A stretch of 64,000 bases of DNA from the NCBI GenBank assembly GCA_031213475.1, contig JARUPZ010000004.1, forward strand, positions 3,063,501 through 3,127,500, in the 5' to 3' direction. Positions 1 to 64,000 of this stretch are shown piece by piece (position 1 is the first letter of the stretch; each line of letters starts with the position of its first letter). Under the pieces are notes generated by a model, which saw only the letters and a program-made list of their open reading frames with translations, was not told the origin of the DNA and made no database searches. The DNA comes from Nereocystis luetkeana (lineage: Eukaryota; Sar; Phaeophyceae; Laminariales; Laminariaceae). A program made the translations under genes and the position numbers.

Positions 1-483
1 AAAACGTCGCGTACAACGCCACAAAAAATGTTGGAAACCCACCGACCCCCACTCTCCCCGACATACCGCCACACCATATACCATACCCTGCCGGCCACCA
101 AGTTTTTGCGATCAATGCAATATTTTCGATCAAATATGCCGGTGCCGATATATTTTCGTCGACCATTAAAATAGTTCCGTTCATCTGCTCAAATTTGCCG
201 GTACCGGTCACTTGTTTTCGACCAAAAGAAATATTTCCGTTCGAAAGAAATTGAACAAAAAAAAAAAAAAAAACGAGAGCAGCTTTCTACCCTTGCCTTT
301 CCTCCCCTTCTTTTCCTCTACGCTACCTGCGTCACCAACACCACAACCTCCACCACCACCACCACCAGTATCATCACTCTCCGCTAAGCTAAGAATCAAC
401 GGCCGACATGTCACCTTCACCCTAAGGATCAGAGGCGACGCGGCGGATCACACAGCAGCATTAAACACCAAACAACAAAATAC
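1..483. other. no gene seen
   Basis: Contains two loose copies of a TTTTCG-ACCA / TGCCGGTACCGGT sequence (about 105-245), a poly-A run and a CCA/CCT-rich stretch at 340-370. No supported coding sequence. Confidence 0.5.
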
Positions 484-711
484 ACACGCCCGACACATCA
501 TCCACAGACCATTCCCACCTAATGATCGAGATAGATACTTCAGGACAGATGTATCTATTCCTGATCTGTATGATCTATAGCTCAAGTTGCCGGGTGGGAG
601 CCGTACCATCTGAACGATCTAGCACAGTTTCCTGGGTTGGATCTGTACTACGCACGCACACAAATCCTGCACAACAAGTCATAACGGAAACTTGGGATCT
701 AGACGATCTAG
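484..711. repeat. family C repeat (GATC-rich), copy 1
   Basis: About 230-300 bp non-autonomous repeat. Recognisable by CAGATCATCTACAGATCATTCC at one end, a GGGTGGGAGCCGTA core, TTTCCTGGGTTGGATCTGTA, and GATGATCTATCTGTAGATGATC at the other end, the ends being inverted. Confidence 0.7.
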
Positions 712-895
712 ATACCGTATCACACTATCACACTAGGGTGATAGGATAACACACCCCCTCGGAGAAATTTCCCATCTGATCTTTTCCGCAACGGGGAGGG
801 TGAGAACGCCGAGCGACGCATCTATGGAAAGATACCGGCTAGATATTTCCTGAGGCACCATTTTCGTTCTGTTTGCCCACCCTCTTGCTTCAGAG
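712..895. repeat. family J repeat, copy 1
   Basis: Shares the series CACACTAGGGTGATA, ACACCCCCTCGGA, AACGCCGAGCGACGC and a closing ATTTTC block with copies near 17.0, 23.2 and 58.8 kb. Confidence 0.6.
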
Positions 896-2040
896 AAAAG
901 AGTCTTCGGGGAAAAAAAACAAACATCCCGGTATACCGTTTTCTGTCAAAACGACCGATGAATCAAAAGAAGACAATACTGGGACATAAACTGCCTAAGC
1001 TACAGCATACTGGTATCACGTTGCAAGCAAGGTGAGATACGCACAGCAGCATCAGCAAGAAGCGCGCAACAGCACCAGCAAGAAACGCGCAACAGCAGCC
1101 CGGGCTCAGGGTGTGTTCTCTTGCGTGATACACGGTACAGCAAGACTGAGACCTATTTCCACCCCGCCAAATCATGAGGCGGTATTACTCATGTTGTTGT
1201 TTCCCCACTGTTAAAATCACTACGGATACCAGACGATAATCGAACTCGATACGATACCGACCAACAAAAACATCAAATCGATACGACTTTGATATAGAGT
1301 TATAGAGTAGTGGACCCCTTGATAGTGCCGGTATGGTATGCGCCAGCCAACAATGCCAGCTCTATAGCTGCAACCGACACTACCTGCTGCGCACATTACC
1401 ATACCGGTTGATCCCAACCGTGCTAAGCGACTTAGGCACTATACGGACAACCGTTACTGCTCAACCGGTACGATAGGGGCATAATTCCCGTATGATGGGC
1501 GGCACGTACGTCGAACCTTTCGTGCAAGCAATCATCATCGTAAAAGATGCGCGGACGCCAGGGGGCGCGGACGGTACGATATGTCGAAATACCACATGGT
1601 CGATCCATCTGAATGCTAACGCTTCCGATACGATCGATGTTTCGATCGATCAAAATTCTCGATGCGATACGCAACACTTTTCCCCACTGGCATCCATCCG
1701 CACCCCGCCCATGGTAACGATGAAGCAACGGGTTGCTGCTCTGGTCTAGTTACAGCAGTGGTCGTCGACGACACGGATTGGTTGACTGGTGAGCGAATGA
1801 TCGATTTTGATTGGTCGGCTGCAGCTATCGTGCAGGGAGGCATTTCGGACCTCAGCAGTGAGCACCGCTGCGAAACCGACCCAACTCTAATTCCAAGTGT
1901 TTTTTCACCAAAAACGTGCTTGCAGCTCCTAAAGGAGATGAAACGGCGGGACAGAATCGACACACCCAATCCTTGCACGGAGAGAGATCCCTGCTGCAGA
2001 CTCACTACTGACTGACAAGAATATTCGCCCACCATCAACA
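896..2040. other. no gene seen; CGATACGAT-rich repeat debris
   Basis: Part of 1310-1405 resembles family M (TAGTGCCGGTATGG, GCGCCAGCCA). CGATACGAT-type sequence recurs at 1235-1290 and 1625-1670. No spliced or intact coding sequence supported. Confidence 0.4.
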
Positions 2041-2335
2041 GCACGACAGTAGACCTACTGCCCCCCCTACATCAGTAGACCTACTGATTATTGAGAGACT
2101 TGCTGGCCTACTACAGCAGCAGACCTTTTGATCCACCACAGCGATAGGCCTACTCGTGGAAAGCAGTAGGCAACCCAATAGGGAGGGTAGAAAGTCCACA
2201 GTATATAGTGATAGACCTAATGATCTACAGTACCACAGCAGTAGACCTACTGGCCCACAGCAGCAGATCTACTGGCCCACAGCAGTAGACCTACTGGCCC
2301 ACAGCAGTATACCTACTGGCCCACAAACGCCACAA
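2041..2335. repeat. minisatellite, unit about 20 bp
   Basis: Tandem units of the type CCCACAGCAGTAGACCTACTGG, clearest at 2235-2325, decayed before that. Confidence 0.8.
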
Positions 2336-2919
2336 ACGCCAAGAGGCAGCAAATACAGCAGTAGCCGATGTCTAGAGGTACTCCCAGGTGCATGGGCTAG
2401 TTCGTATGCCCTGTCACACGGCCCAAGGAAGCTCCTCCGTCAGTCTCTAGTTCGCTTCCCGCCCGTTCGTCCGAAACAGTCCACACGAAACGAGAGAGCG
2501 ACCGTAAGCTTGTGCTCTATCCGGAAAAGTAAGGATGGTTTGGTTATTACATTGTTTAGCCAAACGATCCTCACATTTCCGGACATACTGGTACCAGGCA
2601 TAATATCCCACGAAAGACGCAACAAATAAAATATAACAAAAAAAAAACAAGCCAAACACCCCAAAAAAAAAAAAGGAGGCAAATCTCCACCGCCGAGCAG
2701 CAGCCGCTGCAGGTAACTATTTACGATACGGGGACGATGGGTGGTATCAAGACCACTGTAATAACCAGTGGGGAATAATCGGTGGGTTATAGCTGCGCTA
2801 GCTCGCGCTGTAGCGAGACAAGACACCAGCCAAAAAAAGGACGACCCTAAAACAATTAATTCCATCTGTGTAACAGCATTTCGCGCTTTCAAATAATAGC
2901 AGAAGACAGGTTTAGTGCC

Positions 2920-3550
2920 TAATAGGGGGGGGGGGGGGGGGGGGCATAGGAGGAGGAGGGGGGGGGGGGTTAAAAAAAATATGCACAGCAAATAACGGAC
3001 AACGCAAAACGATTCGGAAAACTTCTACAACAAAAACGAAGAAAAACAAAAGAAGAAACAAATGAAAAAAAAATGAACAAAAAATGGTGGAGTTTGCTAA
3101 CCTTGCAGAAGGCAACGGCCCGCCTCCCCATTTTGCCCTCCCTCTCTCTCTCTCTCTTTCTCTTTCTCTCTCTCCGTATCCCAAATACATTGTTTTTTTA
3201 GTAAAAGCTAAGGAGGGGCGTCCGTGTTATTCAGTTCACGCCATCCTATCCGCGAGCAAAACCGCCAAGGGCATAAACCGGGACACAGCCGATGCGTACA
3301 TAGACCAAGGAACGGGCGGTGGGTGATATTAGAAAAGGAGGATAACCTCTGCCTGCTTTTTGGTCTGTACATGAACAGAAAAGTCTGCTTTGTGGGCAGC
3401 AAAGTCTGTTTCGTGATCAGAAAGTCCGTTTTGTGAACAGAAAAGCAAGCCAACCCCCCCCCCCCCGCCCCCCCCCCCCCCCCGCCCCCGGCCCCCTCCC
3501 TCATTTTCATTCATTTGTCAAAAGTAACTAATTAAAAAAAAAACATCTAC
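2920..3550. repeat. low-complexity block: poly-G, CT and poly-C tracts
   Basis: Poly-G around 2926-2970, CT-rich at 3130-3172, poly-C at 3455-3490 and A-rich stretches between. AAGTCTG/TTTGTG short repeats at 3380-3440. No gene seen. Confidence 0.85.
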
Positions 3551-4319
3551 GACCTGGCTCTGGGGGTCTTCTCCCCCCCCCATAGACAGGGCAGGGGTTG
3601 GCAGCGGAGCAGAAGACGCCCACGCCGAAGCAAACGAAAAAAACGAAACAAAGAGGTCTTTGTTTTTGCTCACGGTTAACGAGCCCTTACGGCGGGGGAA
3701 GCGACATCCCCGTGCTGCCCAGGAACGCTGTGCGTGTCGGGGCAAACCAAGGCGACGCACACGTGGAGGACACACGCAAGACGCGGCACACGGAAGACAC
3801 GGCGGGGAATAAAAGTAAGAACGACACGGGAACGTGGAAGTGTCGCGAGCTCAAGCTTTATTTTTACCAATCCACCGGAGGATTAAAAAAAAAAAAAAAA
3901 AAAAAAAGAGAGAAAAGAAAAGAAAAACAGTGCTGTACTATTATTAATAGTACTACCATAGGGCTGTGACATGACCGACTATAACATAAATCGCCGACTT
4001 AAGTTATTAGTTGGCCAGGTATTATTGCGGTGTATTTTCCGTGCGGTAACGACGTGCGGTGATCTGCGGAAGAGTTGTGCGTGTTTTGTCTCCCCTTCTT
4101 GGCGCGTTTGTGGCTTGAGAGGGTGTGTGGCTTAACTCATAAAATACGGAGTCGGCTAGTTAGCTGGCTCACTACTTTGCCAGCCACCTCGTATTACGGG
4201 GGGAAAATGCCAATCATGATCAAACCTAGTGTGCAAACATAGGAGTATTATATATTCGGTACATTTTTTTCGGGTCCATCGTGGGTTCTCAATACTATTA
4301 ATACTACTAATATGTAATA

Positions 4320-4800
4320 ACATTGCCTGTACGGAAAAGCTGTCAAGTCCACCCAACTCACGACCCCCACCCCCACGCCCACCTGGCACTGCCGCCAGCT
4401 GACGTTCATCCGCCGTCCTGCACGCCTCCGCTCCCCGCAACCCCTCCACGCTGCCGGCCACACCGGCACCGCCGCCGCCGCCACCCCCCGCCCCCACCTC
4501 GTCCCCGGTCACCGCCGCGGACACGGACGAGGGTAAGGGCACTGGTGCCCCTAGAGACTTTCCGTAATAAGAGCCTCTGCCAACAGCAGCCGAGTCGTCG
4601 TACCTCCCGTTAAACTCGACGTGTGACATTTCAGGGACTGCTCCTACCCCCCCCCCGCGCCCCGCGGGTGCCGACTCGGCGTGGCGGCCCGTGGCACCGC
4701 CGTCCCACGCGCGGCTCGCGGCGGCTATTCGGCTTTCCGGCTCACTAAAGTTTCTTTTGCCGGAGCGAGAGACATCGTTTCCCTCTCGCCTCCTTTCGTC
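4320..4800 (-). CDS. candidate low-complexity exon (possible 3' part of the ankyrin gene)
   Basis: Minus-strand frame reading SRAWDGGATGRHAESAPAG, then EMSHVEFNGRYDDSAAVGRG and a Gly-rich end, similar in composition to the tail of the ankyrin protein. Splice sites are not decided: most plausible acceptors leave phase 2, while the known upstream exon ends in phase 1. It could equally be a separate gene or chance. Confidence 0.3.
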
Positions 4801-4944
4801 GATGCCACCTTCTGTGTGATAAACCGTAAGGCACGAGGGGCGGAAACGAGGAAGTATGGGTGAGTACAGATAGGTACAGCCAAGGGGGCCCCCCGTCAAC
4901 AAAAAACACCGAATCTGAGCAAAAAAAAAACTTCTGCTTCTTCT

Positions 4945-5335
4945 TGTCTTGTTCCAAATCTCCAGATTTTCCAAAATTTCCAAATTCACCGCCAAGGGCT
5001 GCTGGTAAGGGCCTTCCCTATCGGAAAGCTTTCTTGTCAGAATTTACAAAGTTTGTAAATAATGGAATTTTGAATCAAGATACAGAGGCATTCTGTCACG
5101 ATTTGTGCACAAGAAAACATGTCAGGCAAGTTCAATGTCACATGTTTGGGAAAAGAAAACAGGGAAATCTGGACGACTAACAAATTGCGCAAAAAAAAAA
5201 GTGAAATTTATGGGAAAAAAAGTGTCCGATAAGAAAAAGGCCCTACAAAAGGAAAAATTGAAAGATTAAAAAATTGAAAATTTGAAAATTTGGAAAATTT
5301 GGAAAATTTGGAAATTCGGAAATTGATAAAAAATA
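4945..5335. repeat. AT-rich inverted-repeat element
   Basis: The left edge has CAAATCTCCAGATTTTCCAAAATTTCC. The right edge carries tandem AAATTTGGA units in the inverse sense, and both contain a GGGC(C)TT...CCTT step. It probably is a small non-autonomous element. Confidence 0.5.
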
Positions 5336-5807
5336 AAGTGAAGAATATGCTTTAGAACCTTTTTTGTGATACCCTTCTTGAACAGCGTTGAGCACAGGCT
5401 ATTATTTACCAAGTACCAGGCAGGATTTTAGCGTAGCGCTCGTCGCTGATTGCCATTTTTCGTGATGGATTTTTCTTACATAGCACCCTCCCAACTTTGA
5501 GCCATAGTGTCCTTACTTACCAACTATTTCGTATGGTTGTTTTCAGTTTTTTTTTTTTGTTTTTTTTTTTTTAATCATCACTTCCACTTTCCAGCCTAAG
5601 GCTGGGTCTTGTGCAATTTTTTTTGAGTAATTGAAAAAGGCAGCAAGTCGGATTTTCCACCGGCAAAAAGCCACACCAGATCGGTGCGCCATGTGCCGTC
5701 TTATCGTGATTTTGGTTTTATTTCATGGGAGAACTAAAAAAACAGAACACAACCGACATTTTGAACTCCACGTGGACCACGACACGAACGAGAGTCGCTC
5801 ACGCCGG

Positions 5808-5940
5808 GTTGGGCGATCAACCTTCACCACCAGCTCCTCGAAGGAAGCAGCGGAATGTGGAACCCCCTGGGGGGAGCTGCGTAAGGGGTTTGCTAGTCGC
5901 TGGACCAGCAAAGAGCTCTCGCCTTCGCGGAGCATGAACT
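5808..5940 (-). CDS. candidate exon, unknown protein
   Basis: Minus-strand frame FMLREGESSLLVQRLANPLRS...SFEELVVKVDRPTR between AAGCAG|TTC and CGGC|GTGAGC. The mixed composition looks protein-like, but there is no known motif. It could be a later exon of the ankyrin gene; phases with 9956 do not match directly. Confidence 0.3.
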
Positions 5941-5959
5941 GCTTGCGGCGGTCGTAGTC

Positions 5960-6450
5960 AGAAAAATACCGTTTGATTGTTTTGATACTGCTGCTGTAGT
6001 CTCGTCCTATTCGTTTCCAAAGTTTTGCCTAGAGCAGCTGCAGTTGGGCAGCCGCAAGGGACTACGATGGTGGCCAAGGTACTGATGCCCTCCCTCTCCG
6101 TGGTGGCCGATGCACAAGTGTTCGAGCCCAACTGTGTACAAGCGTAACCAAGCATGTAGCGTCGTGACCCGTCATGAACCCAGTCTATAACCTAGACGAA
6201 ATTGTATAATGCCACCGAGGTCTAGTGCAAAGCCAAATTTTATCACTTTCAGAGTTGATCAGAAAAGGCTGCCAAAAAAAATCATTTCATGGAATTTCAG
6301 GAGTGATAAAATCTCGGAGGAACATTTTTTCCACGAAACAGGCCCCATGAGACGTGATTTTGATAAAATCTGATCAGATATGGGACCAGATACCCCGAAG
6401 CCTCCGTAAACAGTCATATAATCACCTAAAAAAAATTGCATAGAATCCGG
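5960..6450. other. no gene seen
   Basis: Unremarkable sequence; a weak inverted repeat (TGATAAAATCT) around 6300-6375. Confidence 0.4.
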
Positions 6451-6780
6451 CCAAACTCGTAGGAGGTTTTACCCTCAGCGAGCTTCTGGACAAGCCGTGG
6501 TCACAGGTGTCTACCCTTCTCCCCCCCGGTACGTGCCTTTATTTTTTGTCGCGCATAGGGTTAAGCAATCCCACTGCTCGTCGATTTTCGTCGAATGTAG
6601 CTAACTCACGCTCTCGCGCTTTCCGCTAATACGGGGGGCCATAGTTAACATGACCAAATATTGTTAGTAAAAATGGTTAAACATTTAGGTTTTTATGTGT
6701 ACCATAGGTCCTGTTAACTATGGTCCCCCGTAATAATCCATTTCTTTCATGCAAGAAAACGCCCTTTTCACGAGCATGCA
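6451..6780. repeat. family F repeat, copy 1, interrupted by a family A element
   Basis: Matches 12909-13130 (AACTCGTAGGAGGTTTTACC ... CTCTCGCGCTTTCCGCTAAT). At the CTAAT point a family A element (6629-6733) is inserted, and the match resumes as CATGCAAGAAAA. Confidence 0.75.
6629..6733. mobile_element. family A MITE, copy 1
   Basis: Short inverted-repeat element, ends TA-CGGGGG(A/G)CCATAGTTAA ... CTATGGTCCCCCG-TA. Inserted in family F; the uninterrupted sequence is at 13088. Confidence 0.9.
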
Positions 6781-6840
6781 CATAGATACCTGGTACTCGT
6801 AGTACGACAGCAGCTGAGTGTAGCTGAGTAGACGTCGAGT

Positions 6841-7262
6841 ACGGGTGAGAGCATAAGTGAGTACAGGTGAGCATAGGTAAGTGTAGGTGCGTATAGGTGA
6901 GTACAGGTGAGAGCATAGGTGGGTACAGGTGAGTACAGGTGAGTATAGGTGAGTATACTGGTAGGTGAGTACAGGGGAGTACAGGTGAGTACAGGTGAGA
7001 GCATAGGTGAGTACAGGTGAGTACAAGTGAGTGCAGGTGAGTATACGTGATCATAGGTGAATACAGGTGAGTACAGGTGAGTATAGGCGAGTACAGGGGG
7101 GTACAGGTGAGTATAGGTGAGTACAGGTGACAGCATAGGTGAATACAGGTGAGTCCAGGTGAGAGCATAGGTGAGTGCAGGTGACTATAGACGAGCATAG
7201 GTGAATACAGGTGAGTACATAGGTGAGTACACCTGGGTACAGGTGAGTATGGGTGAGAGTAT
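6841..7262. repeat. minisatellite of GTGAGTACAG units (5' splice-site-like)
   Basis: About 40 units of 10-12 bases, GTGAGTACAG with variants GTGAGTATAG and GTGAGAGCATAG. On the plus strand each unit boundary is CAG|GTGAGTA, an almost ideal donor site. Confidence 0.95.
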
Positions 7263-7368
7263 ATCCTCGTAGGTATGCTTTGCACAATCAATCTGGCGAT
7301 GTTTCGATTGCGGGCGATCCCGAAACAAACCCTCGACTGGCTGGCTTTTTATCATACATCTACATACG

Positions 7369-7440
7369 GCCGCACACACAGCTTGCAAACAAGAGTTTCG
7401 ACGAAATCCTCGATCTCACAGTTGCTGTTTTTCAATGCAT
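7369..7440. repeat. family L repeat, copy 1
   Basis: ACACACAGCTTGCAAA...GAGTTTCGACGAAATCCTCGAT, shared with 22712-22790 and 51248-51320. Confidence 0.7.
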
Positions 7441-7698
7441 TAAACTAACGGCGGAGGATACAGTGCTTCTTTCATCGTAAGGGCAGAAGGTTACACACAA
7501 CATTTATAACCCATAGCCGAACGAGCCGAGATAACCGACCTACACGCTATAACCCTATACCCACAGTAACCCTTACCCTATACCCACACTCACCGTCAAT
7601 ATAAGCTCCGTTTGATATTCGTATCAGAGTCCAGATGGTGACTATATTACCGGCCAGCGGGGTGCGTAGTACACTACCTCTACGTCTAATAACCCTAC
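7441..7698. other. no gene seen; short TAACCCTA-like stretch
   Basis: CCCTATACCCACAGTAACCC is repeated once at 7550-7590. Too short and irregular to be a telomere array. Confidence 0.4.
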
Positions 7699-7805
7699 CC
7701 CTGCCTGGTCGGTGAAAAACCCGACGTGCTCCGTCCCGGCATCGTAGGGGTGCGAGGGTCTACAGTATATCACACCACTACGGCAAATGCATGACGTGAG
7801 TACAC
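7699..7805. repeat. family E (SINE-like) repeat, partial copy
   Basis: GGTGAAAAACCCGACGTGCTCCGTCCCGGCAT, GCGAGGGTCTA, a CTACGGC..ATGCATGA block and GAGTACACCCC, shared with six or more places in the window. Confidence 0.7.
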
Positions 7806-8309
7806 CCCTGACTCCCACTTATGCTCTCAGATAGCTACATAGGGCATACCTAAATGTGCAGAGGGCAAACTCTCTTCAGCTTGATCTCCTTACCCTCGAG
7901 GTCACTACAGTGCGAACATCGAAATACACTTAAGCCTATATATATATATATGTAAGATGCCCTATGCGGCTATGCAGTTATCCGAAGGCGAGCTTGAGGG
8001 TTGTGGTTACTGAGATGTGCGCGGCGTTATTTGAGCATTCCGCGAGGCCCTCTGCTGATTTCAGCGCTTTCGGCTATATACGGGGTTGCCGCTGTGTTTT
8101 GGCAACCTGCGGTCCCTCTACCGCCCCATGCCTGGGGGAAGCAGGGAAGCACAACCAGCGCAAGGCAGCAGCCGTAAAACACTTAGCAAGGTACACCAAA
8201 TAGAAAGAACAAAAACACATGACAAACACAAGAAAAAACAGGCAGATCAAGAAAAAATCAAGAACAACTACAAAAAAGATTTAAAACCACGTACAACACG
8301 AACACAATA

Positions 8310-8600
8310 ACAAGTAGGGCCGGGCACTGGCGCAGCAACACGTAATGGCAGCAGTAGTCCTCTACTGCCGGCGGTGGTCTACTGATTGACCTGCCGAGCA
8401 TATCCGCGAGCAGTTTTCATCTCGCGTAAATCCAAGCAACCCGCCGCACTGCAGTACGGAGACCCACTTTTTTTTGACAAAAGCGTTTCGGGAGTAGAGA
8501 GGAGAGACAATTATATATACTGCTGCAATCCAGTGTATACACCGGTTGATTCTGACGACAGTACAATCGCTACTGACTGAGTCAGCCAGTGCTCAGCCTT
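8310..8600. mobile_element. family O inverted-repeat element, copy 1
   Basis: GGGCCGGGCACTGGCGCAGCA at one end and ACTGAGTCAGCCAGTGCTCAGCC at the other are inverted. The interior GCGTTTCGGGAGTAGAGAGGAGAGAC...CTGCTGCAATCC matches 55650-55740. Confidence 0.65.
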
Positions 8601-9621
8601 AAGAACAAGTAGAACAAGAACATGAACAAGGAAGACATTGGCAAGGGCAAAAACCATAGACAACAAGAGCATGCTCCCCTTTTCCCCCGGCACACCCGTA
8701 CATCCTCCACCGCACGAGCTACATGGCCACAAAGGCCCTCCGGACGCATGCTACAATGCGAATAGCACATTGGCCAAAAGAGTTGTGACTGACACGGCCT
8801 CCACAACCCTCCTGGGCCTTACAGATGCCTCTACAAAATCGATGTAGGCATTCCCCCTGTTGGCATCTAGCAACTGAACGCCTTGCCGTTCTAAGGTTGA
8901 ATGCACGCAACATTTCTCGCGGCGACACATGATCACCATTGAGCGAGTCATCTCTCAAGAGACAGACCTAAAACCAACAGACCAGGAGGCATCATATGCA
9001 CCTGTCCGACAATCTCTTGCAGACCAACACGGAGGGGGGGGGGGGGGGGACATCGGCCATCGCAAGTGATGATTGCAGCAACTGCAACCATTTGTGGCCA
9101 CTTGCGAGATTAGGAGGACGATACAAACCGGTGTCCGAGTTACAATGGTTGAAACAAGGAGTTGTACCGCCCGGACGCAAGCAACATGAATCCTACCCGT
9201 CCTGGTCGGTGCTGACGCCGCTTCCAAGACAATGGTTGACAATGCCAGAGTCACCAACCATTGTTTTGGTCGGTATTTCGGCGTCTCACAAGGGTTGAAA
9301 TGAGGAACTGCCGGTACTGGTACCCGATTTCGTTGGAATACGACGGCATTGGGTACCTCGATTCAAGAGCGCCCGAACAAGAGCATTCGGGACGATAGAG
9401 CGGTCTAGTCGGCATGTCTCGCCCATACGAATAGCCCTATACTGCCCACTACAGATAAGAGCGCCTGTTTTGGCTTGCCGCGGGGCGCTCTTAAACCGGG
9501 GCACCCTCTACTGTACCGAGAACCATTTGTTTTTCGGCTTGTACCCTGCTGTAAGCCCGTGGGACCGTGGGTCGTAGGGTTGCACTTTCAGTATTTCACT
9601 TAGTAACCTCTCACTCCCGTT
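8601..9621. other. no supported gene
   Basis: Some open frames on both strands without motifs or splice support; a poly-G run at 9036-9050. May be an eroded transposon. Confidence 0.35.
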
Positions 9622-9955
9622 TTGGGCACAATTCTACTTGGAATTATCCTTAAATCGGTATGCCTGTGCACTGCAGCACTAAGAGGGTTAAAAGTGAAAG
9701 CTGATAACTTTTCCGTACAAAAGCTCTTTCAGAGTGAGCGATCTCGGGGAACGATACAGCAGGTGCATGCACCCTTACCGAAGCGTACGTCTATCGCAGG
9801 AGGTACTACTTCCGTGAAGCCTTCCCTCCACAAGTACAAGCCCACCAACAACGAACGGCGACAGGAGGAACTAGAACAACAACAATATCAAGAATACGAA
9901 CAAGAACAACAACAACAATCGAACAAAAAAAGGAAAAAAAAACTATCCACCGCAC

Positions 9956-11166
9956 CTGCCACAGGCTCCACAAAGCCCTCCGGGAACACCTCCGTGAAAC
10001 TCCCCGGCAAATCCTCCTGTGCATCCCTGCGCCATCCCCTCCCAATGGCGGCGTCCCCTCGACCACCACTCCTCAGCTTCTCCAGCCGCCGGTCCACCGA
10101 TCCGTAAGAGCCACCTCCCCCACCCGCCCCTCCACGCCTTTTCGCCCTCCTCCCTGCCTCCCTCCCTGCCCCTCTGTCACCACCGCCACCACCACCCCCT
10201 CTCTGCCTGTGTGCCCAAGCGGCCCTCTCCCTCCCGCGCGCGTCCAATCGCGTGGCCTCTTGTTGCTCTACCGTGGCATCACGCCCCCCGTCCCCAAGCG
10301 CCGCCGCCGCCGCCGCCGCCGCCACCGCCGCCGCCGTCGAACCCACCACCCCGTAGTTCGGCGCCGCCGCCGCCGCCGCCGCCGGGCGATCTGGCACCGC
10401 GCGGGGTGCAGAGCCAGGCGACGCCAGAGCGTCACCTCCCGAGCCTTTCCCCCTCGCCTTCAGCCCGGTCTCCCGTCCATTCTGCCGCCCGTTCTCGCGC
10501 CCGTTCTCCGGTCTGGTCTCCTCCTGCCCGAAGTGGTCACCAGAGGTAAAGGCGGCGGCGGCGGCGGCGGCGGTATCGCCGCCAAGGCTGTGGTCAGCGG
10601 GGACGCCCGCCACCAGCGCGGAAGAATACTGCTGCTTCCCTCCCCTTCCTCCTCGTACGGGGGGTGGCAGCGCGGAGCTACCCTGGGCGGACCGAGAAGA
10701 GGGCTGCTCCGCCCTCGTCGCGTGTCTCTGCCCCGAGTACGCGCCCGAGCTGAGGCCCGAGTTAGGGTGTCTCGGGCCGGGTTTGGCGAGCGGTTCGGCA
10801 GCAGCCCTGCCGTCGTACGCGAAGAGACCCGCCTGGTAACCCGCGTGAGAGACGGAGGCGGGCGGGAGGGCGGTCTTATTGCCGGCGTTGCCGACGCCGG
10901 ATCCGCCGTTGCCGTAGCCGTGGGCGTAACCGCGACCGCCGCCAACACCACCACCGCCGCCGCTCGCGCCATAGCCGCCACCGCTGCCACCAACATCACC
11001 GCCGTAGACCCCCACGCCGCCGCCACCTCCGCCGTTAGCTAGTTTGTTGGTGCCAATACCGGAGGCGTTCTCGTCTTCTGCCGCCGTCCTCGCCGTCGCG
11101 GCAGGGCCGGGTCTCGGCTGCTGCTCTACGTTTTCCGTGGTCGTCTGCTCCTCTTGGCGTGGTGCG
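9956..11166 (-). CDS. ankyrin gene exon 6, low-complexity
   Basis: Acceptor ACTATTACAG|C fits the phase 2 left by exon 5. More than 400 codons stay open: a Gln/Thr/Glu start, Gly/Tyr-rich (GGYGASG), poly-Ala runs, an ENGRENGRQNGRETG repeat, then RRxEKL. Donor GGCAG|GTGCGG is the best guess for the end; the frame stays open to 9888. High GC and codon bias make plus-strand shadow frames look long too. Confidence 0.7.
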
Positions 11167-14100
11167 CTGTAATAGTATTAGATTCATTGACCGTAAAAAA
11201 AAAACGACGACGACGACGATGGTGCCGAGGGGGACTCCTTGAAAAAAAAAAAAAAATTGAAAAGCGGAGGGAATTCAAATACGAGTTCGCGCAGTAGTGA
11301 ATTTTTCCACTTGGTCCACCTTGAAAACAATGGATGGTTGTATTTTATGATATTAATAGTTCTCCCTAATTCCTCAATACATCATATTTCCGAGGAAATT
11401 CCTAGCCATCGAGAGAGCAAAAAAACATACACACATCGGAGACTGACGGAGGGGAGGTCAGCACTTATTCGACACCATGGTTCAGGGTGACTGTGTACGA
11501 CACGAATGTAACTCGCCCTGCGGACCAACGCCAAGATGGGTAGGGTGACTCGTGTACTGAGTCAAGCTGGGGAGACTATTGAGAGCTTTTAGTGGGTTCA
11601 ACTCCTACACTACCTGAGTCGGGACAGATAATCTAGACTCAGGTGCCTACGTCCTCGGAGTAATGACGGTCAGAGACAGGCCCGACCAAGGCGGAAAGAA
11701 ACGAACACGTGTAGACAGGGGTTTCCTCTCGCTCTCCGGGTCGCAAAAAAGAAAAAGAAGAAAAACATAACTCGCCCTAGCCCTAGGGCAATCAGACAAC
11801 CAGTCAACCCTCGGTTAGCAATAGTCCCTGCGTCTCGCACACAGTGTGCGTCAACCATGGCTGACCCGTAACACAGTATGCGTCAACCATGGCTGACCCA
11901 TAACACAGTGTGCGTCAACCATCGCTGACCCGTAACACAGTGTGCGTCAACCATGGCAGACCCACAAGTGCTGAGCTCTGCTGGGCTGACGGTAGGGGGA
12001 GATGGATAAATTCAGGAGTGTGTGCATTCACGACTTGACCCAGCGTGAAAAAAGCATGGTGACATCATCAAGATGCACACTACCTGTACGTAACTGCTGC
12101 AAAATATCAACAACTCCTCGTCAAAAACTCGTGACACTTTATTCCCAGAAAAATCCCCAGCCGCGGACAGAAAACCAAACAACACAAAAACAGCCGGAGA
12201 GCGACGGCGGGGGCGGAGGAATTCAGTAGTGCTTTTACGACACGGCTGAGCTTCCAGAAAATTGGTGGGCAGTCCACACCACAATAACTCCTCGGTACAT
12301 CTTACTCTTCAAGCGTCATGGCCTGACCGGCGGGTAGGGTCAAGATATATTTAAAATTTCACGGTTCGGTTCGGTTCGGTTCGGTTCGGTTCGGTTCGGT
12401 TCGGTTCGGTTCGGTTCGGTTCGGTTCGGTTCGGTTCGGTTCGGTTCGGTTCGGTTCGGTTCGGTTCGGTTCGGTTCGGTTCGGTTCGGTTCGGTTCGGT
12501 TCGGTTCGGTTCGGTTCGGTTCGGTTCGGTTCGGTTCGGGTCAGGTCAGGTCAGGAGGTTCTCAATCTCTCGCGGGTCGCGTCGGGCGGGTAGGGTCTGG
12601 TCGGGTCAAAACGTTTTCAGGCTCTCACGCGTCGGTTTGGGTCGCCCTTACCTGACTCAACCTGACCTGTGAGGTTGACCCGACCCGTGAAAAGCCCTGG
12701 AATTTCCACGACGGTCATCAGTCTATATACCGAAATAGAGCGTTACCCCTTTCACGCCGGCAAAAATAATTCAAACCTCGTTCGAAAGGTACTTCGTCCC
12801 CACACACGTATGGATGCAGTTCCAAATCGGCTGAAGTCCTATATACCAGGTACTATATTTTTTATTTGTTTTTTTAATCATCACTTTTACTTTTCAGCCT
12901 ATATAACAAACTCGTAGGAGGTTTTACCCTCAGCGATCTTCCGGACAAACCGTGGTCACAGGTGTCGTCCTTCTCCCCCCGGGTACGTGCCTTTATTTTT
13001 CGTCGCGCATAGGGTTAAGCATTCCCACTGCTCGTCGATTTTCATCGAATATAGCTATATAGCTCACGCTCTCGCGCTTTCCGCTAATCATTTTTTTATG
13101 CAAGAAAAAGTCCCTGCGTGCATGCACTCGGTGGGACTTGAACCGACGAAATTGATCTCGATAGGCCCGCGGACCACCTACCACGCCACCGGGGACGCCA
13201 GCCTGGTCCCCCGCAATAGTAGCCTCTACAACAGAAAATGGTACCGGGTAGTGGTTGACGGGACAGTCCACACTTCAGTATTGACTCTTGATAACATCTC
13301 CATTCTCCGAGAAAGTTTCCCAAGGCGGTCGAGGAAGAATAGCGTTCAAGGTTATTTACTCAAGACTCGTTATATCGGTTTGGCTTCGCACACACACAGG
13401 TGCGATCGTTGTGTTTAGAGGTGCTCGGTTCTTCCTCCAACGGGAAAAAAGTTGCCAACGCCGACAGGGGGAGTTGTTGTTTTCGGGCAAAAATACGCTG
13501 GTCGAGAGCTTTCCGAAAAACTCACCGGTTTCAACTTTAGCACCCTCTCCGTTGTTCCAGAAAAAAAAAAAAATGGGAGCGCCGAGAAACGATCGCCGCT
13601 TCACGCATACCGCTACGCCACCATGTTTTATGCCCCAAAATATAGTTAGCATTTGCATTAAATATTACCAGGGTAGTACGTAAACGGCCCCTATATGTAA
13701 GGCAACAGAACCCCCCGCCCTTCCCCCCCTATCACACCCAATCACCTGTCCCCAGAGGGCCCACAACATCTCGCGAAGGGCAAAAATCTGCACCATCCGG
13801 TAAGCCACCGCCTCCCGTTGCCTTTCCCGCCGTTCCGATCGTTGCCGACGTCTCCGCCGCCACCGCCACCGCCACCGTTCCCGCCACCGCCACCGCTGCC
13901 GCCACCACCACCACCACCACCACCTCCCTCAACCGGCTCTGCCCTGTCGTCTCCCTGACGACGTGCTGCCGAGGAGGCCGAAGGCATCACCGCGGCGGCG
14001 AGCTGTTTTTCCTTCGCACCGCCGCCACAACATGACGTGGAAGGCTTTTTTGGCACGTAGGGCTTCAGCAGCTTTTGCATCGGTACGTCGCCCTGGTCGG

Positions 14101-14382
14101 GGGGGGGGGCGGGGTCGCGCAGTGTGTTCATTCCATTATGGGTGGGTGGGTGGGTGAGTCGGTGAAAGGCAGGGTGGAATGGAATGGCAACGAGGAAAGG
14201 TGTGCGTTCTTCTGGGCATGCTTCTGTTTGTGATGATTGGTGATGCACAGGAGGAGCCAGCGCGAGGGCAGAAGCAGCAGCAGCAGCAGAAGCAGCAGCA
14301 GCAGTGGGCCACAATTGATCACGAATCCTGATTATGGATAGCCTTCGCTTTTGTCCTCGACACGGGCGGCTGCTGGTAATGG

Positions 14383-14421
<39 letters not shown>

Positions 14422-17400
14422 AACCACAACAGTCCTCGTCTGACGTTCCCATCAGAGTCCGAAAGGAGATCATATCCGCGCCTAGGGCGGCAATAAGCAA
14501 TGCCTACGACCATATACCGTACAAACCAAGGGTGCGATCGTTTTTCAGCGCTCGTGTTCCTTGACAGCGGTAACGGCGATGAAGTCGAACACTGCATTTT
14601 TCGGAACGCTTTCGATAACATTTTTCCGAAAACACCTTAACGCTGTTGCTCGGTATCGGCAACCGCAACCTTCTCGTTCTGAAAAAGCACCTCTGAGCTC
14701 ACTGAACGCTTTTCTCACGGTACTGCATGCTGAAGTGTGACCAGCTCAAGTTTCAATTTTACCCTCCCGCCTTGCAGGACTGAACACACACAAAAACGCA
14801 AGCTGAAGCTCACCCCTTCCTTCGCGAACATCGCCGCCGTCTTCCCTTCCGCATCCGCCGTAGAGCACAGCTGCTCCGGCGAGGGCGGACTGCTTGTCTC
14901 CCACTCTTGCATGGAAGAAGCAGACCATTCCAATATCGCTTCCGCCACCTGAAAAACAGTTTGATACCAAACGTCGTGATAAATACGCCAGTCGTGAGTT
15001 CGACCGATTGAGTGCTTGACAATCAAGTTTGGAAGCTGCATCATAATCACAGGGCTCTTCACGGGTCATGATCCCAACCCGCTGGTCGGGTCAGGAATAT
15101 ATCTTTAAAATCTCACGGGTCGGGTTTGTCTTGTGGCTTGAGTCGAGTCGGGTCGGGTCGGGTCAAAGAGGTTTTCATTGTTTCACGGATCGGATCCGGT
15201 CACCCTTACCCGACCAGGCCTGACCCGCGAAGTTCGACCCGACCCGTGAACTGCCCTGCTTCTGAAGTAACAACGAGTACGATTATATCTTTTTCAAAGA
15301 GTCTATAAACAGGAAGAGCGTACGGCAGTACGATTAGCGTCATACTACCCACGCACGCGTGCCATATGTAACATACAGCTTCCTTACGTTGCACGTGATA
15401 CGCACACCCGCCAATAATGCTGTGAAGTAATCATCACCGATTTTCGGCAGTTTTTCCCTCTCAATATTACGCAGTACAAGTCATCAACTGTACTAAACTT
15501 CCCATAAAAAGTTTGAATTCCGAAGATATCTGTCAGATTTTTTCCGGTACAGCTTGCTCTGGGCATTCTTCTTTTAACGGAAAGTGGAAAAGCCCGAAAA
15601 ACCCCATTCTGGGGCCGATGTTAGGCCAAGATCGGCTTCAGAAACACTCAGTCGGATGTTTGGTTCGAAGCGGCGAGATTCCGAGTCCTACCCAGACATC
15701 GATCGACAAAACCAACGACTGCGTCATAAATTCTGAACGGAGTGCGCTCGTTAGGGGCTCCGACCCACTCTAGGGTCACCGTGTTCACACAATGGCCGGT
15801 GACATGTGGCGGGCGCTGGCCAGGCGAATGGTGAGAAACAATTGGCCGCTGGTGTGCACGAAAACAGACGACAAAATTTCTCGATCCGTCTCGAATGGCA
15901 AAAAATAGTTGTATTTTCAGATTTGGGAGAAAAGCGTAGGATGCCGTCGGCCAGCTCTCTCGCCCCCCAGACTATGGATCCACCTGATCTTTTTTTGAGG
16001 CATCATCTACACCGAGCGGGTTGGCGGTGGGCTGAGTCTACGCCGATATCGAAGGTCTACTGTCGCACGAGCTGATTTTTTATCAGCGTGTCGACACTTA
16101 GCAACGAGAAGAAACAATTTAGCTGCCTACAGCCGTTTGAAAAAAGAAGAGGAAAAAAAAAAACATTCTGCCCCTTTTAACCCACAGCCGCGGTACGAGA
16201 AAATATTTCAGCTGTTTCTTGACAGCAACATTTAGGAAACAAAAGTTTCGAACTTCGTGCCCCATTGTCATAGGTCTTCTACTGAAGACAGTGCAGAAAA
16301 CACCCACTTTCAAAATAAGAAATCCACCCTGGATCAGATTTTCCGGTTTCTTACCAGGTGTACGTAGAACGGCTGGTGCTGGTAATACAGGAGGTAGGAA
16401 AAATCAAAGCGGTGTACGGTAAGGGAACGTGATTGGGCAGAGGGAAACTACTAACTACTACGTATGGTTTTGGGCTCGTTGAGTTAAAAACTACGTTTCC
16501 AGCAAAGCTGCCTGGATGGGCTATAGCAGCTTCCATCTGATAGGCTGTACGTCGCCAGAGCAGTTGGACGGGGTAGCGGGAGGTTGGGAGACAGAACACG
16601 CACGCCAAGTGGCCCGTGACGTACTGGATGCAAAATGAAAGCCCGAAAAGGGTCAGCAGCGTCCCCCGAACAAAAACCAGAAGTCGCTCACCGAGTACCA
16701 CCGCTGCTGAACGGCGCACATGAGAGGATTCATGCCGCTCATAGTCTTGCACCGCAAATCGCCTCCTCGCTCCAGCAACAACTACATCGATATGAACGGG
16801 AGTTGCACAAGAGAGAAGGCCGTGAGAAAAGGGCGAAGCGGGGGAGCGCGGGTGATTGATGAACCTGCCGCCGTACAACATGAATAAACACAGACATGTT
16901 TCTATTCTCAGTGCCTACCTTACAACACGCAAGATTGCATACCCACCGTTCGGATGATTTTCGAAGCTGGTTATCTCCATGAAGGGGAGGGCCTAAACGC
17001 CGAGCGACGCGTGAACGAAAGAACCTCGACGGAGCTAATTCCGTCACCATTTTCCGTGTGTGCCCCCCCTTAAGGCATGTTTGAGAAAATTCGGCTCCGA
17101 AGTTCGTCCCAGCGCGTGTCTTAAGGTACAGGAGTTGAAATGCGGATTTCACTGTAGGCAGTCCGAAGGCATCACCACCTTATACACAATACCTGGTAGG
17201 CACTACTCCGCACATCAACGCCGTTATGTGAATTGACTACTGGTAGTCCATGTTGTGAACCGATAACCGAAAGCCGTTTTTGTCGACCCGGTTTTTCGTC
17301 GGTTTTTCAGACCCCTTCTGCATTTGCGGTCTATTTGCGAAAAAAAACCCGACCGAAATGACCGATATTTTCGGCTCTTCACCTAAAAATCAATCGATTT

Positions 17401-19563
17401 CTGCCTCGGTTCGCATTTATTTGTACCTGGTGAACCGAAAACCGACCGACTTTTTCGGCGAAAAACCGAAAACCGACCGAGATCATTTCCATTTTCGGTT
17501 CACGACACTGGTGGTAGTACTGTATACCTGGTATAGTGATAGGAGTACCTGCTTTGCATCCAGGCTATGTAACAAAATGCCGCATTGGTTTTACCGCTGC
17601 TATGGGAGCGCGCGGTATGCGTAAAAATCTGTATTCCGGGTAATGTAAATACGAGGTACCTACCTGCATGTATCAGTTAAAGGGCCTACATCAATACGGC
17701 ACATTGCTGTGAACAGCATGAGTAGTACCAGGCATTACCTACTGATGTTGTATAAATACTATTACGGGGGGCCATAGTTAACAGGACCAAATATTGTTAG
17801 TAAAAATGGTTAAACACATACGTTTTTATGTGTACCATAGGTCCTGTTAACTATGGTCCCCCGTAATAATAAAAGTAGTACCTACTGTAGCCTCAGTGAT
17901 ATCGTGACCCAATCCAAGGAACCAATATTTGGCACAACGATATGAATCCAGGATTTGTTGGATTTACTCAGAGTTAGAACGGACGAAGCGATCAGTCTGT
18001 CGAAGCCTAGCCTACCCAGCGCGAACACGGTGGTAGGCACAAGAAAACTACAGAATCCAAGGGATGGGCGCCGCGCTGAGACCGCACTCACCGCGGGTTT
18101 TATCCCGGGCGAGGCCCTCCTGCTCCGGAGCAGGAGGCCTCATCCAATCCAATACTTACATTGAACGACCGTTGGCAGCGTTAAATAATACTGTGGTAAT
18201 ACCTGAGTTGCATCGAGGTGGCCACTGATTGCCGCCCAGTGAAGCGGAGTTCGGAGGCATCGGTCGACACAGTCCACGGGGGCTCCTGCCTGGAGAAGGA
18301 AGTTGATGATCTCCACATGGTTTGCACCGGCGGCTCTGCGGTCGTATTTAACGGGACGATAGTACGGGACGGTATCCCAAGAGTACGGTATAGCGTCAGG
18401 ATATCACGGTACAAGGATATCACGGTACGGTAATACAAAGCGTGATATCGCGTTTTTTTGTTTTTTTTTCTCATCCCATTCATTATCTTCGTACATCTTC
18501 TTCCCTCTCTCCTTCCAACTCGTAACTCAGATCCGGTCACATAGCAGGCTCTTCTCCCCCCCTTCCCGCTACGGTACGTGCCTTCATTTTTATCGCGAGA
18601 AGATTTCAGCTATCACGATAGGGCATCCTGGTAGGGTACAACGATACGACGGCATCGCCGTACCGTATTTTTAGAAACGTGTCATGGACCCGGCATCAGC
18701 GTACGGTATCACAGAATGTGGCATTGCGGTACGGAGTACCACAAGAGTATGGTAGTGCGTGCTGTGTGCTGGACGTCGTTGCATTCGCTTTGAGAGAAAT
18801 GACGGTGGAGCGGGGATCGAGACAACACACACATCGCACACCAACCAGCCCAAGTCCATCGCATTGCCAGCGCGTCAAGCAAGAGACCACTCGCCATGGC
18901 AGCAACAGTGCGTTCTACAACACAACCGAGTTCAAATTGACACACGGCACATACTATGTGAGTGCAATTGCGGCGAGCTTAAGCCCTTCACATCTGCACC
19001 CACGTTTTTAGGAACAAACTTACTTGGGTCTATTACGGGGGGCCATAGTTAATAGGACCTATGGTATACATAAAAACCTACATATTTACCCATTTTTACT
19101 AACAATATTTGGTCCTACTAACTATGGTCCCCCGTAAATAGTGTGGGATTGTTTCTCCAGCACAACAGTATAAAGGGTCAACCCTTTCAGGACAATTGCG
19201 GGGGACCGTAGTAAATAGAACCAAATATTGTTAGTAAAAACAAGTAAATAAATAGGTTCTTGTGTTTAACGTAGGTCCTATTAACTATGGCCCCTCTAAT
19301 AATCTTCCAAGCAGTCTGTCCCCAAAACGTAAGGTTGTGAGATATATAGATGATCTATCTGATCTGAAGATCGTGATCTATCTGATCTGTAGATCGTGAT
19401 CTATCTATCTGTCCGACGTGCGGAGATAAAACTACCAACAAAAAATCGCTCGTTTGCCTCACCTGTGAAGGGCAGTCCTATCCTGCGCCCCTTTCTCGTT
19501 GACATTGATCTCTCCCGACTGCACCAGGTCTTTCACCGTTTGCAGATCACCTGTCCATGACAT
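9956..19563 (-). CDS. ankyrin-repeat protein with low-complexity tail (partial model)
   Basis: Minus-strand exons in order: 19563-19463, 18335-18203, 16781-16692, 14948-14814, 14092-13746, 11166-9956. Phases agree at every junction. The first 165 or so residues are four ankyrin units: TALH at 30-33, TPLHWAA at 63-69, GMNPLMCAV at 94-102, then GKTAAMFAKEGGDV...LL in exons 4-5 after an insertion. From about residue 170 the chain becomes Gly-, Ala-, Ser- and Gln-rich to at least residue 672. No enzymatic domain is visible; ankyrin units normally bind other proteins. The end is open: the last exon leaves phase 1, and further exons are expected below 9956. The start may be the ATG at 19563, or an acceptor a few bases later. 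Confidence 0.8.
11172..11835. other. ankyrin gene intron 5, unremarkable part
   Basis: Minus-strand intron sequence upstream of the 11166 acceptor. A CGA triplet run at 11203-11220 and AAAAAA runs; nothing else recognised. Confidence 0.5.
11838..11970. repeat. minisatellite, unit about 33 bp
   Basis: Four units of ACACAGTGTGCGTCAACCAT-GGCTGACCCGTA. Confidence 0.9.
12300..12705. mobile_element. family D (hAT-like) element with (TTCGG)n expansion
   Basis: Left end is decayed (CTTCAAGCGTCATGGCC); right end GACCCGTGAAAAGCCCTGG. GGGTC-rich body as in other copies, but the interior carries about 35 TTCGG units (12363-12538). Confidence 0.75.
12363..12538. repeat. (TTCGG)n microsatellite, about 35 units
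   Basis: Uninterrupted pentanucleotide array, grown from the TCGGG/TTCGG-like interior of the host family D element. Confidence 0.98.
12909..13130. repeat. family F repeat, copy 2
   Basis: Uninterrupted match to 6451-6780; also related in reverse to 53740-53945. Confidence 0.75.
13131..13745. other. ankyrin gene intron 5, near its start; tRNA-like relic
   Basis: Reverse complement of 13125-13205 has an A-box-like TGGCGTGGTAGG and a B-box GGTTCAAGTCC, but no acceptor stem. Otherwise nothing recognised. Confidence 0.4.
13746..14092 (-). CDS. ankyrin gene exon 5
   Basis: C-rich acceptor GACCAG|GGC, donor GACAG|GTGATT (phase 2). GDVPMQKLLKPYVPKKP closes the fourth ankyrin unit. A Gly-rich run follows (more than 30 Gly in 45 residues). 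Confidence 0.8.
14814..14948 (-). CDS. ankyrin gene exon 4
   Basis: Acceptor TTTTTCAG|GTGGCG, donor AAGGG|GTGAGC, 45 codons, phase 0 to 0. Ends DAEGKTAAMFAKEG, the front of the fourth ankyrin unit, after a Ser/Glu-rich insertion. Confidence 0.85.
15050..15261. mobile_element. family D (hAT-like) element
   Basis: CAGGGCTCTTCACGGGTC at one end, GACCCGTGAACTGCCCTG at the other, GGGTCGGGTC-rich interior. CAGGG termini suggest the hAT group. Confidence 0.8.
15262..16690. other. ankyrin gene intron 3; no repeat recognised
   Basis: Intron between 16692 and 14948 on the minus strand (also holds the family D copy at 15050). No motif-bearing coding sequence seen. Confidence 0.4.
16692..16781 (-). CDS. 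ankyrin gene exon 3
   Basis: Thirty codons, acceptor GATGTAG|TTG, donor TACTCG|GTGAGC. Starts LLLERGGDLRCKTMSGMNPLM, which continues the exon 2 unit in register. Confidence 0.88.
16960..17110. repeat. family J repeat, copy 2
   Basis: AACGCCGAGCGACGC...GACGGA...CACCATTTTC, as at 780-890. Confidence 0.6.
17270..17515. repeat. CCGAAAACCGACCGA-type internal repeats
   Basis: Short repeats of TTTTTCGG / GAACCGAAAACCGACCGA on both strands, forming inverted pairs. Possibly a small inverted-repeat element. Confidence 0.5.
17761..17867. mobile_element. family A MITE, copy 2
   Basis: Full length, TA-CGGGGGGCCATAGTTAA...CTATGGTCCCCCG-TA; in ankyrin gene intron 2. Confidence 0.93.
18203..18335 (-). CDS. 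ankyrin gene exon 2
   Basis: Acceptor CCGCAG|A, donor ACTCAG|GTATTA, phase 2 to 0. Encodes HVEIINFLLQAGAPV, then RTPLHWAAISGHLDATQ, a textbook ankyrin unit. Confidence 0.92.
19032..19138. mobile_element. family A MITE, copy 3
   Basis: Full length, opposite orientation to copy 2; in ankyrin gene intron 1. Confidence 0.93.
19195..19302. mobile_element. family A MITE, copy 4
   Basis: More diverged copy (GCGGGGGACCGTAG...TATGGCCCCTCTA), 57 bases from copy 3. Confidence 0.85.
19337..19420. repeat. family C fragment
   Basis: GATGATCTATCTGATCTG...CTGTCCGACGTGCGG end only. Confidence 0.6.
19463..19563 (-). CDS. ankyrin gene exon 1
   Basis: Begins MSWTGDLQTVKDLV and contains INVNEKGAQDRTALH, an ankyrin unit. 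Donor CACAG|GTGAGG ends in phase 2, completing an Arg with exon 2. The ATG is taken as the start. Alternatively GGACAG|GTGATC inside it is an acceptor and earlier exons exist. Confidence 0.8.
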
Positions 19564-19656
19564 ACCGTACGTTACACCATTACAAACCATTAGCATTACA
19601 GGGAGGGGGGAGGGGACGCTATAGTAAATCAGAACTCACGACGAACCCAAAAAAAT

Positions 19657-19742
19657 ATATCACTCTGTCCCATATTATAAGGACCGGTTGTACACCAATA
19701 TTGAATCAGAACCTTCCTTGTGTGCAGGAACAGAGTGGTATA
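19657..19742. mobile_element. family N MITE, copy 1
   Basis: TA-TCACTCTGTCCC...ACAGAGTGG-TA, about 83 bp, same ends as 32556 and 51143. Confidence 0.75.
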
Positions 19743-20138
19743 GAGCTAGCCATAAATTCGTTCGGGCTGGTCGGTGATACTTGCCCGCGGTGGCTACTTT
19801 TTTGTTGTTTCCAATATTTCAAGAGCTTGTTTTCTATTGCGCTCTTCGGCTCTTGCCCGGTGGCTATGTTCGTACGAATACTTAGCCGGTACGAGGAACG
19901 GACGCCTGCTGCTGTGTCCCCTCTCTCCCTTTTTCAGCTTTTGCGAAACCCTCGGGATTAAAAAAATCAGCCACAAGTCCGAAGGGGGATCTTGTGTTTC
20001 TCTACAGTACGTTTACGTAACAGTTGGCTTCTCATTACTGTGGTCTCGCGCAACTGTCAGTAGTCGAACATCGTCAGATGGCCAAGAACAAGCAACATCA
20101 GCAGCGAGAGGAAACGAGAGAGCCCTAGAAATGTTCCA

Positions 20139-20352
20139 CGAATCGGGCAGATCGTCAACAGATCATCTACATATCATCTACAGATAATTCCCACTTGATG
20201 GTCTGGACATTTCAGAACAGGGAAATATGTTCCCGATCTGTAGCGCATGTTTCCTGCGTTGGGATGATCTGTACTGTACAGATCCTGTACGACCTCTCAC
20301 AATGACAGATAAGGAACCAGATGATCTACTGTAGACAGATCAGATAGATCAT
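20139..20352. repeat. family C repeat, copy 2
   Basis: Both ends and the TTTCCTGCGTTGGGATGATCTGTA core visible. Confidence 0.75.
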
Positions 20353-20995
20353 TACATGTCACAGGCGTGAAAGAGATGAATTGGGGAATCATGGAAGCAT
20401 CCGTGAAAGGAAGCAGTACTGCATCATATAACAAGGGCTACGAGCATGTATGACAAAAACAAAACGATGAAGTCCCAGGTTGTGTGTAAAATATTACGGA
20501 GTACGGAATATGGGTGGACTCGTGCAGCATCGGTAAATAGTACCCATAGACCACAAAAAACCCATGCGGATCTTTCGAGGAAACCCTTTAGTCCCAGTCC
20601 CATGGGGAAAATGTAGTCCCATCGACGCACAACATGGGAGTCCCATGCTATATTTCTTTGTGTTAGCCCCGACTGTCTGGGAAAATTCTCGGAATATTCT
20701 CGGAGTAAAGCTGCAGTGAGTAAAGTGATCGCACCACGTCCACAATTTTGTGTTGCTCGGGGTCGGCAGGACTTACGACTAGTGAGCACATATTAACAGT
20801 CTCTACTCAAAGGCGGCTAAGAAACACGGGCTTTAAGAGAGTCTTCTTTATGTCATACGTAGCCCATATATTCACTTCGTACAAGCGTTCGCTAGCGGAG
20901 TAGCTGACTGTAGTCGGCTAGCTTTCACAGCTGACGCCTGCCAGCTTGCCGAGAAACGCCATGCGGGCGAGGCGAGGCAGACCAGTCCCCCCTGC
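20353..20995. other. no gene seen
   Basis: AATATGGG/CCCATA short inverted repeats around 20510-20660; no coding support. Confidence 0.4.
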
Positions 20996-21290
20996 AAGCG
21001 GCCACACCGGAAAACAAATCAAGTGATTCGACGCTGTCATCCATACGCAAGAAAGTCCGCCCCACAAGCTGCCCTTCGTACATTCAGAAGGATGCAGCTC
21101 ACCTTCATGCGACTCGCCGAACACCTCACGGCGCTTCGCGCTTGGTGCAAGCAAATGTCTGATTGATCGGTGAAAGTACCGACGTGCTCCGTCCCGGCAT
21201 TGTACCCGTGGGGACGCGAGGATCCACGGTCATACGACTACGGCCATGCATGACACCAGTACACCTCCCACACCCCCTTGCCGAGACTAG
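20996..21290. repeat. family E (SINE-like) repeat, long copy
   Basis: Long form of the family: GCGGCCACACCGGAAAACAAATCAA, GATGCAGCTCACCTTCATGCGACTCGCCGAACACCTCACG, GCGCTTGGTGCAAGCAA, then GACGTGCTCCGTCCCGGCAT and CATACGACTACGGCCATGCATGA. Confidence 0.75.
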
Positions 21291-21335
21291 GGGGCCTCGT
21301 CGCGGACACCTACGCTTCTGGAGGACCCCGTGTGA

Positions 21336-21435
21336 GCCCTTTTAGGACTGATAGGACCGCAGTCCCGTTTGGGGGACAAACCACCTAAAAAATGAGGAGC
21401 TTATCCCCAAAACGGAACATCAGCTCTAAAAAGAC
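21336..21435. mobile_element. family B MITE, copy 1
   Basis: Decayed: GCAGTCCCGTTTGGGGGACAAACCAC...TTATCCCCAAAACGG. Family ends are TTAA-CCCTTTTAGGAC and the inverse, typical of piggyBac-like elements. Confidence 0.8.
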
Positions 21436-21684
21436 TCCAGCTTTATCTTTATCTTTCCATCAATTCCCTGGAGGATTTTAAAAAATCAAATATAAAAAAT
21501 TGAGGCCCCATCGGAGGAGAATTTTTACGTGCATATTTTGTTTCGTCGCGCGTGATATGTGCATAAATACATGAGTCTCTTTCTAGAAGTTAGTGCGCAT
21601 AGTAGGTCGTGGGACTTGACCGTCATCCCGGCATCATGCCCCGGCTGAGTTGTGTGTTACATATATATTATACTTTTTTCCAGG

Positions 21685-21876
21685 GATTTTTGCGGGTCAA
21701 GGCCCTGGGTAACCTATGAAATTTCAGGGATCGGGTTGGGTTGGCCTAGCTTGGGTCGGGTCGGGTCGGGTCGTGCCAAGAGGTTTTCAAACTTTCATGA
21801 GTCAGGTCCAGGCGCCCTTACCCGGCCCGACCCGACCTGCCCCGCGAAGTTTGACCCGATCCGTGAACAGCCCTGT
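21685..21876. mobile_element. family D (hAT-like) element
   Basis: CAGGGATTTTTGCGGGTC...GATCCGTGAACAGCCCTG with GGGTCGGGTC body. Confidence 0.75.
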
Positions 21877-21926
21877 TGTATATTCATCTACTTATGATAT
21901 CGACTCGAGTATCTCCCATTCCAAAT

Positions 21927-22034
21927 ATTACGGGGGACCATAGTTAATAGGACCAAATATTGTCAGTAAAAATGGTCGTATATATAGGTTTTTATGTATA
22001 CCATAGGTCCTATTAACTATGGCCCCCCGTAATA
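21927..22034. mobile_element. family A MITE, copy 5
   Basis: Full length with both inverted ends and TA flanks. Confidence 0.93.
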
Positions 22035-22249
22035 GTGTATCCTCAAAACGATGGTGGTGGAGCTGTGACGGGCGCATTCCTTTGCTTTAGCGTGAGCTGC
22101 ACTGACACCGTTTTCGTTTCTATCTCGACGAACACCTCGGGCTTTGAGCAAGGTTCTGGAAGACGCCAAACGTCAGCTGGTTTCTGTTTCGGTTTCTTGT
22201 GCGCAGGATGCCACGGGCACAACCCTATATAGGGGGAGGGGGCGTGTAA

Positions 22250-22405
22250 TCATGTCATGCATGGCCGTAGTCGATACTCGCGTTCCTTCAATGCCGGGAC
22301 GGAGCACACCGGGCGTTCACCGACGAGAGGCCGACAGCGGTTGCACCAAGCGCGAAGCGTCGTGAGGTGTTGAGCGAGTCGCATGAAGGGCGAGCTACAT
22401 CCTTC
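22250..22405. repeat. family E (SINE-like) repeat, reverse orientation
   Basis: Reverse complement of the 21.0-21.3 kb copy (ATGCATGGCCGTAGTCG, CCGGGACGGAGCAC, GCACCAAGCGCGAAGCG). Confidence 0.75.
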
Positions 22406-22711
22406 GTACCAGCCACCGCGTTTATGAGGCGGGCTTGCAATGGACGACAGCTTCGAATGGGGGGGGGGGGGGGGGGGTGGAATAAACAAAAATCGCAATA
22501 GAGGGGGGTTGGTCATGAAAAACAAATGTCGAAAAAGAGGCACACGCTACAGCACAACACAAGCTACGTGCAACCTCCCGATATTCATTTATTTCCCCAA
22601 ATATAGACACACCCACTCCTTGAATTCTGCAGCTTGAGATTTTGTCTTCCTCATGCACGGAATGTGTACCCTGCATGTAGCCATATGAAACCCATAGGAC
22701 GCGCGATCGAA

Positions 22712-22790
22712 GTTTCACACACAGCTCGCAAAGATGAGTTTCGACGCAATCCTCGATCTCCCAGCTGTTGTTTTTTAATTTTAGAAATAC
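22712..22790. repeat. family L repeat, copy 2
   Basis: CACACACAGCTCGCAAAGATGAGTTTCGACGCAATCCTCGAT. Confidence 0.7.
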
Positions 22791-22834
22791 ATTTCCTGTC
22801 GACAGACTCCTTTTGCCTTCGAGTGACTACGGGC

Positions 22835-23060
22835 TTAGTGTTGGATATCGGATATCGATATCGGATATCGATATCGATACGAATGCCGAGAAACAAGCAA
22901 ACAAAAAAAACGATATGATTTCGAGATTTGATACATGGAGGCTTTCGTTCAGTGTAATGATATCGGCGAACACGGGGATGCTAGGGGATGGAGGGCAAGA
23001 CACGCACGATACGATATACCGAAAAAATCGATACGATATCCAACGCTACATAAACTGGCT
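22835..23060. repeat. family K repeat (GATATCGATATCGG)
   Basis: Palindromic GATATCGGATATCG run at 22838-22880, then TTCGTTCAGT, CACGGGGATGC..GGGGATG and CGATACGATA, shared with 36580-37165. Confidence 0.65.
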
Positions 23061-23149
23061 ACCAGGTATATCTTGTACGGTCTAACGTGAGACCTACAAC
23101 GGTGGGAGTTCCACCATTCATTCGATGCCTTGGTTGAGGGCCGCTGCTG

Positions 23150-23380
23150 CGTACGATACGGAAATAACTACCGTATCACACGGGTGACACTCTTATCACA
23201 CGGGTGATAAGATAGCACACCCCCTCGGACGGTTTTCCACTCTGGCTTGGATCGCCCACAGGGGGGGGGGGGGGGTGCTAACACCGAGCGATGCGTCGAC
23301 GGAAACATCTCGACGAGATCCTCCCAACGCTGCCATAAAGCAGTGTATGCGTTGTCGTTGTGTGTCCTGATGAGCCTTCC
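23150..23380. repeat. family J repeat, copy 3
   Basis: TATCACACGGGTGATAAGATAGCACACCCCCTCGG, AACACCGAGCGATGCG...CTCGACGAGATCC. A poly-G run (23263-23275) lies inside. Confidence 0.65.
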
Positions 23381-23923
23381 CCCCCAGTTTCCAGAAAATT
23401 CTTCTCTGATCCAAGGGACAAGGGACCAAGGTGGTGTTATCTCGCGTGTTATACAGAACCTCGAAACCCCGAGGCTAAGCTACATAATCAGACCCAATCA
23501 ACTAATGGTTGGCATTAGCCTCTTAGTCTCGTAAGCACAAGCGTGATCGAATTGAACCATAGTGTCGAATAAATGATGAACTCTACTGCTACTGTGTAGG
23601 TCGACAACAATCTACTGTTGTCAATAGTCAGTACCAAAAATCCAAAAACAACAACGAAAACAACAACAATGAGGAATGTTAATGTTGCAGTTTCGTTTAA
23701 CAACAGCAGTATTAATAGTGATAAATGTTAATGTTGTGTTATTAATAGCAGTTCCCCATTCAGCAAGTGAGAGGAGCGAAAAGAGAGGACAAGTCTCGAA
23801 ATTATTATTCCCCCCTAAATCTCACCCCGGCTTTCTTACTATCAGCCTGTTTCTGATTAGATGTCCTGTAGTATATAATAATCCTCTTGGGGCTTAAATC
23901 CCCGACCCTGCGCAACATCTCAC

Positions 23924-24019
23924 TGACCCTTTTAGGACAGCAGTCCCGTTTAGGGGACATGATACTTAAAGTTTGAGTACTTTGTCCCCAGAACGGGACT
24001 GCAATCCTAAATGGGTTAA
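23924..24019. mobile_element. family B MITE, copy 2
   Basis: GACCCTTTTAGGACAGCAGTCCCG...CGGGACTGCAATCCTAAATGGGTTAA. Confidence 0.88.
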
Positions 24020-24224
24020 CAAAATATCTAGATGATCTTTAGCAGATAGATAGATAGATCGTCACCTCTTCACTATTCGTAAACACGAGCCTGTGGGGGG
24101 AGAAAAACCGCAGGCCAGACACCAACACACTAGGTACTCGAAACATGAAAATGTTTCCCAGGTGTTTCGTAGTGTTACCGTTTTTTGTGCGGCCGTTCAG
24201 GTGGAAACCCTGACATTGGTGGAC

Positions 24225-24350
24225 AAAGTCGATTGGGATCAGGCTGCTTGGCGGGCCCCGCCGGCGGCTAATTACATAACCCGAGGAGTCAGTTTAAAGG
24301 GCTCAGTTCCAGGTGGGATCAGGTCCCGTAAGGAGCAGGGTGTTGGCGAT
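24225..24350. repeat. family P repeat, copy 1
   Basis: GATTGGGATCAGGCTGCTTGGCGGGCC...GGAGCAGGGTG, similar to 63225-63365. Confidence 0.6.
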
Positions 24351-24654
24351 AATCCACCTTGGTTGGTTGGGTCAGTTGGATTCTAAAAATATTTGAAACC
24401 GACAAACGTGAGAGGGTTGGTTAAACAGGTGAATTCGAAGGCGCTAGCCAATCAGAAGGCGGAGCTCCGTTTGCTCCCAATCCTCAAGAGTTACCCTACC
24501 CGAGAATTATTAGACTAAAAATGTCATCTTGGTCGCTGATCTCCACAGCAATCAATCTTTCGTACGTTGGGATTGATATTGTGGTAGGTAGGAAACAAGA
24601 AATAGACTACGTACAAGAAACCAAACCCAAACAAATTATTCGCAAACACCCTAT

Positions 24655-24752
24655 TAACCCATTTAGTACTTACTGCAGTCCCGTTTTGGGGACAAACCAG
24701 TCAAATTATACGCAGTTTATCCTGAAAGAACGAGACTGGAGTCCAAAAAGGG
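24655..24752. mobile_element. family B MITE, copy 3
   Basis: Left half good (GCAGTCCCGTTTTGGGGACAAACC), right half decayed. Confidence 0.8.
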
Positions 24753-24988
24753 TTGTAAGTCGGCGTAGGATCAGGGTGCGACGTGGTAGCAGGGTCTCTG
24801 CGCACCACGCTTTTTTTAGGTGACGCCGCGTGAAAAAACAACAGGATAATCAAGTACAACAAAGCTCCAGCAAACTCAACTGTTTAATCAAGCGAAAAAA
24901 AAATTCAGCCACCTCGTAACGGGGTCGCTATGTCTTGGCGTCGTCACAACTAGAAACTTCTAAAAAAACGTTACAGCAGTAGCAGTAG

Positions 24989-25105
24989 TATTACGGGGGT
25001 CCCTAGTAAATAGGACCATATACATGGTGAAAACATAGCGATACATATAGGTTTTTGGGTGTACCGTAGGTCCTATATAACATGGTCCCCCGTAACCCCC
25101 GTAAT
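24989..25105. mobile_element. family A MITE, copy 6
   Basis: The right end carries an extra CCCCCGTAA duplication. Confidence 0.9.
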
Positions 25106-25282
25106 AGTGCAAGGGTGTGCTACTTTCATCAGGCAAATATCAGAGATTAGGGCTGGGCGCAGGCACAGCAGTATGTACTGGCCGTATGAGTGGTAATCTA
25201 CTGGCCGTAACTATTAACACCATGCTGCCTGAGCCTGCCAGGGGATGGTGCCAGTATATTGGAGAATGATGAAACGTGTGTC

Positions 25283-25380
25283 TTAACCCTTTTAGGACCG
25301 CAGTCCCGTTTTGGGGACAAACCAGTCAAATTCCAAGAATTTTGTCCCCAAAACGGGACTGCGGTTCTCAAAGGGTTAAC
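25283..25380. mobile_element. family B MITE, copy 4
   Basis: Near-consensus: TTAA-CCCTTTTAGGACCGCAGTCCCG...CGGGACTGCGGTTCTCAAAGGG-TTAA. Confidence 0.95.
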
Positions 25381-25433
25381 AATCATCATGACATGGTACA
25401 TGACGGAAACCATCATAACGCGCTTCGGAACGA

Positions 25434-25580
25434 GAGAAAGGCAGGAGAGACAAGAGGGGGGGGGGAGGACGATCCCGCGATCCTGTGGAAAAAATAAATG
25501 AATCTCCCGTTCAAACCGATCCCGTGCAAAAATTGTGCGTTTCGGAACGAGAGAAAGGCAAGAGAGACAAGAGGGGGGGG
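25434..25580. repeat. direct repeat, about 40 bp, twice
   Basis: CTTCGGAACGAGAGAAAGGCAGGAGAGACAAGAGGGGGG at 25434 and 25538, about 105 bases apart. Confidence 0.85.
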
Positions 25581-25740
25581 GGTCTTGTTGCTTAGTTTGC
25601 TGCTGAGAGTCTACTATCAATATTACTACCCTGTGCAACAAGGGTAACAGCGACGGAGTAAAATTACAGACCAGGTACCTGGTACCTGGTATCATATATC
25701 AGAGTGTTTAATGAAGCGCGTGCGCGACGACCAGTACACT

Positions 25741-25848
25741 ACTACGGGGGACCATAGTAAATAGGACCAAATATTGTGAGCAAAAAAAGGTAAATACTTA
25801 GGTTTTTGCATGGATCATGGGTCCTATTAACTATGGTCCCCCGTGATA
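25741..25848. mobile_element. family A MITE, copy 7
   Basis: Both ends present; nested in the family O element. Confidence 0.92.
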
Positions 25849-25935
25849 ATGCAATCACCCAGTGTACTGAGTGCTGACGGAGTCAGTATAGTATCTAGAC
25901 TACCAGTACTGACTAAGGCTTAGTGCCCAGCCCTA

Positions 25936-26640
25936 TCAAGCATGGTATCACAGGAGGCCGCAATTTGACCCCTTGCCTGACGGCTCCCCATACTAAAACT
26001 GCTGTATTAATAGTACTGCTGTATATCGTATACCAGGTATTAGGCAAAAGAGGCCTTCACTTGACAAAAAAAGACCGGTTTCCCTTATACCAGGTACGAT
26101 CGTACCAGGTACGATATGATATGTGGCATGTTGATAATGTGAGGGTTGGGATGGAAGTAGCTACACTATTAAACAGTAAATAGCTGCCTCAAAGAGCAAC
26201 AATCCCATCCGATCCTATCGATTACTTGGCGAAGGGAAGGAACAAAAATAACATCTGCTGGTATGAAAACATTTGTTCAGTGTCCAGCCCCCAGCGAAGC
26301 AGCACGCGCACGTACGAATAGAATTCGTGGAAGTGTGGAGATTCCATCGTTCATGCAGTGCGAGCATGCAGTAGTAATAGCTCAAAACACAGAGATAGGT
26401 CAAGCTCATCACACGACGAGCGATGTTATACAAATGCCGCAAAAAATACGTCAGCTGTGAGAGCAATTGAAACACCACCCACCCCATCATCCCCTTCCTC
26501 CTCCTCCTCCTCCTCCTCCTCCTCCTACCCTCCTCGGTATTCTCTTGATCGATCGTACGAACGCTCTCACCCGACCGAGTACGACGGACAGCAAAAGCCA
26601 CGCAAAAAACTTCGTGCGCGGTCTCAAAAGGGTTATTTCT
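25936..26640. other. no gene seen
   Basis: (CCT)n run at 26497-26528 and two TACCAGGTACGAT copies at 26089-26115. No coding support. Confidence 0.4.
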
Positions 26641-26649
26641 GCCAAAACT

Positions 26650-26880
26650 AACCAGTACACCCAGGATCCGTCTTGATTCCTTGTCCTATTTTAATAAAGT
26701 GCAAATTCTGGCGTCAAATTCTGGTACAGAGAAAAGCCAAAACGAAAAAAAACGCGAAAAAATGGGTAAAACAAAAGAAATGTCAACGTACCGGGTACGA
26801 GAAGGTACGAGAACGCAGCAACACACAAGCCACACCGAGAAACGAAACAAAAATACCATAACGAAAAAAAACAACCTGAA
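26650..26880. repeat. family G repeat, copy 1
   Basis: CAGTACACCCAGGATCCGTCTTGATTCCTTGTCCTA...AAATGTCAACGTACCGGGTACGAGAA; matches 62060-62250 and, reversed, 33700-33900. Confidence 0.7.
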
Positions 26881-27109
26881 ATGAAACAGAATACATATTG
26901 TTGTCACATTTCCACACTACCTGGTATATAAATACGTAGGATGGCACAAGTAATACGAGTCGTATACATCGAGCAGTACTTGTGGGTAAAATACGATATA
27001 ATACCGGGTACCTGTAGCAGTCCGTACTGCAGGAGGGTCGGACTTTGACTTTATTTGCAAAAATAAAAAAAAAAGGATTCAATTGTTGAGAGCGCCTTGC
27101 AGCGTGGGT

Positions 27110-27300
27110 AGGCACAATTTGATGCGAGTCGACGAGGGAAGAAAATGCTGAAATCTTCTCGCGATAAAAATGAAGGCACGTACCGTAGCGGGAAGGGGGG
27201 AAAAGAGCCTGCTATGTGACCCCGGATCTGAGTTACGAGTTGGAAGGAGAGAGAGAAGAAGATGTGCGAAGATAATAAATGGGATGAAAAAAAAAAAAAA
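27110..27300. repeat. repeat shared (inverted) with 18475-18605
   Basis: GAAATCTTCTCGCGATAAAAATGAAGGCACGTACCGTAGCGGGAAGG...AGTTGGAAGGAGAGA matches 18475-18605 in reverse. A related piece is at 33995-34100. Confidence 0.7.
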
Positions 27301-28539
27301 AACATACAATTCCTACTGTATCACAGGTACCAGGTACCACATTTTCATACATTAATTCATACATTTGGGAAAAAACAAGAAAACGAAAAACTATTTTCTA
27401 GCCACAGGTGCAGGCTGCAAAAAATAGAACAGAACGCATTTGGATAACTAGAAAAAAATCGATCCACACCGTCGTTTCCGTACATTTGCCAGTATGTACT
27501 GGTACGCGGATGCCGCCCAGACACGCAAGCACGCACCGCGTCGTAGGCCAACCTCTCGAGCAACGCCCGAGTCAAAGCGGTGGCTGGTCACGCTTGGCTT
27601 CGCTGCCCGACAAAGGGTCGAAAAGCTCCAAGTTGCAGTGCCATGATTACATATTACATACCACTATGTACGGAAATATAAGAAGTGCTACGGTATCAAA
27701 ACTCATATCAAAACGGTCTTTACATTTGCGGACAAAATACGGTATACATGACCATCATCGTCGGATGGTCTTTGAAAAAAAAACTGCTCACACTCTGTAG
27801 GCGAGTATATAAGCAACCACCCGAACTCAAATTTGTCGGGCTGGTTCACAAGCTGCAAGTGTACAAGTAGCACCTGCGAGACCAAAAGTCATGGATGCTG
27901 CTCCGTGCAAGCCTCCACGCCAACCGGTTCGCCGCCCACGAAAACACGTGACGACTGTCTAGGGATGGCGCTGTCGGGTCTCACCTTTATGTGCCGACTT
28001 GTGGAGATCGGTGTCCAGCGGCATCCTGGCCCTTGTGCTATAGGCGAAGCTCTATATACGAGATACTCCCTCCTCCTTGGCTGTGCTGAGCTGTGAGAGA
28101 TCAGGCTTTAAAAAAGCCAAAGCTGGTCCGACTTGCCACCCCAACACAATTCGTCAATGAAAAAGGAAAGGCAGCAATAAAACGCGGACGAAGCTTTGAA
28201 AGAGCTGAGCGCCGGCACGCCGACACCTGCCCCGTCCCTCCACACAAGGCTCTAGGAGACAGACGCCAGCGGTATCGACGAGCAAAGAGTACAGATGTGA
28301 TCGCAAAAGCCTCGGCAATTGTGTGGAATGTAATGAGTGCTCCCTCGGAAAATCCAGATGACAGATATGGAGGCTTTTCTTATAAGGGGCAATTTTCCCC
28401 TAGGGGTGGGTCGCATCCCTCTCCAAGCGCGCACAAACATCGCAGCAAAGCTTAGCAGTGGAGCCACGGTAGCGTCGTCTTTCCGCCCAGAGCAGAGTGC
28501 CATAAGGCGTGAGGTATAGCAGCGTCTGCGCTAGAGAAA
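27301..28539. other. NOL6 upstream region; no supported gene
   Basis: Two open frames (27833-28096 and 28093-28455, plus) without recognised domains. The first ends in a VQRHPGP string that vaguely recalls 2A-like peptides of some retroelements. It may hold the NOL6 promoter/5' UTR; no clear core motif seen. Confidence 0.35.
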
Positions 28540-28678
28540 ATGGGGGGCACGAGGGATAAAGATGATGTAGTCATGGCTGATGGAGCAAACGATGCATCCA
28601 TGGGCACTAACGTCCCAGCAGCCTCGGAGAGCCGGGACGGTGACTGTGATGATGGTGAAGACCACGACTTTGGAGAAG
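28540..28678 (+). CDS. NOL6: NOL6 exon 1 (start codon)
   Basis: ATG in a good context (gagaaaATGG) opens an acidic Asp/Glu/Gly-rich leader, as in other Nrap N-termini. The donor GAAG|GTGAAG ends in phase 1, exactly what exon 2 needs. There is no conserved domain here, so it rests on phase and composition. A second donor 6 bases downstream has the same phase. Confidence 0.65.
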
Positions 28679-30626
28679 GTGAAGGTGCTATAGCCGTAGC
28701 GATGTCTGTCGAGCAATTCCCTGTGTAGGCAGAGCTGGTGGGCAGCGCCAATGAAGGGCACTATCGAAAGCGCAAGACTACATAAGCGCACCGGCTCTTT
28801 TTCCTTGTTTCCACGGCTCGCAGAGCCACTCCTGTTCTTGATCACAAGTGTTTACGTACCTGGTACCAAGTATGCTGGTATGCTGCTACTACTGCTGCTG
28901 CTGTGGTTGTCGTTACTGCAGCAGATACTGCTGTACCTGGTACCTGGTATGTCACATACAGGTGTACGATCGAAAGCTGATACTTCCGTCTGAACGTACC
29001 GCTATCGTGTAAGATATCTACTGTCCGCATGTGGTTCACATGGTATCATACTTGGCACCAGGCGTGGCACCGTACATACACACCAGATTTTTACACGCCA
29101 TCATGGGCATTTGACTTGCAGCAGGTGTTCATGTCAGACGGTCCTCTGTGTGTGCCGTGCGTGCCACGGCGCTCGAAGCTCGAACCAGGAGCAGCCTATT
29201 CCGTACCCTGGTACTTGTACCCAGTTCGTATCGCTGTTACTGCTGTACGTGAAGTCGTAGTGCTGTCGGTGTTGCACTGCAGTTATGCTCCTAGCCTTTG
29301 CCTTTTTAGTCAGGGCAGGACATGCCTATTTGACCGAATTCATGTAGGCCCATCCCGTATACCTGGTACACTTGTACCCAGTTCGTACGTATCGCTGATA
29401 CTGCTGTACGTGAAGTCGTAGTGCTGTCGGTGTTGCACTGCAGTTATGCTCCTATTAATAGCCTTTGCCTTTTTAGTCAGGGCAGGACATGCCTATTTGA
29501 CCGAATTCATGTAGGCCCATCCCGTATACCTGGTATATCGTAGCGGTATAGCGGTACCTGGTAAAATCCTGTACTGCTTTGGCTGAAGTCTGCTGCTGCT
29601 TGTCGTGCTTGTCTCTTGTCTCTTATCTCATCATTTTTCATAAAATCTTGAACATGATTAGGGCACACAGATACAGCAGTAAGGTAACTATGATACTACT
29701 GCTGTAGTTATCGTCATACCTGATACCTGGTACGTTAATAGTACCGAGTAGCAGCAGTAGTATTGATCATCGGTCATGCTGTATCGCAACCTGGTATAAC
29801 CACGTACTATTAATATTAATACTGCTGTACTTCTGCTTCTTCTTTACCTGGTGTATATTCATACGTGTCTTCTTACCTTCAGTCTGGTGTTATGGTGACG
29901 TCCTTGTATTGGTCCATCAGCTGGACGTATCATAGGACTGATCGTACCAGCAAATAGCAACCTTGTCCTCGGGACTTGGCCTGCGCCCTGAGCGTATGTT
30001 TGCTTAAGAGTAGTGTTTTTTATATGCTTCTCCTTTCTGTCTTTCTTTCTGTTTACATGAGTTTTTGAGCCCTCATCGTATTTTTCTTTCTTCCTTCGTA
30101 CGAGATATATTACTGTGCAGCGAGCAGCTGCATACAGTAGCTAGAGCTGCTGCGACAAGCAGCAAGCAGACGCCGTGGTATGATGCCACCGGACAACCCC
30201 GAGACTGGAGACACAGATCACCGCAGTCAGCAGTATACTATAATAGTAGTAGAGGAAAAGCCGCGATGTCAAGCTTTGACAAACAAAGCGGTTGCGAGCG
30301 ATAACAAAAATATCCAAAACGTGGTAAGAAATAGCGGCAGAACTATACAGTATTTTCTTTGTTTTCGAGTGTACGTACTTGTATACCTACCATGGATATG
30401 TTCCTGGTGTTATTTGGTTGCAAGCGATACGGGATGGTATACCACAGCTCATTAATATCGTTTCCCTTGCGGAGTGGTCATGATACTGACTGCTGCCCTA
30501 CGCACTACCAGGTATTTCGTATTTGTTTGTTTGTTTTTTCCCATCGAGATGCTTCGCTGTTACACGCTGTTTTGTGACCACACAGGCAGGATTTCACGGA
30601 AGTGGGCTATTGTGAGAACCTCATCG

Positions 30627-30660
<34 letters not shown>

Positions 30661-33600
30661 ACCTTGTACTAACTGTGTTGCATGTCACGCGACAGCAGTA
30701 AATACCAAGTACCCTTATTATTTCATACCAGTATGTTTCTGTAGCAGCAGGGCACGGGATCAACCCTCACCCCAGCCTTGGCCAAACGCTGGCGCTATTA
30801 ATAACGCATCGTAACGCCAACCGTGACCGCAGGAGGCGAAAATCGAAAAGAGCGGCAAATGGGATGCCGAACAGCCTCAGAAGAAGGCGGCGGAACCAAC
30901 CCCACCCCTGACCCCACTGTACCTTCTACTGTATCCTGAACCCTCCAGTCGACGCTTATCATCTACCATGTGCAAGAAAGTCCGCCTCACTTGCGGTTCT
31001 CAGCGGGATGCAGCCACCCTCCGTTCGACTCGCATGGCACACCTACCTCTCGTTCCGCTTCACGCTTTGGGTGCAAGCAATCAATGTCTGCTCAGGCCGG
31101 TGAAAGCCCGACGTGCTCCGTCCCGGCATTACAGGGATGGGAGGGTCTATGTTCACACGATACGACTACGGCCATGCATGGCATGAGTACACCCCCCTCA
31201 GCCCCACCCCTGGACTCTCTCCTACCCATGACTCCTACTGTAATGCTAACAACTTAGGAGATGAAGGGAGGGGCAGCAAGGATGGTGGGCCGCCTCAGAA
31301 GAGGGCGCGGGACGCGAAGTACGCGATACCCACGATGGAGGAGGCTTGTTTGTTGAGGGAGACGGAGGGAAAGCTGTTCGACGGTAACCTGCTGAGGCTT
31401 GAGGTGGAGGAGCTGCTGTCAGAGGTCAGGGTGGACCACGGGAAGAAGAGCGTCAAGGCTTTGGAGGTGAGGGAGGTTGATGTTCTCATCGCCAAACAAA
31501 ATAGCCCGTGAGTCACAGGACAGGCTCCTATAATTCTGGGGTGGGGCGCTACTGGGAGGCTGTTGTTTCCAAGTTAGCTCATCGCCAAGAAAAGTATTAT
31601 AGCCCTTGGCCACAGGGCAGGCTTCCAATAACTTTTGGAGTGGAAGGAGACGGAGTATCTCGCGGCAAAATAAAATAATACGTACCGGTACCTGGTTCAA
31701 AACAAGCAGTGCACATCATAAGTGATGCAAGTAAGTGTAACTCCTCAGGGAGCGTGCTCAGAAAGAGGCAGCGCATGTTAGCCGAACTGTTTTGTCGTCC
31801 CTCACGGGTCTCCTCAAAATGAGCAAATGAGCACTTACGCAACCAATACCCTTGGAATCCCATTTGTGAATTTAAAATGTACCAGGTATGTCTTTATTAA
31901 GTTATTGTACAGGGCTGGAGTTGGAAGTGAATGCAGGGAGCACGCGACAGAAAAAAAAAAACGAACCTCTACGGGTTTTTTTTAGAATCAGACACGGAGG
32001 GGTTATATACTGAAACCAAGTACATAAAAATCGAAAAAAAATAATTTTTTCTCGAGTCCTACAGAAATACCAACGCTCCGATTTTGTGTTTGTTGTTGGC
32101 CTTTCTATTACGGGGGAACATAATGAGTAGGACCTACGGTAAACACAAAAACCTACCAGGTATATATTTCCCTTTTTTTATTAGCAATATTTGGTCCTAT
32201 TTGCTATGGTCCCCCGTAATAGGAGTGTGGCTCCAGTTCCTCTCTCTTTTTTTCGTGCTCCTGGTTAACCCTTGTAGGACTGCGGTCCCATTTTGGGACG
32301 AATGACTTGAATTATGAGTGGTTTGTTCCCCAAACGGGACTGCTGTACTAAAATGGGTTAAGGTAGCTCTCGCCCCTGCGCGGGATTTCTCAATCCAATT
32401 TTCTTAGCGTCCCCCCAAAAGGGAGCCTTACGTTGTTATCATGCGAAGTACAGACAGTAATGGGCCCCCCTATAGTGCCTGTATCATTTATATGCGCCAG
32501 CCAGCGATACCGACACTATGAAGTATACATACAGTAGCGGCAACCGGCACTATGAAATACCACTCTGTCCCGTGATATAAACACCGTTTGGTTTAACAAT
32601 TAGTGTAAAACCGGTGTTTATATTATGGGACAGATTGGTATACATAGCGGCAACCGGCACTATGAATAGCACACAGCCACACTGGTTAATCCCATCTGTG
32701 CCAGGCAGTTACACCGGCACAATAGCGGATACCTGGTAGGCGGCACTATGGAGGGGCCCGCTACTGCTGTATCATGGTCACACCCTGAACTACAGACGAT
32801 AGTCCTTTTTTCTATTAATAGCTTCCTAACTCCTCAGAATTGGAGAATAAATAAGTTTGGGCAAATGCCAAAATCAGGTATACCCAATCCGTTTGAGCCA
32901 AAATCAGGTACATATTAAAACCAAGTGGAAAACGCGCGCCACGAGCGGTGCTGTCCATAAAAGTCGGGTAAAAAAATGAAGCGTGCCACATGGCCTCCAA
33001 AATCTAAACCGAGGGAGGGCAGACGCATACGGAGAGAAACAACAGAGTGTACGTATGGTCTCTCTGATTGGTTCAAAGTTGGCCAAAATCAGTTGAAAGC
33101 TAGACAGAGTAGACGCAAACAGGTATACCCTGGCCTTTTCGAGCCAAAATCAGTTACAATGTCAGCCTGGCCGATAGCAGGGCTCCTGGGGTGTGTTTTG
33201 TACTTGTTTTAGAATGTAACTGATTTTCGCCGAAAAGTGGCCAGGTATACCTGATTTTGGCAAAAACCCTTACAAGTATATGTACGACACCTCAAATATC
33301 CCCCCCTCCCTCCTCCCCCTCCCCTCCCTCCCCTCTTCCGGTTCATTCGGGGGGCGTTTTTTGTCATTCCCCTGTTCTGCCACGTCAGGAATGGCTGCAT
33401 GTGCTGAAAGACACCCTGGAAGAGCTACCGCCTGCCACGGTGACCGAAGAAACCGTCGGGATGAAGGGCATCCGACTGGCCAACCACGTGCCCGGGAAAC
33501 CCGTGGCGCTTGACTTTCGTCCTCCTGAGGTGTGTTTCCATTTTGTTAAGGCTATAGATTCGTATAGTACAGCTTGAGCATTCCCGATGCTTCCGTGAAA

Positions 33601-36600
33601 TTTCCTTGGGGGTGTCGGTCTCACTTACTAACCCTTTCGACTTGAGTACATACATTTTCATCTCAGATTTTTGTTTTTTTGTTTTTTGTTGTCTTTTTTC
33701 TCTTATTTTTCCGGTCTTGCTTGTGTTGTTGTGTTCTCGTACCCGGTACGCTGACATTTCACGTGCTTGACACTTGAATTTGCGATTTATTTTTTATTTT
33801 TGGTCTTCCTCTGTCTCACAGTCTGTGACCACATAATCAGTATCTCTCTAGGATAGGGAATCAGGACGGACACTGGGTGTACTGATGAAGCCGGGTAGAA
33901 AGGACGATTTAATGTGAAGACAACAACAACAACAGCAACAACAACAACAACAGTAGTAAGTAGGCAAAATTAGACGCAAATCGACGAGGGAAGAAGTGCT
34001 GATCTCTTCTCGGGATGAAAACGCAAGACACGTATATATCGTAGGGGGGAGGGGGGAAACGAACCTACTTACTGCTGTAGTTTCCCCCAGATCTGAGTTA
34101 CAAATATTATGGGGGACCATATTAAATAGGACCTACGGTACACACGAACAAACTATATGTTTCGCTATTTTTACTAACAACATTTGGTCCTATTTACTAT
34201 GGCCCCCCGTAATAGCAATGAGAAGGAGCAAAAAGGGGGAAGAGAATAATTGACTGGAACAAATAATAATATACTGATATATATAAACTTCTCACGTTCT
34301 TCTTTGTCTTTCTTTCACTTGACTGTACGCACCTGCTTCGCGCTCAGCAAGTCTACGACAAATAATCGTGGCATCTACGATCTTTGCTTTCTTTGCGTTC
34401 TTCGGTTTCTTTGCGTGCTTGCTTGTCGTGGGACACTTTTTTTTTCGGAAAAGTAATCGCTTTCTCTGCATTCTTTGCTTTCTCTGCGTTCTTTGCTTTT
34501 TTTGCTCTCTCACAATAACCTCAAGATGAAAGCCCCCACAATATATCGAAGTCAACAAAAATGCCACACAAACTGCAAGATGAAAATCCCACACTAAATT
34601 CAAGATATACACACATACATCTGGCTACCCACAACACCCCCTCCGAACACCCCCCATCCCCCCCCCTCAAAAAAAAAACTTGTTTGTTGTGTACTGGTGT
34701 GTGCAGGAGGGTGGGTTCGATGTGGCCGGGAGTTTTTTGCTGAGGTCCCTGGTGAAGCCTAGCCTGAACGTCGACCTAGCCCTGCGCATGCCTTCGGGGT
34801 GCATCGTTCCGAGAGATTCGTTGAACTATCGCTATCTGGACAAGAGGGCTCTGTACGCAGGGCATTTGGCAGCAGCGGCTATGGAACCTGATAGCTCGCT
34901 GGGAAAGATGGTGGACAAAGTCGAGGTGAGATATTCGTCTTATGTAATCTATTTCACGCGTTGGCCAGATCATCGATTTTCTCTGGATGATCTCGATTAT
35001 GTATTCCCGATGTGTAGGATCTAGCTCATGTTGTTGGGCTATATCTTGCAGGCAAGACTTGATCCTCATCTGTAGGCTACAGCTCATGTTTTGATCTAGA
35101 TCATACAGGGCAGATCCATTCGTTATCGGTGAGATTTTTAGCTCGTGTTGTAGGGTGGGAGCCGTATGATCTGCATTATCTGATACATGCTTTCTGGGTT
35201 GGATCTGTACTCTACAGGTCCTGTACATCATGTCATAACGGCAGCGTAGGATCTAGATGATCTATAGATGATCTGTCTGTGAGTCATCTGCCCGATGTGT
35301 GAACCCTTGTCCCACTGCAAGATTTATCCAACTCTACTCTAGTTCCGAGTAAGGTTTACCAGAAATATTGGTACGGTTTCGAAGGGGTTATTGAGGGGGG
35401 GGGGGAGAAAGGAAGGGAAGAGGGACGGGGGAGAATGTGGAGAGGCGGGCTGGGAAGAAGGGAGAGAGTGGGGGTGGGGAGGGGGGGAGGGGGGAGGGAA
35501 GCGAGGGAGGGAGGGGGGTGGGGGGGGGGCGAGGGGGATTGAGATGGAAGGAAGGGAGAAGAGAAAAGAGGGGGGGCGGGGGGGGGGGGGGGGGGGGGGC
35601 GGAAGGAAGGGAGAAGGGGAGAGAGGGAGAGAAAGGGCGGGGGCTAGGGGTGAGGAGGATATGTATTAGCGGCAGTGGTTTGAAATTCGAGGGTGCATGT
35701 TATATTTTGCGTCTTATATGGTGCTTGTCTGTGGCGATTCCCTTCCCTTGCTCACACGCATGTTTCAGCAGGCTTCCTCTTGTATAGCACGCAAATCGCA
35801 ACCAGCTCTTATCTGATCCCTCCCTCCCTCCCTCCCTCCCTCCCCCCCTCCCTGCCTGCCTGCCTGCCTTTCTTGTTTGTGGCCTAATCCCGCCTGCCGC
35901 CTATTTACAAACCCCTCACATGCAATGCCCGGTTGATTTCAGCTGTCGTACTTCTTGGGGGACCCTCGAAAGCCTGTCGTTCTCCTGTACCCTACCCTCA
36001 CAGTGGGAAAGAAAGGCAAGAAGGTTAAGGTCAAGCCGCAGGAAGGGTTTGTAGTGCGGCTGTTGCCTTGCTGTGACGGGGATGTCATGGCGCCGACTAG
36101 GCTCGCTCCGGAAAGGAACAACGTCAGGACCAGGTAGGTTACGTTGCACGCATCAAAGAAGCGTATAATCTGTACCAGGTACAAGGTATAACCCGGGACA
36201 TATTTGCTGGGTTGGATCTGTAGCACACAGATCCTGCACAATATCTTATAACGGCAGGCTGGTGTCTAGATGATTTGCTGTACACAATTAGATAGATAGA
36301 TCGTGAGCAATCAGACCGACGTGTGAAGCGCTGCCATGGCGCCGGCTAGGCTTGCTCCTAGAAGAAACAGAGACGGGTGCAGGGGCTGATGACCGGTATC
36401 TCGTGACTGCTGCACGTAGGTCTATAATGTTTGTAATGGACGGATGCACTACGTACTGTTACGGGGGGCCATAGTTAACAGGACCAAATAGTGTTAGTAA
36501 AAATGGTTAAACATATAGTTTTGTATGTATACCATAGGTCCTGTTAACTATGGTCCCCCGTAATACATGTAGATATTATACTCAGAGAAGACGATAATGG

Positions 36601-39600
36601 AGATCTCGATACGATAACGACCGGTAGTGACTGATAGTGACTCATAGCGACTGCGCCGGTAAATAGACAACTCAGCTCGTCACGATTTCCATACGTACGT
36701 TCATGAAGACATTTCGTTCAGTATCAGCAGAGAGACAAACACGGGGGTGCCAGAGGATGTTGGGCTAAAAAGCAAGGCTTTACACGGTCACGGTGCAGCA
36801 CCGAACCGCTGGGTGTGTTTCTTCTGCTTTGCAGAATCCTACCTACGGTGCATACAGTGACATGCGAGTTTTAGTATTTATTTGATAGCAGTACGATGGG
36901 TTGCGGTGCGGTGTGTGTGTGTGTGTTTTTTTTCGAGAATCCTACGGTGTACTTTGGTGCGGTGCGCTTTCCTATGTTTACGGCAAGATCATACGGTGCG
37001 GTGCAGTTCGGTGAAGCCGTACGGAGCAACAACCGCACCGTAAGAACTAGCCGCGCGGTTAAAGGTCTTGCAAGGTAGTCGATGGAGGGCAAAGCGCGTT
37101 CGGCACGATACAATGAAATTCCGACATCGACACGACGATGTACCGAAAAATTCGATGTTTGGAACCTTTCACATATCGGACAGATGATCTGCAGATCATC
37201 GATTCCAGATCATCGATTCCCTCAGTTCATGATCTAGATCTTTCAGGACAGATACATGCATTCTCATATGTATGAGATGTATGATCTGTATGATCTGTGT
37301 GATCTAGCTCATGGTGGTGGGTGGGAGCCGTTTAGTCTGCATGATCTACCACATGTTTCCTGGGTTGGATCTGTAGTGTACAGATAGATAGATCCTGCAC
37401 AACATATCACAACGGCAGGGTAGGATCTACATGATCTATCTGTAGATGATCTATCTGATACGTCCGATGTTGTCCTTTCTTTCAATACCATATCCAACAT
37501 AGCAGTGGTGGTACCAGACATAAATTTACATGAGTCCAGTTGCTGAAGGCGAGTTGCTGAACATGCTATTGAATGCCTGGTATGTTGCCGCGGCTGTTTC
37601 TTGTGTTTTTGTGTTATTGTGGTGTATTATATCAGGGCGGTGCTGGTGGAGCTCGCTGGCATGGACGGTGGGGACGCGGTCGGGGCGGGACGGGGAGAGG
37701 AACTGGTCTCCCGGCTGCCGGGCACGCCTCACTACAACAGCGCCATCTTGGAAGACATGTGCATGAAGGACCATCTCGCCGCGCTGCACGGGATCTGTGG
37801 AGATTCTGAGGCGTTTCGCGATGCGGTCATCCTCGGCAAGGTTCGTTTTCAATTTTTTCAACGTTCCGATAACTTTCGATTATTCCGATGTTTTCGATAC
37901 TTTGAATATCATGTAAGGCCGTCTCTGGCCGCACTGCACGGGATCTGCGGAGATCTTGAGGCGTTTCGCGATGCCACCACCGTCCCCGGTAAGGTTTGTT
38001 ACGATAATTGATAAAAACCGATTTTCGTATTTCGATGTTTGGGTTGCTTTCGATATTGCGATAGTTGGATCTTGTGAGGCGTTTCGCGATGCAGTCGTCC
38101 TCGGCAAGGTTCGTGTCGTTTTTTGCTTATATTGTAACGTACGTGTCAGGTAACTGGGGTATTTTTATACTTGCTTCGTACGTGTATTTTGATATTATTA
38201 TGGTTCGATGGTTCGATGTTACAATGGTGACACGAGCTGTAAAACTAGATTTCGAGCAACGAGCGGCGTCTATTGACGACGTACCGAGTAGCAATTTTGA
38301 TAGCACGGCCCTCGCTAGCACATCCCTTGATGGCGTAGCACTTACTAGCATAGCCCTTGATGGCGTAGCACTTACTAGCATAGCCCTTGATAGCATAGCG
38401 CTTGATGGCGTAGCCCTTGACAGCATAGCGCTTGATGGCATAGCCCTTGACAGCATAGCCCTTGGTGGCACAGCTCGTGATAGCATAGCCTTTGAAAGCA
38501 CCGCCCTTGGTAGCATAGCCCTTGACAGCATATAGACCTTGATAGCGCAGCCCGTGATGGTATAGCCTTTGCTAGCATAGCCCTTGATAGCTCACCCTTC
38601 AATAGCGTTGCCCGGTGTTAATCCTGCGAAGGTGTGGCTGGGCCAGCACGGGATGAGGACGTCTCACGATTCTCTGGGGGGTTACGGCTGGTCCATGCTT
38701 GTCCTACATCTGTCGCAAGCACGGAGGGTGAACTCGAGAATGGCCGCGCTGAGTATCTTCCAGGTGGTGCTCAAGTTCATCGCCGACGGGGGGCTATCAA
38801 AGTGAGTAACCCCGCCTACAACACGCCTTGCTTGTTGTATTCTTCCGAGTTGATGTGGATACCAGGTCCTATTCCCTAGCTCGTACCGCCTCATTTTCAC
38901 TATAACCCTTCAGGAGGCCGGCCATCTACTGCTGTAGTCCCCTCGGCAGGGTGGGTCGCTCTGAGAATTTTATGTCGTTGTTGTTCCCCGAGAGTGTATC
39001 ACGGGGGGTCATAGTAAATAGGACCTATGGTACACACAAAAACCTATATATTTCCCTTTTTTTTTACCAACGATATTTGGTTTTTGGCCCCATTAACTAT
39101 GGTTCCCCGTGATATTAATAGTAAGGCCACACAAGCCACCCTCTCTCGGTGTGTCTCCACACCCAAAACCTGGTCACAAGAGATCTGCCTCCTGCGGGAC
39201 TACCGCCCCACACGACTGCGCGGACAATGTTATCAAGCAACGCCCCTTTTCGAGCGACCTGGGTGAAACCGATTGCGCGACCGCCGCCCGAGCTCGGTGT
39301 AACGAAGGCAGCCAGGACCGGCAACGTTTTTCTCCGAAGATGAAAGAAGTAACCCACCAACAGAACACAAGTTGACGACAGTTGCTAATGCGTCCTGCTG
39401 CGCAAGTTTCCTGGCGACACCTGTTTATATGTCTTGAGGTCCCCTACTATTTAATAAGTGCAGGCGAGGTTTATCACCGCCGAGGGGATGGCAAAGTGAG
39501 GATCCTGCCTAGAAAACGCCTTCTTGGTTGTGGATGTATTGTATGATCCTGCTAAATGCAGGTAAAGTTCATGGTCGACGGGGGGATGTCAAAGTGATAA

Positions 39601-42600
39601 GCTCGCCTACTACGGGGGACCATAGTAAATAGGACCAAATATTGTTAATTAAAATAGCGAAATATAAAGGTTTTTGTGTGTACCGTAGGTCCTGTTTACT
39701 ATGGTCCCCCGTAGAAGTAGAACACGCCTTGTGGGCTGTGGTTGTATGATACGGTCCTACTAAATGTAGGTGAGGTTCATTGCCGAGGGGGGGCTGTCAA
39801 AGTCAGAGCCCCGCCCCAAAACCGCAATGGTGGTTGTGGTTACATGCTAGAAAATGCCTTTGTTCGTTGCGGTTACGTTGTACTTCGTATGATCCTACTA
39901 AATGTAAGTGAACTTAACAGCCGAACCGGGGATGTCAAAGTGATAACCGCCTCAATAGAACACGCCTTGCTCGTTGTATAAAATACAATCGGATTGTTTT
40001 TCACGTTCCCGTTCTGTTTTCTCACGACCCCACCAAAAAATAGGTGGACAGGGAGGGATGATGCTTTACGAACCTGCGAAACGTGTGCGTGTGCCTTCAC
40101 TATTTTCGCGAGACAGAAACAAAAATAATAGTTGGGAGCTCTCGTGTTGTCACCCGCGTGCGAGCATCGTCAGGACCTAGAAGCACGGGTAGCATCACGT
40201 TGCGCCCGTCCTCCACGACTCCTTGCGTTGTCACTCGGAATCCGTTTTTTTCTGACATCCACCGATCACGCAGTGTCAGCTGCTGTAATCTTCACGTTCC
40301 CCCACATCAATTTTCATGTCTGGAGTCCCAAGAAGCCTAAGCAGGCTGTAATTTATGTTTATATATATATAATGTTCTCTGAGATACCGAGCTTGTTCCT
40401 GGTTGGGTAGCTACTATTACGGGGGATCATAGTTAATAGGACCTACGGTACACACAAAAAACTTTATATTTCCCTACTTTTACTAACAATATTTGGTCCT
40501 GTTTACTATGGTGCCCCGTAGTACTGTGGGTCTGATTATATTCGCCAATAGTCGGGTATACTCGTATGTGCCCAGGGTACTCCCAGGGTGAATGAGTACC
40601 CTACCAAGCATACCCTTGGAAGCATAAGCTTACACGCATCAGACAGATCATGCACAGATCATCTACAGATCATTCCATAGGTCATTATATAGACCTTTCA
40701 GGACAGATATATCATCCCTGGTCTGTAGGGTCCACAGCTCATGTTGCCGGCTGGGAGCCGTATGAGCTGCTGCTATTTTCAGCAGTGGAACTGCGGTGAG
40801 CTTTTAAGCTTTATTTTCACCAATCCGCCGGAGGATTAAAAAAGGGCAAAAGCTAATTTCAGGATACAACATTTATTTGTTTTTATGGTGCTTTGTCGAG
40901 CAGACCGCTCGCAATTTTGACCAACTCCGCGCCAAGGGGCACCGCTCGCATTACTTCCACATTACAGTGGTCGTGTTGCTGCGACACACATCCCGGCTAA
41001 TTTTTAGCGTGTAAAACAAGACGTTTTCTTCTGTGGTGCTTCTGTCGAGCAGAAGGTGCCTCACGGTGGACACGCCTAGCGGTGGCGCTGCCGGAGCTGG
41101 GCGAGGCCTGAGCCTGGAAGAAGAGAAGGCCTTCAAGGACGCTTTTCCCGCCGTCATGGTCGACACCGCCCTGGGTTTCAACATCTTCGGTAGGCGTTTT
41201 TTATTCTATTGTTATCTTCGTTTCGTTTCGGTTTCGGTTTCGGTTTCTTGTGCGTTTTTATCTGGGGTTAGCCGTCATGGTCGGCGCCGCCCTGGGTTTC
41301 AACGTTATCGTTACGAATGCACCTGATCGGCGTTATTTATTGCCAGGTACCTGGTTGATTCATTACTACGAGCTTGTTCGAGGAACAAGCCTAACACATC
41401 ACCTTCGGGCCCTCCAACAATGAATACGTTGAATTTGCTCGACAACGAACATACATATCCACATGGCCGCACATGACCGCACCAACAAGAGGGACGCATC
41501 GGTGAAAATGCTTTGTAAATCGGAGCTGTACACTTCGTGAGATACGAACAATTGTTGGAACCTTGAGATTTTACTTGAGCAGTCGAGGAAACCAACAAAT
41601 GAACAAATTCCGTGATTTTAATCGTATATCAGTGTATTTTTGCCATGTTTTGGTCACCATACGACGACGTTTATTGCTTGACTCGTGATATTACCGAACT
41701 AGCACGTTTCGTGATGGGCTTGGTTTATATTCGATGTGCTTCAAAAACTAGAGCATTTCAATCGGCAAAGTAGACCTCTACTTTGAGTCTGTTTTCGGTT
41801 TCTAATTTTGGGCCTATTTTAGACCCAAACTGCAACACCTTCAGCATATCGGTCGCTATACCTTCAGTAGGATTGCGTCAGGAAAGAGCGACGGTGTACA
41901 ACTGTCCTTTCCGCGTCTAGCGCATTGATCAAGGCCACTTTTCTAGTTTTGACGCATCACGTACTCGAAACAAAACTGAAGACATGATACCCTCCCCCTT
42001 CCTCCATTCCTCCTCCCCGCCCCTTTCTCCCCCCTCCCGTGCTCCTCCTCCTCCTCCCCCGCACGCCACCTCCTCCTCCTCCTCTTCCCCTCCTCCCCTG
42101 CTTTCTCTGCCACCCAATGTGCGCCAAAAATGCGCTGTTCTCTGCGAAAAAACAAAACAAAGCGCGTCTGAGTTCTTCCGCGATTTCTGAGCTAGAGATG
42201 ACAGCCAAGGTGTCGATTTTGGTGCTGCAAGGTCGCCCAGGCGTGGCATTCCGGCGGCTGTTTATGACGCGCTCCACGCTCTGGAGGAAGTGCGACGCCT
42301 TCGTCCAGGTATGAGGTGGGGGGCATGGGGGGGGGGAAGGGGATTTGCTCAGGTCATGCATGGCTGTAATCATATACCCATAGACCCTCGCTTCCCTTTC
42401 GAGACGGAGCACCGTTCCTACTCCTAGTAGAGACACCTCAAATATTTGGGCGCTATATACGTTGTTTCCTCGTATTACCTAGATTCGTTTTGCCTGTGGT
42501 CGGCAGGGAGGAGGGGGGTGTCCTCATGCCATGCATGGCCGTACTCGTATGACGATAGACCTTCGCATCCCTCCAATGCCGGGGCGGGGGGGTTGTAAGA

Positions 42601-45600
42601 CGTACAGTAGTAACGTTTTTTTTCGATGTGGAAACCCTGTCTGCCGGCAACGCCGACAGACCGCTCTCAAACAAGGGTATGTAAATATAAACGAAAAACG
42701 AGCCATTGTGCTCATGTTTTGGTCATTTTGAATTTTCTGGCCGAAAGTGCGACACCTTCGGGGCTTGTAATACATAGTTGTAGTGTCCTATGTACGTGGT
42801 AATGAGTACCAGGTAGCAGGTACCAGGTAACGCTTTTTTTCGCGGTGGAAACCCCTGGTTTTTATGACGCTATCCATGCTCTGAAAGAAGTGTGACGTCT
42901 TTGCGCAGACAACCGGTGGGGGGCGGGGGGGGTGGCACCCATCTCTTGATCGCCTTAGTCACTCAACCATTGACCAGGCATCCTTTCAGAGACGGAGCAC
43001 GGCGCGGGAGGGGGGAGGCTTGTAGTACGTAGTAACGCCTTTTTTACTGTGGTAAGCGCTGGCTTTTTATTGCGCGCACCATGCGCTGTAGGAAGTGCGA
43101 CGCCTTTGTGCAGGCAACCGAAGGGGGGGGGGGTCGGGTGGCGTATTTATTTGTTGCTTCCCTTAGTCATTTGACCATTGACCACGCATTCCTTTCGAGA
43201 CGGATCACCGTCACTACTCCTAGTAGAGACACCTCCATCATTTGGGCGCCCATTACTTTGTTTCCATATATTACATAAGAAACGTTTTGCTAATCTTATC
43301 CCCTTCCTGTTTGGCCGCCTGTGGCCACCATCTATCTCTTAGGATAGCGATCGTTCTCTCTCTGTTATCTAGTGTATCAGACTCCTCCATGTCACATTCT
43401 TCTATTTCCCTCATCCCCTCTTCTAACACACGCCGTTCCTCCTTGTGCATTCCACATTTTCCTACTATGTGAGTTCCACTCTCTGTTGCTTTGTCACACG
43501 GGCACATCTGTGCATGTACTTCCTCCTTCGGGCTACTGGTACACCTCTTTCTTCTTTCTGGCAGATTCAGGTCACCTACACAAGATAACAGTTTCAGCGT
43601 TTCCGCGAGTTCCACTGGGCCGTGCAAATACGTTTTCATTCCTATCCCTTAGCTTAAGCCCCCGTCAATCTAAGGATTTCTCAGATTTCATCTTGTTTCT
43701 TAGCGCTAGCCTTTCGCTTTTTTCTATCCTTTCTTCTATTTCTGTCTTGCACCTCCCAAAACAATATGCGGACATCATTTCTTCTTGGTTTTCTTCTATA
43801 TCCTTCCATAATTTCTCAACTACGCTATCCCAGCTCTATCAACTATGGCGGGGGGGGGGGGTTAGTAGGAAAGCCTTTTTTTCGGTCTGGAAAACCCTGT
43901 ACTGGTACACGATATTTCTAAAGATATTCTTATTTTTGGCAAAGTGTACCCCACACTATAATAGTTTGAGTATTGGAACAATCCCAGTAGCATGTTTACT
44001 TTCTTCTTGTTTGTGCAAGAGTCAGGCCAAACATTATCGACGCCAAGTCGTGCACTGCAGTGACCTGCCTATATTCGATGATAATGTTGCACATTAGCTA
44101 ATTTCCCTGAAGTCTAGCTGGTGACCACAACTATAAAAATCGGGCTCTTCACGGATCATGACCGAACCCGCGGGTCGGATCAGAAAGTTTTGAAATATCA
44201 CGGATCGGGTCAAGTCAGGAGGTTTTCAGACTCTCACGAGTCAGGTCGGGTCATCCTTACCCGACCCGGCCTGACCCGACCTGACCCGACCCGACCCGAC
44301 CCGACCTACTGGCGAGGTTTGGCGCGACCCGTAAACAGTCCCTAAAGAAACTACCTAACCAATGCTTCCCTCCCACTCCTCTGCCAGGTCCCGCTCACGC
44401 CAGCGGAGTTTCAAAGAATTGGAGGCGGTAACGCCAAGAAGGGGAAAGCCGGCGGGGGCAGGACCGAAGAAGCGCTCAGGCAGGCAGATTTACAAGCGAG
44501 GGAGGAAAGGGAGGGTCGGGAAGGGGGCGAGGAGGGGGGGGGGGAGGGGGAGGAAGAGGGTCTGCTGGACAGGCCCCTTTGGAGCTATGTTTCCGACCGA
44601 ATAACGAGGCTTTTAACGGAGGGGTTGGGGGACCGTTGCGTGCTGGTGAGGCCGTTGTGCGGCGCCGCGGGAGAGGACGGGGAAGACTTCCGAGGTAAGG
44701 AAGAGGAGCCGTTATTTTGCTACCGACAGATTGATTTGTAACTGTATCCGACGGCAGAAACTGTAACCGACGATGAACGTTGTGACCCACAGCGTGATTT
44801 GCGGCCGGCAGTATGTTTTGTAACCGACAGCGTGATTTTTTAATCCAACGACGTGGCCTGTAACTGTAGCCGACCGCGTGATGTGGAACAGACGACGCGA
44901 TGTATAAGCGGTCATCTGACATGTAGCCGACAACGCGATGTATTGCCGGCAGCATGGCTTGTAACCGACGGCGTGATATGTGACCGAGAGCGTGATATGT
45001 AACTGACGGCGTGATCTGTAACCGACAGCGTGATCTGTAACCGACAGCGATGATTTGCAGCCGACGGCGTGATGTGCGTTGTCAGCGGCCGACCTTGGAT
45101 ACGTACCCACATCACACTAAGAGATCACTTGACCCACGTCACAGAAATAGATAGCTTGCTGCGGGACTATGCACCGTCGCACGCGATAGTTCGTGTAGTG
45201 TTACAAGCGGACGCTCGCTACGATACAGGTTGAGCTTTTATTTTCTGCCAAACTATTTCTGACTGCCTTGATAATAGGCTTGTTAACCCCATTAGGACTG
45301 CAGTTCCGATGTGGGGGCTATCCAGTCAAATTCTAAGTAGTTTGTTTGCCCCCAAAACGGGACTGCAGTCCCAAAAGGGTTGATGGCTCTGAGAATTTCA
45401 CCCATTTTTTTCTTGTGTTTGTTTTTCACTATTTTTCGATGTATGTACCTGTTACTTCATGGGGTTGCACTTTCGTTTTTCTCAGAGTTTGTTTTTGGGA
45501 GGGGGGGGTGGGATATACCTGTAGAGCTCCTTAACCCTTTTAGTACATGCTGCAGTCCGGTTTGGAGGACACAGCTCTCAAGTGCTTATTAATAGTAGTT

Positions 45601-47617
45601 TTGTCTCCCAAACGGGACTGCGCTAATAAGAGGATTTTGAGGAGGAGCTCTATACCTCACCAAAATAACTGATTTAGAGAAGAGGTAATTAAGTGCAATC
45701 CGGATGCACGATCCCAAAGCCTCTCCGAATCCTCACGAATCAACGCTGCTCGGCAGTGATGAGGATGGTTGTGAAAACGCTAATGTTATTCCAACGATGA
45801 TGGGTCAGCCCTTTTAGGGCAGGTGGCTTACTGCAGTCAGTCCCGTGTTGGGGACAAACCACTCACATGCTGAGCAGTTTTGTCCTCCAAACGGCACTGC
45901 AGTCCTGCACTTAAAAACGGATATGTAATACATAACTCCTTCGAGACCTCTCATCGATAGCGACCCAAACAATGGTTGTTAGCCTTCGTGCTATGTATGA
46001 AGTATCAACCATCTACGATCACCGGGAGTGCCCTTCAGCACCGGTAGTATCGTGTTGCGCCCCCCGTGCCCTCCGACTTGAGTTGACTCCCTTGCATTGT
46101 AACTCTCGGACACTAATTTTTGTACCGTCCCTCGAATGACGCAGTGGGCCTTTGCTGTGAAGTCGTCATTTTTTTTTTTCACAATCATTTTTTCCCTCTC
46201 GGGGTAAAATTCCCCAACAGGGCTAAGTAAGTGAGGACCCCCAGCAGATATCAGATTCACACTTGTCGTAGCGCGCATCAGCGGTCATTGATATTTCGAA
46301 GCTGGCCCAAGCCGTATGTCATACACGGCCGTCTTTTCGCTACGAAACCCCCCAACCTCGCCAGCCGGCCGGATCCTTAACGTTTTATTTTCGTTTCTTG
46401 TTGCCTGCAGGCATTCCGGGCCCCCGGGGCTGGAACCCACAGTCCCCTCCCCCCCCCGACGGCTGTTTTTCCTTCGGAGGCGATGACGGGGAGGGGCCTC
46501 ACGTGAAACACCCCCTCTTAACTGTTGGCCTCATCGTGGACTCGGTAAATGCGGGGAGATTGGTGGACAAGGGACCCCCGGCCGAGGATGGTCCCGCCGC
46601 GAGAAAGTTCCGAGAATTTTGGGGAGACAAGAGCGAGCTGCGGAGGTGGGTGTTTTGTGTTTCGTGTACGCTTTCACCAAATATGACAGATCATCTACAG
46701 ATAAATCATCTGCATATCATCTACAAATCATCTAGATCCGCCGTTATGATACGCTGTGAAGAAGGGTCTGCTACAGTAGCACAGGTCCAACCCAGGAACT
46801 ATGCGCTACATGCCATAGATCACGCAGATTACCCTGCTCCCACCCTGGAACATGAGCTAGATCATACAGATCATACAGATCAGGAATAAATGATATATCT
46901 GCCCTGAGATATCTAGATCATGAACTGACTGTCGGGATATTACATACCCTGGTATGTATATATATACATGAGCTATCTGATCTGTCCAATGTGTTCATAC
47001 TTTACTTACGAGCGAAGGGGCGACTTTCTAATTCACACCGAGCCCAAAAATACCAGGGCTCATTACGGGTCATTACCCGACCCGCGTGTCCGATCAGGAA
47101 TGTTGTCGAAATCTCACCGGGTGGGGTCGGGTCGGGCTGGGTCGGGTCAGGAGGTTCTCAAACCCTCACGGGTCGGATCGAGTCACCCTTAACCGACCCA
47201 ACCCTACCCGACCTGACCCGCGAGGTTTAACCCGATACGTGAACAGCCCTGAAAAATAAGGACCCCTGTCGAGATGGCTGGAGCGATCGACCGACCGACC
47301 AACGCGCATAAGTTGACGACAGATACAAATATCCTGCTGCGCGAATTACTAGCCACAGCTTACACTAGCCTCTAACCACTCAATGTTGCTTGTATCATCT
47401 CAATTATGTGTTGTTGCAAAGATCTACCTGTACGAGGGTGATAGAGCTTTGTCTCGTCGCCTTTCGTCGCCTACCCTCTAGGCTGGAAGCATGGTCAGCA
47501 AATGTCATGGTGTGTCAATATTTCAGCTTCCACCTCCAACACACTGCGCCTATTTATACGTGTGGTGTTTTCATGTCTGCCTTGTCTGTCTGTCTGTCTA
47601 TCTGCCTGCCTGTGGTT

Positions 47618-47658
<41 letters not shown>

Positions 47659-50600
47659 CGTCCGTGTGTCTGTCTGTCTGTCCACCCGCCTGCCTGCCTG
47701 CCTGCCTACTGTTACCCTTCCTTCGTCTGCCACGCAGGTTTAAGGACGGGAGCATTGTGGAGGCGGTGGTGTGGAAGGGGAAAGGGGCACAAAGGCACCG
47801 CGTTGTCGAGCAGGCGAGTCCGTTTTTCATGTTTGTTTTTTTTTACCGTGTATGTTTCCGTTTTTTTTACGTTTTCTGTATTCTATTTATTGTTCTTGTT
47901 GCTAAGTTCCAATACATGATTTTTCTATTTTCTATTTTCTATATCCGAAAATCCGTTGTTCAGGTTCACTTCTCAATTTTCATATTTCAATGTTTTTTTA
48001 CTGGTTTTCGACAATTGACTTCCGATTTTCAATTTCCACTTTTTGACTTTCGCTTACGGAATGATTTTGGATTTTCAATTTCCATTTTTCTACTTTCTGG
48101 CCATCCCTTTTTGAACAGGTGGCGCGACACGTGCTAGCGCGGCATGACCCTTCGAGATGCGCGGAGAGTTCGAAGCGGTCCAAGCAGAACCAACACGCCG
48201 TCCGGTTCCGAGGAAACGAGCTATTGGGGATGGTGGCGGTCGGCGGATTAGAGGTGCGGCGTAGCGATGATTGCCGATTGGTCGGGTTGTCGGTGGTACT
48301 GGATAAAGTACCGTTGAGTGTGATTAATCTAGCCGTTGTATGACGATCGGCGGATTAGCGGTGCGGCGCAACTGTTGTGGTTGTCGGTGGCACTGACTAA
48401 TTGGATAATGGGGGTATTGGGTTACCAGTTTGTTAGCTAGCTGTTGTTGCTTTTTCCGTTCTGGGCATGGGTCGTGCAGTGCAGCCAAAGTCATTTCGCG
48501 GTCGTTTATGGCCGTTGATGACGAACGGTTGGGTTGAACTAGTTCCCCGTTAGCTCTTGGGCGTAGTTATTAAGTTAGCTATTAATAGTTAGCAGTTATT
48601 TTTTTTTAACGTTCTGGTGACGGGTGGTGCCGTACAGCCAGTCATTTCGCGGCCGTTTTGTGACACTCGATAAAGTACCGTTGAGTTTGAGTTATCTTCA
48701 TCTACCCGTTAGCTTTTGGGCATGGTATACTAGGATGGTAGCGGTCGGCGAAATAGAGGTGAGGCGTTACTTCGATTGTCGATGGCACTGGATACATTAC
48801 CGTTGGGTTCGACGTATCTATAGCCGTTGTGGACAAATTGTGCAGCGTAACTATGGTTGTAGGTTGTCGGTTGTCGTTGAATAACTGGGCTGGTTAGTTA
48901 GCTAGCCGTTATTTTTTTTTTACTCGCTGGGGACTGATTGTGCGTCCAATGTTCAATTCGCGGCGGTTTTGTGGCACTCGTTATAGTACCGTTGGGTTTG
49001 AGCGAGCTAACGGGTGGCGTTCATATACTCCGGTGACACCGCACAAGTCTATCGCGCAGCCGTTGGGTTTGAGCTATCTAACCGTCAGCTTTTGGGGGGG
49101 GTGGCGGTCGAGGGATTGAACGTGCAGTATAACTGTGATTATTGTTTTGTGGGGAAGCGGCACTGGATAAAATACCGTCCGGTGTTGAGCCACTTCGCTA
49201 GCCGTTGGCTTTAATTACTTTCTGGTGACTCGTGGCGGTACAGCCGATGTCCGTTTCGCGGCCGTTTTTTCGGGACTCGATTAACCCTTTTAGAACCGCA
49301 GTCCCGTTTTGGGGACAAACTACTTGAACTTTGACTGGTTTGTCCCCTAGACGGGACTGCAGACATAAAAGGGTTGAGTACTGTCGGGTTTGAGCGGGAT
49401 GGTGAGAGATAGCCGTCGGTTTTATTACTTGCTGGTGGCTATTACGGGGGACCATAGTTAATAGGACCAAATATTGTTAGTAAAAACGTTTAAATATATA
49501 GGTTTTAATGTATACCATAGGTCCTATGAACTATGGCCCCCCGTAATAGGGGTGGTAGTATGGCGGCCGCCGGCAGATTTCGAGGTGCGGCTTGTTGCCG
49601 GTGTGCTCTGCGTGTTCCATGTTTTTTGTTGCGCGTTTCTCGTGGTGGCTTGAAGTTTGTGCTGTTGTTGTTGATGTTGATGATGGTGTGGTGTTCTGTG
49701 TTGATGTTGATGTTGTTGTTGTTTTGCGTGCTGTGGACAGGAGGACGCGGCGGAGGACGACGACTTGACGAGGTCGGCCCTGAAGGCGCTCGAAAAGCTT
49801 ATGGAGAAGGCCAAGGCGGTCGAGGGCATGCCACTCAGGTGCTGGGTTGTTGTTGCTGTTGGATTGCTGTTGGATTGGGTTGGTGGTGGAAAGGTTTGGA
49901 TTGGTGTTAATATTTATTAGGCTGCGTTGGACTGGGGTTGGTCGTCATTTGTCCATCCGGTATAAACTACAGTACCTATTACGGGGGGGCATGGTAAATA
50001 GGACCTACAGTACACACAAAAACCTATATATTTACCTGTTTTCACTAACAATATTTGGTCCTATTTACCGTGGTCCCTCGTAATAGATACTGGTGGTCGC
50101 TTAAAGGTAGGCCCAAATTTTCCCCACCTCGGACGGACAGATCATGATCTGTCTGATCTGTCAACAGATAAATCATCTAGTTCCTCACCTGCCGCTGTGA
50201 GAGTTTGTGCAGGATCTGCTCAGTACAGATCATCCAACCCAGAAAACATGTACCAGTGTAACAATTCAAGCAGATTATACGGTTCCCTCCAGTCAGCACG
50301 AACTTCGAGTGTAGATGAATCCTACCGTAGAGGTCAGAGCTGCTCCGGGAAACCTACCAAGGTTATCCAGAAGTGGGAATCGATGATTTGTGCGAGGTGT
50401 GGGCGGCAATATAGGGACCGTTTAGAGCTTAATAGGAAGACGGAACGGTTCTTATGTTGGCAGCAAAGCGTAGCCCACGCCCGTCCCTGTGTGTGCTCCT
50501 GTTCGAATTCCTGTTTATGTTTCCATGTTTCGTCTTTTGTTCTTATTCCTGTTCCTGATTATCCTCGTCGTTCTGGTTTGTCCCTCTTGTTTTTTCTGCT

Positions 50601-53600
50601 CTTGCTTTTTTTTCTCTTCTTTTTTCCCCCCTTTTCTTTGCTATTTTTTTTTTTGTTCTTCCCCCCTCTGCTCTGGGGTTTCCGCTCTTCTCGTCCGTTT
50701 AGTCCCTCCTCTCCTTGGTCTTGCAGTAGTATTCTCATTGACGTGCTTTCTCGATCCTTTTTGTTGTTTTTGTTGTTGTTGTTGTTGTTCCTCTTCTTGC
50801 TTCTGTTGTGTCTCGTATTCCTCATCTTGGGCGTACCCCTGGACTTGTTCTTGTTACTCTCCTCCCTCTTGTCGGCCAGGGTGGAGTCGCTGCAGGCATC
50901 GTCGCCCTTGCTGAGGTACACCTCGCTTCTACCCCCAGTCCCTCACCCTTTGGCCACGAGTCCCGGAGAGGCAGCAGTCGTGTTCCCCGCGCAATCTACC
51001 AGGATCACATCTCAGGTACATTACGATACGTGATCGCTTTGTTTTTTTTCACACGTGAGCTGTAAGATCGAGGATTTCATCGAAACTCATCTTTCCAAAA
51101 GCTGTGTATGACATGATACGCCCATCGATCGCGCGTATTACGTAGCACTCTGTCCAAAAATTTAGTAACCCTTGGATTTAATATTAATATACCAGGTACA
51201 GGCGTTGCTTATGGACAGAGTGGTATATATTAATACGGGCGATCGCATTATCACACACAGCTTGCAAAGATGAGTTTCGACGAAATCCTCGATTTGACAG
51301 CTGTTTTTTTTTTCAATTTTACATATATATATACCTGGTGTATATTAATTCCGGGTTTTGTATGATCTGTTGCAGCATGTATACTACTGGCTGTAATCTG
51401 ACGGCGAATATAAGCCCCGTTTTATTTCTGATATATACCGGTAACTCTCAAGCGGAGCTTGCCTTTCCGGTCAGAGTATACTCCTTAGCAAGGATAATAT
51501 AATATGACAGCCGTGAAACTTAGGGGGGTATGGGAGGGTGTGCATGTGCATGTCATATTCCGCGACAGCAGTTGAGGAAAAAATGGTCGAGCTGTGTGTG
51601 AGAGCCGGCAAGATTTCACGACCAGAAATATTTAGTAACAACCAATCGGTACGCACTGTAGGTGCCGTTAGCCAACTATCTGGCTTTAGTCGGCAAGTCG
51701 GCTGCCGAAGCCACCTGATGGTCAGCCGACTTGTCGATTGTCAGGTGAGCGAGGGGGGGAGGGCGTAAATCAGCCCACCTCCCCGGTCAAGGAGGACCCA
51801 CCCAAAAGAGAACCAATAAATCCCGCAAGCATCAATCTTATGGAAACCCAATACCCGTCATAAGTCCGATAGTGGGCACCTCCGGGAAACGACTACTAGC
51901 TGCAGTATTTGGTGACTTGGAGTCGTGCCGACTCCCAGCTCTAGAAATTGGGAGTTTTGTTTTTTTTCTTGCAGGTATAAGGCGTGCACAGCACGAAAGC
52001 AAGGACTTGTCAATCCTTTTAGTGCTGTAGTCCCGTTTTGGGTACAAAACACTCAATTTCTAAGTAGTTTGTCCCCCAAAGGGCCCAAAGGGGGCTGCAG
52101 TCCTAACGGTCCCAAAAGGGTTTGAGACGTTTGGAAAGATCGACTACAGATCATCTACAGATCATTCCCACTTCATGACCTACCTGGTAGATTTTGTTTC
52201 AGGGCAGATAGATCTATTCCTGATTTGTATGATCTGTATGATCTAGCTCATGTTACCGGGTCGGACCCGTATAGTCAGCATCGTCTATATGGAGCACATG
52301 CTTCCTGAGTTGGATCTGTAATAGATTATACAGATACTGCGCAACATGTGATAGTGGCAGGTTAGGATCTACTGTATATAATGTGTATGTAGATTATCTA
52401 TCTGTAGATTATCTATCTGCAGGTGATCCATCTGTAGACGATCTATGTGTAGATGATTTTTCTGTAGATGATTTTTCTGTAGATGATCTATCTGTAGATG
52501 ATATATCTGTAGATGATATATCTGTAGATGATCTATATGTAGATGATCTATGTGTAGATTATCTATCTGTAGATTACCTGTCTGTAGATTATCTGTCTGT
52601 AGATTATCTGTCTGTAGATGATCTATCTGTAGATGATCTAGATGACCTGTCCGATGCGTGAAAATTTTGGCTTAATGTTTGCAACTAAGTATAATAGAAC
52701 ATGTGGAATGCTGAAACTATTAATAGTGTAGGACACGCACCCTGCCTCACTTGAGCATCATAAGAACTTGAGGCTGGCCAAAGACAACCGTTTCTTAAGC
52801 GGAGTCGCGTGTAGGTGTTTTGCGGGGGGGGAAAGGGGGGTTGCCAGTATCATATTGAAGTCTTTCATACGTAGTATCATAATACCGCACCGCAAAAAAC
52901 ATACCAGATATGTATCAAGACACCAAAAAACTCGTGATGACCGATGCAATGGTGGTCTTACGACAGTGCTGCAGTAACGTACCGGAGACGCCGGAAAAGT
53001 TGTGCTGACTGGCTAGATGATGCGCTGTGACAGGTGGAGCCGCTGGACGTTGTGGTACGGCTGGAGAGCTCGAGCAAGTGGCCTGACGACTTGGAGGCGG
53101 TGCGCAGTATGGGGACGGCATTCCTCATCCGCCTGGCGCAGTGTCTTGAGAAGCAGGTACACTCAGCGGTCATCTATAGTGCCCTCGAAGGTCAATTACA
53201 CGCTCAAAAATGTCACCCTCACGCTCAACGGTCAGTTGTATGGTCAACGGTCGTTTCGCGCTTTTCGGTAAGGACAGAGGAGCACGGAGACGGCTTGCGT
53301 CGTCCGCCTGGCGCAGTGGTCTGAAGAAGCAGGTACAGGTACTGCACGTATCTTATCTACGACGCACGTTTTTGTGTGTACTGGTTCCAGGACCCCCACC
53401 TCCCCTCCGTCTCGATTTGGATGCGTGGTCAATGATCGAATGACTAAGGCAGACGCCAAATGTGTACCCCTCCTCCCCCCTCCCCCTCGCGGTCGATAAC
53501 GCCTCGTCTCCCATATCTCATATCTTGGCTGTCATACCTTCACCATATGTAATACCAGGTACCTGGTATATTGTCCCTCATGTATGCCAGGTACCTGGTA

Positions 53601-56600
53601 TGGTGTATCATGCCATCATATGTCTTGTCCCTCATCGCTCATTTCTTAAATATCTCGAAACAATACACCTGGTACCTTGGGACGAAGTATCATCTCTCGT
53701 ATTCCATATCTCACCGAGTACGCTCAGCACTTTGTTCGGCACTATAATATGGTTGAAACACGCTTGTGTATACTGCGTTCGATGAAAATCCACGAGCAGT
53801 GGGAATGCCGAACCCTATGCGCGAAAAAAAAAATGAAGGCACGCTCCGGGGGGGAGAAGGGACGACCCCTACCTGTGACCACGGCTTGTCCAGACGATCG
53901 CTGAGGGTGGAACCTCCTACCGGCACGAGTTAAGCTGGAAAGTAAAAGGGGCGATGGGAAAAAAAAAACGGTATCTCGCCTCTCATATCTCATCAATCAC
54001 ATTCTGTCATCATCCTCGTATGCATCTAATATCGGTATCTTACCTCTCATATCTTATCAACCATGTTGTTATTGTGTCCTGATCGCCGCGCTGATTGGTC
54101 AGTACAAGCTGAGGTGCGTCGTGGGGAGGCGTTTCGTTGACGTCATCACCGCCGGCTACTGCTTCCGGCTCAGGATTGGCGGAGATCGCGAGCTGGCGCT
54201 GTTGGGGAACGACAAGGTGGGGGGTGGGGGGTGTGCACGTGTGTGCGTCAGTGGGGCTGCGAGTTAGTCGGCTGACTATTGTAATAGGCCGCCGACTGCT
54301 ACAATAAGCCGCCGACTAGTGTAATAAAGCCGCCGACTATTTTTATTCATCATTAGTTGGCTAGCTAGGTACTATAGTTATATAGTAGTTGCGTCCGGTT
54401 ATTTGCTGACGTCGGCGTATCTGTACCCGACTTGGCACAATCGAGACTCGAAGCGTGTCGTTTATTGGTTGAATTGATTCGGTTATTAGTAATTGGCATG
54501 CCTTATAGAACCTCGAGTGGTTGGATCGTTTTTTCAGCGCTCGATGTCTCCAGAACTAAGGGAAGGGAAGGTTAAGACAAACTACACATGGGCATATTTG
54601 GAAGGGCCCCCAAAACTGTTTTTTTTTTGCCGAAAACCCGCGATTCTTTACTCAACGGGACTGTCAAAAACAGTCCATTTTGCCAGTTCTGAGGACAACA
54701 TGATTTTCATGAAAAACCTTCAAAGATGCGTTATTTTGTTTTCTGGCCCCGGTTCTGACAAACAGGCTTTTTTTTACCCTCCAGAGAAAACTGATTGGCT
54801 GCTCCAAAAATTAAACGAGGACTCTCGAGCTCTCGAGGAACGGGAAGCTATTCCTGAAAGCTCACGGAGAACTCCGGGGAGCAATCCGAGGAGTCTACCG
54901 GTGTTTTTGGCTGTCCCCCCGAGTAAATCGCGTATATTGGGCCTAAAAACCCGGTTCTGAGAGCCCAGAAATAATTTCCCATAATATTTGGTCTAAGGTT
55001 GACAATACCGAACAATCTCGCGGTGTTTTCGGAAAAATCTGGTTAGAGAGAGAGAGAGAGAGCCTCCCGGAAATATGGTGTTCGCCTTGCCAGAAAACGA
55101 GTGCTGAAGAGGCGTTCTACGATAGAGGTTCACCCTAAAAAAATTCTGAGTCTCCTCATTTAAGGAGCTCCATACCTCGCCCGAAAACTGACTTAAGCAA
55201 AGATCGAAATGCATGGTGGCGAATAATCTCATGGCCCAAGTCTACGAAACGTTTTTTTTTTCGAAGTCAATATTGACATCCCGACGATTCTGGGTCAAGG
55301 AACCCCGTCTTTCAGAAACAAAATAGCGGAAATGTGCTACCGTTATCGTAGAACGGGTCTGAAAAACGATCGCACTCCTCGATGTTCGTTACGGTAGGGA
55401 TACGGCTAGGCACTGGCACAGTATGTACTGGCAGTATTACGGGGGACCATAGTAAATAGGACCTACGGTGCACACCAAAAACCTACCAGGTATATATTTA
55501 CCTATTTTTATTAACAATATTCGGCCCCAATTACTGTGGTTTCCCGTAGTAGTAATGTACTGGTTGACCCGGGCAGTATATTTCGTCGGAAAGAAATCAA
55601 CTTACGTGTGCGTCCAAGAAAAACGACATCTTGGACAGTAGCACGGACCTACCAAAGGCGTTTCGGAGAGTGGAGAGGAGAGACGGTATACTGCTGCAAT
55701 CCGGTGTAGTTATTAATTTTGACGGCAGTACAATCGCTGCTCACTAAGTCCGCCAGTGCCCTCCCCTCCTTTTACGGTTCCGCTGTATCCCGGAATAGAA
55801 AGTTGTTGGCATATGAATATTAATATTCAGTGTAAACGCTTACCTGGTATTATTTTTCGGGACAGTGCCGTTAAGCCCAGCCACCTCGCAACCCCATCTG
55901 CCATATGTACCTGTGCGATAATTTCGGTGCGATGATCGTATTTTGTGCGGTCATCTCATCAAATATCGCGTGTTTTACCATTTCCGTGCGATCGCAAAAA
56001 AAAAATGTTGTCGTGCGATCGCCATTTTCGTGCGATAATGACTTTCGTCCGATTGTCATTTCTCATCGCCGTGCGATCGTCGTTTTTTCAGTGCCGCCCT
56101 CTGTGTGCATTTCGTCATCTCAGTGCGGTCGCCGTTTTCATCCGATTCTCACTCCCGTGCGGTTTTCATTTTCGTGTGGTGGTCTCTTTTGCGATTGCGC
56201 TTCTGCGTGATAATTTTCTCCATTCCTCGATTTCCTTGTTATCATGTTGGTGAGATATTCCTTTTCTTCCGTCCGGTCGTCTTTGTGCGGTTAGAATTTC
56301 CGTCGATAACCGTTTCCGCCACTGCTGTACGATACGTACAAAAATTGTTTGTTTTCAAGCCTGCTGGCTTTGTCGCGTGTGTGGCTTGCGGTTATACATG
56401 CATCAGGTATGCTGCGGTAGCCCCTTAACCCTTTTAGGACCCCAGTCCCGTTTTGGGGGACAAACTACTTACAATTTGAGTGCTTTGTCCCCACATATGG
56501 GGCTGCGGTGCTCAAAGGGTTAAATGCGCAAGCTCGAGGAAGTAGTTCACACCGCGCACAGAAAATCGATCCCGAATTCATGCTATAAATCTTACGCTCT

Positions 56601-59600
56601 AAACATTTTTAGGGCACACATATTTCTGATCTGAGTGGATCCTTCACGTTGCTCGACGTGAGCCGTATTACACGCATGATGTATACTACTGCTGTAGGAC
56701 AAGTTTCCTGGGGTGGGACTGTACGGCACAAATCCTACACAAAATATACTCTAGGAGCGGCAGCTTAATGTCTACAGTAGATAATGTAGATCATTAATCT
56801 ATCTGATCTGTGAACTATTCACACGGCTCACATATTATTAGTAGTAACCCCCCTCCCCTGCCTGGTCGGTGAAAAACCCGACATGCTCCTTACGGGCATT
56901 GTAGGAATGCTAGGGTATATGCTCATACGACTACGGCCATGCATGAGATCGAGTACATATCTCCTATCGAGGACCCCCCCCCCCCCCCCCCCCCCCCACC
57001 GCCTGTTCCTTACAACGCCTCCAGAGTGACGGCCCGGAGCGGCTGGCGCTGAGGGAGTCCGCCCTCTTGGCCACTCCTCACCACTCCAGCGTGCACGGCC
57101 TGCACCTGCAGAAGCCGGCGTTCGGGCTTACCGTCAGGGCCGTGACCCGGTGGCTCGAGGAGCATATGATGTCCGACCACTTGCGGTAAGACGCTTCTCG
57201 TCTGCGTCCTTTTTTTTGTAGTTTTTTTTTGTTCTTCTTGTTTTGATCGATTTTTTGCTCAAAAACAATGGTTGTGTTTGTAAACCAAGGTACCGTTCAT
57301 GTCACGGGTCGATAATTCAAATATTCAGCTGTAAAAGCTAGCCTGCGTGTTTCTTTTACCGTTTTAATTACGTGTAGTGCCGCTTTCGTTTGCGGTAATC
57401 GTAAGTTATTCTTGTTTTTTTTGTAGTATAATTGTGTGCGATTCACGGTTTATTTCATTGTGCTGTTCCACTTACGTGCCGTTCGCTACGTGACGCGAAG
57501 AGCACGTATTGCCCGAGCACCTGCGGCGAGGCGCCTATATTTATACTGACGCTTGAACCGCTTTCCTGCTACAAAAAGGATCCAACTCACAGTCAATTGA
57601 AACCACCGCCCCTCTCTCCCGCTGCCCCTTCCCCTTCCCCCCTCCCCCTCCCCCCTCCCAACCCCGTTTCACAATCTCTACTTTTTGTTATTTTTTCCTC
57701 CAGCGTCGAAGTCGTGGAACTGCTCGTAGCGAGTCTGTTCTCAGACGAAGCGCCCTTAGCACCCCCATCGACAGCGCTAGCCGGCTTCCTTCGGTTCTTG
57801 CTGCTGCTCGCCGCCCATGACTGGAACGCGACTCCGCTGGTGGCGGACCCTCAAGGGGAGCTGAACGCCGCTGATAAGGCGGCGTTGGGGGAGGCGTTCT
57901 CTCGATCGAGGGACAGGGGTGAGCGAGGCGAAGCGAGAGGAAATTCGGCCTGACACACCGCCCAAAAGAAAAATGCAGAGCGCCCTGAACGTTCGTGGGA
58001 TTATGTTATTTGAGGAGGGGGTCCTCGGGAATGGTAATTTCGATGGGGAATCAAGAGGGGCAGATGCATCCTACGATAGAGATGTACCTACTTCTCTCTG
58101 AGTCTCTATATGGAGGCGTTATACGATAGAGGTTCACCCTGATTCATTCTGAGGCTCCTCACTTGAGGAGCTCCATACCTCACCCCGAAACTCACTTCAG
58201 CAAAAATCAAATCGCATCCCGGCGAATAATCCCATGGCCTAAGTATACAATTACCTCCTTTTTCGAAACAAAGTTGGCATTCCGACAACTTTGGGTTAAG
58301 GAGCCCGGCCACTCAGAAACCATTTCAGCGGAAATGTGCTACCTCTATCGTAGAACGCGTCTATACCCCACCCATAGGCCCGCCCATGACCTGACCTTGA
58401 TAGTCATACAAAGTGTAACCCGATAAAGAAAGCCACGTCCTTCGTATTTAAAAAAAAATAGAGATAAACGCGGAAACAAAATGGGTAAATTCGTCAGCGC
58501 CGCCCCTATCAGTCGAGATTAGTTTGCCCAAAAAGTGCTACCACCCCTCTGACGACACGCCTCGGTAGCGCCACTGATAGGGCGGCGTTGGGGAGGAGGC
58601 GTTTTCTGTCATCGAGGGTCAGGGGGGAGCGTGGGGGTTGGTTCGGTGTACCGCCTGTCCCCTGCGACGACATGCTTTCCTTCTATTCATACTGCTTCCT
58701 ACAGACCCTGGCAGTGGAAGCCCGACGTATTTCGTACGTGATCAGCGGGGTGCGAAACGAACCACTGCTGTAATATATACGGTACCACACGGGGGATGAA
58801 GATAACACCCCCCCCCCCTAGGAGGAATTTCCGAGCTGACTTTCTCGACAAAGGGGTGCGTGCAAACGCCGAGAGATGCGCCTTTAGAATTTATCTCGAC
58901 GATGCCTTTTGCCAACGCCTTAAAAACCGGCTCCGAAAATCAGCCCAGGGAACGTGTTTTGTTGCCTTGCGTGTTTGTACGGAACTAACCTGGTAACAAC
59001 TACATTGCCCTAAGAACGCGAGGAGGGATGAATAAGCGACGTGTGGATACCAGAAAACCACCCCCCCCCCTTTCCTTCGTCGGTATGCATTCCTCTCTAC
59101 AGACCCTGATGGCGGGAGCGCCATGTACGTCGTGACACCCTACGCCCGCGAGGTGGGATGGGCGTCTTCCTGGACCAGTCCTCGCCCCGAGCGGCCTGTG
59201 CTGGGAAGATTGGTCGCTCTGGCCAAGGCGTCTGCGGAGACATTGGTACAGTGGCTTTCGGGGGAGGGGAAGAATGGGAAAAGCCCCGGGGGCTGGAAAA
59301 ACGCCTTCAGGTGAGAAGGTCGTGGTGGTCGCCACGGTTTTGGTAGAGATTCGCAAGGGGGTGGCTTTCGAGGAGGGGGGGGGGGGGGGGCGTGTTCGTT
59401 TGATGATTGCCTTCGTCGTTTGGCCAAATGACCATGCATAGAACAATATTATTTGGACGCAAACCGGCCACCGCGGTATTTTGTTGTACGAGAATCAGTC
59501 ACCTCGGAAAGACACGGTACCTCTGGGACGGAAACCGGTCACTGCGGTATATGGTATTGTACGGGAATAAGTTATACCAGGGAACAGCCCGGACCGATTG

Positions 59601-61406
59601 GGACGGAAACCGGCGACCGCGGTATTTTATTGTACGGCGATCAATCATCACGGTACATGACGGTTTTATTTGGACGGGATACCGGTTACCGTGGGATTTT
59701 TTTTGTACGGGAATCAGGCAGTCACCACGGCACGAACACGGTATTTGTACTATTGGGCGCGAGCCGTCCGCCACGATGTATCCAGTATGATACACCGTAT
59801 GATACGGGAAACCAGTTGCCACGGAAGCACGCGAGATTATTTGGACGGGAAACCGGTCACCGGAATCGGCCACCCTATTGCTAGTATTTTTTGGGTACGG
59901 GAACCAACCAGATGGTACTTCACTCACGCAATCCTCACCCCCCCCCCCGCCTCCGGGCTATTTTCCTTGATTGTTTTACCAGTTGTAGATAAGCTCGCTC
60001 CCCCCCCCCCCCCCCCCCGCTCTACATAATGCTTAAGAAGAATGATCGTATCCCCATTGCTGTCTCTGGAAGTGGTCACACCGGAAAATAAGTCAACTCA
60101 TTTGGCTGTTGTCCATATGCAAGTCCGCCTCAAAAGCGTTTTTTAGTGGGATGCAGCTCACCCTGAATGCGACGCGCCGAACACCTCACGTTTCGCTTCG
60201 CGCTTGGTGCAAGCAATATCTGCCTTGTCGGTGAAAACCCGACGTGCTCCGTCCCGGCATTGTAGGGATGCGAGGGTCTATCGCCATATGACTACGGTCA
60301 TGCATGATAACGAGTACATCCCCCTCCCCGAGATCGAGTACACCCCCCCCCCCCCACCCCCCCCCACCGCTCTTTTCGTAATACCGCTGTTTTGCTATTT
60401 TTTCTTCGACGAATCACTTACTCCTGGCTCGCTTGCTCGCATGTTCTATTAATAGGATGACGAAGGATGAGGTGGAGACCTTCGATGTGGGGCTCTCGCT
60501 TAACCCTGCTGTCATGTCGGACTCGGCTAAGCCGTCGCTGTGGGGTAGCGAGACCTTCCAGCGACGTCGTATAAAAGGCTGCCCCGCCATGCGGACTAAG
60601 GCTTACAAGAACCTCCTCGGGGGAGGTGAGCTTCACTGATGCAGCGGTCGTGGTGAGGTGGTGGTGGTTTTGGGGGGGAAAGGGGGTGATGTGTGGGGGG
60701 GAAGGGGATGGTCGTCGTGATCGTCGAAGTGGTGGTGGTGTTGATGGCGGTGTTGATGGTTGCGGCGTTGGCGGGAGTGGTGGCGTTCACCCTCGAAGTT
60801 TGACCTGGCAGCACTCGTTGTGAAATAAATACCTGGTACCTACCAAACATTGTTTTTCGGCACACAGGTGGTGTTGTTGCCATCAGGTGTCGTTTTTGGT
60901 GGTCCATCTGTTCAGCTTTACTTACGCCTCCTTATTCCGGTTGTGTTGCTCCCTCCCCCGCCCTCTCTCCGTCGCTCCCGCCACTCCCTCCACTCCCACC
61001 CTTCGTTATCCCACTGTTTTTTTTAGGGCCGAAAGCCGTACGAGGCAATAAAGGGGACACGGCGAACGGTCACGGCCCGTTGGTCGTCGGGTTCGACGCG
61101 ATCGGTGACTTGGTGTCGGAACTCCGACGACAGTTCGGACACCTCGCTGTATTTTTCTCGCCCGGGCCGGCCGGGTCCGCTGGCATGATTGGCGTCGTGT
61201 GGAGACCCTCGGCGTTTGTGCCCAGGCCGTACAACGCCAACAAATCGCGCCACATGATGGTGACTGGCAGGCAGGCGGTAGAAGGAGGGGAGGGAGGAGG
61301 GAGTGGGGGAGAGGGAGGCGTTTTGGTGTCGATGAATGTGGTGGAAGTTTTGGCGGAGATCAAGGTGCTCGGTGGGGATATGCTCGAAAGCGTTCATGTT
61401 TCTTGA
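28540..61406 (+). CDS. NOL6: NOL6/Nrap (Utp22-like) nucleolar protein, 22 exons
   Basis: Product: U3 snoRNP/small-subunit processome protein of the Nrap family (human NOL6, yeast Utp22), which acts in the nucleolus in early 18S rRNA processing. CDS join: 28540-28678, 31258-31466, 33389-33529, 34707-34925, 35943-36133, 37636-37840, 38632-38801, 41053-41189, 42163-42308, 44388-44694, 46411-46645, 47738-47813, 48119-48253, 49741-49838, 50880-51015, 53034-53156, 54103-54216, 57025-57185, 57704-57918, 59103-59310, 60456-60625, 61027-61406. It totals 3915 nt, 1304 residues, close to the family length (about 1150-1240). Seen: all phases agree; an LRETE block at residues 79-83; a nucleotidyltransferase-like GS (171-172) followed by DLA at 186-188. 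The second catalytic acid is replaced by Ala, as expected for an inactive domain. PHYN-, FRDGAI-, HDWN- and GVVWRP-type blocks follow in family order. Average intron is about 1.4 kb. Identification is by remembered family motifs; exon 1 is the least certain part. Confidence 0.95.
29211..29538. repeat. recent direct duplication, about 160 bp unit
   Basis: Two nearly identical copies (29211-29372, 29369-29538) in NOL6 intron 1. Besides occasional base changes they differ by TA-to-TACGTA and TA-to-TATTAATA insertions in the second copy. Confidence 0.93.
30629..30661. repeat. (ATC)n microsatellite
   Basis: Eleven trinucleotide units, NOL6 intron 1. Confidence 0.95.
30835..30905 (+). pseudogene. 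decayed copy of NOL6 exon 2 acceptor/5' edge
   Basis: GGCAAATGGGATGCCGAACAGCCTCAGAAGAAGGCGGCGGA resembles the exon 2 start (GGCAGCAAGG...CCGCCTCAGAAGAGGGCGCGGGA). An AG precedes it, as at the real acceptor. Confidence 0.65.
31000..31195. repeat. family E (SINE-like) repeat
   Basis: GGTGAAAGCCCGACGTGCTCCGTCCCGGCAT and ACGATACGACTACGGCCATGCATGG, ending 63 bases before the exon 2 acceptor. Confidence 0.75.
31258..31466 (+). CDS. NOL6: NOL6 exon 2
   Basis: Residues 47-116. Acceptor CTTAG|GA and donor GGAG|GTGAGG. It encodes a basic PPQKRAR patch (58-64, possible nuclear signal), then the hallmark LLRETE...LLRLEVEELL block that opens the conserved Nrap region. A decayed copy of its 5' edge lies upstream at 30835-30905. 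Confidence 0.93.
32106..32222. mobile_element. family A MITE, copy 8
   Basis: NOL6 intron 2. Contains TACCAGGTA (32154-32162) where most copies have plain TA. Confidence 0.92.
32264..32360. mobile_element. family B MITE, copy 5
   Basis: TTAA-CCCTTGTAGGACTGCGGTCCC...AATGGG-TTAA; 42 bases from family A copy 8. Confidence 0.93.
32465..32755. repeat. family M repeat, interrupted by family N
   Basis: TATAGTGCCTGTATCATTTATATGCGCCAGCCAGCG...GGCACTATGGAGGG. TAGCGGCAACCGGCACTATGAA occurs on both sides of the family N insertion. Confidence 0.6.
32556..32640. mobile_element. family N MITE, copy 2
   Basis: TA-CCACTCTGTCCCGTGATATAAACACCG, and the inverse CGGTGTTTATATTATGGGACAGATTGG-TA. Confidence 0.85.
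32815..33260. repeat. short repeats of CCAAAATCAGGTATAC
   Basis: GCCAAAATCAGGTA / AACTGATTTTGG-type strings occur at 32866, 32898, 33080, 33146 and inverted at 33215-33260. Otherwise intron 2 sequence with no gene. Confidence 0.6.
33389..33529 (+). CDS. NOL6: NOL6 exon 3
   Basis: Residues 117-163, phase 0 at both ends, acceptor GTCAG|GAATGG and donor TGAG|GTGTGT. It corresponds to the segment before the first nucleotidyltransferase-like domain and ends in an FRPPE motif (F..P in relatives). Confidence 0.9.
33655..33945. repeat. family G repeat, copy 2 (reverse)
   Basis: Reverse complement of 62035-62250 over the CTCGTACCCGGTACGCTGACATTTCA, CCTCTGTCTCACAGTCTGTGACCACATAATCAG and CAACAACAA parts. 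Confidence 0.8.
34106..34215. mobile_element. family A MITE, copy 9
   Basis: NOL6 intron 3; first end reads ATGGGGGACCAT. Confidence 0.9.
34380..34510. repeat. CTTTGCTTTCTTTGCGTTCTT repeats
   Basis: Pyrimidine-rich units of about 12 bases in NOL6 intron 3. Confidence 0.75.
34707..34925 (+). CDS. NOL6: NOL6 exon 4, nucleotidyltransferase-like domain 1
   Basis: Residues 164-236, phase 0 to 0. It holds VAGSFLLRS and NVDLALRMP, the GS...D-x-A signature of the degenerate nucleotidyltransferase fold, then YLDKRALYAGHLA, a strongly conserved Nrap helix. Confidence 0.96.
34960..35305. repeat. family C repeat, copy 3
   Basis: Core GTAGGGTGGGAGCCGTATGATCTGCATTATC and TTTCTGGGTTGGATCTGTACTC present; NOL6 intron 4. 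Confidence 0.8.
35390..35665. repeat. polypurine (G/A) tract
   Basis: About 275 bases almost without pyrimidines on the plus strand, with G runs up to about 20; NOL6 intron 4. Confidence 0.97.
35818..35870. repeat. (CCCT)n / (GCCT)n tract
   Basis: Tetranucleotide run upstream of the exon 5 acceptor. Confidence 0.95.
35943..36133 (+). CDS. NOL6: NOL6 exon 5
   Basis: Residues 237-300, acceptor TTTCAG|CTG, donor CCAG|GTAGGT (phase 2). It covers the strand-rich part of domain 1, ending in LAPERNNVRTR, which matches the P.KNNVR motif of relatives. Confidence 0.94.
36175..36330. repeat. family C fragment
   Basis: GCTGGGTTGGATCTGTAGCACACAGATCCTGCACAATATC and GATGATTTGC...CCGACGTGTGAA. Confidence 0.65.
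36458..36564. mobile_element. family A MITE, copy 10
   Basis: NOL6 intron 5, full length. Confidence 0.93.
36580..37165. repeat. family K repeat with GGTGCGGTGCGGT insert
   Basis: Outer parts (CGATACGATAACGACC...CACGGGGGTGCC; GATGGAGGGCAAAGCGCG...GATGTACCGAAAAATTCGAT) match 22.9-23.05 kb. Between them CGGTGCGGTGTG-like short repeats. Confidence 0.6.
37168..37470. repeat. family C repeat, copy 4
   Basis: Best-preserved copy; includes TCATGATCTAGATCTTTCAGGACAGATAC, the uninterrupted form of the site carrying TACCTGGTA at 52180. Confidence 0.85.
37636..37840 (+). CDS. NOL6: NOL6 exon 6
   Basis: Residues 300-368. It contains TPHYNSAILEDM (PTPHYN..IL.D in the family) and ends AVILGK at donor GCAAG|GTTCGT. 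Two decayed copies of its 3' half and donor follow in the intron. Confidence 0.96.
37911..38060 (+). pseudogene. decayed tandem copy of NOL6 exon 6 3' edge (copy 1)
   Basis: CTGGCCGCACTGCACGGGATCTGCGGAGAT...GAGGCGTTTCGCGATGC matches 37764-37840 about 147 bases upstream. The copy ends CCCCGGTAAGG, still donor-like. Confidence 0.92.
38067..38150 (+). pseudogene. decayed tandem copy of NOL6 exon 6 3' edge (copy 2)
   Basis: GAGGCGTTTCGCGATGCAGTCGTCCTCGGCAAGGTTCG keeps the exon 6 donor unchanged and an open frame (EAFRDAVVLGK). Confidence 0.92.
38295..38610. repeat. 15-bp minisatellite (AGCATAGCCCTTGAT)
   Basis: About 20 units of AGCATAGCCCTTGAT/GGC in NOL6 intron 6, ending 22 bases before exon 7. 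The unit length is a multiple of three, so long open frames appear on both strands. Confidence 0.95.
38632..38801 (+). CDS. NOL6: NOL6 exon 7
   Basis: Residues 369-425. It begins VWLGQHG (family LKVWLRQR) and includes GYGWSMLVLHL...VNSRMAALSIFQVVLKFIAD, the helical domain 2. Donor TCAAA|GTGAGT, phase 2. Its donor region is repeated four more times at 39.46-39.98 kb. Confidence 0.96.
38998..39113. mobile_element. family A MITE, copy 11
   Basis: NOL6 intron 7, abuts an in-frame open stretch (38907-38998). Confidence 0.9.
39455..39985 (+). pseudogene. array of four decayed copies of the NOL6 exon 7 donor edge
   Basis: Units begin at about 39460, 39559, 39769 and 39901: (GT)AGGTGAGGTTCATTGCCGA..GGGG...TGTCAAAGTgA, as in the true edge at 38768-38805, followed by GCCT..AACACGCCTTG..GTTGT and a TATGATCCTACTAAAT linker. 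The second unit is split by family A copy 12. Confidence 0.93.
39609..39714. mobile_element. family A MITE, copy 12
   Basis: Inserted inside the second exon 7 edge copy, so it is younger than that duplication. Confidence 0.93.
40414..40523. mobile_element. family A MITE, copy 13
   Basis: NOL6 intron 7, full length. Confidence 0.92.
40637..40765. repeat. family C fragment
   Basis: AGATCATCTACAGATCATTCC to GCTGGGAGCCGTATGA. Confidence 0.75.
41053..41189 (+). CDS. NOL6: NOL6 exon 8
   Basis: Residues 425-471. It contains FKDAFPAVMVD...GFNIF, matching F..AF.VVF.D..G..NL of relatives. The acceptor could be at 41052 or, NAGNAG-style, at 41055, with no frame change. Donor TTCG|GTAGGC, phase 1. Confidence 0.9.
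41262..41345 (+). pseudogene. decayed copy of NOL6 exon 8 3' edge
   Basis: GCCGTCATGGTCGGCGCCGCCCTGGGTTTCAAC matches 41151-41183; the donor itself is altered. Confidence 0.9.
41990..42112. repeat. C/T-rich tract (CCTCCT)
   Basis: About 50 bases upstream of exon 9; may serve as a distant pyrimidine tract, as the region next to the acceptor is A-rich. Confidence 0.85.
42163..42308 (+). CDS. NOL6: NOL6 exon 9
   Basis: Residues 471-519. Reads LSSSAISELEMTAKVSILVL, equivalent to the family helix after the N-L core. The acceptor AACAAAG|CG lacks a good pyrimidine tract. A later AG at 42194-42195 also keeps frame but would drop the conserved helix. Donor CCAG|GTATGA, phase 0. Confidence 0.85.
42345..42600. 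repeat. two reverse family E fragments in NOL6 intron 9
   Basis: TCATGCATGGCTGTAATC...CCCTCGCTTCCC..CGAGACGGAGCACC at 42355-42415 and CATGCATGGCCGTACTCG...CTTCGCATCCCTCCAATGCC at 42528-42583. Confidence 0.7.
42830..43026 (+). pseudogene. decayed copy of NOL6 exon 9 3' edge (copy 1)
   Basis: TTTATGACGCTATCCATGCTCTGAAAGAAGTGTGACGTCTTTGCGCAG matches 42261-42308. The following intron sequence (GGTGGGGGGC..GAGACGGAGCAC) matches too. Confidence 0.9.
43027..43265 (+). pseudogene. decayed copy of NOL6 exon 9 3' edge (copy 2)
   Basis: CGCACCATGCGCTGTAGGAAGTGCGACGCCTTTGTGCAG, then GAGACGGATCACCGTCACTACTCCTAGTAGAGACACCTCC, as in the intron after the real exon 9. Confidence 0.92.
43271..43850 (-). pseudogene. 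non-LTR retrotransposon reverse-transcriptase C-terminus, broken
   Basis: Antisense in NOL6 intron 9. Minus frames read WKDIEENQEEMMSAYCFGR...LALRNKMKSEK, then after a frame break YLHGPVELAETLKLL...LPERRKRCT, MCPCDKATESGTHIVGKC and WWPQAAKQEGDKISKTFL. The C-x-C-x8-H-x4-C pattern is the zinc-knuckle-like tail of LINE-type reverse transcriptases. The 5' part is absent here. Confidence 0.65.
44145..44342. mobile_element. family D (hAT-like) element
   Basis: GGGCTCTTCACGGATCATGACC...CGACCCGTAAACAGTCCCT with (GACCC)n interior; 46 bases before exon 10. Confidence 0.78.
44388..44694 (+). CDS. NOL6: NOL6 exon 10
   Basis: Residues 520-622, acceptor TGCCAG|GTC, donor CGAG|GTAAGG (phase 1). There is no in-frame ATG, so it is easy to miss. 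A Gly/Glu-rich linker is followed by LWSYVSDRITRLLTEGLGDRCVLVRPL, the conserved helix before the second nucleotidyltransferase-like half. Confidence 0.92.
44715..45085. repeat. minisatellite, unit about 20 bp (GTAACCGACAGCGTGATCT)
   Basis: About 18 variable units in NOL6 intron 10, just after the exon 10 donor. Confidence 0.93.
45284..45381. mobile_element. family B MITE, copy 6
   Basis: TTAA-CCCCATTAGGACTGCAG...CGGGACTGCAGTCCCAAAAGGG. Confidence 0.92.
45531..45640. mobile_element. family B MITE, copy 7
   Basis: Contains CTTATTAATAGTAG (45585-45597) where other copies have CTAAGTAG-like sequence. Confidence 0.88.
45641..45760. repeat. family H fragment
   Basis: GGAGGAGCTCTATACCTCACCAAAATAACTGATTTAGAGAAGAG only. 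Confidence 0.55.
45808..45918. mobile_element. family B MITE, copy 8
   Basis: Third family B copy within 640 bases of NOL6 intron 10. Confidence 0.85.
46411..46645 (+). CDS. NOL6: NOL6 exon 11
   Basis: Residues 622-700. Contains LLTVGLIVDSVNAGRLVDKGPPAED and KFREFWGDKSELRR, matching L..GL.......V..GP.A......FR.FWG..SELRRF of the family. Donor GGAG|GTGGGT, phase 2. Confidence 0.97.
46675..46995. repeat. family C repeat, copy 5 (reverse)
   Basis: ACAGATCATCTACAGAT...GGTCCAACCCAGGAACTATG...GAACATGAGCTAGATCATACAGATC; NOL6 intron 11. Confidence 0.8.
47057..47251. mobile_element. family D (hAT-like) element with 8-bp flank repeat
   Basis: CAGGGCTCATTACGGGTC...GATACGTGAACAGCCCTG, flanked by AAAAATAC and AAAAATAA. 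That is an 8-base target duplication with one change, as expected for hAT elements. Confidence 0.82.
47580..47705. repeat. (CTGT)n / (GCCT)n tract
   Basis: Tetranucleotide array immediately upstream of the exon 12 acceptor. Confidence 0.95.
47738..47813 (+). CDS. NOL6: NOL6 exon 12, followed by a GC-AG intron
   Basis: Residues 700-725, FKDGSIVEAVVW (family FQDG.I.EAVVW). The only donor giving a continuous frame is GAGCAG|GCGAGT, a GC donor. Intron 12 (47814-48118) ends in GAACAG. Confidence 0.93.
47890..48110. repeat. TTTTCAATTTCC-type repeats in the GC-AG intron 12
   Basis: TTTTCTATTTTCTAT, ATTTTCAATTTCCATTTTT units; T-rich short repeats filling most of this 305-base intron. Confidence 0.7.
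48119..48253 (+). CDS. NOL6: NOL6 exon 13
   Basis: Residues 726-770, begins VARHVLARH (family VV.HLL..H). Donor TTAGAG|GTGCGG chosen for phase 0. The 3' edge is less certain because it lies in a tandemly repeated tract continuing into the intron. Confidence 0.82.
48254..49275 (+). pseudogene. higher-order tandem repeat of the NOL6 exon 13 donor edge
   Basis: GATGGTGGCGGTCGGCGGATTAGAGGTGCGGCG, true edge at 48229, recurs near 48343, 48734 and 49094. Each is followed by GTCGGTGGCACTGGATAAAGTACCGTTGGGTTTGAG. A second unit (GGTGCCGTACAGCC..CATTTCGCGGCCGTTTT) recurs at 48470, 48625, 48925 and 49225. Confidence 0.88.
49280..49376. mobile_element. family B MITE, copy 9
   Basis: TTAA-CCCTTTTAGAACCGCAGTCCCG...; inside the exon 13 edge array. 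Confidence 0.93.
49440..49548. mobile_element. family A MITE, copy 14
   Basis: NOL6 intron 13, full length with TA flanks. Confidence 0.95.
49741..49838 (+). CDS. NOL6: NOL6 exon 14
   Basis: Residues 771-803, an acidic start, then ALKALEKLMEKAKAVEGMPLR, matching the family helix ending in GLPL. Donor CTCAG|GTGCTG, phase 2. Confidence 0.93.
49978..50085. mobile_element. family A MITE, copy 15
   Basis: NOL6 intron 14, full length. Confidence 0.94.
50120..50320. repeat. family C repeat, copy 6 (reverse)
   Basis: GACAGATCATGATCTGTCTGATCTG...ACAGATCATCCAACCCAGAAAACATG. Confidence 0.75.
50490..50870. repeat. T/C-rich tract with TTG triplets
   Basis: TTCTTTT and (TTG)n (50770-50790) leading up to the exon 15 acceptor. 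Confidence 0.85.
50880..51015 (+). CDS. NOL6: NOL6 exon 15
   Basis: Residues 803-848, VESLQASSPLLRYTSLLPP, equivalent to V......P.LRYT...PP in relatives. Donor CTCAG|GTACAT, phase 0. Confidence 0.94.
51143..51232. mobile_element. family N MITE, copy 3
   Basis: TA-GCACTCTGTCC...GGACAGAGTGG-TA; interior carries TATTAATATACCAGGTA. Confidence 0.8.
51248..51320. repeat. family L repeat, copy 3
   Basis: CACACACAGCTTGCAAAGATGAGTTTCGACGAAATCCTCGATTTGACAGCTG. Confidence 0.75.
51321..52012. other. NOL6 intron 15, no recognised element
   Basis: GTCGGC..GCCGACTTGTCG short inverted repeats near 51685-51740; otherwise nothing. Confidence 0.4.
52013..52123. mobile_element. family B MITE, copy 10
   Basis: Decayed, with internal CAAAGGGCCCAAAGGGGG insertion. 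Confidence 0.85.
52138..52660. repeat. family C repeat, copy 7, with expanded end
   Basis: Normal copy to about 52375; the GATGATCTATCTGTA end is amplified into a 15-bp minisatellite of about 18 units (52383-52650). Confidence 0.92.
53034..53156 (+). CDS. NOL6: NOL6 exon 16
   Basis: Residues 849-889, VEPLDVVVRLESSSKWPDD, matching VEP..V...LE.SG.WP.D. Phase 0 to 0, donor AGCAG|GTACAC. A decayed copy of its 3' edge follows at 53267-53345. Confidence 0.96.
53267..53345 (+). pseudogene. decayed copy of NOL6 exon 16 3' edge
   Basis: GAGACGGCTTGCGTCGTCCGCCTGGCGCAGTGGTCTGAAGAAGCAGGTACA matches 53113-53160, donor kept intact. Confidence 0.92.
53740..53945. repeat. family F repeat, copy 3 (reverse)
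   Basis: GAAAATCCACGAGCAGTGGGAATGCC...CCTGTGACCACGGCTTGTCCAGACGATCGCTGAGGGT is the reverse of 12930-13050. Confidence 0.78.
54103..54216 (+). CDS. NOL6: NOL6 exon 17
   Basis: Residues 890-927, 38 codons open from acceptor GGTCAG|TAC to donor ACAAG|GTGGGG. Contains VDVITAGYCFRLRI (family D....G..FR.RI). It has no ATG. Confidence 0.88.
54270..54345. repeat. GCCGACTATTGTAATAG tandem repeat, about 3.5 units
   Basis: Units of about 22 bases in NOL6 intron 17. Confidence 0.85.
54493..54960 (+). other. 155-codon open frame in NOL6 intron 17, unknown
   Basis: Unbroken frame with mixed composition and no recognised motif, in the sense direction of the host intron. Possibly remains of a mobile element; no evidence that it is expressed. 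Confidence 0.3.
55105..55365. mobile_element. family H inverted-repeat element, copy 1
   Basis: GGCGTTCTACGATAGAGGTTCACCC at one end, GTGCTACCGTTATCGTAGAACGGGTC at the other (inverted). Interior AGGAGCTCCATACCTC and GGCGAATAATCTCATGGCC. Confidence 0.8.
55393..55760. mobile_element. family O element, interrupted by family A
   Basis: GGCTAGGCACTGGCACAGTA...AGTCCGCCAGTGCCCTCCCC; family A copy 16 lies near its left end. Confidence 0.6.
55436..55552. mobile_element. family A MITE, copy 16
   Basis: Contains TACCAGGTA (55484-55492) at the same site as copy 8. Confidence 0.92.
55925..56265. repeat. degenerate minisatellite (CGTGCGATCGTCATTTT)
   Basis: About 14 loose units of 18-24 bases in NOL6 intron 17. 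Confidence 0.8.
56425..56524. mobile_element. family B MITE, copy 11
   Basis: TTAA-CCCTTTTAGGACCCCAGTCCCG...CTCAAAGGG-TTAA. Confidence 0.93.
56575..56830. repeat. family C repeat, copy 8
   Basis: GACGTGAGCCGTATTACACGCATGATG, then TACTACTGCTGTAG where other copies have a plain TAG, then TTTCCTGGGGTGGGACTGTA. Confidence 0.7.
56855..56965. repeat. family E (SINE-like) partial copy
   Basis: GGTGAAAAACCCGACATGCTCCTTACGGGCATTGTAGG and CATACGACTACGGCCATGCATGAGATCGAGTACA. Confidence 0.72.
56977..56998. repeat. poly-C tract
   Basis: About 21 C just upstream of the exon 18 acceptor. Confidence 0.98.
57025..57185 (+). CDS. NOL6: NOL6 exon 18
   Basis: Residues 928-981, contains VHGLHLQKPAFGLTVRAVTRWLEEHMMSDHL, matching the LHGL....P.F....RL..RW.....L family block. 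It sits just after a poly-C tract. Donor TTGCG|GTAAGA, phase 2. Confidence 0.95.
57704..57918 (+). CDS. NOL6: NOL6 exon 19
   Basis: Residues 981-1053, VEVVELLVASLF...GFLRFLLLLAAHDWNATPLV, the best-conserved C-terminal block (GFLRFL....FDW...P). Acceptor CTCCAG|C, donor CAGGG|GTGAGC, phase 1. Confidence 0.97.
58110..58362. mobile_element. family H inverted-repeat element, copy 2
   Basis: GGCGTTATACGATAGAGGTTCACCCTGATTC...GTGCTACCTCTATCGTAGAACGCGTC; NOL6 intron 19. Confidence 0.85.
58577..58760 (+). pseudogene. decayed copy of exon 19 3' edge joined to exon 20 5' edge
   Basis: GGGCGGCGTTGGGGAGGAGGCGTTTTCTGTCATCGAGGGTCAGGGG resembles exon 19 (57870-57918). CTTCCTACAGACCCTGGCAGTGGAAGCCCGACGTATTTCGTACGTGAT resembles the exon 20 acceptor (59093-59140). 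A whole short intron with both exon edges seems duplicated. Confidence 0.85.
58780..58965. repeat. family J repeat, copy 4
   Basis: CACACGGGGGATGAAGATAACACCCCC...AACGCCGAGAGATGCG...ATCTCGACGATGCC. Confidence 0.65.
59103..59310 (+). CDS. NOL6: NOL6 exon 20
   Basis: Residues 1053-1122, GSAMYVVTPYAREVGWASSWT...LVALAKASAETL, matching M.IVTP......W....P....L..L..LA..AL. Ends NAF|R at donor TTCAG|GTGAGA. Confidence 0.96.
59440..59905. repeat. tandem repeat, unit about 70-80 bp
   Basis: About six units of TTTGGACGGGAAACCGGTCACCGCGGTATTTT-TTGTACGGGAATCAGTCACCACGG in NOL6 intron 20. Confidence 0.88.
60060..60330. repeat. family E (SINE-like) repeat, long copy
   Basis: Same order of blocks as 21.0-21.29 kb, ending in GAGTACATCCCCC and a repeated GATCGAGTACACCCCC. 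Confidence 0.78.
60456..60625 (+). CDS. NOL6: NOL6 exon 21
   Basis: Residues 1122-1179, acceptor TAATAG|G, donor GGGAG|GTGAGC. Contains YDV-like FDVGLSLNP and ends KAYKNLLGGG. The acceptor is part of a TATTAATAG micro-insertion-like sequence. Confidence 0.93.
61027..61406 (+). CDS. NOL6: NOL6 exon 22 (stop codon)
   Basis: Residues 1179-1304. LVVGFDAIGDLVSELRRQFGHLAVFFSP...MIGVVWRPSAFVPRPYNANKS matches the conserved C-terminal L..FGDLA.FF......IGV.WKP..F.P..FK. A Gly-rich insert follows, then VSMNVVEVLAEIKVLG. TGA at 61404-61406. Confidence 0.97.
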
Positions 61407-61507
61407 TTTCCGAGCCGATATTTATTCAGTGATGCGGTAAAAGGCTACTAGGGCTTGATTCACTGTTAGGGGCGGAGTTGGTACGTAGGAGACCGGTCTC
61501 TTTGGGG

Positions 61508-61935
61508 GCGTCAAAGCCTCTTTTGACGTTATTATACTGGTTTCAGTGTAGGGGGCGGTCAGGTCCGTCAAGTGTTCAGACCGCGTCAAGCCCTCTGTCG
61601 GCGTTAAATATCAGGGAGTCAGACCGCGTCAAGCCCTCTTTTGGCGTTGTCATACTGGTTTCAGTGTCGGGGCGGTCAGTCAAGGAGTCAACTGCGTCAA
61701 AAAAAAATTAGTCGTTATTGTGCTGGTTTCAGTGTAGGGGGCGGTCAGGTCAGTTAACCCTTCTAGAACCGCAGTCCCGTTTTGGGGACAAAACACTCAA
61801 ATTTCAAGTAGTTTGTCCCCACAACAGGACTGCGGTTCTAAATGGGTTAAGGGGTCAAAGCGCGTCAAGCCCTCTTTTGACGTCATTATATTTGGGGGCC
61901 AGTCAAACCCTCGTCAAGCCTTCTTTTGGCAAAAT
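61508..61935. repeat. tandem repeat downstream of NOL6 (GCGTCAAGCCCTCTTTTGACGT)
   Basis: Five variable units (about 45-75 bases) of CGCGTCAAGCCCTCTTTTGGCGTTNTCATACTGGTTTCAGTGTAGGGGCGGTCAG, about 100 bases after the stop codon, so likely in the 3' UTR or just beyond. Interrupted by family B copy 12. Confidence 0.92.
61753..61850. mobile_element. family B MITE, copy 12
   Basis: TTAA-CCCTTCTAGAACCGCAGTCCCG...TAAATGGG-TTAA. Confidence 0.94.
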
Positions 61936-62003
61936 GTTTTGTGGTTTCGGCGACCCCCGGACCTGAGTTAACTAAAACAAGGGCGAGAGCTGGAGAAGTG
62001 CAG

Positions 62004-62033
<30 letters not shown>
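62004..62033. repeat. (TTG)n microsatellite
   Basis: About 10 units at the edge of the family G copy. Confidence 0.95.
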
Positions 62034-62034
<1 letters not shown>

Positions 62035-62250
62035 CTTCACATTAAATCGTCCTTTCTACCCAGCTTCATCAGTACACCCAGTGTCCGTCCTGATTCCCTA
62101 TCCTAGAGAGATACTGATTATGTGGTCACACACTGTGAGACAGAGGAAGACCAAAAAAGAAAACTAAATCACAAATTGAAGTGTCATGAAGCAAGTGAAA
62201 TGTCAGCGTACCGGGTACGAGAACACAACAACACAAGCAAGACCGGAAAA
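62035..62250. repeat. family G repeat, copy 3
   Basis: ACATTAAATCGTCCTTTCTACCC...TGTGGTCACACACTGTGAGACAGAGGAAGACC...CAGCGTACCGGGTACGAGAACACAACAACACAAGC. Confidence 0.85.
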
Positions 62251-62349
62251 ATAAGAGAAAAAAGACAATGAAAAAAAAAAAAAAACTGTTGGGCGAAGAT
62301 AATATATACCAGGTATATGGGATGCAAAAGAATAAAAAATGTGTTGTGG

Positions 62350-62612
62350 ACGGACGCGTTCTGCGCTAGAGGTAGCACTTACCCCCTAAAATGTTTTCTG
62401 AATGGCGGGGCTCCTTGACCCAACATCGTCGGAGTGCCAATCAATCTTATGTCGAAAAACGACTTTTTCGTAAACGTGGGACATGGGATTATTTATCCGG
62501 GATGCTATTTTCTTTTTTCTGAAGTCAGCTATCGGGTTAGGCATGGAACTCCTTAGGTGAGGGGCCTCAGAAAATTTAGGGTGAACCTCTATCGTAAAAC
62601 GCCTCGACGGTC
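62350..62612. mobile_element. family H inverted-repeat element, copy 3 (reverse)
   Basis: ACGCGTTCTGCGCTAGAGGTAGCAC...AGGGTGAACCTCTATCGTAAAACGCC. Confidence 0.82.
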
Positions 62613-62780
62613 AGTCGAGGAGTAAAACCTCTTTGGAATGTTCGGGTAGGAGTAGGTAACGGTCCACCCCTCAAAAAAAGTGTTCCACACTGATTCCAAG
62701 GGTTGTGGCCCAAAATACAGTACATGGGTTGCAATTGCTCAGGGGTTGGTTATTATGAAGCCCTTTCGGACTGGATTATG

Positions 62781-62888
62781 TATTACGGGGGGCCATAGTT
62801 AATAGGATCAAATATCGTTAGTGGAAATGGTTAAATGCATAGGTTTTTATGTATGACACAGGTCCTATTAACTATGTTCCCCCGTAAC
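62781..62888. mobile_element. family A MITE, copy 17
   Basis: Full length, downstream of NOL6. Confidence 0.93.
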
Positions 62889-63224
62889 TAGGACAGGGGA
62901 AACAGTCGAAAAAAACGACGATTGATTTTAGAGGAACGCATAATATCGTTGGCGCTGCTCTAGTTTCTTAGTGGGGCCTGTTTCGTGATCGCGGCTTGGA
63001 TAATGGCGATGCGGTACCGTCGAGAACAGCAACATCAATAATAACACAATAGCATGGTGTACAACAAAACAAAATGTTGGGCACCGACACTGTACTATAT
63101 GTTTACCTCGCTCGCAGAGCAGGAGGTTAGAGCTCACGCTTGGTTGCCAAACACCGACCTGATGAGAGGTTTGAGGCTTATTTTCACCTTTTTTTGGGAG
63201 ATGTTCGCTGGCTGCGGCCGACAC
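62889..63224. other. no gene seen
   Basis: Short open frames only; no motif or splice support. Confidence 0.4.
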
Positions 63225-63365
63225 TCGATTTGGTCGGCGTGGGATCAGGGCGCTTGGTGGGCCCTCCCTGCCGGCGACTAATCATACCAGGGTCACCTTG
63301 GAGGGCTGAGGTCCATTGGGAATCAGATTTTTGGTGGGATCGGGGCGCCAAGCCGGAGCAGGGTG
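63225..63365. repeat. family P repeat, copy 2
   Basis: GATTTGGTCGGCGTGGGATCAGGGCGCTTGGTGGGCCCTCCCTGCCGGCGACTAA...GGGATCGGGGCGCCAAGCCGGAGCAGGGTG. Confidence 0.6.
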
Positions 63366-63689
63366 CATAATAGATACCAGGTGTGTTTGTGTGTTTTTGA
63401 CCAATGAAACAATCCGAAACATCAGAATTTACCAATGGCGCATCCGAGTAAAGTGTAAGATTGGACGTAAGAAACCCGGGCTTGGCGGAGCGTTGAGAGG
63501 GATTGAACCTTAATACGTGTGCGGAAGGCATGTTTGGTTAGGGGGCATACTGTACCAGGTATGCGAGTACTTCGTAAGAGAGAGCGAGGTGGTCGAGCAG
63601 ATTGAAACCTCCCTGTTTCAAACGTAACGCCAGGGAGTATCCCGCAATACACCAAGAGCAGCAGCGTTGACATTGTCAGGGCTGATACT

Positions 63690-64000
63690 CTCCGCTACTA
63701 CGCAGAGAGCTCCGCCAGCTATCAAGCAAACATATACCAGGTACTCGTAAACTGAATAATTGCTGCGGTACGGGTAACTACCGCCGAAACAAACATAAAG
63801 TTGTAGTACCCATCGAGTGTTTGTTACTCTCACCAGCGAGCTCCGCCAAAAACACGGGAGAATCTTGAAAAAACAACACAATACTACAGCGGTACGCGTA
63901 ATTACCTGTAAAACATAGGGTAACTAATACCCGTACATAGATCTATGCTTTCCGCCAACGAGCTCCGCCAAAAAACTAAAAAAACACAGAAAACTATCAA
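63690..64000. repeat. tandem repeat, unit about 130 bp, runs off the window
   Basis: GCGAGCTCCGCCAAAAA..AC recurs at 63703, 63836 and 63957; between them CTGCGGTACGGGTAACTACC / CAGCGGTACGCGTAATTACC. Confidence 0.75.

Follow-up and report, generated by a model that had tools for sequence, protein, structure and literature searches.

In the excerpted text of PMC4974935, a direct local duplication across a splice acceptor occurred once, altered the transcript and made a new intron. The review PMC3443670, in the portion excerpted, sets out a model in which introns are gained by tandem genomic duplication involving AGGT segments, and the excerpt of PMC11378527 describes LRR exon shuffling in brown-algal ROCO genes, in which the units are whole 72-base exons. 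Among the titles and abstract openings listed by searches of an open-licence library, repeated copies of donor edges within one gene were not found. Here we describe such copies in NOL6, a 22-exon gene of the brown alga Nereocystis luetkeana that encodes a protein for ribosome building. At 8 of its 21 donors, the exon end, usually together with the donor and some intron sequence near it, is repeated in the exon's own intron.

NOL6 occupies 28540..61405 on the + strand of the window (the whole stretch of DNA analysed, 64,000 nucleotides), from E1 (28540-28678, +) to E22 (61027-61405, +), and its 22 exons are supported by an open spliced frame, Nrap domains and homologues. The introns are GT-AG, with the single exception of a GC donor at 47814. 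Exons 2-22 translate without a stop to 1257 residues, which contain six Nrap Pfam domains and with which the Undaria NOL6 aligns over its length. A start of E9 at 42192 was dropped because the first gene model that used it gave stops; moving it to 42163 opens the frame, with the end of E18 then one base earlier. The donor copies sit inside the introns of this open model, and the upstream donors are presumably the ones used, judging from the frame and the homologues.

The last 60 bases of each exon were scored against their own intron, against shuffles and against the other introns. The ends of E5, E6, E7, E8, E9, E13, E16 and E19 score 37-68 in their own introns. An earlier note had claimed that exon edges are duplicated, splice junctions included, in neighbouring introns, and had named copies no better than shuffled intron sequence as grounds for giving the claim up; the duplication is real, as none of 1,000 shuffles equals the observed score at any of the eight donors. 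Against the other NOL6 introns the best of 380 comparisons is 29, so that own-intron scores of at least 37 at 8/20 donors stand against 0/380 cross comparisons reaching 30. Inverted exon ends exceed their shuffles (100 each) only for E5 (21 vs 20), and exon ends scored against the upstream intron (100 shuffles each) only for E14 (24 vs 23). Two further donors are marginal, E18 (24, shuffle maximum 23) and E20 (26, reached by 6/1000 shuffles), and the E1 donor edge has no copy in its own intron.

The 15 copies at these eight donors have the same orientation as their source and number from one to four per exon, in agreement with the range claimed earlier. They align over the junction, with both an exon and an intron part; the duplications took in 20-99 exon bases, the GT and some tens of intron bases. 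All lie on the + strand; identities below are for the exon part and then the intron part. E7 (exon end 38801) has four, at 39469..39531 (20/27 and 30/35), 39541..39613 (38/49 and 17/20), 39769..39837 (29/33 and 27/35) and 39911..39979 (20/29 and 34/38), and E13 (exon end 48253) has three, at 48341..48400 (17/20 and 35/40), 48733..48802 (23/26 and 37/44) and 49059..49177 (43/56 and 41/52). Two follow E6 (exon end 37840), at 37901..38040 (75/87 and 36/45; GT at +153, in frame) and 38066..38181 (38/43 and 44/55), and two follow E9 (exon end 42308), at 42783..42932 (78/99 and 19/24) and 43049..43148 (52/64 and 23/35). Single copies are found for E5 (exon end 36133) at 36322..36456 (50/60 and 35/49), E8 (exon end 41189) at 41271..41364 (38/40 and 28/36), E16 (exon end 53156) at 53281..53337 (42/51 and 5/5) and E19 (exon end 57918) at 58543..58634 (67/77 and 8/10). 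The count leaves out intron-only matches of E2, E9 and E13, a weak fourth match of E13 and, for E18 (exon end 57185), the marginal copy at 57471..57534 (+; score 43 in the copy alignment).

Successive junctions are 98-262 bases apart in 10/15 cases and 363-706 apart in the other five, at least two of which (E7, E19) have a dispersed element between the junctions. The E9 copies form an array with a 205-base tandem period. Intron 9 opens with a member of a genome-dispersed family (42312-42397), near which the intron side of E9 copy 1 lies, so for the E9 copies only the exon part is firm.

Acceptor-side copies are rarer and weaker, at 2/21 acceptors plus one of intron sequence alone. The E2 copy in intron 1 (30767..30896, +; intron -60 to exon +56) scores 29 (0/1000 shuffles) and the E20 copy in intron 19 (58675..58755, +) scores 26 (3/1000 shuffles); both align over the junction. 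At the E8 acceptor the match covers the intron side only, without an exon part (40852..40904, +; 42/51). Acceptor edges compared with other introns reach 30 once and at least 26 five times in 380 comparisons, and because they score as high there, the E2 and E20 copies are weaker evidence, including for the mirror case at the exon 2 acceptor that the earlier note had reported and that we also see. An E7 match (to a 15-base minisatellite) and an E13 match (intron only) were not counted. With donor and acceptor sides taken together, an edge is copied at 10/22 exons where nine had been claimed; E5 was missing from that list, if the numbering is equal. The excess of donors over acceptors (9/20 vs 2/20, Fisher p 0.03, the nine including marginal E18) is absent in 30 kinesin loci, which have one donor copy and one acceptor copy.

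Local direct duplication is concentrated in NOL6, which forms a hot spot. After masking, 88/983 tiles (9.0%) have a local direct duplicate, against 4/925 (0.4%) in the window's first 28 kb and 14/2190 (0.6%) in the 30 kinesin loci, a density 14-20 times higher; the hot spot thus takes in the whole gene, and the exon edges are one part of it that can be seen. Inverted duplicates among masked tiles number 12, 1 and 7 in the same order, and unmasked tiles with a duplicate are 145/1406, 26/1184 and 74/3107. Dispersed-repeat masking covers 23% of 28-64 kb. When the NOL6 introns are divided into fifths from the donor side, each of the first three has duplicates in 16-22% of its tiles and the last two in 5-9%, a positional result carried by about seven introns.

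Donor copies of the same layout occur at 2/62 kinesin and SNF2 exons, against 8/21 NOL6 donors (Fisher p 1.7e-4, a purely descriptive value, as the choice of NOL6 rested on its pattern). The control exons are a non-random set, the 30 best kinesin matches followed by 12 SNF2 and 20 kinesin exons picked by hand, which makes 50/132 kinesin and 12/55 SNF2 matches listed, some sharing a gene. The control copies L063 (exon -44 to intron +59) and L071 have an anatomy like that of the NOL6 copies, and L057 has an acceptor copy whose longer alignment spans the acceptor, though the flagging rule missed this locus. L072 (score 36), a GCTT microsatellite, was not counted and would bring the control to 3/62; L053, flagged initially, was excluded, its match stopping short of the junction; and an inverted match of 35 turns up at the kinesin locus L039. 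Four kinesin loci whose matches contain stops (L050, L062, L065, L068) were kept, and kinesin donors were placed by a simple scoring scheme, a scheme-free count also giving 1/30. Edge copying also occurs in other genes, but rarely, in this small sample of two families.

We favour the reading, with a probability of about 0.8, that NOL6 is a hot spot in which tandem duplications have repeatedly crossed donors, the surplus edge decaying silently in the intron. The duplication would span the donor and copy the exon end, the GT and the intron start in tandem; the direction, locality and spacing of the copies point to such an origin. The upstream donor would be left intact and be transcribed first, which may be why it wins, and the mRNA would thus be unchanged. 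The second exon edge would turn into intron, decay neutrally and lengthen it, leaving the protein untouched. A duplication crossing an acceptor would leave an earlier, competing acceptor and put extra sequence into the mRNA; few would therefore persist, and such events have probably been purged. An origin from spliced RNA and tandem duplication of whole exons were both rejected, the first because the copies continue into intron sequence, the second because no self-BLAST alignment within the window covers an entire exon.

A more specific form, that the 5′ splice-site DNA of NOL6 is itself duplication-prone and that splicing works like a one-way valve (donor duplications silent, acceptor duplications purged) through which introns grow from their 5′ ends, can be offered only tentatively. 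The donor-side concentration of intron duplicates, in about seven introns, supports it. Slightly less likely is a process that seeks donors, in which DNA next to the 5′ splice site breaks or re-replicates more, for example through transcription or R-loops, and duplications therefore begin there. Duplicates within introns are mostly donor-side, and donors are affected more than acceptors, as such a process would have it; yet selection on splicing can account for the shortage at acceptors, the positional result rests on about seven introns, and slower loss of exon-anchored pairs can by itself give such an excess over intron-only pairs. In a simulation at 17% divergence, 95-99% of exon-anchored pairs remained detectable, compared with 36-57% of intron-only pairs. 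A donor-targeted mechanism was set aside as the main reading, since 8/20 donors against 196/1388 intron tiles (the measures differ) lies within this effect.

The earlier note had suggested tandem duplication across exon-intron boundaries as the general way in which introns of this genome grow. Local direct duplication across boundaries, with decay and lengthening, stands for NOL6, and the donor copies of L063 and L071 and the acceptor copy of L057, alike in build, lie in other genes. Growth at a NOL6-like rate throughout the genome is nevertheless improbable, given the 2/62 control exons against 8/21 NOL6 donors in the two gene families sampled and, at the kinesin loci, local duplicates at about 1/14 of the NOL6 density.

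The copies are local and direct, their decay is nearly neutral, and they look neutral both in the near-even spread of changes over codon positions and in a GT retention as decay predicts. Differences number 39/254, 41/254 and 51/254 at first, second and third positions; the somewhat higher third-position value counts against pure neutrality. Summed over the 15 copies, identity is 630/761 (83%) in the exon part and 419/523 (80%) in the intron part, with gaps mostly in the latter and with bad columns trimmed by local alignment. Neutral copies beside a constrained exon should have a clearly more diverged intron part, so 83% vs 80% counts against neutral decay, a point qualified by those gaps and the trimming. 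Copies of E5, E9 (copy 2) and E16 each contain a residue common to four close homologues and missing from the present exon, and E9 copy 1 and the E19 copy share residues that are absent from all four and peculiar to this species; these few sites suggest copies of mixed ages.

That the copies are retained as decoy or alternative donors, also proposed earlier, is very unlikely. GT is kept in 11/15, several with a fair donor context, and the E6 copy donor at +153 is in frame and stop-free, but about 10.3 would be expected at 17% divergence, so conservation of copy donors above neutral, or other upkeep, is not seen, and the other ten of the 11 GT-keeping donors extend the exon out of frame or into a stop. 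Least credible of all is a chance resemblance of exon edges to introner-like elements or to dispersed repeats, the latter abundant in the introns (the masked share given above, and the start of intron 9), since the exon ends have 0/380 matches of at least 30 to other introns, dispersed-repeat masking touches no exonic base at the loci sampled, and a genome-wide look-up of the E6 edge and its copies, a check for the scatter that the earlier note had allowed might undo its claim, finds the NOL6 locus alone.

Intron length is usually credited to transposons and small insertions. One gene here holds many relics of another lengthening route, duplication across the splice donor. As one member of each pair is held by protein selection, these relics outlast intron-only duplicates as readable traces, which could make exon edges usable as probes of local duplication history in other genomes. 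The imbalance between donors and acceptors is a testable consequence of splice-site choice.

Among known systems, introners, in the excerpt of PMC9860276, likewise involve repeated sequence associated with introns, but they are dispersed and create introns, whereas each NOL6 exon has its own local copies. Introners are recognised by many similar copies in different genes; the E6 edge has a single place in the genome, and the donor edges have no matches of 30 or above in the other NOL6 introns. ROCO LRR exons share with NOL6 an intragenic duplication in brown algae; as excerpted in PMC11378527, they are whole, mobile and still coding, in contrast to partial edges that decay. The case in PMC4974935 is similar in its direct local duplication over a splice junction, with the copy beside its source; as far as that excerpt goes, it concerns an acceptor, a single event and a new intron, whereas NOL6 has donors, many exons and existing introns that only become longer. 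The tandem genomic duplication model, as excerpted in PMC3443670, also has a segment with a splice signal duplicated in tandem, there within exonic sequence and yielding a new intron, whereas none is made in NOL6. Donor-edge copying in NOL6 is a variant of this known tandem genomic duplication.

NOL6 is a single gene of 22 exons (E1–E22) at 28540–61405 on the + strand. Spliced together, E2–E22 give an open frame of 1257 residues, or 1304 when E1 is added, and the product matches six Nrap Pfam domains. The closest of nine protein matches carries the label Undpi1, which we read as Undaria, and is 81% identical in the search and 88% in the alignment; two further proteins and two Ectocarpus entries are the other near relatives, and the next after these are Chrysoparadoxa (41%) and Tribonema (40%). 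The sole non-GT donor in the gene model is the GC donor of intron 12 at 47814 (GAGCAG/GCGAGT). Elsewhere in the window, minus-strand open frames with coding-like codon use at 4342–14948 (for example, 9948–11153) perhaps belong to another gene, and the five-base unit CGGTT forms a perfect array of 35.6 copies at 12362–12539. The assembly, in which the window occupies C4:3063501–3127500, comprises 465 Mb in 1987 contigs, and its Cpn60 family search returned a gene, taken by us to be plastid groEL, with equal score on 70 small contigs (loci L009–L038 and more); many plastid fragments probably remain in the assembly.

The edges of NOL6 exons are copied into their own introns, as the earlier note had proposed. 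The last 60 bases of E2–E21 were compared with the exon's own intron, using 1000 shuffles of that intron and the 19 other introns as controls. Own-intron scores of 37–68 were found at 8 of these 20 donors, above the maxima for shuffled introns (32) and for the 380 comparisons with other introns (29). The end of E1 has no copy in its own intron, giving a total of 8 of 21 donors, and the copied junctions lie 107–1138 bases downstream of the real donor. When the first 60 exon bases were compared with the upstream intron, just E2 (29) and E20 (26) stood above background; because acceptor edges reach a score of 30 once against other introns, the main support for these two copies comes from longer alignments spanning the junction. 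Inverted exon ends exceeded 100 shuffles once, barely, at E5.

NOL6 is a hot spot of local duplication. With dispersed and short tandem repeats masked, a direct match of at least 32 in the following kilobase occurs for 88 of 983 60-base tiles in NOL6, compared with 4 of 925 tiles from the window's first 28 kb and 14 of 2190 at the kinesin loci (unmasked, 145/1406, 26/1184 and 74/3107); inverted matches in the same masked sets number 12, 1 and 7. Duplicates within introns concentrate in introns 2, 6, 7, 9, 13, 16 and 20, mainly in the donor-side part, and in intron 13 they involve 62 of 97 tiles. Some duplication arrays contain an inserted dispersed element (TATTACGGGGGACCATAG...), roughly 110 bases long, which occurs at 17 places in the window (for example, 36456–36565, 39607–39716 and 49439–49548). 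The start of intron 9, just past the donor (42312–42397), belongs to a repeat family with at least 42 other scored genome matches, and intron 1 holds a tandem duplication of period 167 and 91% identity at 29194–29535.

The copies differ from their exons at 131 of 762 aligned positions, with 39, 41 and 51 differences at codon positions 1, 2 and 3, so change in the copies is mostly regardless of coding. GT is retained in 11 of 15 donor copies, against about 10.3 expected at 17% per-site divergence, and thus gives no sign of the selected decoy splice sites that had been suggested. The first E6 copy retains a possible alternative donor (AAG/GTTTGT, at +153), use of which would add a stop-free, in-frame extension of 51 codons (37841–37993). 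At sites where the exon has a species-only amino acid relative to four close homologues, the copies of E5, E9 (second) and E16 carry the homologues' residue, and the first copy of E9 and the copy of E19 share the species-only residue with the exon. Another 71 residue differences show agreement with a homologue in the exon but not in the copy, the pattern expected from copy decay; at six, the copy's fit to some homologues equals or exceeds that of the exon. Jointly, this handful of sites, each of which could be chance, suggests that the duplications differ in age.

General growth of introns by this route across the genome, also proposed in the earlier note, does not appear in our sample. In the same layout (exon plus 1.5 kb on each side), donor copies were found at 2 of 62 control exons versus 8 of 21 NOL6 donors; the controls are good matches of two families (50 of the 132 kinesin and 12 of the 55 SNF2 matches listed) rather than random exons, and NOL6 was chosen for showing the pattern. 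The first 30 kinesin exons gave one donor copy (locus L063) and one acceptor copy (L057), the next 20 exons (12 SNF2, 8 kinesin) one donor copy (L071), and the last 12 kinesin exons no donor copy. The acceptor-side copy at L057 is clear, lying 385–492 bases upstream and crossing the junction. A match at L072, among the same 20 exons, was a microsatellite and was left out of the count. The cases elsewhere share the build of those in NOL6; the process is therefore not unique to this gene, but its frequency is.

Within NOL6, 8 of 20 donors have copies versus 196 of 1388 intron tiles with duplicates. An exon–intron pair with one side under selection would lose similarity about half as fast, and in simulations such pairs were detectable in 95–99% of cases at 17% divergence and 89–92% at 22%, versus 36–57% and 10–21% for intron–intron pairs. 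Slower loss could thus explain the donor excess without a donor-seeking mechanism. It fails to explain the shortage of acceptor copies, because acceptor edges are equally constrained. Splicing would be the simplest reason for that shortage: with a doubled donor the original would remain in use; a doubled acceptor would offer an earlier acceptor, and the mRNA would gain sequence. The outcome in potato RdRp fits, where duplication across an acceptor altered the transcript and created a new intron (PMC4974935). The kinesin sample, with one donor and one acceptor copy, has no bearing on the splicing explanation.

Tandem genomic duplication as a source of introns has been reviewed (PMC3443670), and duplication spanning an exon–intron boundary reported (PMC4974935). 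As opposed to the cases in these sources, the NOL6 duplications lie on the donor side, affect many exons of one gene and lengthen existing introns; no new intron arising from them is present in the NOL6 model. Brown-algal ROCO genes are reported to shuffle whole 72-base LRR exons (PMC11378527), unlike the edge copies of NOL6. The NOL6 pattern is probably a variant of known tandem duplication, differing in its donor side, its repetition across exons and its outcome in intron growth.
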